64,000 bases of DNA, from the NCBI RefSeq assembly GCF_000688375.1, contig NZ_JIAF01000001.1:62001-126000 (forward strand), written 5' to 3'. The notes beneath the pieces were generated by a model that made no database searches, was not told the DNA's origin, and saw only the letters and a program-made list of their open reading frames with translations. Origin of the DNA: Prevotella sp. HUN102. GTDB taxonomy: Bacteria; Bacteroidota; Bacteroidia; Bacteroidales; Bacteroidaceae. This document shows, one piece after another, positions 1-64,000 of the stretch. Position numbers and translations under genes: made by a program. The first letter of the stretch is position 1; every line of letters begins with the position of its first letter.

Positions 1-171
1 GACTTGTAATATCTCTGCTATTTGGAATAGAAGTTCCAAACTTGGCTGACGACGATTGCAAACGTAGGAGTTCACTATCGTAAAACTCTTGCCGAGCTTT
101 TCTGCAAGCCATGTCTGCTTGATTCCTTTTTCGGTAAGCACCTCTTTTATTCTGTTGGTAGGATTTTTCAT
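1..171 (-). CDS. XRE-family helix-turn-helix regulator, partial
   Basis: This open frame runs from an ATG at 171 to the window edge, giving 57 residues. It starts MKNPTNRIKEVLTEKGIKQ and continues with TWLAEKLGKSF, the helix-turn-helix of a Cro/CI-type regulator, followed by CNRRQPSLELL, the typical end of that fold. The C-terminus is beyond the window. A -7 box (TATATTTG on the minus strand, 192-199) lies just upstream. Small XRE genes of this kind often regulate transfer or maintenance of mobilizable elements, but the target cannot be inferred here. Confidence 0.75.
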   Translation of the reverse strand, partial: MKNPTNRIKEVLTEKGIKQTWLAEKLGKSFTIVNSYVCNRRQPSLELLFQIAEILQV

Positions 172-191
172 AAATATTATAAGATTGTTTG

Positions 192-199
192 CAAATATA
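192..199 (-). promoter_or_regulatory. -7 box TATATTTG for the XRE gene
   Basis: Minus-strand TATATTTG matches the Bacteroidetes -7 consensus TAnnTTTG and lies about 20 nt upstream of the XRE start codon. Confidence 0.5.
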
Positions 200-225
200 G
201 TAAATATTATTGTATAAGTAGCTAA

Positions 226-252
226 AAAGGAGGAGATTTTTTCTCCTCCTTT
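226..252 (-). terminator. Terminator of the mobilization operon
   Basis: Arms AAAGGAGGAGA and TCTCCTCCTTT form an 11-bp perfect stem with a 5-nt loop, and the minus strand continues with a short T-run. It lies directly downstream of the last gene of the mobC-relaxase-membrane protein unit. Confidence 0.75.
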
Positions 253-273
253 AAAAGTTTTATATCCATATTT

Positions 274-936
274 CTATTTGCCTTTCCTATTTTGCAGATT
301 ATTCTGCATTAGGCTATCCGCTTTTGCTTTCAGTTCCCAGTTATAATTATCCGTCTGCTTCTTGATTCTTTTAATCATTGTAGCATCGCGATGAATGTCA
401 AACACATCATTGAGCCATAAGATTTCCTTTGGGCTGCAACCTCTCCACACTCTGATGATACGGAATTTCAAGGCATCATCTTTGTATTGTTGTTTGCTTT
501 GCCATAAGGAGTAATTACCAACCAAAGAAATAAGACAAAGGAAAGACACTGCCACTACTGTAGTAAAGACTTTCGATGACTTGATGTCAAAGCTATGCCT
601 GTGAATCTGTTCTTGCGGTTGTGGATATTCTTTCTGCTCCTGCCACTCGTGCAGCATGGTCAAGACACTTGCCACCAATTTGTCTATGGATTTAGCCTCC
701 TCGTCCTTGATGCGCTTTTGCACATCAATGTACTTGTTAAGAACGGCTTTTGTACGCAATTCGTACTGATTGAGTAATTCCTGTTCTTGCTGGTCGTCAT
801 TTTGCACAGGTGTAGATGGAACAGGGAAAGAGACGGAACTGTTCTCTTTTTCTTTCAGCTCCTTCAGTTCCCTGTAAATTGTTTCCAACTTGTTCTTGAT
901 TTCCTCAAAGAGAACAAATGTATTATTATCTGCCAT
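274..936 (-). CDS. Hypothetical membrane protein of the mobilization operon
   Basis: A 220-residue protein beginning MADNNTFVLFEEIKNKLETI. Residues about 8-32 and 52-100 are charged and probably coiled coil. One clear transmembrane segment lies at about 123-145, and a basic C-terminal domain of about 75 residues follows. The gene starts 2 nt after the relaxase stop codon, so the two are almost certainly cotranscribed. A third small membrane or coiled-coil gene after the relaxase occurs in Bacteroides mobilizable elements and may act with the relaxosome or coupling protein, but that is inference. No known domain was recognised. Confidence 0.7.
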   Translation of the reverse strand: MADNNTFVLFEEIKNKLETIYRELKELKEKENSSVSFPVPSTPVQNDDQQEQELLNQYELRTKAVLNKYIDVQKRIKDEEAKSIDKLVASVLTMLHEWQEQKEYPQPQEQIHRHSFDIKSSKVFTTVVAVSFLCLISLVGNYSLWQSKQQYKDDALKFRIIRVWRGCSPKEILWLNDVFDIHRDATMIKRIKKQTDNYNWELKAKADSLMQNNLQNRKGK

Positions 937-938
937 AG

Positions 939-1859
939 TTATAAATGTATTTTACGTTTTTTCTTTTTCTTCTTTTTGTCAAGTGTGTTGTAAACTTCCG
1001 CAGAGACTGTGCCATGAGTCTGAAATAATCCCAATCCTCCTTCTATAAGGTCGTTGGCTATTTCACTCGTAACATCTGCAACATTAGATATAAGATTTAT
1101 CGTTCCTTGCATCTGCTGTTCGTGTTCTCTATCATTCTGTTGCAGGGCAAAGTCAATCTTGGAATAACAGAAACTCCGGTCCACCTTAGAGCCATTGAAA
1201 TGGTAGCCGTTCTTTTCAAAGATGACACCCTGAACTTCCTGCGAGTTGCCTTTATACTTGAAACAGACATCAATACCTTGCTTTTCTAAATGAGCAAGGA
1301 GGGATTGCCAATTCCTACATCGAGTTACTTCTGCTTTCAATGCCTGATAGATTTCATATTTGGTCTTGTCAGGTTCTTTCAGGCGGTGTTCCTTGACATT
1401 CTCCTTGCCACCGGCGAAATACAAACCATACTTGGCGGTCAGTTCCTTGCAAATCTTTTCACTTCTGAATCTGTCGTTACGGTCAGAAATGCTCTTGCCG
1501 TTATTGTCTATCCGATTGAATGCGATATGAATGTGCGGATGTTCTTTGTCGAAATGGCGACCAATGATATACTGCGTATCTTTTATTCCCATCTTCTCCA
1601 TGTACTCATGCGCCACTTTCGCCATCCACTCATTGTTGAGTTTGCGAGAGTCCTGAGCGGGGAAACTAAGGGAAATATGTCCGACAACCTTACTTACTCG
1701 TGGATTCAGTTCCGTCTGGTCAATGAAACTTTGGACAATATGGCTGATACTGTCTGTTCTCACTCCGGAACAGTCTATAAGCTCCGTTCCTTTCTTCGGG
1801 TCAAGGATGTAGTTGATGACACCCTTGAAGCCCGAGCCTTTCATTATCTTGGCTATCAT
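939..1859 (-). CDS. Relaxase / mobilization nuclease (MobA/BmgA type)
   Basis: A 306-residue relaxase that would nick oriT and pilot the strand during mobilization by a co-resident conjugative element. It shows the relaxase nuclease core: an N-terminal candidate nucleophile Tyr17 in GVINYIL, and the metal-binding HxH motif in HPHIHIAFNRID (about 107-118), followed by the SDRNDRFRSEK segment common in this family. It overlaps the end of mobC by an ATGA junction (the mobC stop is at 1856-1858). The C-terminus is a run of lysines. It is short for a relaxase, consistent with the single-domain BmgA/MobA group of Bacteroidetes. Confidence 0.9.
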   Translation of the reverse strand: MIAKIMKGSGFKGVINYILDPKKGTELIDCSGVRTDSISHIVQSFIDQTELNPRVSKVVGHISLSFPAQDSRKLNNEWMAKVAHEYMEKMGIKDTQYIIGRHFDKEHPHIHIAFNRIDNNGKSISDRNDRFRSEKICKELTAKYGLYFAGGKENVKEHRLKEPDKTKYEIYQALKAEVTRCRNWQSLLAHLEKQGIDVCFKYKGNSQEVQGVIFEKNGYHFNGSKVDRSFCYSKIDFALQQNDREHEQQMQGTINLISNVADVTSEIANDLIEGGLGLFQTHGTVSAEVYNTLDKKKKKKKRKIHL

Positions 1860-2209
1860 CTTCGTATCAGGTTTAGGATTTTGTCAATCTTGCCAATAAT
1901 GATTTTGTGAAAAGGAGCAACGGCATGAAACCCCTCCGCATTGGCACGATGAGCCAACTGGTTGAGATTGTTTGCCATGCCACACAGCTTACGGATAAAG
2001 TCTGCTTGCTCTACGGTCAGTCGTTCTATGACATTTCCTTTCTCAAGAACTTTTCTTACAAACTCACTCATGGATATTCCTGCGTTCTTGGCTTTACCTT
2101 TGAGCGTATAGTAATCCTCTGTGGTAAGTTTTACCGTGATACGGTATTTCTTCTTTTCAGTAGCGCCTTTGGTTGGACAACCACCTTTGTTGTATTCTGA
2201 TTTAGTCAT
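1856..2209 (-). CDS. mobC: MobC-family relaxosome accessory protein
   Basis: A 117-residue protein from the ATG at 2209 (MTKSEYNKGGCPTKG). It has a basic N-terminus, a ribbon-helix-helix-like part (YRITVKLTTEDYYTL) and a C-terminal GMANNLNQLAHRAN motif typical of plasmid mobilization protein MobC, which helps the relaxase melt and bind oriT. The frame is open back to an ATG at 2356 that would overlap the primase stop. That longer form would translate straight through the nested inverted repeat at 2277-2318 and has a proline-rich, non-family-like extension, so the shorter start is preferred. Stop and start overlap with the relaxase (ATGA). Confidence 0.85.
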   Translation of the reverse strand: MTKSEYNKGGCPTKGATEKKKYRITVKLTTEDYYTLKGKAKNAGISMSEFVRKVLEKGNVIERLTVEQADFIRKLCGMANNLNQLAHRANAEGFHAVAPFHKIIIGKIDKILNLIRR

Positions 2210-2276
2210 ATTTTTTTCTTTAATTTGAATTGATGGAGACCGACGGGATAATTCTCTGAACCGAGTGGCAGGAGGT

Positions 2277-2318
2277 GGAGCAAGTGGTTTTGGTATGCCC
2301 AAAACATAAACTTGCTCC
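2277..2318. other. Candidate oriT: nested inverted repeat upstream of mobC
   Basis: The outer arms GGAGCAAGT (2277-2285) and ACTTGCTCC (2310-2318) are perfect complements. Nested inside are GTTTTGG (2287-2293) and CCAAAAC (2299-2305) around the 5-nt loop TATGC. The only noncoding gap in the primase-mobC-relaxase unit is here, where oriT usually sits in Bacteroidetes mobilizable elements. The assignment rests on position and symmetry; no nic-site consensus was tested. Confidence 0.5.
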
Positions 2319-2352
2319 CCGAAAAATATATCATACCCAGCAATTCCTGTAA

Positions 2353-3243
2353 TCATAGCTTGATCCCTTTGGATTTCTTGATTTCTGCTTTCTCTGAATG
2401 CTTGAATTCAGCACACAGACACTCGTTCAAGTCCTTAAAGTTTTGATAAATAGAAGAGCAATCTTGGATACGTAATCCATCCTCTATGAGTTTGTTTAAA
2501 GCTGTTCTTCCTCCTTCATCGTTATCTAAATACGAACATACCAAACTGTGTTTTGAAAGGAAAATTTTTGACTTCCTGATATTACTTATAGAATTTAGAA
2601 TTAATGCGGATTTTTCCTCTTCCTCTGGGCTCATTGTAAGCAAGCTAAGATAATCCATAAAGCCTTCAAATAGATTGATTCGTTCTGAAGGGGTTGGGAT
2701 GTACGATACATCAGAAGGAGGCAAACACCCTTTGAAATATGGATTGCGCAACGCATACCCATAAGAATTGTTCGGAAAGCCTATTGCATAAAATTTCTTA
2801 TCAGCGATTCTATAATGGATTTCCTTACAATACTTTTTAGCAATATTCAGATTGATTCTTCTTTGGGTGAAATATTCAATGAGATTCGGATGGCATAGCT
2901 TGGTAGAACCGATAACCTCTATCCGTGATTGGCTTAAATTTTTTGTTTCGTTATTACCTATGGAGAATCTTGGCTGGATATTTGGTTTACCATTAAAAGT
3001 ATCTATTGCCTGTACTAGACTACATTTATGTAATCTCATAACTAAATCTATAAGACTTCCACCTTCATTAAGGGCAAAATCATACCATAGATTTTTATTA
3101 TAATCTACTTTGAAACTTGGAATATGCTCGTTTCTAAACGGACTTTTATACATTCCATAATAGCCATAATCCTTAGCAGGATATATAGCCATATTGCCTA
3201 AGTAATCCTTAATTGATATTGCTTTAATTTCATCTATTGTCAT
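2353..3243 (-). CDS. Toprim primase with degenerate zinc-binding domain
   Basis: A 296-residue primase-like protein. Residues about 24-70 align by pattern with the CHC2 zinc-finger fold of bacterial primases (SPFRNEHIPSFKVDYNK, then GGSLIDLVMRL), but the metal-binding Cys/His residues are missing, as is common in primases of Bacteroides mobilizable elements. The Toprim catalytic domain follows, with the acidic motif LFEGFMDYLSLL (Glu193) and YLDNDEGG (about 239-245). Together with the VapE ATPase upstream it probably supports replication of the excised circle or complementary-strand synthesis after transfer. Confidence 0.85.
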   Translation of the reverse strand: MTIDEIKAISIKDYLGNMAIYPAKDYGYYGMYKSPFRNEHIPSFKVDYNKNLWYDFALNEGGSLIDLVMRLHKCSLVQAIDTFNGKPNIQPRFSIGNNETKNLSQSRIEVIGSTKLCHPNLIEYFTQRRINLNIAKKYCKEIHYRIADKKFYAIGFPNNSYGYALRNPYFKGCLPPSDVSYIPTPSERINLFEGFMDYLSLLTMSPEEEEKSALILNSISNIRKSKIFLSKHSLVCSYLDNDEGGRTALNKLIEDGLRIQDCSSIYQNFKDLNECLCAEFKHSEKAEIKKSKGIKL

Positions 3244-3267
3244 ACTTATAACTTTTAAGTTTGTTGG

Positions 3268-3453
3268 TTACTACAAGGTTATATTATTGTAAGTTGTTGA
3301 CAGTGAAAGAAAAACATGTAGTAGTCATTTATTTTGTAGTAATTTCCTTACACATATATAAATTGTTGGTAGTAATAGGTAGTAAATCCCTTTTTTGCTG
3401 ATTACTACAACCTAATCTTTTTTCTTTCAATGCTTTATCTCTCTTTGTAGTAA
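3268..3453. repeat. Iteron-like TTGTAGTAA motifs, candidate replication origin
   Basis: The 217-nt gap between primase and vapE holds four exact copies of a 9-mer in two orientations: TTACTACAA at 3268-3276 and 3402-3410, and TTGTAGTAA at 3334-3342 and 3445-3453. Further partial GTAGTA copies occur at about 3317-3325, 3365-3374 and 3377-3384. Repeated binding words in an AT-rich gap flanked by primase and helicase-like genes suggest an origin bound by an element-encoded protein. Confidence 0.45.
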
Positions 3454-3460
3454 AGTAGTA

Positions 3461-4675
3461 TTAATAATTAGTATTGTAACTTTGAATAAAGGGATTGGGA
3501 GCAATCTTGCGTATGTGATACACATACATTGGGTTGCCACCGATTCTTTTGGACTTTCTCAAGAAACCTGCCTTTTTCAAGGCTTCGCCCATTCTCCTTT
3601 CACTTAGATTAAGTGTAGTATAAGCTCGTAAATAATTCAAGATTTCTGATGTTGTCATATAGCTTTCTTCTGTTACTGCTGGCTTTTCCATGCCTTTAAG
3701 AAGCATTTCATATTCAATAGTCTGTACTTGGAAATCTTCGCTTTCATGATGTAACTCTGCAATTTCCTCTTCGTTGAACCAGTAGTGATACCCAGACCTC
3801 CATAGTTCTACAGCTTCAGAATAGACTCTATTCATATCAATTTCCTTTGCTGAATTAATATCAATACTTTCTACCTCAAATGGAAGAAAGCGACGGCTTC
3901 CCGTCGGATCTGTCAGAAAGTCGTTGCCATTAACTGATGCCATAAAACTTGCCAAATGCGGATATTCCTCAATATAAGTGTCGTATGGTCTTCTATATTT
4001 TACTCTTGGTGTTGTTATAAGGTTTTTCAACTCATTCTCGTCTCTTTTATTTAGAGCCTTTAACTGGTCGTCAATATTGATAAAGAGGTACTCGGCAATC
4101 AGTGTCTGTACGTCTTTCCCCTGTGGGTCTATCTTGCCTGTGAATAAATATCCTTTCAATTTCTCTGGACATAGTAAATCAAGGAATGTTGTTTTGAACT
4201 TTCCTTGCTCTCCAGTAAGTACCAAACAGGTGTGATTTCGACATTGTAAATCATCCATCGCATTAGCCACAACAGCAACAAGCCATTTTACAAAATAATG
4301 CTGCCATTTATTTGGATTCTTCACAGATACACAGTTTGCTAACTTGATGATTTCAGATTCATCTTCTCCTTTAGGTTTAGGCAGACTAAGCAAGAACTCA
4401 TGGATAGGATTGACTTTGCTACAAAAATCACTTTCCAATATCGCACGAATATTGTCAGAGGGAGTATATATCCCCAATGAACCATCTACTAAACGGCGCA
4501 TAGAATTAATGTCATATTTAGTGAGAGGAGCAAACGGTATGTTCTCTCCTTGTGGTCTGAACTCCGTTCTACTTTTCACCGTGTTATAGCGAAAAGCATA
4601 TTGCTCTTTCAAGAATTGTTCTATACGTTCATTCTTGGATTTCTTTGTACTTGTTTCTGTTTTTTCCTTCTTCAT
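3461..4675 (-). CDS. VapE/VirE-family P-loop ATPase
   Basis: A 404-residue protein of the virulence-associated E family. It has Walker A at GEQGKFKTT (155-163), Walker B at LFINIDD (about 197-203), a sensor-like SFMASVN, and the family signature TGSRRFLPFEV, all in the expected order. The C-terminal 90 residues look like a winged-helix domain (YMTTSEILNYLRAYTTLNLSERR). VapE proteins on mobile islands act as helicase-like replication ATPases, and here the gene lies next to the primase and the iteron-like gap. It follows the HTH/excisionase-like gene by 11 nt. Confidence 0.88.
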   Translation of the reverse strand: MKKEKTETSTKKSKNERIEQFLKEQYAFRYNTVKSRTEFRPQGENIPFAPLTKYDINSMRRLVDGSLGIYTPSDNIRAILESDFCSKVNPIHEFLLSLPKPKGEDESEIIKLANCVSVKNPNKWQHYFVKWLVAVVANAMDDLQCRNHTCLVLTGEQGKFKTTFLDLLCPEKLKGYLFTGKIDPQGKDVQTLIAEYLFINIDDQLKALNKRDENELKNLITTPRVKYRRPYDTYIEEYPHLASFMASVNGNDFLTDPTGSRRFLPFEVESIDINSAKEIDMNRVYSEAVELWRSGYHYWFNEEEIAELHHESEDFQVQTIEYEMLLKGMEKPAVTEESYMTTSEILNYLRAYTTLNLSERRMGEALKKAGFLRKSKRIGGNPMYVYHIRKIAPNPFIQSYNTNY

Positions 4676-4686
4676 AATATGTGATT

Positions 4687-5043
4687 TTATAAAAGGGAAG
4701 AATCAGAATGCTTCTCAAAGATAAAGGCTTTCGCTTCCTCATTGATTTCAGCAACGGTCTTTTTCTTACCGCCTTCAATCCATGCCAATAATTCGTCTTC
4801 GAAAAAGTAGAGATGCTTACCATTCTTATAGCAAGGTAGTAAGCGTTTGCGTACTAAGGTATAAACTGTGGGCTTAGCTTTCCCTATAAGTTTACACGCG
4901 TCATCTATTCCAATAGGAATGCGTTTAGGAGGAGCAACAGGTGTTTGCCCTTTACATACTAAGTGTTTAATTTCAGCAACTTCGCTGACTAAATGAGCAA
5001 CTGCCTTTGGCAAGTTCTCAAAAGTGATTTCGTTTTGTACCAT
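4687..5043 (-). CDS. Helix-turn-helix excisionase-like protein
   Basis: A 118-residue protein from the ATG at 5043 (MVQNEITFENLPKAVAHLV). Residues about 45-100 carry an HTH_17/MerR-like winged helix: IGIDDACKLIGKAKPTVYTLV followed by KNGKHLYFFEDELLAWIEGG. Such proteins in Bacteroidales elements act as excisionases or directionality factors, and the operon position beside vapE fits. An upstream ATG at 5127 in frame is rejected because the extra residues would be encoded by the terminator hairpin at 5081-5116. Confidence 0.85.
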   Translation of the reverse strand: MVQNEITFENLPKAVAHLVSEVAEIKHLVCKGQTPVAPPKRIPIGIDDACKLIGKAKPTVYTLVRKRLLPCYKNGKHLYFFEDELLAWIEGGKKKTVAEINEEAKAFIFEKHSDSSLL

Positions 5044-5074
5044 AATAATTGTTGTTGATTTTACGGTGCAAATG

Positions 5075-5116
5075 AAAAAAGTGTTTCCTCTGTGTCCAAA
5101 GACACAGAAGAAACAC
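5075..5116 (-). terminator. Strong terminator between the membrane-protein gene and the excisionase-like gene
   Basis: A 16-bp stem with one mismatch (GTGTTTCC... 5081-5096 against 5101-5116, loop CAAA) is followed on the minus strand by TTTTTTC. It ends transcription coming from the integrase-side genes and isolates the excisionase-vapE-mob unit. Confidence 0.8.
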
Positions 5117-5141
5117 TCCAAAAACACAATAGGATAGTGTG

Positions 5142-5888
5142 TTATTCTGTTATTTGATGGTCTGAAAGGTTTTGGACAATGGGAATAATGCCTTTCTTTT
5201 CATCATCACGCAGATGGCTTTTTATACTTCCTATTTCCATCTCTTTGAATGTGATGGCAAATACTTTTTTAAGGAACAGTGATATTTCATCTTGTTTGCC
5301 AACCCTAAAATGGTTCCATATATTCCAACCAAAATGGAATAAGTCTAAAGCAACTAACCCTTTGATATTTATCGGTTCTACTTGTGATAGTGGGAGCTTG
5401 GCAGAGTATAACTCTATATACTTACAAAGCCTGAGCAGGTCTTTATCAGAAACATACGGTGCGAACTGCTGCTGAGTATATTGAATGGCTATAGCACGTT
5501 TATCCTGCTCTTTCTGGTTTATTATCTTTTGTTGCTGTTGACGAATAGAGTCAATGTCTATTGAATGCTGATGTTGTATGGAAGAAGATTTGTTAGTACT
5601 TTCTATTGTTTGTCCAGTCTCAATCTTAGATACATTATCATTTGTTTCCTCTTCTTGTTTCTTTGGAAAGAAGAACTTAACTAATGCCGTAAATAGCCCC
5701 TCAACCAAAATAGACAATATTGAATAAATAATAATGCCTAAAGCGACAACACTCCAAAATATAATATGTGCCGTAAAGTCATCTGCACCTAAACGTATGG
5801 CAAGCATTCTTGCGAATAAAGCAATAATGACACAAACAACAAGAACGGACAAATATACTACGATATGTTCAAAATATTTGGTGTTCAT
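5142..5888 (-). CDS. Hypothetical two-TM membrane protein of the element
   Basis: A 248-residue protein with two N-terminal transmembrane segments (about 9-28 and 40-70), a basic stretch FFFPKK, a glutamine-rich linker (residues about 95-135) and a soluble C-terminal domain of about 100 residues (LCKYIELYSAKLPLSQVEP onward). No family was recognised. It starts 14 nt after the integrase stop and ends at a strong terminator, so it is probably cotranscribed with the integrase. The layout, a membrane anchor with a cytosolic domain, could suit a regulator or an exclusion function, but nothing in the sequence proves this. Confidence 0.7.
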   Translation of the reverse strand: MNTKYFEHIVVYLSVLVVCVIIALFARMLAIRLGADDFTAHIIFWSVVALGIIIYSILSILVEGLFTALVKFFFPKKQEEETNDNVSKIETGQTIESTNKSSSIQHQHSIDIDSIRQQQQKIINQKEQDKRAIAIQYTQQQFAPYVSDKDLLRLCKYIELYSAKLPLSQVEPINIKGLVALDLFHFGWNIWNHFRVGKQDEISLFLKKVFAITFKEMEIGSIKSHLRDDEKKGIIPIVQNLSDHQITE

Positions 5889-5902
5889 TTTATTTTATCG
5901 AA

Positions 5903-7159
5903 TTAAGTTTTATCATTTTCAATATCTATTTGAATGGCATTGGCTGCTTTGTTTTTCTTTTCGTCGACCACTTTCGCATATACCTGTGTTGTTTTTACGT
6001 TGGTGTGCCCCAACATTTTACTTACGGTGTAGATGTCTGTTCCGTTTGCAAGTTGTAGGGTTGCAAATGTGTGTCGAAAGCAATGAAAGCTGAGATGCTT
6101 GTGGATGCCAGCCTTCTCTATCCAAGATCTTAGTGGACGAGAAATCCAAGAAGGATTTGGGAGTCCTTCAAAAACGAGTTGCTCTGGCTGTCTTGGCTCT
6201 CCACAAAGTTTAAAAGCCTGTTCCGAGATGGGCATATACTCCACACCTTTTGTTTTTTTCTGAGTGAAGAGAAGTTTGGCTTGGTCTGCTTCTATGGCTA
6301 TTTCATTCCATTTTAACTTTTGAATATCACAGTGTCTTAATCCAGTCAAGGCAGAGAATAGTGCAGCTCGTTTAAGTACATCACGTTCACATGGAGTATT
6401 GGCTAACTTATTTAATTCATCAAGCGTTAAGTATTCTCTACGGGATTCTTGTTCCTGTATGCCTTTGATTTTTGCAGATAAATCTATAGTCAAATATCCA
6501 TCTATGAATGCTTGTTTGAGTGCAGCTTTAAAAATAGAGAAATATGTGGATGCCGTATTTCGTGATATTGTTCCTTTTTTGCTTCCACCACAAGGAGCTG
6601 ACAACAAGAAAAACTTAAAATCTTCAGCTAAGCGGTTATCTATTTGTGAAAAGAGAAGAGTATCACCTGCAAACATTTTCAATAAAACATGAACTCTAGC
6701 CCAGTTGGTTTGAACTGAAACAGAACTATTGCGATGTCTTTTGTCAGCCACCTTATCAAAATACTTAATGAAATTCTGTTGTAAACGCTCTTTTTGTTCT
6801 GCCTGTGCTATTTCTGTATCGCTATATAAGCTGGCATTGTCATACTCTCGTTGTCTAAGTTTTCTAACACTATCTGCATAGATACACGATTCTTGGTCTA
6901 TTTCGCTTTTGCACAAGATTATCCCATTCAAATCTCGTTTGGGTTTGAATGATTGATTAGCTCCCGTTGTTCGGGCTATTCTGCTTTTATCCCAAATAGG
7001 AGTAGTAATCGTTCGGTTAAGATATTCACGCACTCTTTGTGGAGTCGCTTTGCCAGCTACTCTTACCGGGTAGCTTTCTATATATAGGTACCACTCTTTG
7101 CGATAAGCACTTTTGCGTAGCCGTACTGTTGCTTTCGTATTGTCAAGTTCCTTTCTCAT
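5903..7159 (-). CDS. Tyrosine recombinase / integrase
   Basis: A 418-residue site-specific recombinase that would integrate and excise the element. An N-terminal arm-type DNA-binding region (about 1-60) is followed by a SAM-like core-binding domain (about 125-230) and the catalytic domain. The catalytic residues are visible: Arg275 in TGLRHCDI, His359-x-x-Arg362 in HCFRHTFAT, His385 in LGHTN, and Tyr394 in TQVYAK. It is full length with every expected residue present. It starts 11 nt after the zinc-finger/HTH gene and lies at the element edge, the usual position for int. Confidence 0.93.
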   Translation of the reverse strand: MRKELDNTKATVRLRKSAYRKEWYLYIESYPVRVAGKATPQRVREYLNRTITTPIWDKSRIARTTGANQSFKPKRDLNGIILCKSEIDQESCIYADSVRKLRQREYDNASLYSDTEIAQAEQKERLQQNFIKYFDKVADKRHRNSSVSVQTNWARVHVLLKMFAGDTLLFSQIDNRLAEDFKFFLLSAPCGGSKKGTISRNTASTYFSIFKAALKQAFIDGYLTIDLSAKIKGIQEQESRREYLTLDELNKLANTPCERDVLKRAALFSALTGLRHCDIQKLKWNEIAIEADQAKLLFTQKKTKGVEYMPISEQAFKLCGEPRQPEQLVFEGLPNPSWISRPLRSWIEKAGIHKHLSFHCFRHTFATLQLANGTDIYTVSKMLGHTNVKTTQVYAKVVDEKKNKAANAIQIDIENDKT

Positions 7160-7170
7160 TATATGGTGGG

Positions 7171-7728
7171 TTAGTGATTATACAGATTGTCTATTTCTGA
7201 TTTTGGAGCATAGACATAATTACCTATCTGTCTTGTAGGAATAGAATATTTGCGTATATGCAGATATACGGTACTGTCATTGATTCCAAATTTTTTGGAT
7301 ATTTCTCCGATAGTATAGCAGTCTTCAGGTTCAAGCCTGTAAGTCTTGACTTCTTTTGATTTATGCTTTTCTTTCTCATTATATGGACGCAGGCTAAAGC
7401 GTTCTTGTAAATCTGCTTTACAAATCCGCGTCATTCTTTGTCCGAGATTATAATAACGGACTTCCTTATTTCTAATCAAACGATATAAAGTATCACGACC
7501 AATATCAAACAGGGCTGATGCATCTGCAATGGAAAGATAAGGCTGGTCCTTAGGAACTCTTGCAGCTTTTTCTCTTTTCAATGCTTCCAACTGTTCTTCT
7601 TTCTTCCGTTGCTTATATGCTGTTTGAGAACAGGCTTTAGAGCAGTATTTTGAGGTAAGGGTTTTCGCAGTGAAAATCTTACCGCAAATCTCACATTTTC
7701 GCTCTATTTGAAATTTCGCACTTGGCAT
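7171..7728 (-). CDS. Zinc-finger protein with two HTH domains
   Basis: A 185-residue protein with a small Cys4 knuckle at residues about 11-34 (CEICGKIFTAK, then YCSKACSQ). After a basic linker come two helix-turn-helix domains of the DNA-binding type found in excisionases: LSIADASALFDIGRDTLYRLI (about 65-85) and YTIGEISKKFGINDSTVYLHI (about 136-156). It is the first gene of the int unit and the last gene before the element edge. It is probably a regulator of integration or excision; that role is inference. Confidence 0.8.
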   Translation of the reverse strand: MPSAKFQIERKCEICGKIFTAKTLTSKYCSKACSQTAYKQRKKEEQLEALKREKAARVPKDQPYLSIADASALFDIGRDTLYRLIRNKEVRYYNLGQRMTRICKADLQERFSLRPYNEKEKHKSKEVKTYRLEPEDCYTIGEISKKFGINDSTVYLHIRKYSIPTRQIGNYVYAPKSEIDNLYNH

Positions 7729-7813
7729 ACCATTTGTATCTAATTGATAATCAGTTCTATTTTTGAATTAAGTCGTACTTTATCTCCCATTAAGTCGCGG
7801 AACAAATATGGTA

Positions 7814-7821
7814 CAAATATA
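7814..7821 (-). promoter_or_regulatory. -7 box TATATTTG for the integrase unit
   Basis: Minus-strand TATATTTG matches TAnnTTTG. It lies about 85 nt upstream of the zinc-finger/HTH gene and near the inferred element edge. No perfectly spaced -33 TTTG was seen. Confidence 0.4.
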
Positions 7822-7871
7822 AGCATAAAATCGATTAAAAACAAGCAAAATTAAATATTATTAGAAAAGAA

Positions 7872-7904
7872 AAATCCCAGTAACTTATTATGTTACTGGG
7901 ATTT
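7872..7904 (-). terminator. dnaK terminator
   Basis: A perfect 13-bp stem, AAATCCCAGTAAC (7872-7884) and GTTACTGGGATTT (7892-7904), has a 7-nt loop and a T-rich minus-strand tail. It lies 31 nt after the dnaK stop codon. Confidence 0.88.
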
Positions 7905-7935
7905 GCTTATTTTTAGTTAGTGTTTTTTAGCACTT

Positions 7936-9837
7936 TTATTTCACCTCCTCAAAATCTGCATCTTGTATAGTGTCGTCCTGCTTAGGCTGCTCCTGCTGAC
8001 CTGCATCTGCACCCGGCTGTGAACCTGCCTGACCTGCACCCTGATACATCTGCTGCGATGCTGCCTGCATCACGGTGTTGAGGTTGTTGATGGCAGTATC
8101 GATTGCGGCTGCATCGGCTGCCTTGTGAGCGTCCTTGAGCTGCTGGAGGGCTGACTCAATGCCCGGCTTCTGGTCGGCCGGAATCTTGTCGCCGTTGTCC
8201 TTCAGGAAGTTCTCGGTAGTGAAAATCATAGAGTCGGCCTGGTTGAGCTTGTCAATCTTCTCACGCTCTGCCTTGTCGGCTGCCGCATTCTGCTCGGCCT
8301 CTGCCTTCATACGGTTGATTTCGTCGTCGCTCAAGCCGCTTGAAGCCTCGATACGGATGCTTTGCTCCTTGCCCGTAGCCTTGTCCTTGGCAGATACGTT
8401 GAGGATACCGTTGGCATCGATGTCGAACGTTACCTCAATCTGTGGAACGCCGCGGCGAGCCGGAGCGATGCCCGTGAGGTTGAACTGACCGATTGACTTG
8501 TTCTGCGCCGCCATCGGACGCTCGCCCTGAAGCACGTGGATGGTTACTTCGGTCTGATTGTCGGCCGCTGTTGAGAACACCTCGCTCTTCTTGCAAGGAA
8601 TGGTTGAGTTGGCATCGATGAGCTTTGTCATTACGCCGCCCATTGTCTCGATACCGAGTGTCAGCGGAGTAACGTCGAGCAATACGATGTCGCCCACGCC
8701 GCTCTCCTTATTAAGGATAGCACCCTGAATAGCCGCACCTACTGCAACAACTTCGTCGGGGTTCACGCCCTTTGAAGGCTCTTTGCCGAAGTAGTTCTTC
8801 ACGAGTGTCTGAACTGCCGGAATACGGCTTGAACCACCCACGAGGATAACTTCGTCGATGTCGCTCGTGCTCAGTTTTGCATCGCGGATAGCGTTTTGGC
8901 AAGGCACGAGACAAGCCTGAATGAGGTTGTGTGCGAGCTGCTCGAACTGAGCACGTGTCAGACTCTTAACCAAGTGCTTTGGCACGCCGCCTTCTGCTGT
9001 GATATAAGGAAGGTTGATTTCCGTAGATGTAGTGGAACTCAACTCTATCTTTGCCTTTTCAGCAGCTTCCTTCAAACGCTGCATAGCCATAGGATCCTTG
9101 CGGAGGTCGATGCCCTCGTCTGCCTTGAAACCATCTGCCAACCAGTCGATAATAACCTGATCGAAGTCGTCGCCGCCGAGGTGGGTGTCGCCGTTTGTAG
9201 AGAGCACTTCAAATACGCCACCGCCGAACTCGAGGATTGAAATATCGAATGTACCACCACCAAGGTCGAACACGGCAATCTTCATATCCTTGTTTGCCTT
9301 GTCCACACCATAAGCGAGTGCGGCTGCCGTAGGCTCGTTCACGATGCGCTGAACATTGAGACCTGCAATGGCACCTGCCTCCTTTGTTGCCTGACGCTGA
9401 GAGTCGGAGAAGTAAGCCGGAACGGTGATAACGGCGTCCGTAACTTCCTGACCGAGATAGTCTTCGGCAGTCTTCTTCATCTTCTGAAGCACCATAGCCG
9501 AGATTTCCTGTGGAGTGTATTTACGGTCGTCAATCTGCACACGTGGATAGCCGCCCTCATTTACAACCTTGAAAGGAACACGACCCGTCTCCTTTGCACA
9601 CTGCTCATAGGTTTCACCCATAAAACGCTTGATAGAGTAGATGGTCTTTTCCGGGTTTGTGATTGCCTGACGCTTTGCAGGGTCGCCAATCTTGCGCTCG
9701 CCACCTTCCACGAAACCGATCACGGACGGAGTTGTACGCTTGCCTTCAGAGTTAGTAATTACCACAGGCTCGTTGCCTTCAAATACAGAAACACAAGAGT
9801 TTGTAGTTCCTAAGTCGATACCAATAATCTTTCCCAT
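7936..9837 (-). CDS. dnaK: Molecular chaperone DnaK (Hsp70)
   Basis: A 633-residue Hsp70, the usual length. The N-terminal ATPase domain opens with [16 protein letters not shown]. It has the phosphate-binding motif [14 protein letters not shown] and the adenosine motif [14 protein letters not shown]. The linker and substrate-binding domain follow ([17 protein letters not shown]), and the C-terminus ends with the acidic tail DADFEEVK. It folds client proteins with DnaJ and GrpE, which are not in this window. It is a single-gene unit with its own terminator. No CIRCE element (TTAGCACTC-N9-GAGTGCTAA) was found upstream, so HrcA control is not supported here. Confidence 0.99.
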
Positions 9838-10088
9838 AATTGTATTTATTTTTTTGTTTTTATTTCTTTTCTGATACTTGTCGAGGATGCAAGTTGGTGC
9901 GTGGCAGCGAACGATTTTTTCTGAATCTGTTCCTTATTAACGCCTTGTTAATCAGTAAGGTTTGTTACCTTTACGATTAACGGCCGTCCAACTTGAACCT
10001 GCGTTCGCTTGTAATTAAACAAATGTTGTGCCAAAAGAAAATGTGTTTGTCAGATGTGTCATAATGAGTGACAAGGTGTCATAGGAGG

Positions 10089-10184
10089 GAGAGCAAGGGG
10101 ACGAGGGAATAAGTGGACGAGTAGACAAGTGAACAAGTGGATAAGTTTACAAGTAAACAAGTGAACAAGTGGACAAGTAAATTT
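10089..10184. repeat. Octamer array (12 units, consensus GTnnACAA)
   Basis: Twelve consecutive 8-bp units, among them GTGGACGA, GTAGACAA, GTGAACAA, GTTTACAA and GTAAACAA. Period and phase are kept without slips, while positions 3-4 vary freely. It faces an inverted array at 10251-10282. Confidence 0.85.
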
Positions 10185-10250
10185 GTAATTTATTTCTGCT
10201 GTTTGAGCCTTCATTTTCCTATGCTCTCTTTAGTTAATAAAGTAATATCC

Positions 10251-10282
10251 TTGTAAACTTGTCCTCTCGTCCCCTTATAAAC
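10251..10282. repeat. Inverted octamer array (4 units)
   Basis: TTGTAAAC, TTGTCCTC, TCGTCCCC and TTATAAAC are the reverse complement of the GTnnACAA-type unit. The 66-nt core between the two arrays resembles, on the minus strand, the core between the arrays at 55.0-55.2 kb (shared ATATTACTTT, AAAGAG and GGAAAATG). Confidence 0.75.
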
Positions 10283-10301
10283 TTCCCCTTGCAGCTTACA
10301 C

Positions 10302-10340
10302 AAAAAAAACGCCCCATCATAAGATCACTCTCTTGATGGG
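10302..10340 (-). terminator. Orphan minus-strand terminator
   Basis: CCCATCAtAAGA (10313-10324) pairs with TCTTGATGGG (10331-10340) with one bulge and is followed on the minus strand by eight T residues. No recognised gene ends here, so it may close an unrecognised RNA or a decayed gene. Confidence 0.6.
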
Positions 10341-10717
10341 ACTAACTCATATTATATATAGACTGAAGTATTAAACATTTTAAACAGGAAGAAACCGACT
10401 TTGGCTCTCTTACACCATTTGCGCCTACAATCAATCATTCCACGCTTGGTTACTATGACGCCAGCAAAGCCTAATTCTCAATAAACAACGAGCCTCCGTC
10501 GATTCCACCTGATTTGAATTTATAACATAAAATCAAAATATTATCGTTTAATGATAAAGAATCAATTCTAAGTTGCTCCCCTCCGGCACTAATAGTAGCG
10601 GCACTATTGCCCTACTATTTTTCTGTCGCCTCTTCCCACTCTGGAACCTCATTTGTTTTTTAGTGAATTTGTTTTGTTTTAGTGAGTGGGGTAAGGAGTG
10701 AACGCTTTCAAAAGGTT

Positions 10718-10735
10718 AGACCATCCGGTCTTTTT
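10718..10735 (+). terminator. Weak plus-strand terminator
   Basis: AGACC and GGTCT with loop ATCC are followed by TTTTT on the plus strand. The stem is short, and no recognised plus-strand gene precedes it. Confidence 0.35.
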
Positions 10736-11053
10736 GTTGTATATCGCTCTTATAACACCAAAGCATAGAAATCCCCCTACACACCTTTAAAACATTAACT
10801 CTTATTAACGTTTTTGTCGGTTTGTAATATATAATTACTCAAAAAAGCACATTATTTTTCTTCAATATAGAGAATTTTAAGACGTATTTTGATGCTTAAA
10901 ATTGCTTTTTGGGCAGATTGAGGCTGAAATATACGAAGATTGATTGCCATTTATGCGAAGAATACTTCCTGACTACTGCAAGAATAGAAAACAAATATGC
11001 GATGAATTGGATTTAAAATAAGGTTATTAATTCCGTTTAATTATCCTAATTGC

Positions 11054-11209
11054 GAACTTTTTACGGATAAATTATTGCACAGAAAGGTTTAATGGAATGA
11101 TAGTTTGCTGATATTTAAGCTGTTATCATTGCACGCTGAAAAATCGCATATTTGAAAATTAAAAATATTTCTTCTGAAATAAACGAATTATGGAGACTGT
11201 TTTGTAAAG
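11054..11209 (+). repeat. Diverged dispersed repeat, copy 1
   Basis: About 156 nt that align colinearly with the reverse complement of 33050-33203. The best block is TTCTGAAATAAaCGAATTATG against TTCTGAAATAAtCGAATTATG. GAACTTTT, CACAGA, ATTGCAC, GTATTT/CATATTT and GTTTTGTAA also match in order. Confidence 0.55.
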
Positions 11210-11298
11210 AATATTCACATCTGCTATACTATTTCAAGAAATATCTAAACTCCATTAAATGCAGCATAGTATATAGTTCAAAGATACGATGAAAAGAA

Positions 11299-11340
11299 AA
11301 TTCCACTGATATGAAAGATTGGATTCATATCAGTGGAATT
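11299..11340 (-). terminator. Terminator of the MFS gene / pyrG cluster
   Basis: Perfect 17-bp arms (11299-11315 and 11324-11340, sequence AATTCCACTGATATGAA) enclose an 8-nt loop, with a T-rich minus-strand tail (TTTCTTTTC). It lies 38 nt after the MFS stop codon. Confidence 0.9.
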
Positions 11341-11377
11341 GGGTTTTAAGAATATTCGTGGAATGTTCTTGGGGAGT

Positions 11378-12994
11378 TTACTTGATGTTTGGTTCTTCCA
11401 GACCGAGGTGCTTCTTCTTGTCCACAACCTTCAGCGTCAAACCGATGAGGAGGGCAATCACGCCGAGGCTTGCCAACATAAGCAATGGAGCTGTGTAGTC
11501 GAGCTTCGTAGCATCGGTAACACCGACATTTGTCTTGTCGAGCGCCTTACCGATGAGCATTGGGAAGAGCCACAAACCGATGTTCTGAATCCAGAAAATC
11601 AATGCGTAGGCTGAACCGATGATCTTTGCGTCTACCAACTTTGGCACGCTCGGCCACAATGATGCAGGCACGAGTGAGAAAGATGAACCCAATACGAGGA
11701 TTGTGAGGTAGGCTACTATCACGCCGCCTACCTGACTGCCCTTGAACATCGGGAGCACGAAGGCGAATGTGAGGTGGCAGCACACGAGGAGGATAGAACC
11801 GAGGATGAGCATTGATGCTGCCTTACCCTTATGGTCTACATAGTTTCCGAGGATTGGAGTGATACCTACTGCCAAGAGTGGGAACACGGCGAAGATGGAT
11901 TCTGCTGACTGACGCATATAGCCCATATAGCAGTAAGAAATGAGGAACACAACAGAGAGTGTGAGCATTGTGTACTTCACGCTCTTGTTCTTCATAAAGT
12001 TGAATCCGAAGGCTGTTGCCGCAACTGCCAGCATAAGGAAGTACTGGATGAATGTAACGCTTGATGAAGCCCAGAACGAATCGGCAGGGAGTTCGCTGAA
12101 CGTGAGGTTGCACTGGAGCATATTCACGGCGTACTTCTGGAATGGGAAGATGGCAGAGTAATAGAGCACGCAGAGCAATGCCACGAGCCAGAATCCCATA
12201 CTTGTGAGAATCTTGCCGAGGTCGCTGATCTTGAATGGGTCGTCTTTTTCTTCTGCTTCTCCGGTCTGTGAGTCGAGCTTCTTGTCCATAAAGAAGTAGA
12301 CTACGAACATCATCAGGGCGATACAGATGAGAACCACACCGAATGCTACCGAGCGGGATACGTCGATTGAGCCGCCGAGCTTAGCAAAGAATGGTGAGAA
12401 AATCATACAGGTGGCAACACCCAGACGAGCCAATGCCATTTCGGAACCCATAGCGAGTGCCATTTCGCGACCCTTGAACCACTTAACGATACCACGGGAC
12501 ACCATAATACCCGCCATTTCGGTACCACAGCCGAAAATCATAAAGCCGATGGCAGCCACCTTTGCCGATGCCGGCATACCTTCAAAGAACGGAGAAACGC
12601 CGAGTTCGTCGAAGATTGGAATGTAATTGAGGTTTTCCGTGAACCATCTTTCAAGTCCTGTGTCGAAAAATGACTCGCTGATAGCATAGTACTTGATGCC
12701 GGCACCTACGAGCATCACGCAGCCTGAAAGAACGGCCGTGAAGCGAACGCCCATCTTGTCGAGGATGATACCTGCGAAAATGAGGAAGAACACGAATACG
12801 TTGAGGAAAGTTTCTGCTCCCTGCATCGTACCGAAGGAGGTGGAATCCCAACCACGCTGGGTTTCCATCAGGTCCTTGATAGGCGATAGGATGTCTACGA
12901 AGATGTAGGCACAGAACATTGCCAGCGACAATAGTAAAAGGGCAGTCCATCGCATAGCTGCCGAATCTCTTAATGTTTTGATTTGGTCTGTCAT
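11378..12994 (-). CDS. Major facilitator superfamily transporter
   Basis: A 538-residue integral membrane protein with about 12 hydrophobic segments and the MFS loop pattern after TM2 (GIILDKMGVRFTAVLSG). A large insertion between TM3 and TM4 contains ISESFFDTGLERWF, and an acidic cytosolic loop EAEEKDD separates the two halves. The substrate cannot be told from sequence. Bacteroidetes MFS proteins of this kind are annotated variously as nitrate/nitrite-like or general MFS. It lies 73 nt after the DPP5-like peptidase, with a hairpin (13033-13060) in the gap, and ends at a strong terminator. Confidence 0.88.
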   Translation of the reverse strand: MTDQIKTLRDSAAMRWTALLLLSLAMFCAYIFVDILSPIKDLMETQRGWDSTSFGTMQGAETFLNVFVFFLIFAGIILDKMGVRFTAVLSGCVMLVGAGIKYYAISESFFDTGLERWFTENLNYIPIFDELGVSPFFEGMPASAKVAAIGFMIFGCGTEMAGIMVSRGIVKWFKGREMALAMGSEMALARLGVATCMIFSPFFAKLGGSIDVSRSVAFGVVLICIALMMFVVYFFMDKKLDSQTGEAEEKDDPFKISDLGKILTSMGFWLVALLCVLYYSAIFPFQKYAVNMLQCNLTFSELPADSFWASSSVTFIQYFLMLAVAATAFGFNFMKNKSVKYTMLTLSVVFLISYCYMGYMRQSAESIFAVFPLLAVGITPILGNYVDHKGKAASMLILGSILLVCCHLTFAFVLPMFKGSQVGGVIVAYLTILVLGSSFSLVPASLWPSVPKLVDAKIIGSAYALIFWIQNIGLWLFPMLIGKALDKTNVGVTDATKLDYTAPLLMLASLGVIALLIGLTLKVVDKKKHLGLEEPNIK

Positions 12995-13032
12995 AATATT
13001 AATTAGTTATATATTTTATTCTAAACAGTTTA

Positions 13033-13060
13033 GGGAATCGGTCCTTGCAGACCAATTCCC
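13033..13060 (-). other. Hairpin between DPP5-like gene and MFS gene
   Basis: GGGAATCGGTC and GACCAATTCCC form an 11-bp stem with one mismatch and a 6-nt loop, just after the peptidase stop. No T-run follows on the minus strand, so it is more likely an mRNA 3'-end stabiliser or weak attenuator than a full terminator. The palindrome CTAAAC-A-GTTTAG lies next to it. Confidence 0.45.
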
Positions 13061-13067
13061 GATAATG

Positions 13068-15242
13068 TTATTTCTTGTTTGGCTTCAGCCAACGGTCGAG
13101 CCAGTTGAAGAATGTTCTCTGCCAGAGAATACCGTTCTGTGGTTTCAGCACCCAGTGGTTTTCGTCAGGGAAAAGAAGGAGTTCTGCCGGGATTCCTCTC
13201 AGGCGTGCTGCATTGAATGCGCCCATTCCCTGATTGGCATTGATGCGGTAGTCTTTTTCTCCGTGAATGCAGAGAATAGGAGTGTCCCACTTATCAACCA
13301 TCTTGTGAGGGCTGTACTGGTAAGTGCGCTTTGCGGCATCTGTCTGGTCGGTATTCCAGTATGCGTCGTCGTATTCCCAGTTGCTGAACCAAGCCTCTTC
13401 CGTGTCGGTGTACATACTCTCGAGATTGAAAGCACCGTCGTGAGAGATGAAACACTTGAAACGCTTGTTGTGAGTTCCCGCCATATAGTAAACGGAAAAA
13501 CCACCGAAGGAAGCACCTACTGCGCCAAGACGGTCTTTGTCTACGAATGGGAGATTCTGTGCAGCGTCGTCGATAGCTGAATAGTAGTCCTTCATACACT
13601 GACCTGTCCAGTCCTGACTGATTTTCTCGTTCCATTCACTGCCGAAGCCCGGTAAGCCGCGACGGTTTGGCGCAACGATAACATAGCCGTTTGCAGCCAT
13701 CATCTGGAAATTCCAGCGAACACTCCAGAACTGGGAAACAGGACTCTGCGGACCACCCTGACAATATAATAATGTAGGATACTTCTTGTTGGGGTCGAAG
13801 TGCGGAGGAGTGATAATCCAAACGAGCATATCCTTGCCGTCGGTTGTCTTTACCCATCTTTCTTCCGACTTGCCCATTGCAAGCTGATCGAGTATCTCCT
13901 TGTTTTCAAAGCTCAACTGAACCTGCTGACTTGCCTTTTCCTTCTTTGAAGGAGTGATGGCATAGATTTCGGTTGGCTGCTGATGGCTCTGGCGCAAACC
14001 GAGAAGTTTCTTGCCATTGTCGCCCAGTAAGCCGATGCTCACATAATCGTGCTGACCATCGGTCAGTTGCTTTACTTCGCCCTTTAAATTGGTCTGATAG
14101 ACATTAACCTTTGCGTGCCAGCAGCCGATGAAGTAAATGTCTTTTGAGTTTGGAGCCCAAGTATAGTCCTCTACGTTTGAATCGAAACTCTCGGTAACGT
14201 AGGTCTTCTTTCCGGTTGCAAGTTCGTATATGCACAGACGGTTTCTGTCGCTTTCATATCCGTCGTGCTTCATACTCTGCCAAGCGATGTACTTGCCGTC
14301 AGGAGAGAAACGTGGATTCACATCGTAGCCAACGTTGAAATCGCCGTTCTGCTTGTTCACGGCCTGATTGCGGAGGCTCTTCGTCAAGTCTTTCTCCGGT
14401 GCAACATAGCCTTTAGGCTTGCAGAGGTTTACAGACTCCTTTGTGTCTATATTATAAAGGTATATGTCGGCATCGGTTGATGTGGCGTAGTCTACGCCTT
14501 CCTTCTTTCTGCAAGTGTAGGCAACAGATTTGGAATCCTTGCTCCAAGAGAATTGCTCGATGCCGCCGAACGGTGCCAGCGGACTTTCAAAGGGTTCGCC
14601 CTCGATGATGTCGATTCCGTCGGAAATTCCCTGCGCGGTAACATTGGCTACATAAGGATGTGCAATGGACTGAACGTAGTGGTCCCAATGACGGTAGTTC
14701 ATATCCGTAGCCACGATGCCGGTTGTCTTTGGAAGGTCAGAAGGATTCTGCTTGATGGTGCCATAATATGGCAGGCTCTTTATGAGCAGCACTTTCTGCC
14801 CGTCGGGAGAAAAGAGGAAACCTTCGATTTCTGTCTTGGAATTGGAAAGTTTCTTTCGGTTCGTTCCATCAGGATTCATCGTCCAAACCTGTCCTTCAGA
14901 GAGATAGGCAATAGTGGAATTGTTGAGCCATACTGCGCTGCTTTCGCTCTTGGCAGACGTGGTAAGCTGACGGGCGTTCTTTCCGTCGGCGTCCATAATG
15001 CAGAGAACCTGATGGCCTCTGTTTTCTTTCACGCTGTAATAACCTACCTGATAGACAATCTTCGTACCGTCAGGAGAGGCTTGCGCGCTGCCCACACGAC
15101 CCATTTCCCACATAGTTTCAGGTGTCATAATATCGCTTTTAAGCGTAACGTTGCTTTTTCCGATATTAACATCCTGTGCCTGTGCAATACCTGTGTTCAT
15201 AAGCAATGAGGCTGCAATTGCGATTGAGATGTTTTTGTTCAT
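13068..15242 (-). CDS. S9-family peptidase, dipeptidyl peptidase 5-like
   Basis: A 724-residue secreted serine peptidase. A signal peptide ends at IAQAQD. Residues about 40-440 form a WD/PD40-like propeller with repeated SPDG blocks. The C-terminal alpha/beta hydrolase domain carries LLYCQGGPQSP, the nucleophile elbow GASFGGFS, the catalytic Asp in HGEKDYRINANQ and the His in DENHWVLKP. This is the layout of periplasmic DPP5 of Porphyromonas and Prevotella, which releases dipeptides from oligopeptides. It lies 5 nt after yidC, so it is read with pyrG-yidC. Confidence 0.92.
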   Translation of the reverse strand: MNKNISIAIAASLLMNTGIAQAQDVNIGKSNVTLKSDIMTPETMWEMGRVGSAQASPDGTKIVYQVGYYSVKENRGHQVLCIMDADGKNARQLTTSAKSESSAVWLNNSTIAYLSEGQVWTMNPDGTNRKKLSNSKTEIEGFLFSPDGQKVLLIKSLPYYGTIKQNPSDLPKTTGIVATDMNYRHWDHYVQSIAHPYVANVTAQGISDGIDIIEGEPFESPLAPFGGIEQFSWSKDSKSVAYTCRKKEGVDYATSTDADIYLYNIDTKESVNLCKPKGYVAPEKDLTKSLRNQAVNKQNGDFNVGYDVNPRFSPDGKYIAWQSMKHDGYESDRNRLCIYELATGKKTYVTESFDSNVEDYTWAPNSKDIYFIGCWHAKVNVYQTNLKGEVKQLTDGQHDYVSIGLLGDNGKKLLGLRQSHQQPTEIYAITPSKKEKASQQVQLSFENKEILDQLAMGKSEERWVKTTDGKDMLVWIITPPHFDPNKKYPTLLYCQGGPQSPVSQFWSVRWNFQMMAANGYVIVAPNRRGLPGFGSEWNEKISQDWTGQCMKDYYSAIDDAAQNLPFVDKDRLGAVGASFGGFSVYYMAGTHNKRFKCFISHDGAFNLESMYTDTEEAWFSNWEYDDAYWNTDQTDAAKRTYQYSPHKMVDKWDTPILCIHGEKDYRINANQGMGAFNAARLRGIPAELLLFPDENHWVLKPQNGILWQRTFFNWLDRWLKPNKK

Positions 15243-15247
15243 AGATA

Positions 15248-17170
15248 TTATTGTTTTTTACGATTAAGTTCTTCTTGCTTGCGTCTGAGTTCTTCCTGCT
15301 GCTTGCGCTGCATTTCCTGAATAGCCTGCATACGTGCAGCCAAACCGCCTTGCTTTTTCGGATTCTTCTTGTTTTCCTCACGGCGTGCTTCGAGGTATGC
15401 CAGAAGCTTCTCTTCGTTCGTTGTCTTGCGGAGTGCCCACATAATGGCTGCCGAGAAGAACAGTGAAATGAAGTAGTAGAAGTTCAGGCCTGAAGAATAG
15501 TCGTTGAACATAAAGAAGAAGAACAACGGCATCATATACATCATCCACTGCATCATCTTCATTTGGTCAGCCTGCTGTCCCACCATCTGGTCTTTCTGCT
15601 GCTGCATCGTGAACCACGAGTAGAGGATGTTGGTGGCACAGAAGAGGATACACGTCAGCGAGAGGTGGTCGCCGATGAGCCAAAGGTCTGTGTCCCAAGA
15701 CAGGATAGGGTCGAAAGTGCTTAAATCGTCCATCCAGAGGAAACTTTCTCCACGGAGTTGGATAGCATTTGGCACGAAGTTGAACATAGCAATCCAGATA
15801 GGCATCTGTATGAGCATCGGCAGACAGCCGGAAAGCGGGCTTACGCCATACTCCGAATACATCTGCATCATAGCCTGCTGCTTCTGCATCTGGTCTTCCT
15901 TCTTGTTATATTTCTTCGTAGCCTCCTCGAGTTTCGGCTTCAGAACCCTCATCTTTGCCGAGCTCATATAGCTCTTCTTTACCATAGGATAGGTAATGAA
16001 CTTCAGGAGCAGGGTAATGAGAATCAATACGATACCCATAGGGAAGAACTTGCTGAGTCCGTCGAACACGTAGATGGTAAACCAACGGTTGATGTAACGG
16101 AACAGAGGCCACCCCAAGTAAACGAGCTGTTCCATATCCAGTTCTTTCTGGAACTTGCTTTCCGATTCGATGTTCTGCAAGAGACGGAAATCGTTCGGAC
16201 CGAAATAGAGTTCTAGTTCGGTGGCCTTCTTGCCCGACGGGTCGAAAGCCGTATTCATATTTGCCTGATACTGCTTGAGGTATCTCGACTCCTTGCTCTG
16301 AGGGGTGCTCTTCAGTCTTGCGCCTGTCTGGAAACCGTCCTTTGAAATCATTACGGCAGAGAAGAACTGATTCTTGAAGGCAACCCAGTCAAGGCTTTCC
16401 TCCATTGTCTCGTCGGCCTCGGCAGTCTCGCTCAGATAGTCGGTGCCGCCGTTGCTCTCCTTGTAAGTAAGGGTAGCGTATCTGTTTTCAAACGTGTAGC
16501 CACGCTCCTGCTGCTTGGATTTTTCCTGCCAGTCGATATTCAACTGGTTCTCGCCGGGTTTGAACAAGCCGTTCATTCCCGTCGTCTGAAGGCTCAGGTG
16601 CAGCATATAGCTCTTGCCGAGCTTGTAGTTCAGCGTAAGCGTCTTGCCCCCACCTGCAACGGCTGTGAGCGTAAGTGTAGAGTCGGTAACGTTTGATGGC
16701 GTGAAGAACAGATCCTGTGTTTCAATATTGTTGTCCTTCGTTGCAAGGCTGAAGTTCATACGCTGGTCTTCGCCGTCGAAGAGGGTTACTCCCTGCTTGT
16801 TGTCCTTCGAACCGTCCTTCACTTCGATATTGTGTCCTACGTAGTTCTTGATGAAAGCCTTCTTTATGGTACCGCCCTTCGTGTTCAGCGTAAGCTCCAC
16901 CTTGTCGTTCTTCAGCACGATATCCTGTGCATTGCCCGACAATGCCTGATGGAAAAGCGCAGTAGTGTCAGCCTTCTGTGCAGCCTCGGCTTTGGCAAGT
17001 TCGCTGGCCTTTCTTTTCTCGTCTGCAATTTTCTTCGCGTTCCTTATAGAATCCTGCACGTATGCGGCTCTTTCCTTTTCCAACTGTTCTGCCGATGGCT
17101 GCTGCCACCAAGCAAATCCGAAGAGCACCAATGCGATAAGTACAAATCCGGTAATAGTGTTTTTATCCAT
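15248..17170 (-). CDS. yidC: Membrane protein insertase YidC
   Basis: A 640-residue protein with one N-terminal transmembrane segment (ITGFVLIALVLFGFAWW), a large periplasmic beta-supersandwich domain (about 60-340) and the C-terminal five-helix insertase core. The core contains SPLSGCLPMLIQMPIWIAMF, the hallmark conserved loop. A basic coiled tail follows (QGGLAARMQAIQEMQRKQ), as in Bacteroidetes YidC. It inserts inner membrane proteins with or without SecYEG. It starts 2 nt after the pyrG stop codon. Confidence 0.98.
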   Translation of the reverse strand: MDKNTITGFVLIALVLFGFAWWQQPSAEQLEKERAAYVQDSIRNAKKIADEKRKASELAKAEAAQKADTTALFHQALSGNAQDIVLKNDKVELTLNTKGGTIKKAFIKNYVGHNIEVKDGSKDNKQGVTLFDGEDQRMNFSLATKDNNIETQDLFFTPSNVTDSTLTLTAVAGGGKTLTLNYKLGKSYMLHLSLQTTGMNGLFKPGENQLNIDWQEKSKQQERGYTFENRYATLTYKESNGGTDYLSETAEADETMEESLDWVAFKNQFFSAVMISKDGFQTGARLKSTPQSKESRYLKQYQANMNTAFDPSGKKATELELYFGPNDFRLLQNIESESKFQKELDMEQLVYLGWPLFRYINRWFTIYVFDGLSKFFPMGIVLILITLLLKFITYPMVKKSYMSSAKMRVLKPKLEEATKKYNKKEDQMQKQQAMMQMYSEYGVSPLSGCLPMLIQMPIWIAMFNFVPNAIQLRGESFLWMDDLSTFDPILSWDTDLWLIGDHLSLTCILFCATNILYSWFTMQQQKDQMVGQQADQMKMMQWMMYMMPLFFFFMFNDYSSGLNFYYFISLFFSAAIMWALRKTTNEEKLLAYLEARREENKKNPKKQGGLAARMQAIQEMQRKQQEELRRKQEELNRKKQ

Positions 17171-17172
17171 TT

Positions 17173-18780
17173 TTATTTTTTCTTGTTTTCAATTGCAGTC
17201 TTTATAAAATCGAGGAACAGAGGATGCGGATTGAGCACCGTAGACTGGTATTCGGGATGGAACTGTGTGCCGATATACCACTTCAGTGAAGGGATTTCCA
17301 CAATTTCCACCAAATCACTTTCCGGATTTCGGCCGACGCACATCATACCGTTCTTCTCAAATTCCTTTTCATAGTCATTGTTGAACTCGTATCTGTGGCG
17401 ATGACGCTCCTGAATATGTTCCTGATTATAAATATTGAACGTGCGCGAGCCTTGACGGAGAATACATTCGTAAGCCCCCAGACGCATCGTGCCGCCCATA
17501 TTGGTAATGTTTTTCTGTTCCTCCATAATGTCGATAACGTTATGGATGGTCTTTTCGTCCATCTCGCGCGAATTGGCATCCTTGTAGCCCAACACGTTGC
17601 GCGCAAATTCTATTACCATCATCTGCATACCGAGACAGATACCGAATGTGGGAATATTATGCGTTCTGGTGTAGTGGGCTGCCACTATCTTTCCCTCGAT
17701 GCCGCGCTGTCCGAAACCCGGGCAAATCATAATTCCATCGAGTCCTTCGAGCTTTTCTGCCACATTCTTTTCCGTCAGTTCCTCAGAATTAACGAAGTGG
17801 ATTACCGTTTTGTGGTCGTTGTAGGTGCCGGCTTGCGAAAGTCCTTCGCGGATACTCTTGTAGGCATCCTGCAAGTCGTACTTGCCCACAAGGCCGATGT
17901 TGATTTCCTCGGTTGCCTTCTCGCGGCGTTCCAAGAACGCTTTCCACGGTCCGAGCGCAGGTGCGGGCTTTATTTCCTCACCACACTTGCGGAGAATGGC
18001 CACGTCGAGTCCCTGCTCCTGCATATTCACAGGCACTTCGTAGATGCTCGGAAGGTCTTCGCTCTGGATTACGCAGTCGAAATCCACGTTGCAGAATGCA
18101 GCCACCTTCTTGCGAATGCCGTCGTCAAGGTGCTTTTCGGTGCGAAGAACGAGCACATCAGGCTGAATGCCCACGCTCTGCAATTCCTTCACGCTGTGCT
18201 GAGTGGGCTTTGTTTTCAGTTCGCCTGCCGCGTTCAGGTAGGGCACGTAAGTAAGATGGAGGTTGATGGCCTTCCTGCCCAATTCCCATTTCATCTGACG
18301 GATTGCCTCTAGGAATGGTGCCGATTCGATGTCGCCAATCGTGCCTCCGATTTCCGTAATCACGAAGTCGTACTGGTTCTTCTGCCCGAGCTGCTTGATG
18401 TTTCGCTTTATTTCGTCCGTGATGTGGGGCACCACCTGAATGGTTTTCCCCAGATAGTCGCCACGCCGCTCCTTGTCTATCACGCTCTTGTAGATGCGTC
18501 CGGTAGTCATAGAGTTTGCCTTCGTGGTCTTTATGCCTGTAAAACGTTCGTAGTGTCCCAAGTCGAGGTCGGTTTCCATACCGTCCACCGTAACATAGCA
18601 TTCTCCGTGTTCGTATGGGTTCAGCGTTCCCGGGTCAATGTTTATGTATGGGTCGAACTTCTGGATAGTAATATTGTAACCTCTTGCTTGAAGAAGTTTT
18701 CCTATTGATGATGATATAATCCCTTTTCCGAGCGAGGACACAACACCACCAGTTACGAAAATGTACTTTGTTTCAGTCAC
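17173..18780 (-). CDS. pyrG: CTP synthase
   Basis: A 535-residue enzyme that aminates UTP to CTP using glutamine. The N-terminal synthase domain opens TKYIFVTGGVVSSLGKG and contains the ligand motif DPYINIDPGTLNPYEHGE. The C-terminal class-I glutamine amidotransferase domain has GICLGMQMMVIEFARN (nucleophile Cys) and FHPEYQS (His-x-Glu). It is the first gene of the pyrG-yidC-peptidase cluster, with a good -7 box upstream. Confidence 0.99.
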   Translation of the reverse strand: MTETKYIFVTGGVVSSLGKGIISSSIGKLLQARGYNITIQKFDPYINIDPGTLNPYEHGECYVTVDGMETDLDLGHYERFTGIKTTKANSMTTGRIYKSVIDKERRGDYLGKTIQVVPHITDEIKRNIKQLGQKNQYDFVITEIGGTIGDIESAPFLEAIRQMKWELGRKAINLHLTYVPYLNAAGELKTKPTQHSVKELQSVGIQPDVLVLRTEKHLDDGIRKKVAAFCNVDFDCVIQSEDLPSIYEVPVNMQEQGLDVAILRKCGEEIKPAPALGPWKAFLERREKATEEINIGLVGKYDLQDAYKSIREGLSQAGTYNDHKTVIHFVNSEELTEKNVAEKLEGLDGIMICPGFGQRGIEGKIVAAHYTRTHNIPTFGICLGMQMMVIEFARNVLGYKDANSREMDEKTIHNVIDIMEEQKNITNMGGTMRLGAYECILRQGSRTFNIYNQEHIQERHRHRYEFNNDYEKEFEKNGMMCVGRNPESDLVEIVEIPSLKWYIGTQFHPEYQSTVLNPHPLFLDFIKTAIENKKK

Positions 18781-18836
18781 GATTTTATATTTTTATATTA
18801 TTATCTTAGCTTGATATGCCCGTTTTAATCAATTTG

Positions 18837-18844
18837 CAAAGATA
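18837..18844 (-). promoter_or_regulatory. -7 box TATCTTTG for pyrG-yidC
   Basis: Minus-strand TATCTTTG fits TAnnTTTG and lies 57 nt upstream of the pyrG start codon. Confidence 0.6.
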
Positions 18845-19355
18845 GTAAAAAAACTATGAATATAGCCTAAAAAGAAGACGTTTTTTTAGCTCTTGTTTTT
18901 TTATTTGAAATTGTGTGTTTGAAGTTGATAAACAATAGGTTTGAAGGGAATGAAGGGTGGAAGGGAAAATGACAGACAGATGTTCAAAATTGTGCGTACG
19001 CTGTTTTTTGTTTATTTCCATCTTGCTTTGCTGCAATTTTCCCGTCTTTTCGCATCAGTCCGTCGCCTTTCATCATCCGAACAACCTGTTGGATTTCTTT
19101 TTCGGAAGGGCAATCTGCCTGAAAAACAGACAAAAAATATTGGAGTAGTTGATTTTGAATCCCCACCCGAAAGTTTGAGAATGGGGCTGCCATACTTATA
19201 TTGATGGCTTTTGGATAATACTGGTAGTAGTGAAAATGCCCCCCAGATAGCAATAAAAACGCATAACATAGGCATTGCTTGTAACAAAAATATCAAATTA
19301 CCAATAAACAATAGCTAAAGTTTATATTAGCAGTTAAAATATACTGATTATTTCG
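18845..19355. other. Gene-free gap left of the restriction-modification island
   Basis: Short overlapping frames occur on both strands, but none has a start, motif or composition of a real gene. Nothing else is recognised. The left junction of the restriction-modification island is probably in this gap. Confidence 0.5.
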
Positions 19356-19363
19356 TAACTTTG
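19356..19363 (+). promoter_or_regulatory. -7 box TAACTTTG for the m5C methyltransferase
   Basis: TAACTTTG fits TAnnTTTG and lies 21 nt upstream of the ATG at 19385, which supports that start over the upstream in-frame ATG at 19361 that overlaps the box. Confidence 0.6.
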
Positions 19364-19384
19364 CATTCTGTAATAAATGATAGT

Positions 19385-20386
19385 ATGGCTAAGAAACAAT
19401 ATACAGTAATTGATTTGTTTTGTGGCTCTGGTGGATTTTCACTAGGATTTGAATGGGTTGGATTCAGAAATATATTTTCAGTAGAATTGGACCCGGAAAT
19501 CTGCGAAACTTATAGACACAATTTCCCTAAACATAAACTACTTGAATGTGATATAACTACTTTGTCAAATGAAGAAGTAGTGAGACTTACCAAAGGAAAA
19601 CCTGTGGATGTTATTATAGGCGGTCCGCCTTGTCAGGGTTTCAGTATGGCTGGTAATATTGGCAGGAAGTTTATAGACGATCCCAGAAATAACCTATTCA
19701 AGGAATTTGTAAGAATAGTAGATGTAGTTCGCCCTAAATGCTTTGTTATGGAAAATGTAGCAAGGCTATATACCAGAAAGAAGGGCGAAACTAGAAACGA
19801 GATATTACAATGTTTCAGAGATTTAGGTTATGCAGTAGAAGCTAAGGTGGTACTGGCTTCTGAATATGGCGTACCTCAAAACAGAAGCCGTGTACTATTT
19901 ATAGGTAAGAAAACGGAAAATTTTATGGAAATGATACATTTCCCACATAAAGTATCTGGAGATAAACTTACTATCAAGGATGCCATAGACCGATTTCCAC
20001 CTTTGCAAAGTGGCGAAACTTCCAGCATACCCAATCACGAAGCTATGATACATTCTGAGCAAATGCTTGAAAAGATGCGTTATGTGAAGGACGGTGGCGA
20101 TAGGAATGATATACCCGAAAGCATACGACCGGAAAAGGGAGATGTTAGAAAGTATATTCGATATGATAGTACAAAGCCCTCTATCTGTATTACCGGAGAT
20201 ATGCGGAAGGTGTTTCACTATAACCAGAACAGAGCCTTAACGGTAAGAGAACTGGCTGCCATACAGACCTATCCGGATGATTTTGTATTTTTAGGTTCTA
20301 AATCAATTCAACAGCAAATGGTCGGTAATTCTGTACCGCCAGTATTAGCCAAGGCAATAGCAGAGGCAGTAAAAGAAATGTTATAA
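19385..20386 (+). CDS. DNA (cytosine-5) methyltransferase
   Basis: A 333-residue m5C methyltransferase with all main motifs in order: motif I DLFCGSGGFSLGF, motif IV GGPPCQGFSMAG (catalytic Cys in PCQ), motif VI FVMENVARLY, motif VIII QNRSRVLF, motif IX RALTVRELAAIQTYPDDF and motif X QQMVGNSVPPVLAKAIAEA. The target-recognition region between VIII and IX is short (about 90 residues). Stop and start overlap with the next gene (TAATG). The region is clearly more AT-rich than pyrG and relA on either side, a sign of transfer. Functional partner: the D12 methyltransferase and HNH nuclease that follow. Confidence 0.95.
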   Translation: MAKKQYTVIDLFCGSGGFSLGFEWVGFRNIFSVELDPEICETYRHNFPKHKLLECDITTLSNEEVVRLTKGKPVDVIIGGPPCQGFSMAGNIGRKFIDDPRNNLFKEFVRIVDVVRPKCFVMENVARLYTRKKGETRNEILQCFRDLGYAVEAKVVLASEYGVPQNRSRVLFIGKKTENFMEMIHFPHKVSGDKLTIKDAIDRFPPLQSGETSSIPNHEAMIHSEQMLEKMRYVKDGGDRNDIPESIRPEKGDVRKYIRYDSTKPSICITGDMRKVFHYNQNRALTVRELAAIQTYPDDFVFLGSKSIQQQMVGNSVPPVLAKAIAEAVKEML

Positions 20387-21396
20387 TGGCACATAAGTAT
20401 CCAAAGCTAAATTATATTGGTAATAAGGAAAAAATATCGGAATGGATAACTTCCCTTATCCCTTCCGATGCAGAATCATTATTAGATGTTTTTTCTGGTG
20501 GTTCTTCCATAGGTTATACTGCAAAGAATAAAGGTTTAACAGTATATTCTAATGACATACTTACTATAAACTACTATATAGCCAAGGCTATCATAGAAAA
20601 TAATAGCGAAACATTAACAGAGGAAGATATTAATACTATTTTTTCCGGCGAGCCAATAGAGGGTTTTATGTATGAGAATTATGCAGATACATATTACTTC
20701 CCTGATGAATGTAAACAGTTGGATTTATATCGTGCAAATATAGAAAAACTACTTACGGAATACAAACGAGCATTAGCTTTAGTTCTAATGCGGCGTGCTA
20801 TGATTCGTAAAATGCCTTATTCCAGATTCACAATCAAATGGGATAAGATTAAGCAATTAAGGGATGAAAATTATAGCTACCGTGTTTACAAGCGTAAAAG
20901 GGCTTATCATAATAAATCATTCAAATTTCACTTTGAAGATAACTTAAAGGCATATAACGAAGCCGTTTTTGATAATGAGAAGAATAACAAAGCATATAAC
21001 CTCGATGTATTTGAGGCATTAAAATCTATTAAGGCGGATGTGATATATATGGATCCGCCTTACGCTGGTACTATGTGTGATTATTATGGCTTCTATAATC
21101 TTTTGGATGAATACATAGAAGGAAAGAAGACAGCACCTTTTGCAAATAACTTTGTAGATAGGAAAACGGTAGTAGATTTGTTTGATAATTTATTTTCTAA
21201 TTTATCAAACTATAAGTATTGGATGCTGAGTTACAACAGCCGTTCTTATCCTACAAAAGATATGCTTATGGAACTGCTTTCTAAATACTCAAAGGATGTT
21301 ACCTTATATGAAATGCCCTATGCCTATAAAGTAACTGGTAAGGAAAAGAAACAAAAAGATATTGAATATTTATTTGTAGTAAAAAATGAAAAATAG
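20386..21396 (+). CDS. DNA adenine-N6 methyltransferase (D12 class, Dam-like)
   Basis: A 336-residue m6A methyltransferase. The N-terminus KLNYIGNKEKISEWI matches the D12-class cofactor-binding start, motif I is LLDVFSGGSSIGY, and the catalytic motif IV is VIYMDPPYAGTM (DPPY). A segment about residues 120-200 is rich in Lys/Tyr and probably forms the target-recognition part. It overlaps the m5C methyltransferase stop by 1 nt and the following gene by 11 nt, so all are one operon. In a restriction system with an asymmetric site, the two enzymes would each protect one strand. Confidence 0.93.
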   Translation: MAHKYPKLNYIGNKEKISEWITSLIPSDAESLLDVFSGGSSIGYTAKNKGLTVYSNDILTINYYIAKAIIENNSETLTEEDINTIFSGEPIEGFMYENYADTYYFPDECKQLDLYRANIEKLLTEYKRALALVLMRRAMIRKMPYSRFTIKWDKIKQLRDENYSYRVYKRKRAYHNKSFKFHFEDNLKAYNEAVFDNEKNNKAYNLDVFEALKSIKADVIYMDPPYAGTMCDYYGFYNLLDEYIEGKKTAPFANNFVDRKTVVDLFDNLFSNLSNYKYWMLSYNSRSYPTKDMLMELLSKYSKDVTLYEMPYAYKVTGKEKKQKDIEYLFVVKNEK

Positions 21397-21853
21397 AGTA
21401 AATCAAGTCTACGAGGAATATTGGAATTATACTGCTGCCTTTACTGATTTTAACGGTGAAAAATTTTTGCGTGCAGTAAGGGCTTGTGTTGATTTCCTAA
21501 ATGTAAATCCCGGTATTTATGACCCCTCTAATGCGAATGACAAAAAGTATGAAAACTTGCAGTTGTATTTTGATGAGAAGTGTAAGGTAGGTGCTGAACA
21601 TCTTATAGATAGAACACCGTCTTACCGAAAGATGATAAACCAACTCGTTAAAATTGGAGTTATCAATCCATTCTTGAATGGATATCCTTATGAAACCTTA
21701 GATTTGTTAGAAGCCACTACTGATAAAAAACGAAAAAGAATTTTATCTAAGATAGTGTATAAATACGCTAATTTGTGTAATTCCACAACTAATCAAAGAA
21801 AGAAAATACAATCAAATAGGACATCTAAGAAACCTGTTAGGCAGATTAGATGA
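21386..21853 (+). CDS. N-terminal part of the frameshifted HNH restriction endonuclease
   Basis: A 155-residue frame that starts MKNRVNQVYEEYWNYTAAF, overlapping the m6A methyltransferase stop by 11 nt. It is family-like up to about residue 138 (YKYANLCNSTTNQ) and then becomes a short basic tail without likeness to the rest. The next frame, open from 21756, takes over with RKYNQIGHLRNLLGRLDDL. The two parts are best read as one nuclease of about 317 residues interrupted by a one-base shift within the A-rich tract at about 21793-21806. This half would hold the DNA-binding or recognition part. Confidence 0.75.
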   Translation: MKNRVNQVYEEYWNYTAAFTDFNGEKFLRAVRACVDFLNVNPGIYDPSNANDKKYENLQLYFDEKCKVGAEHLIDRTPSYRKMINQLVKIGVINPFLNGYPYETLDLLEATTDKKRKRILSKIVYKYANLCNSTTNQRKKIQSNRTSKKPVRQIR

Positions 21854-21854
21854 T

Positions 21855-22340
21855 TTGGCTATTGTTGATGGTACTATATATTTTGAAACAGATGCTCAAA
21901 AACTCTTCGGCAATGAACCTGAAAGACAAAAGGAATGCAGGGACCCTTACTTGCAAAGGCTCTATAAAAGGGAGCTTGAGGAAGAAAGTATGTCTTTCCT
22001 GAAAAGCACAACCCCAAAATGTATGCTTGAGAGCCTAGACCACCCAGTATTAATAGCAAGCCATATTAAACCATATAAGGTTTCTGACGAAAAGGAAGAA
22101 TTTGATGTTAATAACGGATTGCTGCTAAGTAGGAATCTGGATTCTTTATTTGACTTAGGTTATATTACGTTTAATGATGATGGAACTATTAAGCCTTCAA
22201 AAGTTTTATCTGAAGATATGAAAGCATATCTTAGCCAGTATAAACTTAATGCTTATTTCATTAATTCAAAACGAATGCAATATATGCAGTATCATAGGGA
22301 ATATGTTTTTGAAAAAAGAATTTCTATAAGACGTAGGTAG
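21855..22340 (+). CDS. HNH nuclease part of the frameshifted restriction endonuclease
   Basis: A 161-residue frame with only a TTG start at 21855 and no ATG near it; the same frame is open upstream to 21756. It carries a clear HNH_2-type nuclease: LIASHIKPYKVSDEKEEF (first His), NNGLLLSRNLDSLFDLG (Asn and His-replacing region), and ITFNDDGTIKPS. This module is common in Bacteroidetes type II restriction enzymes. The catalytic half lies in the +1 frame relative to the upstream half, so the enzyme is either inactive, made by programmed frameshifting, or the sequence has an error. Confidence 0.8.
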   Translation: MAIVDGTIYFETDAQKLFGNEPERQKECRDPYLQRLYKRELEEESMSFLKSTTPKCMLESLDHPVLIASHIKPYKVSDEKEEFDVNNGLLLSRNLDSLFDLGYITFNDDGTIKPSKVLSEDMKAYLSQYKLNAYFINSKRMQYMQYHREYVFEKRISIRRR

Positions 22341-22408
22341 TTTATTAATATCAAATTAGCAATCTTCTTCCCTTGTTTCGGGATGTAAGGAGAGACTCTT
22401 GTTTCAGG

Positions 22409-22535
22409 TTTGTAAGTGCTTGAAGATCAGAATGTGTTTTAATGACTTTCAAACGTGCGAAGATTGCATTCCAATCTTCGCACGTTTGCATTCTATTTTT
22501 GCGAAGAATAGACTGCAATCTTCGCACGTTTGTAA
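22409..22535 (+). repeat. TTCGCA dispersed repeat, locus A
   Basis: The left flank TTTGTAAGTGCTTGAAGATCA is followed after 27 nt by AAACGTGCGAAGATTGCATT, its inverted partner CCAATCTTCGCACGTTTGCA, and another GCGAAG...CTTCGC pair. It folds as stacked hairpins. It lies alone in the gap between the HNH gene and relA; the rest of the 392-nt gap shows nothing else. Confidence 0.8.
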
Positions 22536-22732
22536 ACTGGGGTTGCGAAGGGAATGAGATTGGGGTGGGAGAGAAGGAAGGTTTTGTATGCTTGGGAGCG
22601 CAATCACGTCGGGATATTAAGTCGAGGGAGAGTGGGTATGGGGAGATATAGGGGCTTGTGCCATTGGGCAGAGGATGGAAAGTGCTGAAAAGAAAAACGT
22701 GTGAGCGAAATTAGGTTTCGCCCACACGTCTG

Positions 22733-24943
22733 TCAGATTCTCATTACTTGCTTTACGCCTCTGATGTTGGCAAGTTTCTTGATGAGGAGTTTCAGTTTTG
22801 AAGTATCGTCGATGAGGACGACGAGATTGCCCGAGAACAGGCCGTCGTGCGAATCTATGCTGATGGAGCGCATCGTAACCTTGTCTTCCTTTGCGATGAC
22901 GTTGGTAATGTTGCTCACGATTCCGATGTCGTCGTTGCCTATGATTCGCAGGGTAATGGTGTAAACGGAACCTCCCTTGCCGCTCCAGCAAGCCTTCACG
23001 ATACGATAGCCAAAGCGTTTGCGCAGTTCGGGTGCGTTGGGGCAGTTCGTCCGGTGAATCTTGATGCCGCCATTTACGGTTACGAATCCGAATACAGGGT
23101 CGCCATAGATGGGATGACAGCATTTGGAAAGCGAGAAATCTACGCCCTTGAGATTCTCGTCTATCACGAGTACGTCCTCATTTGCCTTGATGAATTGTTC
23201 TGTATTGGCATCGAATTCAAAGTTTTCCGCGCTTTCGGCTTCTTTCGGCAGATTTTGGCCGTGCTCTCTTTCGTATATCTTCTGATACTCCTCGATGACG
23301 TAGTTGGGGTCGAGTTTCTCTTCGGCTATCTGTCTGTAAAATTCAGATGCTTCCTTGTAGCCGAGTTTCTTGAGCAGATGCTGAAGGATGGAGTCGTCTA
23401 TTTCAATCTTCTTGTTCTTGAATCTTCTTTCGAGCAGTTCCTTTGCATAGAGTCCCTCCTTTGCCTGAGTTTCTTTCAGAGCCAGTCTTATTTTTGCTTT
23501 TGCACGCGAGGACTTCACTATCTTGAGCCATTCCCGCTTGGGCTTTTGAGTGCTTGAGGTAAGCACTTCCACGGTGTCGCCGCTGTGGAGTTCGCTCCTG
23601 AAGGATATGTTCTTGCCGTTTACTTTTCCGCCCACGCATTGGTTGCCCACCTTGGAGTGGATATGGTAGGCGAAATCGAGCAGGGTTGCACCTTTGGGAA
23701 ACTTCAGCAGGTCGCCCTTGGGCGTGAACACGTATATCTCCTTGTCGTAGAGGTCGAGCTTGAACTGGTCCATCACTTCGAGGTTGTCGCCGGCTTCGAG
23801 CGCAGTGCGTATGGATGCGAGCCAGCCGTCCATACCGCCGCCCGACTTCACGCCCTTGTATCGCCAGTGTGCGGCCAGTCCGTGCTCGGCAATCTCGTCC
23901 ATCCGCTCGGTTCTTATCTGCACTTCCACCCATTTGTGTTCTGCGCCCAGCACGGTGATGTGCAGACATTCGTAGCCGTTTGATTTCGGTACGGAAATCC
24001 AGTCGCGCAGTCGCTTCGGGTTGGGTTGGTACATATCCGTTACGATGGAATAAGCCTGCCAGCACTGCATCTTCTCTTTCTCTTCCGGAGAATCGAGGAT
24101 GATGCGGATGGCGAAGAGGTCGTAGATGCCCTCGAAGCTGCATTTCTGCTTCTTCATCTTCTGCCATATCGAGTGGATGGACTTTGTGCGGCCCTTGATG
24201 TGGAACTTCAGTCCGGCTTCCTTCAGATGTCTGCTCACAGGGTCTATGAATCCCTTGATGTAGGCATCGCGGGCAGCTTTCGTCTCGTTCAGCTTTTCCT
24301 TGATATGATAGTAGGCATCGTGCTCGAGATATTTCAGGGAGAGGTCCTCGAGTTCGCTCTTCAACTGGTAGAGACCGAGTTTGTGGGCCAACGGTGCATA
24401 GAGATAGCTCGCCTCTTCAGAGACTTCCCGCTGTGCCTCCTTGTTGGGAGTGTCCCTTATCTGTCGCATCAGGTTTACCCTGTCGGCTATCATTATCAGG
24501 ATTACTCTCATATCCTCGGCAAAGGATACGAGGAGATTGCGGAAGTTTTCGCTCTCAATGGTGGGGCTTTTCTGGTAAAGGCTCTTTATGCGGACGATTC
24601 CGTCGATAATCTTCGATACGCCTTCGCCATACTCTCTGCCTATCTCTTCGGATGTGGAATAGCCTCCCTGAACGCTGTCGTAGAGCAGGATGGCGATGAC
24701 GGAATCCCTCTTCAGGCCGATGTCCTTTGCGGCAATTATTGCAGTTTGGATGGCGCACAGCAGACTGTTCAAGCCGAAAATGTTTCGCTCGATGAGTCCG
24801 TTCTGTTCTGCAAGCGTGAAATGCTCCGTGAGTTTTTCCTCGTCTTGCGCCGATAAACTGTCTTCCAGATAAGTCTTCAGTTGTTGAAAAAGTGCTTTTG
24901 CCGTTTCTTTTTCTTCTTCAGTAAAAAACATTCTTGTTTCCAT
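22733..24943 (-). CDS. relA: RelA/SpoT-family (p)ppGpp synthetase, hydrolase site degenerate
   Basis: A 736-residue RSH protein from the ATG at 24943 (METRMFFTEEEKE). Order: HD-like domain (about 30-190), synthetase domain (FHIKGRTKSIHSIWQKM, SVPKSNGYECLHITV, VEVQIRTERMDEIAEHG), TGS domain (VFTPKGDLLKFPKGATLLDFA) and a C-terminal ACT domain (ITLRIIGNDDIGIVSNITNV). The HDxxED metal motif of the hydrolase is replaced by LLYDSVQGG and the earlier His is missing, so this should be a synthetase-only RelA type responding to starved ribosomes. A -7 box lies at 24965-24972. Confidence 0.93.
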   Translation of the reverse strand: METRMFFTEEEKETAKALFQQLKTYLEDSLSAQDEEKLTEHFTLAEQNGLIERNIFGLNSLLCAIQTAIIAAKDIGLKRDSVIAILLYDSVQGGYSTSEEIGREYGEGVSKIIDGIVRIKSLYQKSPTIESENFRNLLVSFAEDMRVILIMIADRVNLMRQIRDTPNKEAQREVSEEASYLYAPLAHKLGLYQLKSELEDLSLKYLEHDAYYHIKEKLNETKAARDAYIKGFIDPVSRHLKEAGLKFHIKGRTKSIHSIWQKMKKQKCSFEGIYDLFAIRIILDSPEEKEKMQCWQAYSIVTDMYQPNPKRLRDWISVPKSNGYECLHITVLGAEHKWVEVQIRTERMDEIAEHGLAAHWRYKGVKSGGGMDGWLASIRTALEAGDNLEVMDQFKLDLYDKEIYVFTPKGDLLKFPKGATLLDFAYHIHSKVGNQCVGGKVNGKNISFRSELHSGDTVEVLTSSTQKPKREWLKIVKSSRAKAKIRLALKETQAKEGLYAKELLERRFKNKKIEIDDSILQHLLKKLGYKEASEFYRQIAEEKLDPNYVIEEYQKIYEREHGQNLPKEAESAENFEFDANTEQFIKANEDVLVIDENLKGVDFSLSKCCHPIYGDPVFGFVTVNGGIKIHRTNCPNAPELRKRFGYRIVKACWSGKGGSVYTITLRIIGNDDIGIVSNITNVIAKEDKVTMRSISIDSHDGLFSGNLVVLIDDTSKLKLLIKKLANIRGVKQVMRI

Positions 24944-24964
24944 AACCGTCAATAATATGCGACA

Positions 24965-24972
24965 CAAAGGTA
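24965..24972 (-). promoter_or_regulatory. -7 box TACCTTTG for relA
   Basis: Minus-strand TACCTTTG lies 21 nt upstream of the ATG at 24943. It also argues against the upstream in-frame start at 24967, which lies inside it. Confidence 0.6.
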
Positions 24973-25014
24973 CAAAAAAAAGCCAAAACGCCTTGCCTTT
25001 TAAGAAAAAGTAAG

Positions 25015-25022
25015 TATATTTG
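25015..25022 (+). promoter_or_regulatory. -7 box TATATTTG for the DUF4301 gene
   Basis: TATATTTG with a TTG at 24993-24995 and a 19-nt spacer fits the Bacteroidetes promoter. It is divergent from the relA promoter. Confidence 0.6.
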
Positions 25023-25057
25023 TAAGAGACTAATCAATCATTTAAATTATCAATCAA

Positions 25058-26578
25058 ATGCTAATACAAGAGGATTTACAACAAATTGCCAAGAAGGGAA
25101 TCAGCATTGAAAACTTCAACAGACAGTTGGAGAGTTTCAGGCAGGGCTTTCCTTATCTGAAACTTCAGGGTGCTGCCACTCCCGAGAGTGGTATTCTCCA
25201 GTTGAACGGCGAAGAATGTCGGAAATATACCGACGCTTGGGAGCGATACAAGGAAGAAGGCAAACGAATCGTGAAGTTTGTCCCGGCATCAGGTGCTGCC
25301 AGTAGAATGTTCAAGGACTTGTTTGCTTTCTTGGATGCTGACTATACAAGTCCTTCAACGGAGTTCGAGAAATATTTCTTCTCTCATATAGACGGATTTG
25401 CTTTCAAGGGAGAACTCGATGAGGTCTGCATTGAAAACGAGGGAAAGAACGTTGCTGCCTTAATCAATGAGGGCAACTGCAAGGCTGTTGTGTCTAATCT
25501 CCTGAATGCAAAGGGTTTGAATTACGGACAGTTGCCGAAGGGATTGCTCACTTTCCACGATTATGACGGGGGGGCGCGTTCGTCGATGGAGGAGCATTTG
25601 GTGGAAGCGGCCTTGTATGCTGAAAGCAACGGAGAGGCAAACGTGCATTTCACGGTTTCCAATGAGCATCTGGATTTGTTTAAAAAGAAGGTGGCAGACA
25701 GGGTGGCTAAATATGAAGAGCTGTTCAATGTGAAATACAACATCAGTTTCTCTGAACAGAAATCCAGCACGGACACCATTGGAGGCAATTCCGACAATAC
25801 GCCTTTCAGAAATGAAGACGGCTCTCTGCTGTTCCGCCCCGGTGGGCACGGCGCATTGATTGAAAATCTGAATGATATCAACGCAGATGTGGTCTATATA
25901 AAGAATATTGACAACGTGGTTCCCGACCGTCTGAAGGAAGAGACCGTGAAGTGGAAGAAGATTATAGCAGGATTGCTGGTCGCACTTCAGACTAAGGCTT
26001 TCTCATACATCGAAAGGCTCGAGACAGAAACACTTTCTTTAGCAGAGCTGAAGACAATCCTTGCTTTCCTTGAGAACGATTTATACTGCAAGAACCCTGA
26101 TGCTGACGCTCTGGATGAAGAACAGTTGAAGGAATATCTTTTGAAAAAGCTGAATCGTCCGATGCGCGTTTGTGGTATGGTAAAGAATAGTGGCGAGCCC
26201 GGTGGCGGTCCTTTCTTTGCTTATAATGCAGACGGCACGGTCAGTCTGCAGATTCTCGAAAGTTCGCAAATCGACAAGGACAATCCTGAATACCTTTCAA
26301 TGTTCAAGAACGGCACGCATTTCAATCCTGTTGATTTGGTTTGTGCATTGAAAGATTATAAAGGTCGTTCCTTTAATCTGCCCGGTTTCGTAGACCCTGC
26401 AACAGGTTTCATCAGCAGCAAGTCGAAGAATGGCAAAGAACTCAAGGCTCTCGAGCTTCCCGGTTTATGGAATGGTGCAATGAGCGATTGGAATACTGTG
26501 TTCGTGGAAGTCCCAGCCATCACCTTCAATCCCGTAAAAACAGTCAATGATTTGCTGAAAAGCGAACATACAAAATAA
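25058..26578 (+). CDS. DUF4301 family protein
   Basis: A 506-residue cytosolic protein of the Bacteroidetes DUF4301 family. Visible blocks are FVPASGAASRMFKDL near residue 75, RPGGHGALIENLND near 265 and VYIKNIDNVVPD near 285. The pattern of a glycine-rich phosphate-binding loop followed by GGHGA and an acidic xxNIDN motif recalls sugar-nucleotidyltransferases such as UDP-sugar pyrophosphorylases, so a nucleotidyltransferase-like role is possible but unproven. No signal peptide or membrane segment was seen. It is a single-gene unit with its own promoter and terminator. Confidence 0.85.
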   Translation: MLIQEDLQQIAKKGISIENFNRQLESFRQGFPYLKLQGAATPESGILQLNGEECRKYTDAWERYKEEGKRIVKFVPASGAASRMFKDLFAFLDADYTSPSTEFEKYFFSHIDGFAFKGELDEVCIENEGKNVAALINEGNCKAVVSNLLNAKGLNYGQLPKGLLTFHDYDGGARSSMEEHLVEAALYAESNGEANVHFTVSNEHLDLFKKKVADRVAKYEELFNVKYNISFSEQKSSTDTIGGNSDNTPFRNEDGSLLFRPGGHGALIENLNDINADVVYIKNIDNVVPDRLKEETVKWKKIIAGLLVALQTKAFSYIERLETETLSLAELKTILAFLENDLYCKNPDADALDEEQLKEYLLKKLNRPMRVCGMVKNSGEPGGGPFFAYNADGTVSLQILESSQIDKDNPEYLSMFKNGTHFNPVDLVCALKDYKGRSFNLPGFVDPATGFISSKSKNGKELKALELPGLWNGAMSDWNTVFVEVPAITFNPVKTVNDLLKSEHTK

Positions 26579-26583
26579 ATCAT

Positions 26584-26626
26584 AACTCCCATTTGATTAT
26601 AAGCAATAATTAAATGGGAGTTTTTG
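26584..26626 (+). terminator. Terminator of the DUF4301 gene
   Basis: AACTCCCATTT (26584-26594) and AAATGGGAGTT (26612-26622) form a perfect 11-bp stem followed by TTTTT. Confidence 0.85.
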
Positions 26627-26644
26627 TGTCTGTATAAAAACAAA

Positions 26645-26670
26645 AAACCGTTGGAATAATCCAACGGTTT
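26645..26670 (-). terminator. Terminator of the DSAA-repeat lipoprotein gene
   Basis: AAACCGTTGGA and TCCAACGGTTT form a perfect 11-bp stem with a 4-nt loop and a T-rich minus-strand tail. It is placed back to back with the DUF4301 terminator. Confidence 0.85.
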
Positions 26671-26695
26671 GTTTCTTGTGAATCTACTTCATAGA

Positions 26696-26926
26696 TTACA
26701 TAGCAGCTGAATCAGCAGGAGCAGCAGCAGAGTCTACTGTTGCAGCAGCTGAATCTACAGGAGCAGCAGCTGAGTCGAGAGCAGCTGAATCAGTAGCAGC
26801 TGAATCCATAACTTCTGTTGCAGCTACGCTGTCAGAATCGTTAGCAGCACCGCTCTTAGCGTTGCCTGTACAAGATGCGAATGAGATAGCTGCCATAGCT
26901 ACGAACATAAATACCAATTTCTTCAT
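26696..26926 (-). CDS. Small Ala/Ser/Asp-repeat lipoprotein
   Basis: A 76-residue lipoprotein from the ATG at 26926. The signal peptide MKKLVFMFVAMAAISFASC ends in a lipobox with Cys19. The mature part is low complexity: a run of DSAA-type units (DSAATDSAALDSAAAPVDSA and so on) fills residues about 40-76. Such short surface lipoproteins are often abundant in Bacteroidetes, but their role is unknown. It has its own promoter box at 26977-26984 and terminator. Confidence 0.8.
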   Translation of the reverse strand: MKKLVFMFVAMAAISFASCTGNAKSGAANDSDSVAATEVMDSAATDSAALDSAAAPVDSAAATVDSAAAPADSAAM

Positions 26927-26976
26927 TTTTCTTTGCTTTTTAAATCTGTAAAACAATCACGTTTATTAAAACGATG

Positions 26977-26984
26977 CAAAGGTA
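26977..26984 (-). promoter_or_regulatory. -7 box TACCTTTG for the small lipoprotein
   Basis: Minus-strand TACCTTTG is 50 nt upstream of the ATG at 26926. Confidence 0.55.
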
Positions 26985-27478
26985 AGTATTTTTTTTATAC
27001 GGCAAACATTTTTTATTCTTTTTTTTTATCTGTTTTTGTAACATTTTTGTATTATTCTGAAAATCAACTGTTTATAACTTGAATATCGGTGTTAAAAAAT
27101 GCAAACGAATTGAATCTATGCTTGAAGACATCATTAAATGTGTGTAAAATAGATGAAGAATATCATAACTGAAGAGGCGTTCTTTATATATAAATAAGGT
27201 GGATAAGATGATTTTTTAGGATTTCTGTCTGAAAAGATTCTGTGTTTATAGGCTTAGGGACAAAAAGTAATCTGCACAATCTGCGTGATTTGTGGGAGGT
27301 TTTGATTCTTACTGATACGTAGATAGTGCTGCTATTTATGAATTCTGTTTGAAAGTGTATGGCTGTTATTAGTCCTCGTTATTGTTTTTCTCTGAATAAA
27401 AGAAGGTGCCTCAGGCTTGATGCTTGTCTTGAGAAAAGTTCATTTGTGGGTGGTTGATTTAAGACTGTTCTGAAGGCA

Positions 27479-27605
27479 CTTTGCAAGTAACCGATAAATG
27501 CAAAACATTCTTCGCAAGATTGCAAGGCGTTTTTGCGAAGATTGCAGCGCATTCTTCGCAAAAATGAAAATAAGGATTTTGATAGCTGATTCTCAGATAT
27601 TTACG
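27479..27605 (-). repeat. TTCGCA dispersed repeat, locus B
   Basis: Read on the minus strand it has a flank with CTGAGAATCA, then TTTTTGCGAAGAATGCGCTG, CAATCTTCGCAAAAACG and CAATCTTGCGAAG modules, and a right end GCATTTATCGGTTACTTGC that is shared with loci D and E. Confidence 0.8.
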
Positions 27606-27832
27606 GATTGATGAATATTTGTCTTGTTGTAGATTGACTATCAAAGGATGGGTAAAGCAAGTTTAATGAAGATTGTGTGAGGAATATGAACGGAAATGGA
27701 ATGCTACAAACATTGAAAGGGCTGAATAGAATAGGTTGAGCAATAAGCAGGGATTGCAGCAGTAAGGTGGAAGATTACAAGAGAGACTTCTCTTTCAGGA
27801 ATTTCCGAATAAAAATGGGTGGGGATATAATG

Positions 27833-27920
27833 AAAAAAGCGATGGCCTTCACAGGCAATCGCTTTCAAATCTTCAATAGGTATTAGTCTTTTAAGGTAAA
27901 AAGATTGTTTTCAGGATAAC
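27833..27920 (-). ncRNA. Predicted small RNA of about 88 nt
   Basis: On the minus strand an ideal promoter (TTTG at 27957-27954, 20-nt spacer, TATCTTTG at 27933-27926) is followed about 55 nt past the expected start by a strong intrinsic terminator: 13-bp stem with one mismatch (27836-27848 and 27853-27865), loop TCAC, then TTTTTT. No start codon with a plausible frame lies between them. The transcript would begin near 27920 and end near 27833. No known RNA family was recognised, so its target and role are open. Confidence 0.6.
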
Positions 27921-27925
27921 GATTG

Positions 27926-27957
27926 CAAAGATAAGTGGTTTTTTGATTACTGCCAAA
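27926..27957 (-). promoter_or_regulatory. Promoter of the predicted small RNA
   Basis: The best-matching Bacteroidetes promoter in the window: -33 TTTG and -7 TATCTTTG with 20 nt between them, in a region with no protein-coding gene downstream. Confidence 0.65.
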
Positions 27958-28385
27958 CATTTTTGCAAGTTTTTTTCCTTTGTTTTGTGCGTGTGCGAAC
28001 ACACAAAAATAAATAGCAGGACTTGATAAAATATTATTCGCCGTAAGCTCAGGTTATGTTGTTATTGAGAGTTTGGAGAAAGGGGCGTTCGTTTGAGTTT
28101 TTCCAGCAATATGTAATAAGGTGTATCGAATTACGGAGGATAAACAGAGTGTCTCTTAATAATAATATGCGCAGAATATGGATTTTATGACAAAATGAAA
28201 ACTTCTCATTTCAATGAGTGGTTAGGGTTATACAAGCTGGAAACACATAGTAAGGAAAGAGAATGATAGAAAAACAAACACGGACTTGATGTGCGAAAAA
28301 TGAAGCCGTCGGATAGGAACGCCTTCAGTTGTTGTAAATTATTTTCTCATTGGTCAGGAGTTTGGTCAATGAGCGAGAAATGAAA

Positions 28386-28428
28386 AACGAAGAATACTCA
28401 CATTCTGCAAGGTGAGCATTCTCCGTTT
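28386..28428 (-). terminator. Terminator downstream of manC
   Basis: Imperfect stem (AACGaAGAATaCTCAC paired with GTGAGcATTCTcCGTT) with a loop of about 10 nt and a TTTTTC tail on the minus strand, 27 nt after the manC stop. Confidence 0.7.
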
Positions 28429-28454
28429 ATCGTCGGGTTTGGTTCTTCTCGCAA

Positions 28455-29522
28455 TTATCCTTCGCCGGAAAACTGCTTGATGCGCTGTTCGTCTGCGAGT
28501 TTGCAAATCAGCAGAGTGCCGTCCTTTTCGGCCACGATATAGCCGTCCAGTCCCTGAACCACTACTTTTCTCTCGTCGGCCGTATGCACTATGCAGTTCT
28601 TGCTGTCGAACAACTGCACGTTGCTGCCGATTACGGCATTTCCGTAAAGGTCGTGCTGCAACTGCACGTGTAGCGAGCCCCAAGTGCCGAGGTCGCTCCA
28701 TCCGAAGTCGGAAGGACATACAAAAATCTCTTCTGCTTTCTCCATAATGGCATAGTCCACGGATATTCCCTCGCATTCGGGATACACCTTGTCGATTGCA
28801 GCCTGCTCTTCGGAAGTGCCCAACACGTCCATTACGCCTTCAAAGATGCGGGCAATACCCGGCTGATAGATGCGGAATGCGTTCACGATTGTTGAAACGT
28901 TCCAGATGAATATGCCGGCATTCCAGAAGAAATTGTTCTGACTGATGTACCTCTTTGCTGTTTCCAGATCGGGCTTTTCGCGGAACTGGTCTACTCTGAA
29001 CATTTCCTTGTTGCGCACCGACGGCACAGAGAGGTCTGCCTGTATGTAGCCGTAGCCTGTTTCCGGGCGGGTGGGCTTCATACCGAGCGTAAGGATGGCG
29101 TCGGTCTCGGAGGTAAACTTCAGACTGTTCGCGATTACGCGCCGAAATTCAGCTTCGTTGGTTACTATATGGTCGCTGGGCGTAACCACGATATTTGCCT
29201 TTGGGTCGTTTTTCTTGATGCGCCAGCTCACGTATGCAATGCAGGGAGCCGTGTTTCTGCGGCAAGGTTCGCTCAGGATGTTCTCGCGTGGAATTTCGGG
29301 TAGTTGTTCGTGAACCAAATCCACGTACTTCTTGTTTGTAACTACCCAAACGCTCTCAGGCTTGGTAATGCCCTTGAATCTGTCGTAGGTCAGTTGCATC
29401 AGCGAGCGTCCCACTCCCAGCACGTCGATGAACTGTTTTGGTTTTTCAGCTGTACTCATAGGCCAGAATCTGCTTCCGATTCCTCCGGCCATAATTACAA
29501 GATGGTTATTAGCGTGTAACAT
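28455..29522 (-). CDS. manC: Mannose-1-phosphate guanylyltransferase
   Basis: A 355-residue nucleotidyltransferase making GDP-mannose from mannose-1-phosphate and GTP for surface glycans. The N-terminal signature is VIMAGGIGSRFWPMS, followed by EKPKQFIDVLG. The phosphosugar-binding part contains FWNAGIFIWNVS and ICPSDFGWSDLGTWGSL-like residues (VCPSDFGWSDLGTW here). Length fits single-domain GMPs; the C-terminal isomerase domain of bifunctional AlgA-type enzymes is absent. A -7 box lies at 29557-29564. Confidence 0.94.
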   Translation of the reverse strand: MLHANNHLVIMAGGIGSRFWPMSTAEKPKQFIDVLGVGRSLMQLTYDRFKGITKPESVWVVTNKKYVDLVHEQLPEIPRENILSEPCRRNTAPCIAYVSWRIKKNDPKANIVVTPSDHIVTNEAEFRRVIANSLKFTSETDAILTLGMKPTRPETGYGYIQADLSVPSVRNKEMFRVDQFREKPDLETAKRYISQNNFFWNAGIFIWNVSTIVNAFRIYQPGIARIFEGVMDVLGTSEEQAAIDKVYPECEGISVDYAIMEKAEEIFVCPSDFGWSDLGTWGSLHVQLQHDLYGNAVIGSNVQLFDSKNCIVHTADERKVVVQGLDGYIVAEKDGTLLICKLADEQRIKQFSGEG

Positions 29523-29556
29523 ATTATTCTAAACTGGTTTTATTATACTTTACGTG

Positions 29557-29564
29557 CAAATATA
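29557..29564 (-). promoter_or_regulatory. -7 box TATATTTG for manC
   Basis: Minus-strand TATATTTG is 35 nt upstream of the manC start. Confidence 0.55.
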
Positions 29565-29577
29565 CGAATAAAAAACA

Positions 29578-29604
29578 AGAAAGGCAACAAATCGCTGCCT
29601 TTCT
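29578..29604 (-). terminator. Terminator of the porin gene
   Basis: AGAAAGGCA and TGCCTTTCT form a perfect 9-bp stem with a 9-nt loop and the tail CTTGTTTTTTATT on the minus strand, 25 nt after the porin stop. Confidence 0.8.
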
Positions 29605-29628
29605 CCTATTATTTATGATGTTTTACTC

Positions 29629-30741
29629 CTAAAATCGGAAACTCATCTGAACATCAATCATCGAATAGTTGGGCTCTGCCAGCGAGCGGTCGTGTACGTA
29701 GGCATATTCGCCTGACAGTTGAAGGCTCTTGGAGAACTTATAATTCAGACCTACTTCATACATCGTCTTCTGCTTTTCAGCACCGTCTGTGGGTTGATAC
29801 ATATCGTAACGCGCCTTAGCATAGAGCTTGTCTTTCAGCACCGGTGCAATTACCATAGCATAAACGCCCTGAGCCTTGTCGCCCTTTGTGCCTATGTTGC
29901 AGTCAGACGCCGATGCGTCGTTCGTGTTCACGAGTGCCTTTGCGAATGCCGGACCGGTGGAATGAATGTATTCCGAACGGAAAGTCCAGTCGTTTTTCAG
30001 ATACTCGGCTGAGAAAGCATAGCGGCGTTGCTTCAGACTGCGCACACCACTGTGATTAATGCCGTTTTCTGTCCAAGTGCCCTTGCGTGCATAAGAACCT
30101 GTCCATCCGAACCATCCGAGGCGCATACCTGCAACCGGCATCACCCACACGCCTCCGATGATATTCTTCTGTTGGTCAATGTCCTTGACATTGATGCCCT
30201 GTCCGTTGAAAACACCAATCTGATAGTGAATCAGATTACGCCCTGCGGAGTTCTTCAGGAAGTCGCCCTGCAACTGAATACCGATATCACGGCCGTTTGA
30301 ACTGTGCTTGCCGGAACGGTCGCTGAAGCCTGCAAATGCAGTAACGGCTTGTGAATAGCCCATAAATCCCTGCTCCACGGGATGGATTGGATTCTCGAAA
30401 GTGAATGGATTCTTGAACTGTCCCGCCTTGATTCTCAGGAACTCGTACTTCTGCCATTCGGCAAACAGATCCACCACGCGTGGCGAAGACCCTAACGTTG
30501 AGGTGTTTCCGTTGAACTGAATCTGTGCTTTCCAATACCAATCCTTGAGGATACGGCCGTCCAATGCTATACGTCCCAGTCGCAGATTGAACGAATTGGC
30601 CTTGGCATTGTCCTGACTGCTGAATTGATATTGCACAATGCCATATCCAGACAGTTTCACATTGTTGATCCATTTAGGTGTCTGCGCATTTGCGCCAAGC
30701 ACTCCAAGCACCATTGCGGCACTGATAATGTATTTTTTCAT
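29629..30741 (-). CDS. OprO/OprP-type outer membrane porin
   Basis: A 370-residue outer membrane beta-barrel. The signal peptide MKKYIISAAMVLGVLGANA is followed by alternating amphipathic strands, for example VKLSGYGIVQYQFSS, and a C-terminal strand ending in MSFRF with terminal Phe, the usual barrel-assembly signal. The strand pattern RLGRIALDGRILKDWYWKAQ and FAEWQKYEFLRIKAGQFKNPF is typical of the phosphate-selective porin O/P family common in Bacteroidetes. Real substrate specificity cannot be deduced. It has its own -7 box (30789-30796) and terminator. Confidence 0.88.
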   Translation of the reverse strand: MKKYIISAAMVLGVLGANAQTPKWINNVKLSGYGIVQYQFSSQDNAKANSFNLRLGRIALDGRILKDWYWKAQIQFNGNTSTLGSSPRVVDLFAEWQKYEFLRIKAGQFKNPFTFENPIHPVEQGFMGYSQAVTAFAGFSDRSGKHSSNGRDIGIQLQGDFLKNSAGRNLIHYQIGVFNGQGINVKDIDQQKNIIGGVWVMPVAGMRLGWFGWTGSYARKGTWTENGINHSGVRSLKQRRYAFSAEYLKNDWTFRSEYIHSTGPAFAKALVNTNDASASDCNIGTKGDKAQGVYAMVIAPVLKDKLYAKARYDMYQPTDGAEKQKTMYEVGLNYKFSKSLQLSGEYAYVHDRSLAEPNYSMIDVQMSFRF

Positions 30742-30788
30742 ATCTTTAAATTTATAGTATTATCGGTAGTAATAATGTATTAATATCG

Positions 30789-30796
30789 CAAAGGTA
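30789..30796 (-). promoter_or_regulatory. -7 box TACCTTTG for the porin gene
   Basis: Minus-strand TACCTTTG is 47 nt upstream of the porin start. Confidence 0.6.
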
Positions 30797-31111
30797 AGGA
30801 TTAAAAATTATAAAACAGAAGCATACATTAACTTTTTTGCAGAAAATATGCTGATTTTTCATTTTGTAAAGTCAGACGCTCCAAACTTACTGCTACAATA
30901 TCCTCATTGTGGAAAAATAGTCAGAAACAAGCAAAGATGAAAACAGAAAGAAACTGATATTTAATTTTGAAGAGCTGATTTCATTATAAATTACACCTTA
31001 TTTTATTATTAATAAGGCCGATGTTTGCAGATTATTAACCAAATTTGCCTACTTTGCAACATAAATATACAAATTAGTAATTGAAAGTTAGCGTATCTCC
31101 AAGTTTATATT
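30797..31111. other. Divergent intergenic gap
   Basis: About 300 nt of AT-rich sequence between the divergent porin and transporter genes. Beyond the two promoter boxes nothing was recognised. Confidence 0.5.
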
Positions 31112-31119
31112 TACCTTTG
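31112..31119 (+). promoter_or_regulatory. -7 box TACCTTTG for the YidE/AspT-type transporter
   Basis: TACCTTTG is 20 nt upstream of the ATG at 31140. Confidence 0.6.
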
Positions 31120-31139
31120 CACGAGCTAAAATTACATTT

Positions 31140-32837
31140 ATGGATTGGTTAATAAAATTATTTACTGCGGAGGATAGTGTGGCTCACATAGTGCTGCTCT
31201 ATTCCATTGTGATTGCATTGGGTGTCTACCTCGGAAAAATCAAGATTGGTGGCATCTCATTGGGAGTTACTTTCATTCTGTTTGTTGGTATTCTTGCAGG
31301 CCATATCGGCTTCACGGGTCCAACGGCAACGCTGACTTTCCTTCAGGATTTCGGTCTTATCCTATTCGTGTTTATGATAGGTTTGCAGGTAGGGCCGGGC
31401 TTCTTTGAAAGTTTTGGAAAGGGAGGTTTGAAGCTGAACATGCTTTCTTGCCTTGCCATTCTTCTGAATGTTGCGGTTATGTTCGGTTGCTACTTCATCT
31501 TCTTCGACACGAGCGACAAGAGCAACCTTCCGATGATGGTCGGTACTATGTACGGTGCCGTTACCAACACGCCCGGTCTTGGTGCTGCGAAGGAAGCCTT
31601 GAACAGCGTTTTTCCGGGTGGAACGGATTTCGACATTGCGTCCGGTTATGCCTGTGCTTACCCTCTTGGCGTGGTAGGTATCATCGGTGCGACGCTCGCT
31701 ATTCGCTTTATCTGCAAGGTTGATCTCGATGAGGAGAACAACAAGCTGAGCGACGATGAGGCCGAAAACCCACACGTGAAGCCGCACATTATGTATCTCA
31801 AGATTGAGAATGAATACCTGTCTGGCAGAACCTTATCTGAAGTTTCAGAGTTCCTCAACCGTGATATTGTGTGCACGCGTATTATGCACAACGGTACGGT
31901 ATCTCTTCCTTCGCGAGACACAGTCTTTGAGCTTGGCGACGAAATTCTCGTTGTCTGTGCCGAAACCGACGCTGCCGCCGTAAAGGCATTCATCGGCCCT
32001 GAAATAGAAGCAGACTGGCACGAAGAAAAGCAGGCGCAGAAGATGGTAAGTAAGCGAATCCTCGTTACGAACAGCTCTATGAACGGCAAGACACTCGGTA
32101 AGATGCACTTCAGTTCTGTTTACGGCGTGAACGTAACCAGAATCAGCCGTCAGGGAATGGACCTCTTCGCAAGCCGCAACCACCACTTCCACGTGGGCGA
32201 CAAGATTATGGTTGTAGGTCCGGAAGAGAACGTACAGCGCGTAGCCGAGCTTATGGGCAACTCCATCAAGCGTCTCGATCATCCGAACATTGCCACTATC
32301 TTCATCGGTATCGTGGTTGGAATCCTGTTCGGTAGCCTCCCATTGGCAATCCCGGGTATGCCTGTTCCGTTGAAACTCGGTCTTGCAGGCGGTCCGCTGA
32401 TTATTGCAATCCTTCTCGGACGATTCGGTTACAGAATGCATCTCGTTACCTATACCACGACATCGGCGAACCTGATGCTCCGCGAAATCGGTCTGGCTCT
32501 CTTCCTTGCATCCGTCGGTGTAAAGGCCGGAGCGCATTTCTGGGAAACAGTGGTTCAGGGCGATGGTCTCCTGTATGTGCTTACAGGTTTCCTGATTACG
32601 ATTATTCCAATCCTCATTGTAGGAACAATCGCGCGAATGAAATACAAGTTCAACTACTTCACCATTATGGGTATGCTCGCCGGAACCTATACCGACCCTC
32701 CTGCATTGGCATACGCAAACTCTGTCTGCAACAGTGAAGCACCTGCCATCGGCTACTCTACGGTTTATCCATTGAGTATGTTCCTTAGAATCCTCGTGGC
32801 TCAGCTGATTGTATTGTTCTGCTGTGGTGCTCTCTAA
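31140..32837 (+). CDS. YidE/AspT-type transporter with two RCK_C domains
   Basis: A 565-residue inner membrane protein. Two blocks of about five to six transmembrane segments (residues about 15-190 and 385-565) flank a cytosolic region with two TrkA-C/RCK_C-like domains ([19 protein letters not shown] and [19 protein letters not shown]). The membrane halves carry the internally repeated motifs [16 protein letters not shown] and [16 protein letters not shown]. This is the layout of the aspartate:alanine exchanger family, including YidE and YbjL. The substrate is not known for most members. It is a single-gene unit with a strong terminator. Confidence 0.9.
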
Positions 32838-32894
32838 GAAACGCTCGAGTTAGTTTCGGAATAAGTTCCGAAATCAGCTATACATTATAATAAT

Positions 32895-32936
32895 GCCATT
32901 CTCTTGATTGTTTGCAATCAGGAGAATGGCGTTTTT
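32895..32936 (+). terminator. Terminator of the YidE/AspT-type transporter
   Basis: GCCATTCTCtTGATT and AATCAgGAGAATGGC form a 15-bp stem with one mismatch, followed by GTTTTTC. Confidence 0.88.
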
Positions 32937-33049
32937 CTTTGCCAGATTTATGTGTTCTCTCACTTTCATAATCTGTGAAGAAGGATTCAAAGTATAGATT
33001 TCAGCTTTGTTTCGACTTGTATCTATAAGCCTCCCACAATCAATAATTC

Positions 33050-33203
33050 TTACAAAACCACCTTCATAATTCGATTATTTCAGAAAAAGATTCATTTGTT
33101 TTTAAATACGCGAATTATGAGTGTGCAATTATAGTGTTCTCTGCATCAGTAATTTACTTTCAAAAAGCGCATATCTGTGTAGAGAATTTCCTCTTAAAAG
33201 TTC
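33050..33203 (-). repeat. Diverged dispersed repeat, copy 2
   Basis: The reverse complement aligns colinearly with 11054-11209, with nearly the same length (154 against 156 nt) and several conserved blocks. Confidence 0.55.
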
Positions 33204-33260
33204 TCATATAGAACAATAAACTCGAATAATCGACCTAATTTCAGGAACCATTCAATGCTC

Positions 33261-33350
33261 TTTCGGTTTCCATTCTTGCGATAACTGCACAGCGTTTGTC
33301 GCAAGAATGAACAACAATCTTCGCACAACCAGAATCCATTGCAGCGAAAA
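33261..33350. repeat. TTCGCA dispersed repeat, locus C (degenerate)
   Basis: CATTCTTGCGATAACTGCAC, GTCGCAAGAATG, CAATCTTCGCAC and ATTGCAGCGAAAATC retain the words of the family in alternating orientation but with more mismatches and no conserved left flank. Confidence 0.6.
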
Positions 33351-33482
33351 TCTCTTTTCAAGTGTCGAAAGAGCAGCAGAAAATCTCTATTTTGCGAAAA
33401 AAATATGTGCGTTTTTTGGTAATCATATTTTACAGAACTGAGTTGAAAGAGGGGGCTTTTCTTCCTGTCAGCTTGGCATCCA

Positions 33483-34265
33483 TCACGTCATACGCGTAGT
33501 AACCTTGCCGTCCGTAGTAATCCTTACCTCTATCACATAGCTTGTTGCAGCATCGGGAATACCAATCATCGCATTGTAATACAGGGCTTTCAGGTCGGTT
33601 CTGTTGAATACGAAACGCTTCAGTATGCTGCGCTCGAGAAATGCCTTGTCGATCATCGACTGAAATTCCTGCTTCTTAAATTCGTGCGAATAGATAAGTT
33701 TGCCGCCGTTGGTTATGTTCAGCCGTGCCGTGTTGTCGAGATACACGTTATCAACCTCTATTCCCAAATCGTTGAAAGTAGGCTTTATTACACGCTCTGA
33801 ACTTGTCTGACAGAACACCTCCGACTGAAAATAGCCTGCCTCGGTCTTTACAAGCGTGTCTGAACTCTCCTTTAGGAAAGTGTTCATAGCGTATGCGTGA
33901 TACTTGAAGTCCGAAAGCAGATTCTTGTTGTCCGATTTTACCAGCGTAACTTCCTCTCCGTTCTTGTTCATCATCCGAAATACGTTTTCAGACTGCTTTA
34001 TGATTTTGTAGCTATTGACGTTCTGACCTTTCAGGAAAATAGAGTCGCTGTTTATCCAGAAATGGACGGGCACACTTGCAGAATCGGGAAAGGAAATGCT
34101 GTCGCCCTTTGCAAGCAGCACGGAGCCTCCATTTTCGTCCATTACCCATAAGCCCTGAAACATCTCTTTAGCTTTATGGTCTTCGGTAATGGTCTCCGTT
34201 TTGGAATCCCGACAACTCCAAAATATAATACTTCCTAAAAAGATTAGTAAAACAGATTTCCTCAT
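33483..34265 (-). CDS. Hypothetical lipoprotein
   Basis: A 260-residue lipoprotein with signal peptide MRKSVLLIFLGSIIFWSC and lipobox Cys18. Residues about 35-110 form a small beta-rich domain (GLWVMDENGGSVLLAKGD). The C-terminal half, from about 140, includes FKKQEFQSMIDKAFLERS and YYNAMIGIPDAATSYVIEV. The F-K-x-x-F motif recalls the FTKSDF of the lipoprotein at 55.2-55.8 kb, so both may be distant members of one Bacteroidetes family (perhaps DUF4738), but this is uncertain. Function unknown; probably periplasmic or on the cell surface. Confidence 0.75.
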   Translation of the reverse strand: MRKSVLLIFLGSIIFWSCRDSKTETITEDHKAKEMFQGLWVMDENGGSVLLAKGDSISFPDSASVPVHFWINSDSIFLKGQNVNSYKIIKQSENVFRMMNKNGEEVTLVKSDNKNLLSDFKYHAYAMNTFLKESSDTLVKTEAGYFQSEVFCQTSSERVIKPTFNDLGIEVDNVYLDNTARLNITNGGKLIYSHEFKKQEFQSMIDKAFLERSILKRFVFNRTDLKALYYNAMIGIPDAATSYVIEVRITTDGKVTTRMT

Positions 34266-34344
34266 AATCTTAAAGCTGAAAAGAATGTTATAAATGCAGA
34301 TACTTCACGATTTGGTTTGGAAAGACAGGCTTTCAGGGCCTGAA

Positions 34345-34896
34345 TCAAAACAAGTCGGCCTGATTGAAAGGCAATGCCTTGTTCTGGTCTTTCTCTGAAA
34401 CCAATACCTCATTTGCAGAAACAGGCCATTCTATGCCGATGGTCTCATCGTTCCACCGGATGCTTGCCTCGCTCTGAGGCGCATAGACGTTGTCTACCTT
34501 ATAGGTAAACACAGCCTCGTCGGACAGTACCAAAAAGCCGTGTGCAAAGCCGCGTGGAATAAAAAGCTGCTTCTTGTTCTCTTCCGACAGTTCCACCATT
34601 ACGTATTTTCCCAATGTAGGCGAGTCCTTTCTCAGGTCTACGGCCACGTCGAGCACCTTTCCTTTCAGCACTCTCACGAGCTTGGCCTGCGAGAAATCTC
34701 CCTTTTGGTAGTGCAGTCCGCGAAGTACGCCGTAGCTTGATTTCGATTCGTTGTCCTGAACGAAATCCACGTGGTAGCCGATGTGCTCATCGAAGTCGGC
34801 CTGTTTCCATACTTCATAGAAATAGCCGCGTTGGTCGTTGAACACTTTAGGCTCTATAATCCATACTCCGTCAATAGCTGTTTTTATATATTCCAT
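34345..34896 (-). CDS. rfbC: dTDP-4-dehydrorhamnose 3,5-epimerase
   Basis: A 183-residue RmlC-type cupin from the ATG at 34896 (MEYIKTAIDGVWIIEP). The family motifs are present: DQRGYFYEVWKQADF, VQDNESKSSYGVLRGLHYQ with the active-site His, KVLDVAVDLRKDSPTLGKY with the catalytic Asp partner, and IPRGFAHGFLVLSDEAVF. It epimerises dTDP-4-keto-6-deoxyglucose on the way to dTDP-rhamnose. The matching dehydratase rfbB is 11.5 kb away and rfbA and rfbD are not in the window. The in-frame upstream start at 34944 is rejected because the promoter box lies within it. Confidence 0.95.
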   Translation of the reverse strand: MEYIKTAIDGVWIIEPKVFNDQRGYFYEVWKQADFDEHIGYHVDFVQDNESKSSYGVLRGLHYQKGDFSQAKLVRVLKGKVLDVAVDLRKDSPTLGKYVMVELSEENKKQLFIPRGFAHGFLVLSDEAVFTYKVDNVYAPQSEASIRWNDETIGIEWPVSANEVLVSEKDQNKALPFNQADLF

Positions 34897-34917
34897 AAGT
34901 ATTAAGTTTGAATAACG

Positions 34918-34925
34918 CAAAGTTA
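34918..34925 (-). promoter_or_regulatory. -7 box TAACTTTG for rfbC
   Basis: Minus-strand TAACTTTG is 21 nt upstream of the ATG at 34896. Confidence 0.6.
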
Positions 34926-35019
34926 TAAAATAATATTCAAACAATGAAGCCTTGGAATGATATTTGTGAAATTAATTGAGTTTTAGTTTCTTTGGCTTGG
35001 AGATTAGAGATAAAATAAT

Positions 35020-35027
35020 TAAATTTG
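35020..35027 (+). promoter_or_regulatory. -7 box TAAATTTG, 5 nt before the HU-SPOR start codon
   Basis: TAAATTTG with TTG at 34997-34999 and a 20-nt spacer. The expected transcription start would be within 1-3 nt of the GTG at 35033, giving a leaderless or near-leaderless mRNA. Confidence 0.5.
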
Positions 35028-35032
35028 CAGAC

Positions 35033-36022
35033 GTGATTAGAATCGACCGACATATTGAGATCCTTTTACTCGAGAACGACTGTGTGATTGTTCCCGGGCT
35101 TGGTGGCTTTGTAGCCCACCAGATAGAGGCGCGTTATGATTCTGATGACGCACTTTTCCTGCCGCCTTTCCGAACCGTTGGCTTCAATCCCGTGCTTACT
35201 ATGAACGACTCCCTTCTGGCACAGTCTTATTCGGAGGCATACGACGTGAGCTATCCGGAGGCTTTGAAGCTCATCGAGCAGGAAGTGGACGAGATTGAGC
35301 ACAGGATTGAGAATGAAGGGACTGTTGAACTGAACGACTTAGGACGGCTTTTCAAGAACAGTGAGGGCAAACTTACGTTTGAACCGTATGAAGGTGGCAT
35401 ACTTACCCCGTCCTTCTATGGGCTGAGCAGCTATGAATTTTCAGCAGTCAAGCTCGGGAACAAGACAGAGAAGGTGGACGTCAGCATTGCCGATGCCGCC
35501 GAAAAGAAGGATGTCAAGGAAAAGATTGTCTATCTCTCTACCAGTAAGTCGGGCGAAAAGCGTGTGAACATCAGCTATAAAGCACTTCGGGATACGGCGA
35601 TAGCGGCAGCAGTTCTGTCGTTTGTGTTCATCGTGGGAATCAATGTTCAGAAGCGAAATGGCGTGAGCGACCAGCCGGTTAAAAGCGGCGTCTTGTATAA
35701 TTTGTTTGATTCGAGCAGTTCAGAGAAGGACGTTGAGGCAGCGGAAATAAGGAAAGAAGTGCAGACTGAAAACACGAAAGCCGTTCAGAAGCACTACTGG
35801 TCTATCGTGTTGGCGAGTCACGTAACTGCGGCGAATGCCGAATCATTCATAGAGAAATTGACCGATAAGGGATTCAAGGAAGGTCATTTGCATTCAGGAA
35901 GTGGCAGCTTGAAGGTTTTGTACGGCCATTTTGAAACGGCTCAGCAGGCTGTTGATGAACTAAACAAACTAAGACCTAATCCTGAATTCAAGCAGTCTTG
36001 GATATTGGAAGTAGGAAAATAA
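35033..36022 (+). CDS. Inner membrane protein with HU-like DNA-binding domain and SPOR domain
   Basis: A 329-residue protein from the GTG at 35033 (MIRIDRHIEILLLENDCVIV). Residues 1-130 match the bacterial CCDC81-like HU domain (DCVIVPGLGGFVAHQ, FNPVLTMNDSLLAQSYSE, GTVELNDLGRLFKNSEGKL). One transmembrane segment lies at about 189-208 (AIAAAVLSFVFIVGI). A SPOR domain lies at about 257-329 (YWSIVLASHVTAANAESFI to SWILEVGK). SPOR domains bind denuded septal peptidoglycan, so the protein would put its HU part in the cytosol and its SPOR part in the periplasm. The frame is open upstream to a TTG at 34976, but family proteins start at this point. Confidence 0.85.
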   Translation: MIRIDRHIEILLLENDCVIVPGLGGFVAHQIEARYDSDDALFLPPFRTVGFNPVLTMNDSLLAQSYSEAYDVSYPEALKLIEQEVDEIEHRIENEGTVELNDLGRLFKNSEGKLTFEPYEGGILTPSFYGLSSYEFSAVKLGNKTEKVDVSIADAAEKKDVKEKIVYLSTSKSGEKRVNISYKALRDTAIAAAVLSFVFIVGINVQKRNGVSDQPVKSGVLYNLFDSSSSEKDVEAAEIRKEVQTENTKAVQKHYWSIVLASHVTAANAESFIEKLTDKGFKEGHLHSGSGSLKVLYGHFETAQQAVDELNKLRPNPEFKQSWILEVGK

Positions 36023-36029
36023 TAGACTT

Positions 36030-36566
36030 ATGAAACGTGTCAGATGTCCCAAATGTGATAACTATATCACATTCGACGAAACAAAGTACCAGTCCGGACA
36101 GAGATTGGTATTCGAATGTCCAAGTTGCAGCAAGCAGTTCGGCATACGCATCGGTGTGTCAAAACTTCGCAAGACGCAGAAAGAAGAAAACAATACGGGC
36201 ATTGAAGAGCCGGATGAAGCTGAATATGGGTATCTACACGTGATAGAAAATGTATTTCACTATCAGCAAAACATTCCCTTGCACTTCGGTGAGAACCTGA
36301 TAGGACGCTATCAAAAGGGAAATCCGGTGAACTGTCCTATTGAAACGGTAGACCCCAGCGTGGATTTGACCCACTGTGCCATAACGGTTTCAAAGGATAA
36401 GAAGGGAAATGTGAAGTACGTGCTGCGGGACGGTCCTTCCTATACCGGCACTTTTGTGGATAACGATATTCTTGCAGACAACGAACGACGTGTGATTGAG
36501 AATGGAACGCTGTTCACGCTTGGCGCAACAAGCATTATCCTTCGCACACAGTCAGAAGAAGAATAA
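36030..36566 (+). CDS. Zinc-ribbon and FHA domain protein
   Basis: A 178-residue cytosolic protein 7 nt after the HU-SPOR gene. The N-terminus is a zinc ribbon (CPKCDNYITF ... FECPSCSKQFG, residues 6-37). The C-terminal 95 residues form an FHA domain (IPLHFGENLIGRYQKGN with Arg, VDLTHCAITV replacing the SxxH motif, and LRDGPSYTGTFVDN with the N-terminal part of the NG motif). FHA domains bind phosphothreonine, so this may read Ser/Thr phosphorylation and act with the membrane protein before it. No kinase is encoded nearby. Confidence 0.82.
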   Translation: MKRVRCPKCDNYITFDETKYQSGQRLVFECPSCSKQFGIRIGVSKLRKTQKEENNTGIEEPDEAEYGYLHVIENVFHYQQNIPLHFGENLIGRYQKGNPVNCPIETVDPSVDLTHCAITVSKDKKGNVKYVLRDGPSYTGTFVDNDILADNERRVIENGTLFTLGATSIILRTQSEEE

Positions 36567-36633
36567 GTCTTCAAAAACAAATTAAAGCCTCTTAATTAGA
36601 ATAAATATATTTGCACCGAGCGTGCAAACGTAT

Positions 36634-36641
36634 TACTTTTG
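36634..36641 (+). promoter_or_regulatory. -7 box TACTTTTG before the carboxypeptidase-D-like gene
   Basis: TACTTTTG is 23 nt upstream of the ATG at 36665. A second box, TATATTTG, lies at 36606-36613. Confidence 0.5.
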
Positions 36642-36664
36642 TCCCATCATTTACAATTTAAAAG

Positions 36665-37138
36665 ATGGGTAGGCACATAGCATTCTTTATATTGTTCCTT
36701 GCAGTTGCGCTGCCGTCTTTCTCTCAAAGGAAAGGCGTCATTGTCAGTATGGAGACCGGTGTACCCATCAGGGATGTTAAAATTTATACGAACAACGGTC
36801 AGATAGATTCCACCAACTATCGGGGAGAGTTTCAAATCAAGAAGGATTTTTCCAGTATTACGATTGCCAAGGCCAGTTTCGTGAGTTTAACCCTGAATCA
36901 TTATGAAATGACCGATACCATTCAGCTGCTTCCCAAATTCAATACGCTGAACGAGGTAATCGTATGGGGAAAACGAAAGGAGACAACGCTGAATATAAAC
37001 AGGGCAATAGGCGATTTAACCCAATATTATACACCGAAGCCCGGACTGAATTTTGACGTCATTTCGCTTTTCAGAAGACGGCAAGGCCTCAGTAAAAAGG
37101 AAAAACAGAAACACGATGAAATCATAGACACCTATTAA
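36665..37138 (+). CDS. Exported protein with carboxypeptidase-D-like domain
   Basis: A 157-residue protein with signal peptide MGRHIAFFILFLAVALPSFS. Residues about 22-100 look like a CarboxypepD_reg-like beta-sandwich (VIVSMETGVPIRDVKIYTNN, GEFQIKKDFSSITIAKASF, MTDTIQLLPKFNTLNEVIVW), the type found at the N-terminus of TonB-dependent receptors and in free-standing periplasmic proteins. A basic C-terminal tail follows (FRRRQGLSKKEKQKHDEI). No receptor barrel follows, so this is a stand-alone small protein of unknown role. Confidence 0.78.
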   Translation: MGRHIAFFILFLAVALPSFSQRKGVIVSMETGVPIRDVKIYTNNGQIDSTNYRGEFQIKKDFSSITIAKASFVSLTLNHYEMTDTIQLLPKFNTLNEVIVWGKRKETTLNINRAIGDLTQYYTPKPGLNFDVISLFRRRQGLSKKEKQKHDEIIDTY

Positions 37139-37187
37139 GTTTACCTGTTTGCAGAATTTTCCAACTTGATGTTTATGTTTGAAAAAG

Positions 37188-37259
37188 TTGTGCATATTGC
37201 TGAATGTAAGCCTCTTGATGATTATTCGTCATTGAGTTTACATTCAGCAATATGCACAA
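37188..37259. terminator. Perfect 22-bp inverted repeat between convergent genes
   Basis: Arms TTGTGCATATTGCTGAATGT+AA (37188-37209) and its exact complement (37238-37259) enclose a 28-nt loop that has its own ATGA/TCAT pair. It lies between the plus-strand gene ending at 37138 and the minus-strand maoC-like gene ending at 37350, so it probably ends transcription from both sides. T-runs are weak, so an additional function is possible. Confidence 0.65.
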
Positions 37260-37349
37260 TTTGTATATAAGTTTCCTCAAAAATCAGCATCATCTCTGAA
37301 GAAACGTAAGGATTCTTCCGACAATCTTGTCGGCAAGTATAGCTGAAAA

Positions 37350-37814
37350 CTATTCAAAATAATAGAGGAAGGTTGCAATACCCTCGAGTGCGGGCTTGCG
37401 TTCGCCTTCTATTTCAATCTGGAACTTGATGCCGGCCTTGCATACGCCACGCAGATTCTCAATGGAATGAAGCGTTGTAACGAGACGGACGCGCGAACCG
37501 GTAATGACCGGACAGCCGAAACGCATCTTGTCCATACCGTAATTTACCATCATTTTCAGATTCTTCACTTCGATAATCTCGTTCCACATCTTTGGCAATA
37601 ACGAGAGCGTGAGATAGCCGTGAGCGATAGTGCTCTTGTAGGGGCTTTCTTCTTTCGCACGCTCGGTGTCGATGTGAATCCACTGATGGTCGAGCGTTGC
37701 ATCGGCAAAGAGGTTGATTCTTTCCTGATCCACCTGTAACCACTCGCTTTCACCGAGCTTCTCGCCGAGGTGAGAAGCCAATTCGTCGTAACTATTAACG
37801 ATAAGTTTTCCCAT
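37350..37814 (-). CDS. MaoC-like dehydratase / (R)-enoyl-CoA hydratase
   Basis: A 154-residue hot-dog fold protein from the ATG at 37814 (MGKLIVNSYDELASHLG). It has the hydratase-2 catalytic motif FADATLDHQWIHIDTERA with Asp and His in the expected spacing, then STIAHGYLTLSLLP. The family hydrates trans-2-enoyl-CoA to (R)-3-hydroxyacyl-CoA, though many Bacteroidetes members have no assigned substrate. It is a single gene with a -7 box at 37911-37918, about 97 nt upstream. The ORF is open further upstream, but that part has no family likeness. Confidence 0.9.
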   Translation of the reverse strand: MGKLIVNSYDELASHLGEKLGESEWLQVDQERINLFADATLDHQWIHIDTERAKEESPYKSTIAHGYLTLSLLPKMWNEIIEVKNLKMMVNYGMDKMRFGCPVITGSRVRLVTTLHSIENLRGVCKAGIKFQIEIEGERKPALEGIATFLYYFE

Positions 37815-38434
37815 TTTCTTTATTTGTTTGATTAAATTTCCTAATTGTTTTTTTAGGCGTAAACAAGCGCATAGCAATGCCATTTTTGCTCATTTACCCT
37901 ATGTTGTGTGCAAAGTTACTCAAAAAATCTGTATTGGCAAACTGAAATTCCTGCTTACTTGCAATCTGTGTTCTGGATAAATATCCCGAGTGTGAAATCA
38001 GTTGATGCGAGAATAAAGGAATAAGTTTACAAGAAACGTAGTTGAAAAGGGCAAAGTTTCAAATAAATTTGTATGTAGTTCTGCCATTTAGGCAAAGTTA
38101 TTCAATGGTACGAAATGTGTGTTTGTAACTAATTGAAAATCAGTTTGTAATATATTCGTTTCCAAACGTGCGAAGATTGCGCTGCATTCTTCGCACGTTT
38201 GCGTTGCAATCTTCGCAAGATTACATTGCATTTTTCGGTTACTTGAAAATCGTGTTTCCGTCAGTCGTCAGCGATAGTAGTTTTGCCGAATCGGAATGAC
38301 ACAATATCCTTAAAGAGAGCAAGCTGAATCAGGAATTGAATCAGGGCTTGTTCTCTCACAGGGATAGGTTAAGAGCTTTATATTTTCCGATTTACAACAC
38401 CTCTTATATAGGAGCGTGAAAGGGAACTTTGGGC
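37815..38434. other. Gap between maoC-like and YgiN-like genes
   Basis: Contains the maoC-like leader and -7 box (37911-37918, TAACTTTG on the minus strand) and TTCGCA locus D (38122-38251). The remaining 180 nt before the YgiN-like stop show no supported feature. Confidence 0.55.
38122..38251 (+). repeat. TTCGCA dispersed repeat, locus D (most complete)
   Basis: The left flank TTTGTAACTAATTGAAAATC (38122-38141) is followed by three hairpin modules (AAACGTGCGAAGATTGCGCT, GCATTCTTCGCACGTTTGCG, CAATCTTCGCAAG) and the right end GCATTTTTCGGTTACTTGAA. Both ends are conserved, so this copy defines the element at about 130 bp. Confidence 0.85.
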
Positions 38435-38719
38435 TTAAAACTCGAACTTTTCCAGTTTCAGTCCATTCTCTGTGAGTGCTTCCAACTTGGGAACAATCGT
38501 TGTGAAGTGTTCTGCCGAAGCGTGTTTGTCTATGCAGGCTTGGTCTTTCCACGTTTCGCAGAAGAGCATAGTGCGTGGGTTGGTGGTACTCTGGAAGAGG
38601 TCGTAACTGATACAGCCTTCGTCCTTACGTGATTGTTCTGCTAATTTGTGAGCCAATGCGAGTGCATCCTCAATCTTCACATCCTCTCTTAAAGAGAAAA
38701 AAGCATTAAATCTAAACAT
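38435..38719 (-). CDS. Antibiotic biosynthesis monooxygenase / YgiN-like protein
   Basis: A 94-residue ABM-type ferredoxin-like protein, MFRFNAFFSLREDVKIEDAL onward. Family features include the SRKDEGCISYDLFQS block, FCETWKDQACIDKHASAEHF with the conserved HxxxxHF pattern, and the short LEALTENGLKLEKFEF end. Relatives include quinol monooxygenase YgiN; many act on quinones or reactive aldehydes. It is a single gene with a -7 box at 38743-38750. Confidence 0.9.
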   Translation of the reverse strand: MFRFNAFFSLREDVKIEDALALAHKLAEQSRKDEGCISYDLFQSTTNPRTMLFCETWKDQACIDKHASAEHFTTIVPKLEALTENGLKLEKFEF

Positions 38720-38742
38720 ATTCTTTTTGTTTTTGGTACTTG

Positions 38743-38750
38743 CAAAGGTA
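38743..38750 (-). promoter_or_regulatory. -7 box TACCTTTG for the YgiN-like gene
   Basis: Minus-strand TACCTTTG is 24 nt upstream of the start codon. Confidence 0.6.
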
Positions 38751-38872
38751 AGGATTCTTTTTCATTTCAGAGCTTGTTTTAATGATTCACAACGATAAAA
38801 AACGATAAAATATTCGGCAGATAGCATTTCTTTATAGACTATTGTTGTAATTTTGTTGCCCCTTATTGATGG

Positions 38873-38977
38873 AAAATGGGGGATGGGAGATGTGAAAAGG
38901 GAGATGGGAGATGTTAAATGGAGGATGTGAGATGGGAAAGGGGAGATGTGAGATGGGAAATGAGGGATGGAATATAA
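38873..38977. repeat. Heptamer array (15 units, consensus GGGAGAT)
   Basis: Fifteen consecutive 7-bp units without slips, such as GGGGGAT, GGGAGAT, GTGAAAA, GTTAAAT, GGAGGAT, GTGAGAT and GGGAAAT. It ends 34 nt before the HAD start codon, in the position of its promoter or leader. Confidence 0.85.
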
Positions 38978-39011
38978 CAATGAGAAGTATTACAATAAAT
39001 ATAAACATATA

Positions 39012-39941
39012 ATGAGTTTCAAGAAAATATTGAGTAGAATAAAGAACTGGCTGCAAGGTCTGTCGTTCAGAACCGGTGTCATTGTGATGGCTTTGTGCCT
39101 GCCTTGCTATTTCATTTCGCTCGGTCTGCCGTGGCTTTTGGATATGGATGCAAGCAAGAAAGGCGCAATGTTCGTTGTGTTCTTTGGCTTGGCGAAAACG
39201 TTTCAATACGCGGGACTGACGATTCTCGGCAAGGAAGGCTACAAGCGATTGAAGGCAAAGTTGAAAGGGAATAAGCCCATAAGGCTGATTATATTCGATT
39301 TCGACGGTACTATCGGGGATTCCAGAGGGCTGATAACGCAGACGATGCTTGAAACGATAGACCGGCTTGGGCTGGAAAAACGGACGGAAGAGGAATGTGC
39401 GAGGACAATAGGACTGCCGTTGGCTGAATGCTTTTCGTCGATGATTCCGATGACTGATGAGAAAGCCGAGGAATGCGCACGTGTCTATACGGAGATTTGT
39501 TTGCGAAATAGTGTTCCCGGGGCTGTTCCGGCGTTTCCGAATGTTGTGGAAACCATCAGGAATTTGCACAGTCAGGGATACATTCTTACCATAGCAACCA
39601 ACCGCAGCAGGCTGTCGCTCGCAGATTTTCTCAACGATATGCAGCTCGCTGACTGTTTCAGCTTGCTCGTTGGCGTAGACGATGTTCAGCAAAAGAAGCC
39701 GAATGCCGAGCCTGCAATGAAGATTCTCGACACATTCGGGCTGAAAGCGAGCGAGGCCTTGATAGTTGGCGACACGGAATCGGATATTCTTATGGGCAAG
39801 AATGCAGGTGTAAGAACGTGTGGTGTTACTTACGGCACGGGCAAGGAAGAGGAATTGAAGAAGGCGGGAGCTGATTTCATCATCAACGATTTCAGCGAAT
39901 TGACAGGCATTGTGAGCCATTCCGCAAACGGAAGCAGATAG
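39012..39941 (+). CDS. HAD-superfamily phosphatase with N-terminal membrane domain
   Basis: A 309-residue protein from the ATG at 39012 (MSFKKILSRIKNWLQGL). Residues about 18-72 contain two hydrophobic segments (VIVMALCLPCYFISLGLPWL and MFVVFFGLAKTFQYAGLTIL). From about residue 90 it is a HAD hydrolase of the phosphoglycolate phosphatase/PGMB group: IIFDFDGTIGDS (nucleophile Asp), ATNRSRLS (motif II), QKKPNAEP (motif III Lys) and IVGDTESDILMG (motif IV). The start is set by an ATG after the heptamer array. The membrane anchor is unusual for this group, and the substrate is unknown. Confidence 0.88.
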   Translation: MSFKKILSRIKNWLQGLSFRTGVIVMALCLPCYFISLGLPWLLDMDASKKGAMFVVFFGLAKTFQYAGLTILGKEGYKRLKAKLKGNKPIRLIIFDFDGTIGDSRGLITQTMLETIDRLGLEKRTEEECARTIGLPLAECFSSMIPMTDEKAEECARVYTEICLRNSVPGAVPAFPNVVETIRNLHSQGYILTIATNRSRLSLADFLNDMQLADCFSLLVGVDDVQQKKPNAEPAMKILDTFGLKASEALIVGDTESDILMGKNAGVRTCGVTYGTGKEEELKKAGADFIINDFSELTGIVSHSANGSR

Positions 39942-40107
39942 AATCGGAACATTTTTTGCAAGGTCAGGTGTTTTCCTTGTGAACTTGTTCTCTCGTTCCC
40001 TTGTTCCCTCGTTTTCAATTCAGCTTGTTCTTATTTAGCTTTTGTCTAATTAGAGGTTTCGGGGTAAAAAGAACGTTAATTTATTATGATGTTTAATTGA
40101 TAAATTG
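39942..40107. other. Gap upstream of rubrerythrin
   Basis: Contains a five-unit inverted octamer array (39977-40016: TTGTGAAC, TTGTTCTC, TCGTTCCC, TTGTTCCC, TCGTTTTC) just after the HAD gene. The rest up to the -7 box at 40108 shows nothing else. Confidence 0.55.
39977..40016. repeat. Inverted octamer array (5 units)
   Basis: Five 8-bp units of the reverse-complement type (TTGTnnnC/TCGTnnnC), in strict phase. No facing partner array is visible. Confidence 0.75.
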
Positions 40108-40115
40108 TACTTTTG
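40108..40115 (+). promoter_or_regulatory. -7 box TACTTTTG for rubrerythrin
   Basis: TACTTTTG lies 190 nt upstream of the start codon, which implies a long 5' leader. The leader holds a possible stem (ACTGTCT/AGAgATAGT) near 40202-40222. Confidence 0.5.
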
Positions 40116-40305
40116 CAATACGAACAAGATAATTTGGATAAATTCCAATACTCGTAGTTTTACTGCCTGTAAATGAGGGTAAACGGAATTTAGAAAAACG
40201 CTCTACTGTCTTAAAAGAGATAGTGTTGCGTTGCGTCCGAGCCAATCGGAAACCAACAGATACTGAACAGGATTCAAGATTTTCATTTAATAAAACAAAA
40301 ACATT

Positions 40306-40959
40306 ATGAAGAAGAAGTTTATTTGCACCGTATGTGGTTATATGTACGAGGGTTCAGAGGCACCTGCTGAGTGCCCAGTATGCCACGTAAAGGCTGACAA
40401 GTTCAAGGAATTTAACCCTGAAGCATTGAAGGGCACAAAGACAGAGGCCAACCTTCAGACTGCTTTTGCAGGCGAGAGTCAGGCACACACCAAGTATCAG
40501 TACTATGCTTCAAAGGCACGCAAGGATGGTTACGTGCAGATGGCTGAAATCTTTGAAGAGACATCGCGCAACGAAAAGGAGCACGCAAAGCTGTGGTTCA
40601 AGTTCCTCCACAACGGCGACATTCCATCAACTCCTGAAAACCTCCTCGCTGCTGCCGAAGGTGAGAACTACGAATGGACTGATATGTACGACAAGATGGC
40701 TAAGGACGCTATGGAAGAAGGCTTCCCAGAGTTGGCAGTTAAGTTCCGTACAGTCGGTGCTATCGAAAAGAAGCACGAAGAGCGTTATCGTAAGCTCCTG
40801 AAGAACATCGAAGACAAGGTTGTTTTCGCCAAAGACGGTTCTGCCGTATGGCAGTGCATCAACTGCGGTCATATCGTAGTTGGCAAGCAGGCACCTGAAG
40901 TTTGCCCTGTTTGTGTGCATCCACAGAGCTTCTTCCAGATTAAGCCTGAGAATTACTAA
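40306..40959 (+). CDS. rbr: Rubrerythrin with N- and C-terminal rubredoxin domains
   Basis: A 217-residue peroxidase-type oxygen-stress protein. Residues 1-40 form a rubredoxin-like FeS4 site ([15 protein letters not shown]). Residues about 48-170 are the ferritin-like diiron four-helix bundle ([40 protein letters not shown], with the Glu and ExxH ligands). The last 38 residues are a second rubredoxin domain ([22 protein letters not shown]). Classical rubrerythrins carry only the C-terminal domain and reverse ones only the N-terminal. It reduces H2O2 with electrons passed through rubredoxin. Confidence 0.93.
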
Positions 40960-40988
40960 AAGTCATTTAACCGACAGAACATACATCC

Positions 40989-41030
40989 TCCCACCTTCGC
41001 CGTTGTGCAGAGGTGGGAGGATTTTTTTGT
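40989..41030 (+). terminator. Terminator of rubrerythrin
   Basis: CCTCCCACCT and AGGTGGGAGG form a perfect 10-bp stem followed by ATTTTTTTG. Confidence 0.92.
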
Positions 41031-41126
41031 TTCATCGTGTCTTTGATGTAGACCTGCAATGCTTTGCGCAGTTATTTTTAAGACAGGAAAGCATAGGAAA
41101 GATACGATATTGTAAAAAAATATGTG

Positions 41127-41134
41127 TAATTTTG
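41127..41134 (+). promoter_or_regulatory. -7 box TAATTTTG for pabB-pabC
   Basis: TAATTTTG is 52 nt upstream of the ATG at 41187. Confidence 0.5.
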
Positions 41135-41186
41135 CGATTCATACACGATGCAATGATAAGTTTTATCGAAGGAATTGGATTTTACT

Positions 41187-42170
41187 ATGAAAATTTATCC
41201 GAAGGAAGAGGCGCAGACGCTGATGAACAGACTTGCCAAAGAGGGCAGGGAGTTTGTCTTTGCCGTTAGTTACGACCAGAGTCAGGCATATATTGTGGAA
41301 GCCGGGAAACTGGATTCCGATGAAATGATGGTGGCATTTCCCAATTTCAATAATATTCCTGAAAATGCTGAATGCAATTCCGATACCGTGGAGTGGGATT
41401 TTGATGCCCCGAACCGTGAACGGTACGAAGACAGTATTAACTTTGTGAAGGCGAATATGCGTGCCGGAAACAGCTATTTGGCAAACCTCACGTGCAAGGT
41501 TGAGATAAGAACAAACCTGACTCTCCGCGATATTTTCCTCCGTTCTAAGGCAATGTACCGCTGTTGGATCCGCAATCGCTTCGTATGTTTCTCTCCGGAG
41601 ATATTCGTTCGCATAGACAACGGAAAAATCAGTTCGTATCCGATGAAGGGAACGCTCGATGCCACACTTCCGAATGCCGAGGAAATACTGATGAGCAATG
41701 TTAAAGAAGCTGCCGAACACGCAACGATAGTAGACCTGATACGCAATGATTTAAGTATGGTTTCGGATGGAGTTGCCGTAACGAAGTATAGATACATCGA
41801 CCGACTTCAGACCAACAAGGGAGAGATATTGCAGACGAGTTCTGAAATCACGGGAAAACTGACCGACCATTACACGAGGAATATAGGCGATTTGCTGTTC
41901 AGGCTGCTCCCGGCAGGTTCCATTACGGGTGCGCCAAAACCCAAAACGATGGAAATAATCGCCGAGGCCGAAGCCTACGACAGAGGTTTCTACACCGGAG
42001 TGATAGGACATTACAAGGATGGGAATCTTGACAGTGCCGTAATGATAAGATTCATAGACGAGGAAGCTGGCAAATTCTATTATAAGGCAGGTGGAGGAAT
42101 CACGGCAAAGAGCAATAACGACGATGAATACAAGGAAGTAAAGGATAAAATCTATGTGCCGATTTATTGA
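41187..42170 (+). CDS. pabB: Aminodeoxychorismate synthase component I
   Basis: A 327-residue chorismate-utilising enzyme from the ATG at 41187 (MKIYPKEEAQTLMNRL), preceded by GAAGGA. It converts chorismate to 4-amino-4-deoxychorismate for folate synthesis. Core motifs are present: YPMKGTLDATL, VDLIRNDLSMVSDG, LPAGSITGAPKPKTMEIIAE and FYTGVIGHYKDGNLDSAVMIR. It is shorter at the N-terminus than E. coli PabB, as is usual in Bacteroidetes. It overlaps pabC by 17 nt. The glutaminase subunit PabA is not in the window. Confidence 0.94.
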   Translation: MKIYPKEEAQTLMNRLAKEGREFVFAVSYDQSQAYIVEAGKLDSDEMMVAFPNFNNIPENAECNSDTVEWDFDAPNRERYEDSINFVKANMRAGNSYLANLTCKVEIRTNLTLRDIFLRSKAMYRCWIRNRFVCFSPEIFVRIDNGKISSYPMKGTLDATLPNAEEILMSNVKEAAEHATIVDLIRNDLSMVSDGVAVTKYRYIDRLQTNKGEILQTSSEITGKLTDHYTRNIGDLLFRLLPAGSITGAPKPKTMEIIAEAEAYDRGFYTGVIGHYKDGNLDSAVMIRFIDEEAGKFYYKAGGGITAKSNNDDEYKEVKDKIYVPIY

Positions 42171-42759
42171 AACGATGCGAGTGGAGAAGGGCGAGATTAT
42201 CAATCTTGATTTCCACCGACAGAGATTTGAAGCTACGCGCAGGCATTACTGGCCCGGAGCGGAAGAACTTTCGTGGCAGAACGTTTATGCAGCCGTGGAC
42301 GCACGACTCGAGAAAGCCAAACTGCGTTTTCTGTATGACGAAACTTCCATCACCGAGATATCCTGTACGGAATATGTTCAGAAAGACATTTGCTTGCTGA
42401 AACTTGTCCGTGCAGACGGAATCAGCTATCCGTTCAAGCATTCCGACCGTTCGGCGTTGGAGAAATTGAAGGCGCAGCAAGGTGATTGCGACGAGATTCT
42501 GATAGTGAAAGACAACCACATAACGGACACCTCGTTCACGAACGTTGCATTTTTCGACGGAAAAGAATGGTTTACGCCCGACACTCCTCTCTTGCCGGGA
42601 ACTCGGCGTGCGAGCCTCATTGCTCAGGGAAGGCTCAAGGAAAGGGAAATACTGGCAGATGATCTGCCCACTTACAGTTTCATAGCCCTCTTCAATGCAA
42701 TGATAGATTTGGACGAACTTGTGCTGCCGTTGCACGAAGGCTGCTTTACAATTCGCTGA
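42154..42759 (+). CDS. pabC: Aminodeoxychorismate lyase (class IV aminotransferase fold)
   Basis: A 201-residue PLP enzyme that forms 4-aminobenzoate and pyruvate. Its small size fits the short Bacteroidetes PabC. Visible features are the N-terminal FIETMRVEKGEIINLDFHRQ, Lys in SYPFKHSDRS as the likely PLP lysine, ILIVKDNHITDTSFTNVAFF and LLPGTRRASLI near the C-terminal phosphate-binding region. It starts inside pabB (17-nt overlap), so translation is coupled. A terminator follows at 42852-42891. Confidence 0.9.
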   Translation: MCRFIETMRVEKGEIINLDFHRQRFEATRRHYWPGAEELSWQNVYAAVDARLEKAKLRFLYDETSITEISCTEYVQKDICLLKLVRADGISYPFKHSDRSALEKLKAQQGDCDEILIVKDNHITDTSFTNVAFFDGKEWFTPDTPLLPGTRRASLIAQGRLKEREILADDLPTYSFIALFNAMIDLDELVLPLHEGCFTIR

Positions 42760-42851
42760 TTCATCAATCTGTCAATGGATTACTGTATGATTATTCTCAT
42801 TGCCGACCGATTTCCTTGCCAATCTGTCCTGAACCCGAAGAATTTATAAAG

Positions 42852-42891
42852 AAAGCAGAGAATGCAAATCACTTGCATCCTCTGCTTTTTT
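42852..42891 (+). terminator. Terminator of pabB-pabC
   Basis: AAAGCAGAGaATGCAA and TTGCATcCTCTGCTTT form a 16-bp stem with one mismatch, followed by TTT. Confidence 0.88.
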
Positions 42892-42970
42892 ATTGAATCT
42901 GATTCGTGAAAAACTGCAGGGCAGAGTTCCAACTCCGTTTCCATCCTTGCTTTATTCCACTTCAGCGATT

Positions 42971-43345
42971 TTATTTTACTGCAATGCACTCCACTTCCAC
43001 GAGCGCATCCTTTGGCAAACGCTTCACGGAGATAGCCGAACGAGCCGGGAATGGTTCGCTGAAGAACTCTGCATATACTTCGTTCATAGCTGCAAAGTCT
43101 TCCATATCAGCGAGATAAACAGTTGTCTTTACTACGTGAGAGAGGTCGATGCCTGCTTCTTTGAGAATAGCCTGAGCGTTCGTGAGCGACTGACGGGTCT
43201 GCTCCTTCACGCCACCGGGAGCAAAAGCACCCGTTGCAGGGTCGATAGGGAGCTGTCCTGATGTGAATACAAAACCGTTGGCTTCGATAGCCTGACTGTA
43301 AGGACCGATAGCACTGGGTGCGTTGTTTGTGTTTACTACTTTCAT
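42971..43345 (-). CDS. ridA: RidA family enamine/imine deaminase
   Basis: A 124-residue RidA/YjgF protein. Family motifs are [47 protein letters not shown] and [19 protein letters not shown] with the conserved Arg of the active site. It hydrolyses reactive enamines such as 2-aminoacrylate made by PLP enzymes. It is a single gene with a -7 box (TATCTTTG, 43409-43416). It converges on the pabC unit, whose terminator lies 80 nt beyond the ridA stop. Confidence 0.96.
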
Positions 43346-43408
43346 AATTCTTATCGTTTTAAGATGTTAATCAAATGTCCGTGTCGGCACCAATGCCTGC
43401 ACACCTTG

Positions 43409-43416
43409 CAAAGATA
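43409..43416 (-). promoter_or_regulatory. -7 box TATCTTTG for ridA
   Basis: Minus-strand TATCTTTG is 64 nt upstream of the ridA start codon. Confidence 0.55.
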
Positions 43417-43571
43417 CGAATATTTTTACAAGTAAATGCCCATTGGCTGAATAATTCCTTGTTGTACGTTTTAATTTCTATTGACAGCAAGTATCGTTTG
43501 TCCCTGATTTTTTCGTTTGCGTATGCAGGGTTGTGCCGTGATGTTCGGAAGCTATATTTGCTGATGCTGAA

Positions 43572-43703
43572 GTCTGATTTGCAAGTGACCGAAGAACGGA
43601 ATGCAATCTTCGCAAAAACGCATTGTATTCTTGCGAAGATTGCATTGCATTCTTGCGAAGATTGTAGTCCTATGTTTTAAGCGTTGATTTTCAATTGATT
43701 ATG
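43572..43703 (-). repeat. TTCGCA dispersed repeat, locus E
   Basis: On the minus strand it reads ATTGAAAATCAACG as left flank, then CAATCTTCGCAAGAATGCAA modules, TTTTTGCGAAGATTGCATTC and the right end TTCTTCGGTCACTTGCAAAT. Both ends match locus D. The rest of the 382-nt ridA-fdtB gap holds only the ridA promoter. Confidence 0.82.
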
Positions 43704-43727
43704 AAATTTGCTTTGTCTGTATGTTTT

Positions 43728-44819
43728 TTAAAAGGCATTCAGCAGTCTGACGATTCTCTGCGCATCTTCATCCGTCATTGCCTGATTGCACGGCAGGGAG
43801 AGTTCCTGTCGATGAATGCGCTCGGTAATGGGGAAAGAAAGGTGGTTCCATTCCTTGTAGGCCTGTTGCTGATGGGGAGGAATGGGGTAGTGAATCATTG
43901 TCTGCACGTCGTTCTCCTTTAGATAGGCTTGCAGCGTGGCGCGTTCTTCGCAGAGAATGGGGTAGATATGATAAACGTTGTCTCGGTCGGGCGATTTCGG
44001 AACAATAGTCTTCGGGTTTGAAATCTGTGTGTTGAAAATCTGTGCAATCTGCTTTCTGCGTGCATTGTCGGCATCAAGATAGCGTAGTTTCACGGAGAGT
44101 GCGGCAGCTTGAAGCTCGTCCATACGGCTGTTTCTGCCTTTGTAGGCGAACTCGTATTTACGGGACGAACCGTAATTGGCGAGTGTTCGGATGGTGTTGG
44201 CAAGCAGTTCGTCGGATGTGGTTACGGCACCTGCATCGCCCAATGCGCCGAGATTCTTGCCGGGATAGAAACTGTGAGCTGCTGCATCGCCAAGGCTTCC
44301 CGTCCGTTTGCTGTGGAAGGTGCAGCCGTGAGCCTGTGCATTGTCTTCTATCAGCTTGAGATGGTGCTGTCTGCAAATGTTTTCTATTCGTGTAGTGAAG
44401 GCGCATCTGCCGTAGAGATGTACGAGGAGAATGGCTCGGGTGCGTGGAGTTATTGCCGACTCGATGCGTGCGTCGTCTATCTGCATCGTACTGATGTCTG
44501 GCTCAACAAGCACGGGAACAAGATTGTTTTCTGTGATGGAGAGGATGCTTGCGATATAAGTGTTGGCAGGTACGATTACTTCGTCGCCGTCCTGAAGGAC
44601 GCCCAGATCCCGATAGGCACGGAAAATGAGGCTGAGTGCATCGAGTCCGTTGCCGCAAGTGATGCAATGGTGAGTGCCGATATAGCGTGCATACTGGTCT
44701 TGGAATTGGCGTGTGGCCTGTCCTTGCAGATACCAACCGGAATCCACAACCTGCTGAATTGCCGCAGAAATCTCTTCGGCGTGCATCGCAGTGATTTGTT
44801 TCAGTGATAGATATTCCAT
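43728..44819 (-). CDS. DegT/DnrJ/EryC1 sugar aminotransferase (FdtB-like)
   Basis: A 363-residue PLP enzyme from the ATG at 44819 ([17 protein letters not shown]). Motifs: [42 protein letters not shown] and [18 protein letters not shown] with the PLP Lys, then [14 protein letters not shown] and VYHIYPI. It is the FdtB/QdtB type that aminates dTDP-3-oxo-6-deoxyhexose at C3. It starts 2 nt after the FemAB-like acyltransferase stop and is the last gene of the rfbB cluster. Confidence 0.9.
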
Positions 44820-44821
44820 TG

Positions 44822-45769
44822 TTAAAAGTCCGATATTTCCCACGTGTCGTAGCAGATGCCTCTTCCTCCGAAGCCTTCTTTCTGAAAAATGAGCTGCTCG
44901 TTGAGGTCGTGGCCGTCGCCGTCGGAGCTTTTTCCAAAGTCGAAATAGCCGGTATGGGATGCGTACACCTTATTTAATATATGGTCGAAAAGCAGGTCGA
45001 GCGCACCGTTTGCCTTTCCTTCGGGCGAGGCTGAAATGTATTGTGTGTGAATGGTTCGGGGAGTTTCGTAGACAATCGTGCCTCCTATTGGCAGTTTTTC
45101 GCTGCTTTGGGCAATGAAAAGCCTTATTTCTTTTGGAAAATTGGCTTTGAGCAATGTGAGTTCGTCGAGTGAATGAACCGGAGCGGCATCGTATTTATTG
45201 TGCAGATTGTCGTTGAGGATATGCCAGAAAGCAGCAAGGTCGTTGCTTTCTTCCACAATGATTCCGTTGCGCATCGCCTTTCTGATGCCGCTTTTTCGGC
45301 TTTCGGCGAATTTCATACGGTTTTCCAACGCAATGGTGGATGAGATATGGCGTGTGATGATGCGTGCATTGCAGACGTTTACCAGTGCGTAGAGGTCTTC
45401 CTCGGCAGGAATCCTGTGGTAAATGTGGGGAACAGCCTTATACACGAAACGATGAATGCCGTGTTCGGAAAGGAAGGAAAGAATGAGCCTTAAGACTTCG
45501 CAAACGTCTGAAGTCGTGGCTTTTGCGTTGGTTATCAGTCCACCATAGGTAAGTCCTTGGTGGGAATAGAGCGTATTGCCGGCGAGATTGGCAGGCAGTA
45601 GCGCGAAGATGCGTTGCTTGCGGCGGACAATGAGTGAGAAATCATCGAAACGGTCGGAATGATAGTCCATATAATGCCGGTCGAACAAGAATGTGCCTTG
45701 CTTCGACTGCTTCACGAATGCGTTCCATTCATTCGCCTGCTGTGGACTGTATTTCGTGATTTCAAACAT
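44822..45769 (-). CDS. FemAB-like GNAT acyltransferase of the amino-sugar cluster
   Basis: A 315-residue protein with the GNAT_6/FemAB-like pattern: an N-terminal half with QGLTYGGLI and [18 protein letters not shown], and a C-terminal half with [19 protein letters not shown] and [21 protein letters not shown]-like residues ([12 protein letters not shown] here). It lies between the FdtA-like and FdtB-like genes, 3 nt and 2 nt from them. It could N-acylate the 3-amino sugar in place of the usual left-handed helix acetyltransferase FdtC, or modify lipids or other glycans; substrate not shown. Confidence 0.8.
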
Positions 45770-45772
45770 CGG

Positions 45773-46189
45773 TTATTTCTCTTCGATAAACTTTAAATAC
45801 TCATCGTATTCCCTGATATAGTCATCTTCATCGAACAGGTCTTCGGCCAATACGAGGCAGACTGCACCCGATGAGAAGTCGTCGAGCGTCCGCCAGATGT
45901 TCGTATCTACCAATAATCCCTGATAGGGATGGTTCAGAAGGAAGGTATGCTGCTGTTTCCCGTTGGTAAGGGTAACTGTGAAAGAACCACTGACGGCGAT
46001 GATAAACTCACGACAATGCTTGTGGGAGTGTCCTCCTCGGCATTCTCCGCCGGGCACATCGTAGACCCAATAGACGCGGGAGACATTGAAAGGAATGTCT
46101 TTCGATTGTTCAACGAAAGTGAGATTGCCCCGTTGGTCGAGAATCTTGGGGAGGTCGATGATTTTTCCGATGCTTGGTTCGTCTTGCAT
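45773..46189 (-). CDS. dTDP-4-oxo-6-deoxyglucose 3,4-ketoisomerase (FdtA/QdtA type)
   Basis: A 138-residue WxcM-like cupin. Features are LPKILDQRGNLTFVEQSKDI, VYDVPGGECRGGHSHKHCRE with the conserved His residues, LLNHPYQGLLVDTNIWRTLD and VLAEDLFDEDDYIREYDEY. It moves the keto group from C4 to C3 of dTDP-4-oxo-6-deoxyglucose before transamination. FdtA gives the galacto and QdtA the gluco product, which cannot be separated by eye. It is the second gene of the cluster. Confidence 0.9.
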   Translation of the reverse strand: MQDEPSIGKIIDLPKILDQRGNLTFVEQSKDIPFNVSRVYWVYDVPGGECRGGHSHKHCREFIIAVSGSFTVTLTNGKQQHTFLLNHPYQGLLVDTNIWRTLDDFSSGAVCLVLAEDLFDEDDYIREYDEYLKFIEEK

Positions 46190-46309
46190 TGTTTGAAAAA
46201 TAAGGGGTGTTGGAAGGGAATTGGGAGTGAAGGTTCTGCTTTGTGATGTTCCGTGAATGGGGCGTTTGATGGACTTGAAGGGAATTCAATGAACTTGAAA
46301 GGTCTTAAT

Positions 46310-46381
46310 CGTGAAGAAGTGCTGATAATAATAGGTGCTCGCTGCTTTTGTTTTTCAGGCAATTATCATCGCTTCTTCACG
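46310..46381. other. Long imperfect inverted repeat between rfbB and fdtA-like gene
   Basis: CGTGAAGAAGTGCTGATAAT (46310-46329) and ATTATCATCGCTTCTTCACG (46362-46381) pair with few mismatches around a 32-nt loop. It lies in the 227-nt gap between rfbB and the FdtA-like gene and could attenuate or separate their transcription. No T-run follows on either strand. Confidence 0.5.
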
Positions 46382-46416
46382 CTAAGTGCTTTCTTATGGA
46401 TTCACTCCTTCGGTTT

Positions 46417-47565
46417 CTATCTGTTGGAATACATCATATCGTAATACTTCTGATAGTCACCGCTGGTAACTTCCTGTATCCATTCCTGATTTTCGAGGTT
46501 CCACTTGATGGTCTTCACGATGCCTTCGGCAAACATTGTTTCAGGGAACCAACCGAGTTCTTCCTTGATTTTGGTTGGATCGATGGCATAGCGGGCGTCG
46601 TGTCCCAGTCTGTCGGCAACGTGTGTAATGAGATCGTTGTTTATCCAACTGATGTCTATGTCGCCGTTTTCGTCCTTTACCTGTTTTTTCAACACCTTAC
46701 GGAGTTCCTTGTTTTCGGCCAGCATATCGTGGATGGTCTTGATTGTGAGCTTCACAATGTCGATATTGGTCATCTCGTTGTGTCCGCCTACATTGTAAAC
46801 TTCGCCTACACGTCCTTCACGAACCACCATATCAATGGCCTTGCAGTGGTCTTCCACGTAGAGCCAGTCGCGAACATTCAGTCCTTCTCCGTAGACCGGG
46901 AGTGCTTTTCCTTCGAGAATGTTGTTGATTATCAGTGGAATGAGCTTCTCGGGGAAGTGATAAGGGCCGTAGTTGTTGGAACAACGGGTGATGCTGATAG
47001 GCATGTGGAACGTGTCGTGATATGCCATTACGAACATATCGGCACTTGTCTTGCTTGCCGAATACGGACTGTGAGGGCAGAGTGGGGTGGCTTCCGTGAA
47101 GTAACCGTCGGCTCCGAGCGAGCCATATACCTCATCGGTGGATACCTGATGATAGCGTTTGCCCTCCTTCCAAGTGGGGTATCCCTTCTCGTCCTTGCCT
47201 GTAACCCACGCACGGCGTGCGGCATCCATCAGGTTTTGAGTGCCCAGTATGTTCACGTTGAGGAACAGTTGAGGGTCTTCTATCGAACGGTCTACGTGGC
47301 TTTCAGCAGCGAAGTTCACGAGATAGTCGATGTCGTATTCGGTAAAAAGCCTGTCTGCGAGTTCCCTGTCTCGTATATCGCCCTTGACAAATATGCAGCG
47401 TTCGCCGTCTATATCGTCCTTGATGGTTCCGAGATTACCTGCATAGGTTAGTGCATCAAGAACAATTACCTTGATGTCTTCGTTCACATACTTCTTGTGA
47501 AGCAGATACTTGATGTAGTTTGCGCCTATAAAGCCGGCGGCTCCAGTTACTAAGTAAGTTTTCAT
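46417..47565 (-). CDS. rfbB: dTDP-glucose 4,6-dehydratase
   Basis: A 382-residue extended SDR enzyme making dTDP-4-oxo-6-deoxyglucose, the shared precursor of rhamnose and 3-amino-3,6-dideoxy sugars. It has the NAD-binding GAAGFIGANYIKYLL, the NFAAESHVDRS motif, the catalytic YSASKTSADM (Tyr-x-x-x-Lys), and the RfbB-specific STDEVYGSLG with Asp-Glu. It is slightly longer than usual, with an insertion of about 20 residues (DAARRAWVTGKDEKGYPTW) that is common in Bacteroidetes. It starts 30 nt after the small membrane-protein gene. Confidence 0.96.
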   Translation of the reverse strand: MKTYLVTGAAGFIGANYIKYLLHKKYVNEDIKVIVLDALTYAGNLGTIKDDIDGERCIFVKGDIRDRELADRLFTEYDIDYLVNFAAESHVDRSIEDPQLFLNVNILGTQNLMDAARRAWVTGKDEKGYPTWKEGKRYHQVSTDEVYGSLGADGYFTEATPLCPHSPYSASKTSADMFVMAYHDTFHMPISITRCSNNYGPYHFPEKLIPLIINNILEGKALPVYGEGLNVRDWLYVEDHCKAIDMVVREGRVGEVYNVGGHNEMTNIDIVKLTIKTIHDMLAENKELRKVLKKQVKDENGDIDISWINNDLITHVADRLGHDARYAIDPTKIKEELGWFPETMFAEGIVKTIKWNLENQEWIQEVTSGDYQKYYDMMYSNR

Positions 47566-47595
47566 TTTGTTGTCTATTATATTTTTATCTGTTTC

Positions 47596-47853
47596 TTAAT
47601 TTATTTCCGTATTGAATTCATCAGCAGCTTTGGCGTGTTTGCCCCTATGCCATCGGTTCTTATAGGCTGTTTTTATCTTTCTCCAACAGTCAGGAAAAGT
47701 GTAGACGGTAGCCATTGCTGCACCGAAGCCAGTGCTGTTGAAAGCGATTTCCTTCCAGTCATACTCATTGTTCCATTCAAATATTATAGTGATGATGAAA
47801 TATGCAATGCTATACACAAGAAACTGGCTGCTGAATTTTCTTATGGTTTTCAT
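47596..47853 (-). CDS. Small hypothetical two-TM membrane protein
   Basis: An 85-residue protein from the ATG at 47853 (MKTIRKFSSQFLVYSIAYFI). Two hydrophobic segments (about 8-27 and 40-58) are followed by a basic C-terminus. The frame is open to an ATG at 47922 that would overlap the phosphoesterase stop; the shorter start is preferred because the extension is unlike a membrane-protein N-terminus, but it is not excluded. No known family was recognised. Confidence 0.6.
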   Translation of the reverse strand: MKTIRKFSSQFLVYSIAYFIITIIFEWNNEYDWKEIAFNSTGFGAAMATVYTFPDCWRKIKTAYKNRWHRGKHAKAADEFNTEIN

Positions 47854-47902
47854 TCGGTTGCAGATTTTTGTAATGCCATTAGGGGGCGTTTGCCTTGTTA
47901 TT

Positions 47903-48409
47903 TCAGTTTTTTGCCTTATCATTTAAAGTAATAACTTCACAATCACTGAATTTATTGCCTTCGATGGTAAGTCTTATCAGCGTGCGCTCCTTGTGCCACC
48001 CGCTCAATCCGGCAGCACCGGGGTTGATATGGAGCAGATTGAGCGTCTTGTCGAACTTCACTTTCAGTATGTGGGAATGCCCATCGACGAACAGATCAGG
48101 TGGAGAAGCGTAGAGCATACCCTGCACCGATCGGTCGTAATTGCCGGGATAGCCGCCGATATGCTTCAGGAGAACATCAACGTCTTCGCACTTGAAACGC
48201 AGAATTTCACGGTAGCGTGCCCTTATCTCGCAGCCGTCTATGTTGCCATACACGGCACGGAAGATAGGTTTCATTGCCTCGAACCTGTCGGCGACTTCCA
48301 AAGAACCGATGTCGCCGGCGTGCCATACTTCATCGCAGTCCTTGAAATAGTATTCGTATTTCTCATCCCAGTAAGCGTGAGTGTCCGATATGATTCCGAT
48401 GCGTTTCAT
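47903..48409 (-). CDS. YfcE/MJ0936-type metallophosphoesterase
   Basis: A 168-residue phosphodiesterase with the full metal-binding set: GIISDTHAYW (Asp-x-His), VWHAGDIGSLE, VYGNIDGC (Asn-x-Asp), HIGGYPG, VDGHSHI (Gly-His-x-His) and NPGAAGLSG. The E. coli YfcE group hydrolyses phosphodiester bonds; natural substrates are uncertain. It overlaps the cytidylate kinase-like gene by an ATGA junction. Confidence 0.92.
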   Translation of the reverse strand: MKRIGIISDTHAYWDEKYEYYFKDCDEVWHAGDIGSLEVADRFEAMKPIFRAVYGNIDGCEIRARYREILRFKCEDVDVLLKHIGGYPGNYDRSVQGMLYASPPDLFVDGHSHILKVKFDKTLNLLHINPGAAGLSGWHKERTLIRLTIEGNKFSDCEVITLNDKAKN

Positions 48410-49035
48410 TTGGCTGCCTTCAACTTGCGTTTTATGAACTCTGCTATAAAATCCTTCGTTGCCTCGAGCCCGAGAATGCTTGCATCAACGCAGAGGTCGT
48501 AGCTTTCGGAGTGTCCCCAAGTCTTGCCCGTATAGTAATTATAATACTTAGCCCGTTCGCTTTCGCCGTTTTCTATGATTTTGCGTGCTTCCTCCACCGT
48601 GCACCCCCTGCGTTTGCTCACGTTTTCGGCTCTGAAGTCCATATTTGCCGTGATGAAGATGTTCACAACTGCCTTATTATCGCGCAAAACATAGTCTGCC
48701 GTTCTGCCTACGAACACACAGCGGGGATTCTTTTCAGCGGCATCGCGAATGGCATCGCTCTGAAACTGATAGAGACTTTCCTGCGAAAAGTCGTTTTTAT
48801 AGAAGTCGTTGCTTCCCAACAGAGGCAGATGGATGTGGAAATGAGACTTCAGGAATCCCTTCTGCTCGTCATTCTCCTCGAAGAACTTCTCTGAAAAGCC
48901 ACTCTCCCGGGCTGCAATGTTCAGTATTTCTCTGTCGTAGAACTTGCAGTTGAACTCTTCGGCAAGCATCTTGGCAATGATTCTTCCACCACTTCCGAGC
49001 TGTCGGCCAACGTTTATAATCAGTTTTTCTTCCAT
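48406..49035 (-). CDS. Cytidylate kinase-like protein
   Basis: A 209-residue P-loop kinase of the Cytidylate_kin2 family. It starts with INVGRQLGSGGRIIAKMLAE, where the glycine-rich loop differs from canonical Cmk. It continues with CKFYDREILNIAA, RCVFVGRTADYVL and KRRGCTVEEARKIIENGE, then YDLCVDAS. Members are widespread in anaerobes, but the substrate is mostly unproven. It overlaps the phosphoesterase by 4 nt and lies 21 nt after the MATE pump stop. Confidence 0.88.
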   Translation of the reverse strand: MEEKLIINVGRQLGSGGRIIAKMLAEEFNCKFYDREILNIAARESGFSEKFFEENDEQKGFLKSHFHIHLPLLGSNDFYKNDFSQESLYQFQSDAIRDAAEKNPRCVFVGRTADYVLRDNKAVVNIFITANMDFRAENVSKRRGCTVEEARKIIENGESERAKYYNYYTGKTWGHSESYDLCVDASILGLEATKDFIAEFIKRKLKAAK

Positions 49036-49056
49036 AAGCGTGAATATTTTACAGGT

Positions 49057-50412
49057 TCAGGCCTGCATTTCTTTCTTGAAATTTCTCATATAACTAAACA
49101 TTATCGTACCGGCAATGACAGCCGAAAGGGCATCGCTCGACGGCAATGCCGCCCATACGCCGTCGATATTGAAGAATCGGGGCAATACAATCAGCAGCGG
49201 CAACAGCAGCAAGAGCTGTCTGGAGAGCGAAAGGAAGATGCTTATCTTCACTTTTCCGATACATTGGAAAAAATTGGTTATTACCATCTGTCCTCCGATA
49301 ATCGGAAACATCATCATATTGATGTGAATCGCCTTTACCGACTGCGTGATCAGTTCGCTGTCGGTGGTAAACATTCGGGCACAATAGTAGGGTGCGAACA
49401 TCGCAAGGAGCCATCCGGTCGTCATTATCGCCGTAGCCGAGACAACGGCAAGTTTCACAACCCGCATCATTCTGTCGAACTGCTGCGAACCGAAGTTGTA
49501 TCCCGCTATCGGCTGCATTCCCTGATTCAGTCCGATTACGAACATCACGAAGATAGTGGCAATACTGTTTGCGATGCCATAAGCCCCGACAGCCATATCT
49601 CCGCCATATTTCACGAGCTGATTGTTCATAAAAATCACAATCACGCACGCACAGGCATTCATCAGGAAAGGCGAAATGCCAATCGAAACAATATTCTTCA
49701 CGAGGTCTTTCTTCAGTTTGTAGATGCCGCGCTTCAGATGGAGCAGCTCCTTCTGATTGGAAAAGAGCTTCATCTGCCAGCAGAGTGCCAGTATCTGCGA
49801 GATAATCGTTGCCAACGCAGCCCCCTTGATGCCCCAGCCCCACCACAGGATGAAGACAACATCGAGAAGAATGTTCATCGCCACCGTGAAGATGGTTGCA
49901 AACATAGCGTGCCTCGGCTTGGATGCGGCGCGAAGCACGGCATTCATTCCGAAGTACATATGCGAGAAAACATTGCCTGCGAGGATAACGGTCATAAAGT
50001 CCTTGGCATACGGAATCGTGGCATCGCTTGCACCGAAGAACCTAAGAATGGAGTCGAGGAAAATAAGACAGAGTGCTCCGAAGACGATGCCGATGATGAG
50101 ATTCAGCGTTATCGTGTTGCCGAGTATGTTTTCTGCCGTATCGTAATCCCTCTGACCGAGCTTCACGCTGATGGTGGTTGATGCCCCTACGCCCACGGCT
50201 GCACCGAAAGCAGCCGCAAGATTCATAAACGGAAAAGTGATTGCCAGACCCGAAATAGCCATAGAGCCGACCACCTGACCGATGAACACGCGGTCGATGA
50301 TATTGTAGAGCGACGCTGCCGTCATCGCTATGATGGCAGGCAGGGCATACTGCGCCAATAGTTTCCCTACGGGCTTAGTCCCTAACTCTAACGTTGCTTT
50401 CTTATTATCCAT
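49057..50412 (-). CDS. MATE family efflux transporter
   Basis: A 451-residue membrane protein with about 12 transmembrane helices in two related halves. Family blocks are PVGKLLAQYALPAIIAMTA, YNIIDRVFIGQVVG, VGVGASTTISVKLGQRDY and GLNQGMQPIAGYNFG. It exports drugs or metabolites by a cation antiport. The substrate is unknown. It has a -7 box (TACTTTTG, 50436-50443) and is the first gene of the unit that continues to the kinase-like and phosphoesterase genes. Confidence 0.93.
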   Translation of the reverse strand: MDNKKATLELGTKPVGKLLAQYALPAIIAMTAASLYNIIDRVFIGQVVGSMAISGLAITFPFMNLAAAFGAAVGVGASTTISVKLGQRDYDTAENILGNTITLNLIIGIVFGALCLIFLDSILRFFGASDATIPYAKDFMTVILAGNVFSHMYFGMNAVLRAASKPRHAMFATIFTVAMNILLDVVFILWWGWGIKGAALATIISQILALCWQMKLFSNQKELLHLKRGIYKLKKDLVKNIVSIGISPFLMNACACVIVIFMNNQLVKYGGDMAVGAYGIANSIATIFVMFVIGLNQGMQPIAGYNFGSQQFDRMMRVVKLAVVSATAIMTTGWLLAMFAPYYCARMFTTDSELITQSVKAIHINMMMFPIIGGQMVITNFFQCIGKVKISIFLSLSRQLLLLLPLLIVLPRFFNIDGVWAALPSSDALSAVIAGTIMFSYMRNFKKEMQA

Positions 50413-50435
50413 TGAGTCTTACTTATATACATTTG

Positions 50436-50443
50436 CAAAAGTA
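50436..50443 (-). promoter_or_regulatory. -7 box TACTTTTG for the MATE gene
   Basis: Minus-strand TACTTTTG is 24 nt upstream of the MATE start codon. Confidence 0.55.
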
Positions 50444-50641
50444 CAAAAAAAATGTGATACACTCATTGGATAAATTAAATTTATAAGACACGGATGATGA
50501 GAAACCACCCCTGTTCAGCCTCGAACGCCTGCCGTATGCCCACACAGGCAGAATCATATCCTTGCATCCCTGTTCGCTTCCTGTCTTTATTCCCTGCGTT
50601 GGGGCTTATCCTGAATCGGGTAACGACGCTATTGTCATCTG

Positions 50642-50769
50642 TTTGTAAGTATTTGAAAATCAATGTGTATTACGCCTGTTTTCATTTGTGCGAAGAATGC
50701 ACGCCAATCTTCGCACAAACGCGCTGCAATCTTCGCAAGAATGCAGCGCAATCTTCGCACGTTTGAAAA
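50642..50769 (+). repeat. TTCGCA dispersed repeat, locus F
   Basis: The left flank TTTGTAAGTATTTGAAAATC is followed after about 33 nt by TGTGCGAAGAATGCACGC, CAATCTTCGCACAAACGCG, CTGCAATCTTCGCAAGAATG and CAGCGCAATCTTCGCACG. It lies in the divergent MATE/subtilase gap; the rest of that gap holds only the two promoters. Confidence 0.85.
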
Positions 50770-50844
50770 CCGTCTGAAATTCTTTTGTTGCGCATCTGGA
50801 ATTATTTCCTTGCCTTTTGTGCAGAGAATGCTGAATATTCTTAT

Positions 50845-50852
50845 TATCTTTG
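50845..50852 (+). promoter_or_regulatory. -7 box TATCTTTG, 5 nt before the subtilase start codon
   Basis: TATCTTTG ends 5 nt before the ATG at 50858 and 14 nt before the ATG at 50867. This fits a leaderless or very short-leader mRNA. Confidence 0.55.
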
Positions 50853-50857
50853 CAACT

Positions 50858-52234
50858 ATGAATAGAATGGATTTAAAGATATTGCTGGCGTTTTGGCTTT
50901 CTTTCTTTGCCAATATGGCAATGGCTCAAAACGATGAAATGGTATATATGTATCGTCTCACGCTGACCGACAAGCACGGCACGCCCTACACGCTGACCGC
51001 TCCCGAGCGATTTCTCTCGTGGAAAGCCATTGAGAGAAGGCGAAAGCAGCAGCTTCCGATAGATTCTACCGACTTGCCCGTTTCGCCGAAATACATTGAG
51101 CGCATCGAGGCAAAGGGTGTAGACATAGTGGCGAAGAGCAAATGGAACAACACCGTTCTGGTGCGCGGCAGAGATATGAAGAAGATTGAAACGCTCTCGT
51201 CGCTGCCCTTCGTAGCCTCTATGAAAAAGGTGTTTGGGATAGACGCCGGAGCTTACCGTCAGTCCCGGCGCGTGGAATACCAAGAACAGCTGGCACTTAC
51301 CGATACAACCCTGCACGACTACTACGGAGTGGGGCAGAAACAGATTGAAGCCGTGAACGGACGGAGGCTGCACGAACGGGGATTCACGGGTAAGGGAGTG
51401 ACCATCGCCGTGCTCGATGCTGGTTTTATGAATGTAGACAAAATTCCGGCATTCGGAAATCTCAGCATCATAGGCACGAGGAATTTTGTGCCTGATGGGG
51501 GCGAGGATATTTACAAGGAAATGGATCACGGCACGAAAACGCTTTCCACGATGGCTATGAACCGTCCGGGAGTATTCGTGGGTACGGCACCCGATGCCGA
51601 CTATTGGCTGCTCAGATGCGAGGAACACAATTTTGAGAGTTCGGCCGAAGAGGATTATTGGGCGGCTGCCGTGGAGTTTGCCGATTCCGTGGGCGTGGAC
51701 GTTATCAGTTCTTCGCTCGGCTATCACGAATTCGACGATGGGGCTACGAGCTATAAATATGCCGATCAGGACGGAAAGACGGCACTCATTTCGAGAACGG
51801 CGTCTATGCTGGCTCGTAAGGGAATCGTACACGTGAACAGTGCGGGCAACGACGGCGTGCGTCCGTGGAAGAAAATCAATGTGCCGGCCGATGCTCACGA
51901 CATTATTACCGTGGGGGCTATTTCGCCCGACAGCATCAATGCAGGCTTCAGTTCGGTCGGACCTACTGCCGATGGGCGTGTGAAGCCCGACGTGATGGCA
52001 TACGGATGTCCGTCGAGCGTGGTTTCCGGCCGCGGCTATCTCTCCAGAGAAAACGGAACGTCGTTTGCCTGTCCGATAGTGGCAGGTATGGTGGCTTGCC
52101 TTTGGCAGAGTATGCCCGGGAAAACGGCTTTGGAAATCATAGAGACAGTAAGAAAGTCGGCAGACAGATACCATACGCCCGATAATATTTTCGGCTACGG
52201 AATCCCCGATTTCGACAATGCCGGGACACAATAG
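50858..52234 (+). CDS. Secreted subtilisin-like serine peptidase (S8)
   Basis: A 458-residue exported peptidase from the ATG at 50858; an ATG at 50867 is also possible. The signal peptide is MDLKILLAFWLSFFANMAMA. A prodomain covers about 25-160. The catalytic triad is Asp in VTIAVLDAGF, His in MDHGTKTLSTMA and Ser in NGTSFACPIVAGM, with NSAGND holding the oxyanion Asn. It degrades proteins outside the inner membrane. It is followed 14 nt later by xseA. A long antisense frame over the same stretch is an artefact. Confidence 0.93.
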   Translation: MNRMDLKILLAFWLSFFANMAMAQNDEMVYMYRLTLTDKHGTPYTLTAPERFLSWKAIERRRKQQLPIDSTDLPVSPKYIERIEAKGVDIVAKSKWNNTVLVRGRDMKKIETLSSLPFVASMKKVFGIDAGAYRQSRRVEYQEQLALTDTTLHDYYGVGQKQIEAVNGRRLHERGFTGKGVTIAVLDAGFMNVDKIPAFGNLSIIGTRNFVPDGGEDIYKEMDHGTKTLSTMAMNRPGVFVGTAPDADYWLLRCEEHNFESSAEEDYWAAAVEFADSVGVDVISSSLGYHEFDDGATSYKYADQDGKTALISRTASMLARKGIVHVNSAGNDGVRPWKKINVPADAHDIITVGAISPDSINAGFSSVGPTADGRVKPDVMAYGCPSSVVSGRGYLSRENGTSFACPIVAGMVACLWQSMPGKTALEIIETVRKSADRYHTPDNIFGYGIPDFDNAGTQ

Positions 52235-52248
52235 CACCTATTTAATAT

Positions 52249-53574
52249 ATGCACGCACTGTCATTATACGAACTTAACTCCATTGTAAGCGAGGTTATCC
52301 ACACCACGATGTCGCGCTCCTATTGGGTTGAGGCCGAGGTTTCGGAAGCCCGTGAGCGCAACGGACACCTCTATCTGGAACTGATTCAGAAGGAGGAAGG
52401 AACGAATACGCCCATCGCACGTGCCTCGGCTAAGTGCTGGAGGTCGGCGTGGAGCCTTATAGGGCCTCACTTTGAACGTGTGGCAGGGCTGCAAGTGCGT
52501 GCCGGACTGCAACTGATGGTGCAGGTTCACGCCCAGTTCCACCCACAGTTCGGTTTCTCGTGGATTGTGGACGACATCAATCCGGAGTACACAATGGGAG
52601 ATATGGCGCGCAAGCGTCAGGAAATCATCAGACAACTGAAGGATGAAGGCGTGTTCGGCCTTCAGAAAGAACTGAAAGTGCCGATGTTCGCGCAGCGCAT
52701 TGCCGTCATTTCCTCGGCTTCGGCGGCAGGCTATGGTGACTTCTGCAATCAGCTCTCGGACAATGAATACGGATTCGCCTTCTCCATAGAGCTTTTCCCC
52801 GCCACGATGCAGGGCGAGCAGGTGGAGCAGAGCATCATCTCGGCTTTGGACGCCATCAATGCAGAAGAAGACGCATTCGACTGCGTTGTCATTATCCGCG
52901 GAGGTGGTGCGACGGCAGATTTGAGCGGGTTCGACACGCTGCTGCTGGCCGAAAACGTGGCAAACTTCCCTCTGCCGATTATCACCGGCATCGGACACGA
53001 GCGGGATGAGAGCATACTGGATATGATTTCAAACACACGTGTGAAGACTCCGACGGCCGCCGCAGCCTTTCTTGTGAACAATCTCGCCAACACTTTGGGT
53101 ATGATTGAAGACGCACAGACGTCTGTTTTCCGTTATGTGCAGAACAGAATGCAGATGGAAAAGATGAGGCTTCAGCGACTCTCGACGGGCATAACGATGC
53201 AGTTCTCTATGATGAAGACACGTCAGGAGGGTATGCTCGACGCACGGTTTGTGCGTCTTTCGCAACGGATTTCGGAGGCTTTGTCGGAGAAGCGGCTCAG
53301 ACTGGAAATGATTTCAAACAGATTGCTGCCGCTCGCAGATAGAAAACTTACGGCAGAGAAGCACAGGATGGAACTTCTTGCGCAGCGTGTGGAGTCGGTT
53401 GATCCGAAGAGACTGCTGCGATTGGGATACAGTATAACCTATCATAACGGGCGTGCCGTGAAGGATTTGAAAGAACTCTCCGTAGGCGACGAGCTCACAA
53501 CAATGGTTGAGAACGGCATCATAAAATCTGCCGTAACGGAAAATATCATTAATAAAAGGAAAAGAAAGGCTTGA
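52249..53574 (+). CDS. xseA: Exodeoxyribonuclease VII large subunit
   Basis: A 441-residue nuclease subunit. The N-terminal OB-fold starts SLYELNSIVSEVIHTTMSRS. The catalytic region shows VISSASAAGYGDF, VVIIRGGGATADLSGFDT, PIITGIGHERDESILDMISN and RVKTPTAAAAFLVNN, and the C-terminal coiled-coil helices bind XseB. It degrades single-stranded DNA into short oligomers. The xseB start lies 6 nt after its stop. Confidence 0.97.
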   Translation: MHALSLYELNSIVSEVIHTTMSRSYWVEAEVSEARERNGHLYLELIQKEEGTNTPIARASAKCWRSAWSLIGPHFERVAGLQVRAGLQLMVQVHAQFHPQFGFSWIVDDINPEYTMGDMARKRQEIIRQLKDEGVFGLQKELKVPMFAQRIAVISSASAAGYGDFCNQLSDNEYGFAFSIELFPATMQGEQVEQSIISALDAINAEEDAFDCVVIIRGGGATADLSGFDTLLLAENVANFPLPIITGIGHERDESILDMISNTRVKTPTAAAAFLVNNLANTLGMIEDAQTSVFRYVQNRMQMEKMRLQRLSTGITMQFSMMKTRQEGMLDARFVRLSQRISEALSEKRLRLEMISNRLLPLADRKLTAEKHRMELLAQRVESVDPKRLLRLGYSITYHNGRAVKDLKELSVGDELTTMVENGIIKSAVTENIINKRKRKA

Positions 53575-53579
53575 AAGAT

Positions 53580-53768
53580 ATGAAACAGATAAAATATGAA
53601 GAGGCTGTGAAGCAGCTTGAGGCTATCGTGATGAAGATGGAGAACGGCGATTTGGACGTGGACTCTATGGCCGGGGAACTGAAAAAGGCGCAGCAGCTCA
53701 TCAAGTTGTGCAAGGATAAACTGAAACATACGGACGAGGAAATAAAGAAACTATTGGAAACGGAATAA
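53580..53768 (+). CDS. xseB: Exodeoxyribonuclease VII small subunit
   Basis: A 62-residue helical protein from the ATG at 53580 (MKQIKYEEAVKQLEAIVMKM). It has the XseB family pattern ENGDLDVDSMAGELKKAQQL followed by a lysine-rich helix. Several copies wrap the XseA coiled coil to form the active enzyme. An in-frame TTG at 53571 is not needed. Confidence 0.94.
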   Translation: MKQIKYEEAVKQLEAIVMKMENGDLDVDSMAGELKKAQQLIKLCKDKLKHTDEEIKKLLETE

Positions 53769-53823
53769 AGGAAGTGTTTCCAGTTTCTAATATTTTTTTC
53801 GGATTTTGTTGCCATTTACAATT

Positions 53824-53839
53824 TATCTTTGTATATTTG
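53824..53839 (+). promoter_or_regulatory. Tandem -7 boxes for ilvE
   Basis: TATCTTTG (53824-53831) and TATATTTG (53832-53839) are adjacent; either could serve ilvE, whose ATG is at 53880. Confidence 0.55.
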
Positions 53840-53879
53840 CAGAAATTGGACTTAAAATAATCTTTAGAAGTAATACATT

Positions 53880-54896
53880 ATGAAAAATTTAGACTGGGCT
53901 AACCTTTCCTTTGGCTATTTGCCAACAGATTACAATGTACGCTGTTATTATCGTGACGGCAAGTGGGGCGAAATCGAGGTATGTTCCGATGAATATGTGA
54001 AATTGCACATGGCGGCTACTTGCCTGCATTACGGACAGGAGGCTTTCGAGGGGCTCAAGGCCTATCGCTGCCCTGACGGCAAGGTGCGCTTGTTCCGTCC
54101 CGAGGAGAATGCAGCCCGCTTGCAGAATACTTGCCGCGGTATCGTGATGCCGGAAGTGCCGACAGAGCTTTTTGTTGAAATGGCAAAGAAGGTGGTTCGC
54201 CTGAATCAGGAATACATTCCTACCTACGAGAGTGGGGCTACATTATACCTCCGTCCTTTGCTGATCGGTACTTCGGCTCAGGTGGGCGTTCATCCAGCAA
54301 AGGAATATATGTTTATGATTTTCGCTACACCGGTAGGTCCTTACTTCAAGGGTGGTTTCTCTACCAATCCTTACGTTATTATGCGCGACTTCGACCGTGC
54401 CGCTCCTCTCGGAACAGGTACTTACAAGGTGGGTGGAAACTATGCTGCCTCTCTCCGTGCCAATCAGATTGCACACGAGAAGGGCTATGCTTCGGAGTTC
54501 TACTTGGATTGCCGCGAAAAGAAGTATGTTGATGAGTGTGGTGCTGCCAACTTCTTCGGTATCAAGAACGATACCTACGTAACACCGGCATCCACCTCTA
54601 TCCTTCCGTCTATCACGAACAAGAGCTTGATGCAGATTGCCGAAGATCTCGGTATGAAGGTGGAGCGTCGCCCGATTCCTGAAGAGGAACTGGCAACATT
54701 CGAGGAGGCAGGTGCTTGTGGTACGGCTGCCGTTATCTCTCCAATCTCCCGTCTCGACGACCTTGAGGAGAACAAGAGCTATACTTTCGGCGAAAAGCCG
54801 GGTCCTTGGTCTACAAAGCTCTACGAAACGCTGCGTGGAATCCAGTACGGAACTGTTGAGGATAAGCATAATTGGACCACGGTTGTGATTGAATAA
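53880..54896 (+). CDS. ilvE: Branched-chain amino acid aminotransferase
   Basis: A 338-residue class IV PLP enzyme that interconverts Leu, Ile and Val with their 2-oxo acids. Motifs are HYGQEAFEGLKAYRCPDGKV, GATLYLRPLLIGTSAQVGV, GTGTYKVGGNYAASL with the PLP Lys, EFYLDCREKKYVDECGAANF and EAGACGTAAVISPISRL. Length and motifs fit the IlvE group II/eukaryote-like type. It is a single gene with a strong terminator. Confidence 0.97.
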   Translation: MKNLDWANLSFGYLPTDYNVRCYYRDGKWGEIEVCSDEYVKLHMAATCLHYGQEAFEGLKAYRCPDGKVRLFRPEENAARLQNTCRGIVMPEVPTELFVEMAKKVVRLNQEYIPTYESGATLYLRPLLIGTSAQVGVHPAKEYMFMIFATPVGPYFKGGFSTNPYVIMRDFDRAAPLGTGTYKVGGNYAASLRANQIAHEKGYASEFYLDCREKKYVDECGAANFFGIKNDTYVTPASTSILPSITNKSLMQIAEDLGMKVERRPIPEEELATFEEAGACGTAAVISPISRLDDLEENKSYTFGEKPGPWSTKLYETLRGIQYGTVEDKHNWTTVVIE

Positions 54897-54959
54897 TCAC
54901 TAAATAAGTTCAGAAACACACCATAATATATTTATTTGGTTGTGCTGAATATATAAAAA

Positions 54960-55000
54960 AAATGACGAATCACGTGTCTGATACGTGGTTCGTCATTTTT
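54960..55000 (+). terminator. Terminator of ilvE
   Basis: AAATGACGAAtCACGT and ACGTGgTTCGTCATTT form a 16-bp stem with one mismatch, followed by TT. Confidence 0.88.
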
Positions 55001-55006
55001 AGATAA

Positions 55007-55070
55007 GTGGACGAGTTTACGAGTGAACAAGGAGACAAGTAGACGAGGTTACGAGTGGACAAGTTTACAA
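55007..55070. repeat. Octamer array (8 units, consensus GTnnACAA)
   Basis: Eight in-phase 8-bp units: GTGGACGA, GTTTACGA, GTGAACAA, GGAGACAA, GTAGACGA, GGTTACGA, GTGGACAA, GTTTACAA. It faces the inverted array at 55145-55208. Confidence 0.85.
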
Positions 55071-55144
55071 GTATATTACTTTCGGTATGCACAGAAAGAG
55101 GGTAGGATAATAAGATGGGGATGGAAAATGCGTAGCAAATCTAC

Positions 55145-55208
55145 TCGTCCACTTGTCCTCTTGTAAACTTGTCTCCTTGTTCACTCGTAAACTCGTCTCC
55201 TCGTCCCC
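55145..55208. repeat. Inverted octamer array (8 units)
   Basis: Eight in-phase units of the complementary type: TCGTCCAC, TTGTCCTC, TTGTAAAC, TTGTCTCC, TTGTTCAC, TCGTAAAC, TCGTCTCC, TCGTCCCC. With the array at 55007-55070 it frames a 74-nt core related to that at 10.2 kb, and the whole element fills the gap between the convergent ilvE and lipoprotein genes. Confidence 0.85.
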
Positions 55209-55211
55209 TCA

Positions 55212-55811
55212 TCACATTCCGTCTTCTTCGGCCATTTCCAATTCCGTCTTCTTCGGTTTCTGCTCGTCTGTGTTTGTGTCTACCTGAATGGAACTCGAGA
55301 TATTTACCGCACCGAGATTACTGATAGACACATCAATAGGGATAAACTCATCGCTGTTTGGGTCGGGAGAGCCAACGCTGGCACCGAACTTCACGTAGTT
55401 TCCTTCCACGGTGTCATACATAAAACCTATGAGTGCGCCGTTACGTCCGTATTGGTTGTCGGTATATTCCTTGAAATCGCTCTTCGTAAATGTCTTTTTA
55501 AAGAATACGCTGCCATCCTCACGAATTATTTTTACATCAACCTTGTTGTCGTAATACTGTTTTTCGCCATCCGTAGCCATTGCCAAGCTCTTATCGGCAT
55601 ATCTGCTGATGGTAACGGTGTAATTATTGCCGAGCCATTCTATGGACTTTTTGTAGTTGTGGTTTGACATCTGCTGAGGTCCTGACGGAGCTTTGGGCTT
55701 CGGTGCAATCTTGGTAATGATATCTTTGGTTTCCTTCTGTTCCTTTTTGCAAGAGCAGATTCCCACGGTAAGCATTCCCAATAGAACGACGAGAGAGAGA
55801 GATTGTTTCAT
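55212..55811 (-). CDS. Hypothetical lipoprotein, DUF4738-like
   Basis: A 199-residue lipoprotein from the ATG at 55811 (MKQSLSLVVLLGMLTVGICS) with lipobox Cys near residue 19-21. After a proline-rich linker (IAPKPKAPSGPQQMS) comes a beta-rich domain: SIEWLGNNYTVTISRYADKS, KIIREDGSVFFKKTFTKSDF, LIGFMYDTVEGNYVKFGAS and FIPIDVSISNLGAVNIS. This resembles the Bacteroidetes DUF4738 family; function unknown. It has a -7 box (TACTTTTG, 55830-55837). Confidence 0.8.
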   Translation of the reverse strand: MKQSLSLVVLLGMLTVGICSCKKEQKETKDIITKIAPKPKAPSGPQQMSNHNYKKSIEWLGNNYTVTISRYADKSLAMATDGEKQYYDNKVDVKIIREDGSVFFKKTFTKSDFKEYTDNQYGRNGALIGFMYDTVEGNYVKFGASVGSPDPNSDEFIPIDVSISNLGAVNISSSIQVDTNTDEQKPKKTELEMAEEDGM

Positions 55812-55829
55812 AATCATCAATTAATGATG

Positions 55830-55837
55830 CAAAAGTA
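55830..55837 (-). promoter_or_regulatory. -7 box TACTTTTG for the DUF4738-like lipoprotein
   Basis: Minus-strand TACTTTTG is 19 nt upstream of the ATG at 55811. Confidence 0.55.
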
Positions 55838-55902
55838 AGCATTTTTCTTTTATTACACAATATAATAGCATAGTTTATTGTGATGATGGGTGGGGGGAGT
55901 AA

Positions 55903-56014
55903 GGGAACGAGAGGGATAAGGAAACAAGGATGCAAGAGAACAAGGAGACGAGTAGAGGAGAGAACAAGTGGACAAGGGACAAGGGAACAAATGGAGGAGG
56001 AGATAAGTTTACAA
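55903..56014. repeat. Octamer array, irregular (about 13 units)
   Basis: Units such as GGGAACGA, GGAAACAA, GAGAACAA, GGAGACGA, GTGGACAA and GTTTACAA continue for about 110 nt with two one-base slips. It lies upstream of cysE. Confidence 0.7.
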
Positions 56015-56054
56015 TTTTTCCCCGATAATCATTGTATAAACTGATAGAATTGAT

Positions 56055-56062
56055 TATCTTTG
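56055..56062 (+). promoter_or_regulatory. -7 box TATCTTTG for cysE
   Basis: TATCTTTG is 27 nt upstream of the ATG at 56090. Confidence 0.6.
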
Positions 56063-56089
56063 CAGAGTAATTACATTTTGAAACAATCA

Positions 56090-57034
56090 ATGAGTAGACA
56101 GGACATCACTCAGCAACTCATCAATACCGTGGATGAGCTTTCAGACCCAAAGGCTTTGCAGGGGCTCTTCCACGAGCACTACGATGGCGACCCACTCCCT
56201 TCCGGAAAGGAGTTGGAGGAGATTATAGAACTTTCAAGGGCTGTTCTTTTTCCGGGATTCTATGGAAACTCGTTCGTAAATATACAGACCACAAAATATC
56301 AGATAGGGGTAAACGTGGAGCGATTGCACAAGTTGCTCACGCGTCAGGTGCTTGCAGGGCTTTGTTTTAATGAAGACTGCCATTGTGCGCACATTGAGGA
56401 CATACGGAAATGTATGCGGGAAGAGGCTGAAATGATAGCGCAGAGGGTGATTGCAAAGTTCCCCGCTATCCGGCAGATGCTCTCAACCGACGTTCAGGCA
56501 GCCTTCGAGGGCGATCCGGCCGCAAAGAACGAAGGAGAAGTGATTTCCTGTTATCCGGTAATCAAGGCATTGACCAACTATCGGATTGCGCACGAACTCT
56601 ATCTGGAGGATGTGCCGCTGATTCCGAGAATGATGACCGAACTGGCGCATTCTGAAACCGGTATCGACATTCATCCACGTGCAACCATCGGCACGCACTT
56701 CACGATTGACCACGGAACGGGCGTGGTGGTGGGTGCAACCTGCGTCATAGGCAATCACGTGAAACTCTATCAGGGCGTAACGCTCGGCGCAAAGAGTTTC
56801 CCGCTGGACAAGGACGGCAAGCCGATAAAGGGCATTGCGCGCCATCCGATTTTGAAAGATGGAGTGGTGGTGTACGCCAATGCCACCATTCTCGGGCGAA
56901 TTACGATTGGAGAGGATTGCGTCGTTGGTGCCAATGTGTGGGTAACGCACGATATGGAACCGAGAACGAAGAAGTATAGGCAGAACAAGGAAGATAGGCT
57001 GGATGTCAGGTTTGATGAAGGAGAAGGGATTTAG
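56090..57034 (+). CDS. cysE: Serine O-acetyltransferase
   Basis: A 314-residue enzyme from the ATG at 56090 (MSRQDITQQLINTVDELSDP). It forms O-acetylserine from serine and acetyl-CoA, the first step of cysteine synthesis. An N-terminal helical domain (about 1-175) is followed by the left-handed beta-helix: GIDIHPRATIGTHFTIDHGTGV (His of the active site), GATCVIGNHVKLYQGVTLGA and YANATILGRITIGEDCVVGAN. It is the EpsC/plant-like long form. The frame is open upstream to a TTG at 56060 inside the promoter, which is not used. Confidence 0.94.
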   Translation: MSRQDITQQLINTVDELSDPKALQGLFHEHYDGDPLPSGKELEEIIELSRAVLFPGFYGNSFVNIQTTKYQIGVNVERLHKLLTRQVLAGLCFNEDCHCAHIEDIRKCMREEAEMIAQRVIAKFPAIRQMLSTDVQAAFEGDPAAKNEGEVISCYPVIKALTNYRIAHELYLEDVPLIPRMMTELAHSETGIDIHPRATIGTHFTIDHGTGVVVGATCVIGNHVKLYQGVTLGAKSFPLDKDGKPIKGIARHPILKDGVVVYANATILGRITIGEDCVVGANVWVTHDMEPRTKKYRQNKEDRLDVRFDEGEGI

Positions 57035-57167
57035 GTGTCTTCCCGAAGGCATAAATGCTTGTTGTTGCCTATTGTAGAAGAAGGAATTAATAAAAACTAT
57101 AATAAACTAAAACTTCTCACGGATGTGATAACGCACGCAGCGTGAGACTGTTTAATTGAAAAAATTG

Positions 57168-58664
57168 ATGGAAGAATTTGAACTCATCGCCAAGACCTTT
57201 ATGGGACTTGAGCAGGTCTTGGCACAGGAGCTCACCCAACTGGGTGCTAACAACGTACAGATTGGTCGCCGTATGGTGTCGTTTACCGGTAACAAGGAAA
57301 TGATGTACCGCGCTAACTTCCAGTTGCACACTGCTATCCGAGTGCTGAAACCTATTGCGCACTTCAAAGCCAAGAGCGCGGAAGATATGTACGAGGAGGT
57401 AAAGAAACTTGATTGGAGCAAGTATATCCAGAAAGGAAAGACTTTCTCTGTGGATTCAGTGGTTTATTCTGAGGAATTTACCAACTCTCGCTTTGTAACT
57501 TACAAGGTAAAGGATGCCATCGTGGACCAGTTCCGCGAAAAGACCGGCGACCGTCCGAATATCTCTGTCAGCAATCCCGACATCCGTCTGAACATCCATG
57601 TTGCCGAAGACAATGCAACTTTGTCGCTCGATTCGAGCGGCGAATCGCTGCATCGTCGTGGCTATCGTCAGGAAAGTGTGGAGGCACCATTGAATGAAGT
57701 GTTGGCGGCCGGTATGATTCTTATGACGGGTTGGAGGGGCGAAACGGACTTTATCGATCCTATGTGTGGTTCAGGTACGCTGCCGATTGAGGCTGCGCTG
57801 ATTGCGCGCAATATCTCGCCGGGTGTGTTCCGTAAGGAGTTCGCATTTGAAAAGTGGCCTGACTTTGATCAGGAACTCTTCGATTCAATCTATAATGACG
57901 ATTCTGCCGAACGAGAGTTCACGCATCATATCTATGGTTACGACATCGAAATGAAGTCTGTCAATACTGCTCGCAGAAACGTTGCAGCGGCAGGTTTCTC
58001 TCGTATCATTACCATTGAGAACAAGGATTTCAAGGATTTCACGCAACCGGAGGAAAAGAGCATCATCGTGATGAATCCTCCGTATGGCGAGCGCATTTCC
58101 ACGCCAAACCTTCTCGGCACGTACAAGATGATCGGCGAACGGTTGAAGCATCAGTTCAAGGGAAACGAGGCTTGGGTGCTTTCTTATCGTGAGGAGTGTT
58201 TCCGTGAAATCGGTTTGAAGCCCAGCATCAAGATTCCTGTTTATAATGGTTCTTTGGAATGCGAGTTCCGTCGTTATCAGATGTTCGACGGCAAGTTGAA
58301 TGATTTCCGTGCAGAAGGCGGCATCGTGAAGACCGAAGAAGAGATAAAGGAAATGGCTCAGAAGCATCGCTTCAAGAAGAACCGTGAGTTCAAGAAGCGT
58401 ATTGAGGAGACTGAGGAAAACGAAGAGGGAGACATTCGTTCATTTACTTTCCATAGCTTTGATCGCAAGAACTATACGGGCGACCGTAAGCAGAGGTTCG
58501 ACGGAGAGCGTCGTGGAAGGCGCGACGACCGAGACGAGCGTGATGGACGCGACTTCAGGGGAGGCAAGAAGTTCGGCGACCGTAAGTCAGGAGGAAAGCG
58601 ATTCGACAAGGGAGAACGAGACGGAAAGTTCCGTAGAAAAAATAATTACACAGATGAAGACTAA
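57168..58664 (+). CDS. THUMP-domain 23S rRNA methyltransferase, RlmL-like
   Basis: A 498-residue class I methyltransferase from the ATG at 57168 (MEEFELIAKTFMGLEQVLAQ). An N-terminal THUMP domain (about 1-165) precedes the catalytic part with FIDPMCGSGTLPIEAALIAR and the motif IV IVMNPPYGERIS. This matches the N-terminal half of E. coli RlmL, which makes m2G2445 in 23S rRNA. The last 70 residues are a disordered Arg/Gly/Asp-rich tail (FDGERRGRRDDRDERD onward), probably for RNA binding. It overlaps the DPP4-like gene by 11 nt. Confidence 0.9.
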   Translation: MEEFELIAKTFMGLEQVLAQELTQLGANNVQIGRRMVSFTGNKEMMYRANFQLHTAIRVLKPIAHFKAKSAEDMYEEVKKLDWSKYIQKGKTFSVDSVVYSEEFTNSRFVTYKVKDAIVDQFREKTGDRPNISVSNPDIRLNIHVAEDNATLSLDSSGESLHRRGYRQESVEAPLNEVLAAGMILMTGWRGETDFIDPMCGSGTLPIEAALIARNISPGVFRKEFAFEKWPDFDQELFDSIYNDDSAEREFTHHIYGYDIEMKSVNTARRNVAAAGFSRIITIENKDFKDFTQPEEKSIIVMNPPYGERISTPNLLGTYKMIGERLKHQFKGNEAWVLSYREECFREIGLKPSIKIPVYNGSLECEFRRYQMFDGKLNDFRAEGGIVKTEEEIKEMAQKHRFKKNREFKKRIEETEENEEGDIRSFTFHSFDRKNYTGDRKQRFDGERRGRRDDRDERDGRDFRGGKKFGDRKSGGKRFDKGERDGKFRRKNNYTDED

Positions 58665-60864
58665 AACTTTAATCGCCCTTGTGGGTCTGGCAGGCCTGAT
58701 GGGGCTTGCTGGTCCTACAAAGACTATGGCACAGAAATCATTTACCTTAGAAGATCTGAATTATGGTGGCACTAATTATCACAATATGCGGCCGGAATCG
58801 CGCTATACTGCGTGGTGGGGCGACGAGCTTGTTCGGTTGGAACAAGACTATTGTGCCAGAGTGAACACAACAAACGGCAGGGAGGAAAAGCTCTTTAAAC
58901 TTTCTGATGTGAATACTTGGGCAGGTCTCACAGCGTCAGAAGAGCAGGTTCGACATCTTTACAATGCACGCTTTCCTTATGCTGACAAGCCTTTGGTACT
59001 CTTAATGAATGGCAAGGAAAACCTGCTTGTAAATTTCAAGACGAAGAAACTTGAAAAACGTTGGAACAGAATCCAAGGAGCACAGGCGAGAGAGTGGAAT
59101 CAAACTTCGGGCGCAACTGCCTATGTTTCCAACGATCAGTTGTATGTGTCTGATGCAAAGGGAAATGTAAAACAGCTTTCAACCGACGGTTCACGCAGTA
59201 TCGTGTATGGTCAGAGCGTTCATCGCGATGAATTTGGCATCAATGGCGGCTTGTATTGGAGTCCTTCGGGCGAGCGTCTCGCATTTTACAGAATGGATCA
59301 GAGCATGGTTACAGACTTTCCTTTGATGACCGTACAGGAAGTTGATTGGAGTCCGAAAGCAGGAGAGTCGCGTATGGCAACACCTGAGCCTGTTAAATAT
59401 CCTATGGCGGGCGAAACATCGCATAAAGTAACCGTAGGTGTTTATGATTTGAGCACTCAAAAGACAGTATATCTTGAGGCAGGCGACCCCACTGACCGTT
59501 ATTTTACCAACATTGCGTGGAGTCCCGACAACAAGACTGTTTATATGTTTGAGCTGAATCGCGACCAAAACGATTGCCGATTGGTTTCCTATGATGCCGT
59601 AACGGGTAAGAAAATAGCCGAATTGTATCGTGAAACCGACAGCAAATACGTTGAGCCATCGCATCCGATTATGTTCTTGCCTTGGAACAACGACCAGTTC
59701 ATTATGCAGAGCCAGAAGGACGGTTACAATCATCTTTACCTATATAATAAGGACGGAAAGATGATAAAGCAGCTTACAAACGGAAACTGGGTAGTGATGG
59801 AAGTGCTCGGATTCAATGAAAAGCAGAAGAGCATCATCTATGCTTCCAACGAATGTTCGCCGATTCAGCGCAACACTTGGAGCGTGAATGTCGCAACAGG
59901 AAAGCGCATTTTGCTTGATAATGGCAAGGGATATCATCACGCCGTACTGAGCAATGGCGGCAAGAACCTGATAGATAACTACTCCGAACCGGATGTTCCA
60001 AAGAAGATAGACTTTATCAATGTGTCGGCTAAGCCATCACGCTATAACTGGCTCACGGCTTCGAACCCTTGGGAAGGCTATAATGTACCTGAATATACAA
60101 GTGGAACATTGAAAGCAGACGACGGAACTACTGATTTGTACTATCGAATGGTAAAGCCAATCGGCTTTGATCCAAACAAGAAGTACCCGACTGTCGTATA
60201 TGTATATGGTGGTCCTCACGCATACAATGTTGATGCCAGTTGGCATTACGGTTCACGTGCTTGGGAAACCTATATGGCGCAGAAGGGCTATTTGCTTTTC
60301 ATTCTCGACAACCGTGGTAGTGAGAATCGTGGAAAAGCCTTTGAACAGGCTACATTCCGTCAGTTAGGTCAGGTAGAAATGCGAGACCAAATCACAGGTG
60401 TAAACTATCTGATGTCGCTGCCTTATGTCGATCAGGACAGAATCGGGGTTCACGGCTGGTCGTTCGGTGGTTTTATGACCATCTCTTTAATGACAAACTA
60501 TCCTGATATTTTCAAGGTTGGCGTGGCAGGTGGTCCTGTTATTGACTGGAAATGGTATGAAGCAATGTATGGCGAACGCTATATGGACACACCACAGACA
60601 AATCCTGAAGGCTATGCAAAGACCTCATTGCTTGCAAAAGCAAAGGATTTGAAGGGAAAACTTCAGATAATCACAGGTTTGAACGACCCCGTTGTGTTGC
60701 CACAGCATTGCTATTCGTTCCTCAAGGCTTGCATCGGAGTAGGCACACAGCCCGACTTCTTTGTCTATCCGGGCGAACCTCATAATATGCGTGGCCATCA
60801 GAGCGTACACTTGCACGAGAGAATCACGCAGTATTTTGAGGATTATCTGAAGCCTCTCCATTAA
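58654..60864 (+). CDS. S9-family peptidase, dipeptidyl peptidase 4-like
   Basis: A 736-residue secreted peptidase from the ATG at 58654 (MKTKTLIALVGLAGLMGLAG), with a signal peptide ending near TMAQ. An eight-bladed DPP4 N-terminal propeller (about 60-480) contains VHRDEFGINGGLYWSPSGER. The hydrolase domain has YVYGGPHAYNVDASW, the nucleophile GWSFGGF, Asp in GLNDPVVLPQH and His in GEPHNMRG. It cleaves Xaa-Pro dipeptides in the periplasm and complements the DPP5-like enzyme at 13 kb. The frame continues upstream inside the methyltransferase, but the signal peptide sets this start. Confidence 0.93.
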   Translation: MKTKTLIALVGLAGLMGLAGPTKTMAQKSFTLEDLNYGGTNYHNMRPESRYTAWWGDELVRLEQDYCARVNTTNGREEKLFKLSDVNTWAGLTASEEQVRHLYNARFPYADKPLVLLMNGKENLLVNFKTKKLEKRWNRIQGAQAREWNQTSGATAYVSNDQLYVSDAKGNVKQLSTDGSRSIVYGQSVHRDEFGINGGLYWSPSGERLAFYRMDQSMVTDFPLMTVQEVDWSPKAGESRMATPEPVKYPMAGETSHKVTVGVYDLSTQKTVYLEAGDPTDRYFTNIAWSPDNKTVYMFELNRDQNDCRLVSYDAVTGKKIAELYRETDSKYVEPSHPIMFLPWNNDQFIMQSQKDGYNHLYLYNKDGKMIKQLTNGNWVVMEVLGFNEKQKSIIYASNECSPIQRNTWSVNVATGKRILLDNGKGYHHAVLSNGGKNLIDNYSEPDVPKKIDFINVSAKPSRYNWLTASNPWEGYNVPEYTSGTLKADDGTTDLYYRMVKPIGFDPNKKYPTVVYVYGGPHAYNVDASWHYGSRAWETYMAQKGYLLFILDNRGSENRGKAFEQATFRQLGQVEMRDQITGVNYLMSLPYVDQDRIGVHGWSFGGFMTISLMTNYPDIFKVGVAGGPVIDWKWYEAMYGERYMDTPQTNPEGYAKTSLLAKAKDLKGKLQIITGLNDPVVLPQHCYSFLKACIGVGTQPDFFVYPGEPHNMRGHQSVHLHERITQYFEDYLKPLH

Positions 60865-60978
60865 GATTTCCTCAAAATCGGAATGGAGAATGCTTACTGA
60901 AAATATCAAGGTGGCATATTAAAATCCATCAATACTCATTAATTATATAATCAGCAAAAACAGTATTCCGAGTGGAAA

Positions 60979-60996
60979 CCCCTCCTTCGGGAGGGG
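60979..60996 (+). promoter_or_regulatory. CCCCTCC-TTCG-GGAGGGG hairpin 18 nt upstream of purD
   Basis: A perfect 7-bp GC-rich stem with the very stable TTCG tetraloop lies just before the purD start. It may set the 5' end of the purD message or influence its translation. No purine riboswitch pattern is visible. Confidence 0.5.
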
Positions 60997-61014
60997 AACT
61001 GGTAAGACTATAAG

Positions 61015-62283
61015 ATGAAAATACTACTCTTAGGAAGTGGCGGCCGCGAGCACGCCTTGGCTTGGAAGATAGCCCAGAGCAGCAAGTGTGAGAAACTGTT
61101 CATCGCTCCCGGAAATGCAGGCACGGCAAACTGCGGCGAGAACGTAGCCGTCGGTGTGAACGAGTTCGACAAACTCAAGGATTTCACGGCCGAGAATAAG
61201 ATTGATATGGTCGTTGTCGGACCGGAAGATCCATTGGTAAACGGTATCTACGATACTTTCAAGAACGATGCACGCACGGCAAACGTTCCTGTCATCGGTC
61301 CGTCAAAGGCAGGTGCAGTGCTCGAAGGTAGCAAGGACTTTGCAAAGGCTTTTATGCAGCGTCATAATATTCCGACGGCTGCGTATGGCACTTTCGATGG
61401 CACAATGATTGAGGAGGGATTGAAATTTCTCGAAACATTGCAGGCACCCTACGTATTGAAGGCCGACGGTCTTTGTGCAGGCAAGGGCGTTCTTATCCTT
61501 CCTACGCTCGATGAGGCCAAGAAGGAGTTCAGGGAAATGCTCGGTGGAATGTTCGGCAACGCATCGGCAAAGGTCGTTGTCGAGGAGTTTCTCAGTGGTA
61601 TAGAATGCTCCGTGTTCGTATTGACCGACGGTAAGAACTACAAGATACTTCCCGAAGCAAAAGACTACAAGCGCATCGGCGAGCACGACACGGGTTTGAA
61701 CACCGGTGGTATGGGCAGCGTGAGTCCGGTTCCATTTGCTACCAAGGAATGGATGCAGAAAGTAGACCGGAAAATCATTCGCCCAACCGTAGAAGGGCTG
61801 GCAAAGGAAAACATTGATTACAAGGGGTTTATCTTCTTCGGGCTTATCAACGTGGACGGAGAGCCAATGGTAATAGAATATAATTGCCGTATGGGCGACC
61901 CTGAAACGGAGAGCGTGATGCTGAGGCTGAAGAGCGACATAGTAGATCTCTTTGAAGGGGTGGCAAACTGCGACCTTGACAAGCGTCAGATTGAATTTGA
62001 CGAACGTGCGGCAGTCTGCGTAATGCTTGTCAGCGGCGGCTATCCTGAATCTTACGCAAAGGGTTATCCTATCACAAGTATCAACGATGTGGAAGGCTCT
62101 GTTGTGTTCCATAGCGGCACGGCGATGAAGGACGGCGAAATTGTTACCAACGGAGGACGTGTCATTGCTGTGTCTTCCTACGGCAAGGACAAGGAAGAGG
62201 CTCTTCGCAAGAGTTTTACCGAAGCCGAGAAGATTGTTTATAAGGATAAATATTTCAGAAGAGATATTGGTCAGGACTTGTAG
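61015..62283 (+). CDS. purD: Phosphoribosylamine-glycine ligase
   Basis: A 422-residue GAR synthetase of purine synthesis. It has [17 protein letters not shown] at the N-terminus, [13 protein letters not shown], an ATP-grasp domain ([50 protein letters not shown]) and [20 protein letters not shown] with metal ligands. Full length and complete. It stands 150 nt after the DPP4-like gene. Confidence 0.98.
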
Positions 62284-62385
62284 ACAGACAGTGTTTCTGT
62301 CAGGATTCTGATATATCTCCTAACTCTATAAAGCCCATCTGGTTTGCTTTTCAAATTATGAAAAGCAAACTTAGGGCTGAATATT

Positions 62386-63330
62386 ATGCAAAGAAAACGA
62401 CTACAAAACAGAATATCAGAAAGCCGATGGTTGCTCGCTTTTGTTGCGCCGGTGGCAATTTCGGTATGGATATTGGTTTCATTCTTCGACCATTCAGCCA
62501 TACCTCCAATGATTTGTTTGCTGTTCTCCACCTACCTGATGCTGGAGTTGAACAATGCCAACGCACTCATTCGCATTTACAGTCGAATGGTTTCGTGCAC
62601 CTTCCTCGTCTTAACCACGATGGCCACCTTTCAGTTCACGTCCATTCGTTCGGCAATCGTAGTCTTGTGTTCGGTAGGGTTCTACACTTGTGCGTTTCGT
62701 TGTTATCAGGACACACGTTCGCAGGGATGGATTTTCTATGCTTTCCTCTGTCTGGGACTCAGCAGTATTGTGTGGATACAGACGCTTTTCTTTGTTCCGC
62801 TCCTGTGGATTCTCATTGCAACAAACCTCTTGGCAATGTCGCCGAAGAGCTTTGTCTCCTCCCTTTTCGGGCTTATATTTCCTTACTTCTTTTTCGTCGG
62901 CTACTGTTTGGCAACCAACAACATAGCTGAATTGGCAAACCATTTCACGGAAATAGCAAATTTTGGTTCATTATTGGATTACCAGAATTTGTCGCTCAAT
63001 CAGATTCTTTCTTTTGCTTTGGTGCTCCTTTGTGCAGCCATCGGAACCATTCACTGCATTCTTCAGAAACGAAGCGACAGCATTCGCACACGTTTGCTCT
63101 ACGGTTTCTTTATTACTGTGAACACGGCAGCCATCATCTTCATTTGCCTGCAGCCACAACACTTTGATACCCTGTTGAGTATCATCGTGGTTTCCACCTC
63201 GCCGCTCATCGGACACTTCTTTGCGCTTACTCATTCTAAACTTTCTGATTTCACGTTCAAGTCGCTCGTGTTCATCACGCTTGCGCTCTTGCTTTTCAAT
63301 CTATGGACGTTATTATCCAATTTCTTATAG
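62386..63330 (+). CDS. Hypothetical polytopic membrane protein
   Basis: A 314-residue protein with about nine hydrophobic segments (first LLAFVAPVAISVWILVSFF). Features are MLELNNANALIRIYSRMVSC, a short polar loop FRCYQDTRSQGW, and FTEIANFGSLLDY. It looks like one of the Bacteroidetes-specific polytopic families of unknown function. It starts 102 nt after purD and overlaps the YqaA-family gene by 28 nt, so the two are read together. Confidence 0.78.
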   Translation: MQRKRLQNRISESRWLLAFVAPVAISVWILVSFFDHSAIPPMICLLFSTYLMLELNNANALIRIYSRMVSCTFLVLTTMATFQFTSIRSAIVVLCSVGFYTCAFRCYQDTRSQGWIFYAFLCLGLSSIVWIQTLFFVPLLWILIATNLLAMSPKSFVSSLFGLIFPYFFFVGYCLATNNIAELANHFTEIANFGSLLDYQNLSLNQILSFALVLLCAAIGTIHCILQKRSDSIRTRLLYGFFITVNTAAIIFICLQPQHFDTLLSIIVVSTSPLIGHFFALTHSKLSDFTFKSLVFITLALLLFNLWTLLSNFL

Positions 63331-63755
63331 ATTACGGCTATTGGGGTATGCTCATAGCGGCATTTCTGGCAGGAAGTTTCATTCCTTTCAGCAGCGAAGC
63401 CGTGATGTTGGGCCTGCTTGCAACAGGTCTCGACCCTATAACGCTCGTGGTTTATGGCAGCATTGGCAATATATTTGGCTCAATGTTCAACTATTGGGTT
63501 GGCAGAATGGGCAATCTCGAATGGATAGAAAAGTATCTCCACGTAAAGAAATCATCATTGGGCAAAGCCCAACGCTTTATGGCAGGTCGCGGTGCTTGGA
63601 TGGGCATCTTTGCCTTTCTTCCTCTTTTGGGCAGTGCCATTACCATAGTGTTAGGTCTCATCCGTGCCAATATGCTCATCAGTTTAATCAGTGTTTCATT
63701 AGGCAAGATTGCCCGTTATGCAATTTTGATTTGGAGTGCTGCGCTGGTAATGTAA
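63303..63755 (+). CDS. YqaA-family (VTT domain) membrane protein
   Basis: A 150-residue membrane protein of the SNARE-associated/DedA-related VTT family, YqaA type. It opens with FLIDYGYWGMLIAAFLAGSF and shows the hallmark PFSSEAVMLGLL and GSIGNIFGSMFNYWVGRMG followed by FLPLLGSAITIVLGLIR. DedA relatives are lipid transport or membrane-homeostasis proteins; YqaA itself is uncharacterised. It overlaps the preceding gene by 28 nt. Confidence 0.9.
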   Translation: MDVIIQFLIDYGYWGMLIAAFLAGSFIPFSSEAVMLGLLATGLDPITLVVYGSIGNIFGSMFNYWVGRMGNLEWIEKYLHVKKSSLGKAQRFMAGRGAWMGIFAFLPLLGSAITIVLGLIRANMLISLISVSLGKIARYAILIWSAALVM

Positions 63756-63968
63756 TCAATCCGGTTCAGACTGCGCAATATTCTTGCTTTGTGCAGAGGA
63801 TATCTGCAAGGTTTCGGAAAGCAATCTGATTGACTGGTTGTTTTTATCCGAATTAGGGATAAGAAAACAAAAGCATACAAGGAAACCTATTGGCAAATAG
63901 ATTTTCTTTGATTTCGCTGTTTCCGTCTTATTAACTCCTTTTTCTTTTGGATAAATGTGCCCATATAC

Positions 63969-64000
63969 TTGTAAACTTGTTCACTTGCAGCCTTGTTCTT
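63969..64000. repeat. Inverted octamer array, cut by the window end
   Basis: TTGTAAAC, TTGTTCAC, TTGCAGCC and TTGTTCTT continue the complementary octamer type. The array runs off the window. Confidence 0.65.

Follow-up and report, generated by a model that had tools for sequence, protein, structure and literature searches.

Palindromic site arrays on a 22-nt register, dispersed between genes in Prevotella sp. HUN102, and similar arrays in other Bacteroidaceae

Described repeat systems and the Prevotella element

BIMEs are composed of imperfect palindromes of alternating orientation that belong to few unit types. Iteron arrays and the end sites bound by MuA and TnsB consist of direct repeats, located in one origin or at the ends of a transposon. 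The elements of Prevotella sp. HUN102 described here are similar to the REP/BIME repeats of enterobacteria and pseudomonads in that they are intergenic, present in high copy number and built of alternating palindromes with a small vocabulary, but they differ in having 17-nt units, a 22-nt register and a conserved end motif. Their likeness to iterons and MuA/TnsB sites lies in the ~22-bp binding sites, putative here, and in the phasing over two helix turns, whereas the Prevotella sites are palindromic and found chromosome-wide. Like MITEs, the elements are short, non-coding and dispersed with partly inverted ends; in contrast to MITEs, no target duplication was found, no parent element at the 46 right ends read and no near-identical copies among the rows read.

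By definition the palindrome of a REP has a tetranucleotide, GTAG or CGTC, at its foot, and CGTC-type REPs have been reported in Bacteroidetes (PMC3733652). Neither tetranucleotide is present in the class-1 consensus of the Prevotella element. The nearest described element is the BrickBuilt MITE of Porphyromonas gingivalis, which is reported to consist of direct repeats of 23 nt that adjoin with no spacer (one copy has 18 in full), to be present 19 times in ATCC 33277 and to have IS5-family-like ends, AAGACCTTTGCA / CCGAAAGGTCTC (PMC4596501). The two share an origin in Bacteroidales, an intergenic location and a leader and tail around a short-period array with small inverted ends. They differ in that the Prevotella elements have a 22-nt register, palindromes of mixed orientation, mostly four units, other ends and at least 94 + 33 right ends; the 23-nt direct tandem repeat with IS5-like ends that marks BrickBuilt is not seen in them. 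Because no RAYT gene was found in the three genomes searched and the tetranucleotide tag of REPs is lacking, and BrickBuilt is different in period, arrangement and ends, the element is not filed as REP, MITE or BrickBuilt. It is regarded as a variant of the dispersed palindromic intergenic elements, and no account of such a family in Prevotella or Bacteroidaceae was found in the open-licence literature of PubMed Central.

Anatomy, copy number and placement in Prevotella sp. HUN102

The window, which is the whole stretch of DNA analysed, is 64,000 nt long (C1:62001-126000) and belongs to a genome of 3,318,148 bases in 4 contigs (the own genome, G000). The original prediction claimed six intergenic loci as one repeat family in the window. 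All six were found, above the shuffle expectation: TGCAATCTTCGC with up to 2 mismatches has 24 matches in the window, whereas 100 shuffled versions gave 8.12 on average (sd 2.95) and at most 16. Loci A, B, D, E and F are copies of one ~128-bp element (class 1), while locus C belongs to a second class (Table 1). When reverse-complemented, the left flank named in the prediction, TTGAAAATCA, gives the right end of the element, TGATTTTCAA, and the right flank, TTCGGTTACTTGC, gives its left end, GCAAGTAACCGAA.

Table 1. Class-1 and class-2 elements in the window
Feature	Position	Strand	Remarks
Locus A, class-1 element	22409..22536	-	right end 22409-22429, 1 mismatch to right-end motif; unit cores at 22-nt register
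Locus B, class-1 element	27480..27607	+	right end 27587-27607, 4 mismatches; left end TTTGCAAGTAACCG; in class-1 alignment
Locus C, class-2 element	33177..33436, left limit approximate	+	right end 33407-33434, exact class-2 match; compared with 29 other copies
Locus D, class-1 element	38122..38249	-	right end 38122-38142, 1 mismatch
Locus E, class-1 element	43578..43705	+	right end 43685-43705, 4 mismatches; left end TTTGCAAGTGACCG
Locus F, class-1 element	50642..50769	-	right end 50642-50662, exact; four units
Class-2-like element, absent from the original prediction	10823..11080, left limit approximate	-	right end 10823-10850, 4 mismatches; two unit words 22 nt apart; weak

The class-1 element has four 17-nt quasi-palindromes at a 22-nt register, followed by ~20 nt and the right end TGATTTTCANNNACTTACAAA. 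With rows anchored on the right end (n = 61) and position 0 at the first base of this motif, the site centres are located at -29, -51, -73 and -95, that is every 22 nt, and the last centre is 29 nt before the right end. A unit core lies near the fourth position at all 46 right ends in the fetched own sequence (46 of the genome's 94). The information of the right end is down to background past +20 in the 61 rows. The left end, TTTGYAAGT..., starts with TTT at -107 and has a weak extension (AAACACGA); it is fuzzy, variable and different among species. An imperfect 9-bp terminal inverted repeat, TTTGYAAGT, is found at each end of many copies, with the left copy variable. Defined ends, as proposed, are supported, but the boundary is sharp at the right end only. 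The prediction also staked its mobile-element reading on copies that align beyond the core word, and on this one count that reading stands: 57 of the 58 copies listed (L047 was left out) were aligned well outside the word and modelled at 143 positions.

Statistics on the sites use 51 of the 61 rows; the ten dropped are six with a gap before the right end that is one base shorter, L175 without the usual arrangement, one with a mutated core and two read from the wrong end. The orientation of the four sites is - + - + in 33 of these 51 rows, and a single clear site is present in one copy (L047). Inner modules had been thought variable in number and pairing. Their number is mostly constant, as class-1 copies generally have four unit positions with L175 and L047 as exceptions, but word and orientation do vary at each position. 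Among 197 units, one arm is nearly constant (CATTCTT 88, CAATCTT 81) and the other comes from a small vocabulary (ACGTTTG 58, AAAAACG 26, AAGAATG 25, AAAAATG 15, AAGATTG 13 and, where the centre is CGG, TTACTTG 11 and TCATTTG 7). No complementary covariation between the two arms of one site is detectable in the 51 rows of the own genome (z -2.5 to -0.8). In the same rows complementarity is avoided between the facing arms of sites 2 and 3 (z = -7.0), and sites 3 and 4 show some between their outer arms (z = 3.9). Pairwise identity over the 61 rows has a mean of 0.607 and a maximum of 0.845, and the mean is 0.44 in the spacers and 0.79 in the right end.

Class-2 elements are longer and use the same words, with the right end GTGCGTTTTTTGGTAATNNNNTTTTACA. 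The 30 copies read have their sites and right part in a common register, and the left end, approximately AATAAATCNGAC, is located by eye at two places ~22 nt apart; at least six copies seem to be one unit longer. A model of this right end (R2) matches in 21 of 398 genus genomes, own included. Because a lag-22 array accompanies only 4 of 28 R2 loci outside the own genome (any other lag, at most 2), conservation of class 2 elsewhere is tentative.

Both classes are numerous. At no more than 1 mismatch, the own genome has 532 occurrences of the core word GCAATCTTCGCA (284 + 248), compared with 6 (1 + 5) for the reversed pattern, and there are 94 class-1 right ends (up to 2 mismatches) and 33 class-2 right ends (up to 3 mismatches), with controls of 0 for each. 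In 464 kb of own sequence, which comprises the window and 20 stretches chosen partly for holding the word, there are 55 clusters of at least two words, or ~1 per 8 kb (39 class 1, 6 class 2 and 10 neither). The REP/MITE-like dispersal that had been proposed, with copies in two orientations and an inverted-repeat core, is borne out by these copies. It had also been stated that no copy lies inside a gene, which is mostly correct: ORFs of at least 150 aa cover 77% of the 464 kb, yet 38 of the 39 class-1 copies lie outside them. With naive ORFs of at least 90 aa, 6 of the 39 class-1 copies, and 13 of all 55 clusters, are overlapped by more than half. The single class-1 overlap with an ORF of at least 150 aa is 107 nt long, exactly the length by which locus F overlaps ORF 50663-52234. 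The true start of this ORF is probably further in, its Pfam match being to residues 243-513.

Gene neighbours could be assigned for 29 of the 39 class-1 copies. The flanking genes are convergent for 9, tandem for 14 and divergent for 6, compared with 25%, 52% and 24% of intergenic bases, and in tandem pairs the copy is on the strand of the genes in 6 cases and against it in 8. No gene-orientation bias is thus seen for these 29 copies, and such placement, indifferent to neighbour and strand, argues against a role as terminator, promoter or mRNA end.

The same frame with other letters in related species

When self-similarity is scanned word-blind at each lag from 10 to 40 (at least 31 of 44), lag 22 gives 28 clusters in the 464 kb of the own genome, with 10 at the next best lag. 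The same lag stands out in relatives. Among Prevotellaceae, 80 relA/spoT loci (1.46 Mb) yield 33 lag-22 clusters, a few of which are simple repeats, compared with at most 9 at other lags, and 23 of the 80 loci contain one. Four further species (400 kb) have 23, with 4 at the next lag; these divide into 11 in G350, 4 in G347 (one of them a GT run), 6 in G194 and 2 in G016, with 0-2 at other lags. Two closely related genomes, G145 and G131 (400 kb), have 30, with 3 at the next lag.

The letters of the units are different from species to species. They read AGATATCT... in P. pallens, TATACAGACGTGTATA in P. veroralis, TTCCCAACGGCTGGGAA in P. multiformis and GTACTATCGTGTTG in Hoylesella enoeca, and G145 and G131 have in common a third vocabulary, GCACNNNNNGTGC plus 9 nt, with orientation flips in register. 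Further arrays with other letters have the same or a similar end (CAAAAGTGGCACTTTTG at L201 and CAATTTCAGTGAAATTG at L200) or an exact right end (CAAAAGCATAGCTTTTG at L212), and L194 is another array on the 22-nt frame with its own letters. In G350, three kinds account for nearly all of 39 units (TGCCA 14, TTCAA 14, GGGAA 8, other 3), and the halves of the units are not independent.

The end motif sometimes accompanies the register outside the own genome. The sequence-only class-1 model R1 (E 0.01 or better) matches in 57 of 398 genus genomes, own included, and a lag-22 array is present at 20 of 29 R1 loci outside the own genome (any other lag, at most 2), a count that is biased because the model itself holds the register. 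The right-end motif (up to 1 mismatch) is found in 67 of 398 family genomes, own included, with one control match, at one to five per genome compared with 59 in the own genome. Loci fetched by this motif alone, a fairer test, have a lag-22 array in 5 of 30 cases and none at any other lag; 25 of 30 have no array at the threshold used. Around 35 right-end motifs outside the own genome, a lag-22 array is present within 150 nt upstream of 8 and downstream of 3, while seven control lags give 0, and 4 of the 8 upstream arrays have a distance of 29 nt between dyad centre and motif, matching the own genome. In G194 the array is, by eye, on the opposite side of the motif.

Among Bacteroidaceae outside Prevotella, 12 motif-blind stretches (215 kb) have 3 lag-22 clusters in 2 genomes, with at most 1 at other lags, and 10 motif-chosen stretches have 8, with at most 2 at other lags. 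The 18 stretches sampled from other families of Bacteroidia (18 genomes, 360 kb) contain 0 lag-22 clusters. The 22-nt frame is kept over much of Bacteroidaceae and the letters of the sites are species-specific. TTCGCA, proposed as the mark of the family, is lettering proper to Prevotella sp. HUN102, but the frame reaches far beyond it with other letters.

Positional stability, origin and possible function

Stability was followed in the species G145 and G131, neither of which is the window's species, whose fetched segments are mostly 94-96% identical, with one at 90.8%. Nine of ten fetched pairs are syntenic, and 15 of the 16 arrays in them are at the identical place, the sixteenth not being resolved; the count leaves out two arrays in the pair that is not syntenic. 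A difference of two units (44 nt) is seen at one of the 15, and P. vespertina likewise differs from P. veroralis (97%) by 44 nt at one array. Units of the form TTCCC..GGGAA occupy, as judged by eye, a common intergenic gap in P. denticola and P. multiformis (81%), the score at lag 22 being weak in P. denticola (21/33 vs 19 for control lags). These comparisons show that arrays hold their position and change by whole units and words.

Several candidate signs of movement or replacement were set aside. An empty site in P. pallens relative to P. aurantiaca, the one candidate, is not clean, the intergenic DNA being too diverged to reveal one. A swap of flanks by arrays between P. veroralis and P. 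vespertina was rejected; the array letters there differ. Occupation of one site by different letters downstream of relA, where lag 22 is best in 10 of the 80 regions, with one, L112, reading N, and five of the ten look like arrays by eye (L078, L083, L091, L092 and L136), could be given by chance occupancy. The exact right end occurs in 16 viral contigs, approximately the chance number for the collection by our own estimate; only the AT-rich L430 among them reaches the lag-22 score, two have one-sided sequence, the double unit word is found in 0 viral contigs and locus D has no match in phage and plasmid records. A link to tyrosine integrases, suggested by L418, was likewise discarded, with 30 integrase places compared with 94 right ends and the nearest pair ~1.5 kb apart by eye.

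The original prediction regarded the repeats as a non-autonomous mobile element or REP/MITE-like repeat, possibly served by a RAYT-like or other transposase. A MITE that is still moved by a transposase or recombinase reading both ends, with the phased palindromes as part of the transpososome, is possible though doubtful. MuA and TnsB likewise use ~22-bp sites, and the many dispersed copies in both orientations, the defined right end, the imperfect terminal inverted repeat, the two end classes with one vocabulary and the two near copies in opposite orientation at L105 of Hoylesella enoeca all agree with such an element. Against it, no target-site duplication was found among 2250 combinations of boundary and length in 51 copies (best z 3.7), no near-identical copies are present among the 61 rows, where the highest identity is 84.5%, and arrays stay in place in the species pair. 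Y1 (RAYT) transposase genes (PF01797) are absent from all three genomes searched (G000, G131 and G145), with the control positive in 5 of 14. As for a parent element with matching ends, all 46 right ends read (of 94) belong to arrays, and the transposase search covered Y1 and tyrosine recombinases. Present-day mobility is thus not supported; past dispersal is likely, given how many copies there are, their two orientations and the two end classes.

Two other explanations are less attractive. Transcribed hairpins that end transcription or shield mRNA ends would agree with the ability of inverted pairs to fold and with the convergent genes around 9 of the 29 placed copies, but there is no bias to gene 3' ends or strand, divergent regions are occupied too, compensatory changes within units are absent in the own genome and the window has 0 Rfam matches at gathering score, which makes an RNA element quite improbable. 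A minisatellite produced by replication slippage, with an accidental period of 22 nt, would account for the two-unit (44 nt) differences among close relatives and the apparent one-unit differences among class-2 copies. However, unrelated unit sequences in many species have the period of 22 in common, adjacent units differ and flip in register, and class-1 copies are mostly of one length, so this explanation is very improbable.

The reading we prefer, with about an even chance of being correct, is a docking array for dimers of one or more putative DNA-binding proteins that act cooperatively and by which the end motif is read too. A constant register of 22 bp despite changing letters is most simply a helical-phasing constraint, and the register, the orientation-blind intergenic placement and the variable spacers together point to a dimeric protein, or to a few paralogues, that would bind cooperatively. 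The same layout with different letters in relatives likewise suggests docking sites for such a protein. Each class-1 copy is a frame of left end, four palindromic sites and a right end at nearly fixed distance; the spacing, close to two turns of DNA, would place the sites along the same helix face, dimers of one or few related proteins would fill them cooperatively, and the same or a partner protein would recognise the end motif. The copies probably spread by transposition long ago and have since been inherited mostly in place, and the element is probably an old, BIME-like dispersed intergenic one. Several findings count against a docking array: the matched unit halves in G350, the arm patterns of sites 2/3 and 3/4, which the model does not predict, the motif-only loci lacking an array, the reversed side in G194 and the fuzzy, species-dependent left end. 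Discrete arm words are equally expected from block-wise copying.

A stronger proposal is that the frame (22-bp register, end motif and site number) is kept while the palindrome letters are replaced in concert, in place and separately in each lineage, the copies being kept in step by strong selection, short-tract conversion or templated rewriting. Such a protein-DNA code, co-evolving across Bacteroidaceae, is speculative and we consider it rather unlikely. It would mean that the protein and the site vocabulary of each species diverged together. Repeat families are recognised by their sequence, but here a 22-bp ruler, and often an end motif, outlast the letters; similarity searches miss the relationship because the letters differ among species while the frame stays. 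It thereby becomes testable how large a number of scattered sites is able to change in step. The arrays may serve as anchors for species typing and for the capture of proteins by pull-down, and they point to a putative protein that binds or mobilises DNA in one of the major bacterial groups of mouth and gut.

Genes beside locus A and the right-end motif in viral contigs

Locus A, a class-1 element in the window, is adjoined by a gene for a D12-class adenine methyltransferase with an HNH endonuclease gene downstream, and the two possibly constitute a restriction-modification pair. The exact right-end motif, the conserved end of class-1 elements, is found in 16 viral contigs. In one of these (L418), the motif has a tRNA-like sequence on one side and a gene for a tyrosine integrase on the other, and L431 carries the same stretch. 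In 6 of the 16 viral loci (L419, L421, L423, L424, L425 and L431), the motif is within ~1 kb of an end of the fetched sequence, and these places may be ends of the viral genomes or attachment sites.

Coordinates of the features described
Feature	Sequence	Position
Methyltransferase and endonuclease genes	window	20386-22340
Locus A	window	22409..22536 (-)
Right-end motif	L418	5079-5099
Segment of 97% identity	L081 / L082	8159-18068 / 8159-18068
44-nt repeat, 3' of relA	P. micans L091	4121-4382
22-nt direct repeat	G172:C26	87837-87931
Two arrays	Hoylesella enoeca L105	3345 and 8107

Phased arrays at a flank rearrangement

Beyond the segment shared by P. veroralis (L081) and P. vespertina (L082), an outer flank is inverted and swapped, and phased arrays adjoin both breakpoints in L081. 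Because the letters of these arrays are not alike, simple recombination between them does not account for the swap.

Repeats and arrays of 22-nt units

The P. micans repeat consists of two unlike 22-nt halves, one of which contains the perfect palindrome CCAACTAGTTGG. Another Prevotella genome (G172) has a perfect direct repeat, CTTCGCAACAATACCGTATCTT, which is present on three contigs. In H. enoeca, each array joins two different unit families within one 22-nt register. The two arrays, far apart and in opposite orientation, resemble near copies, and this pair is the nearest approach to a recent duplication among the arrays seen.
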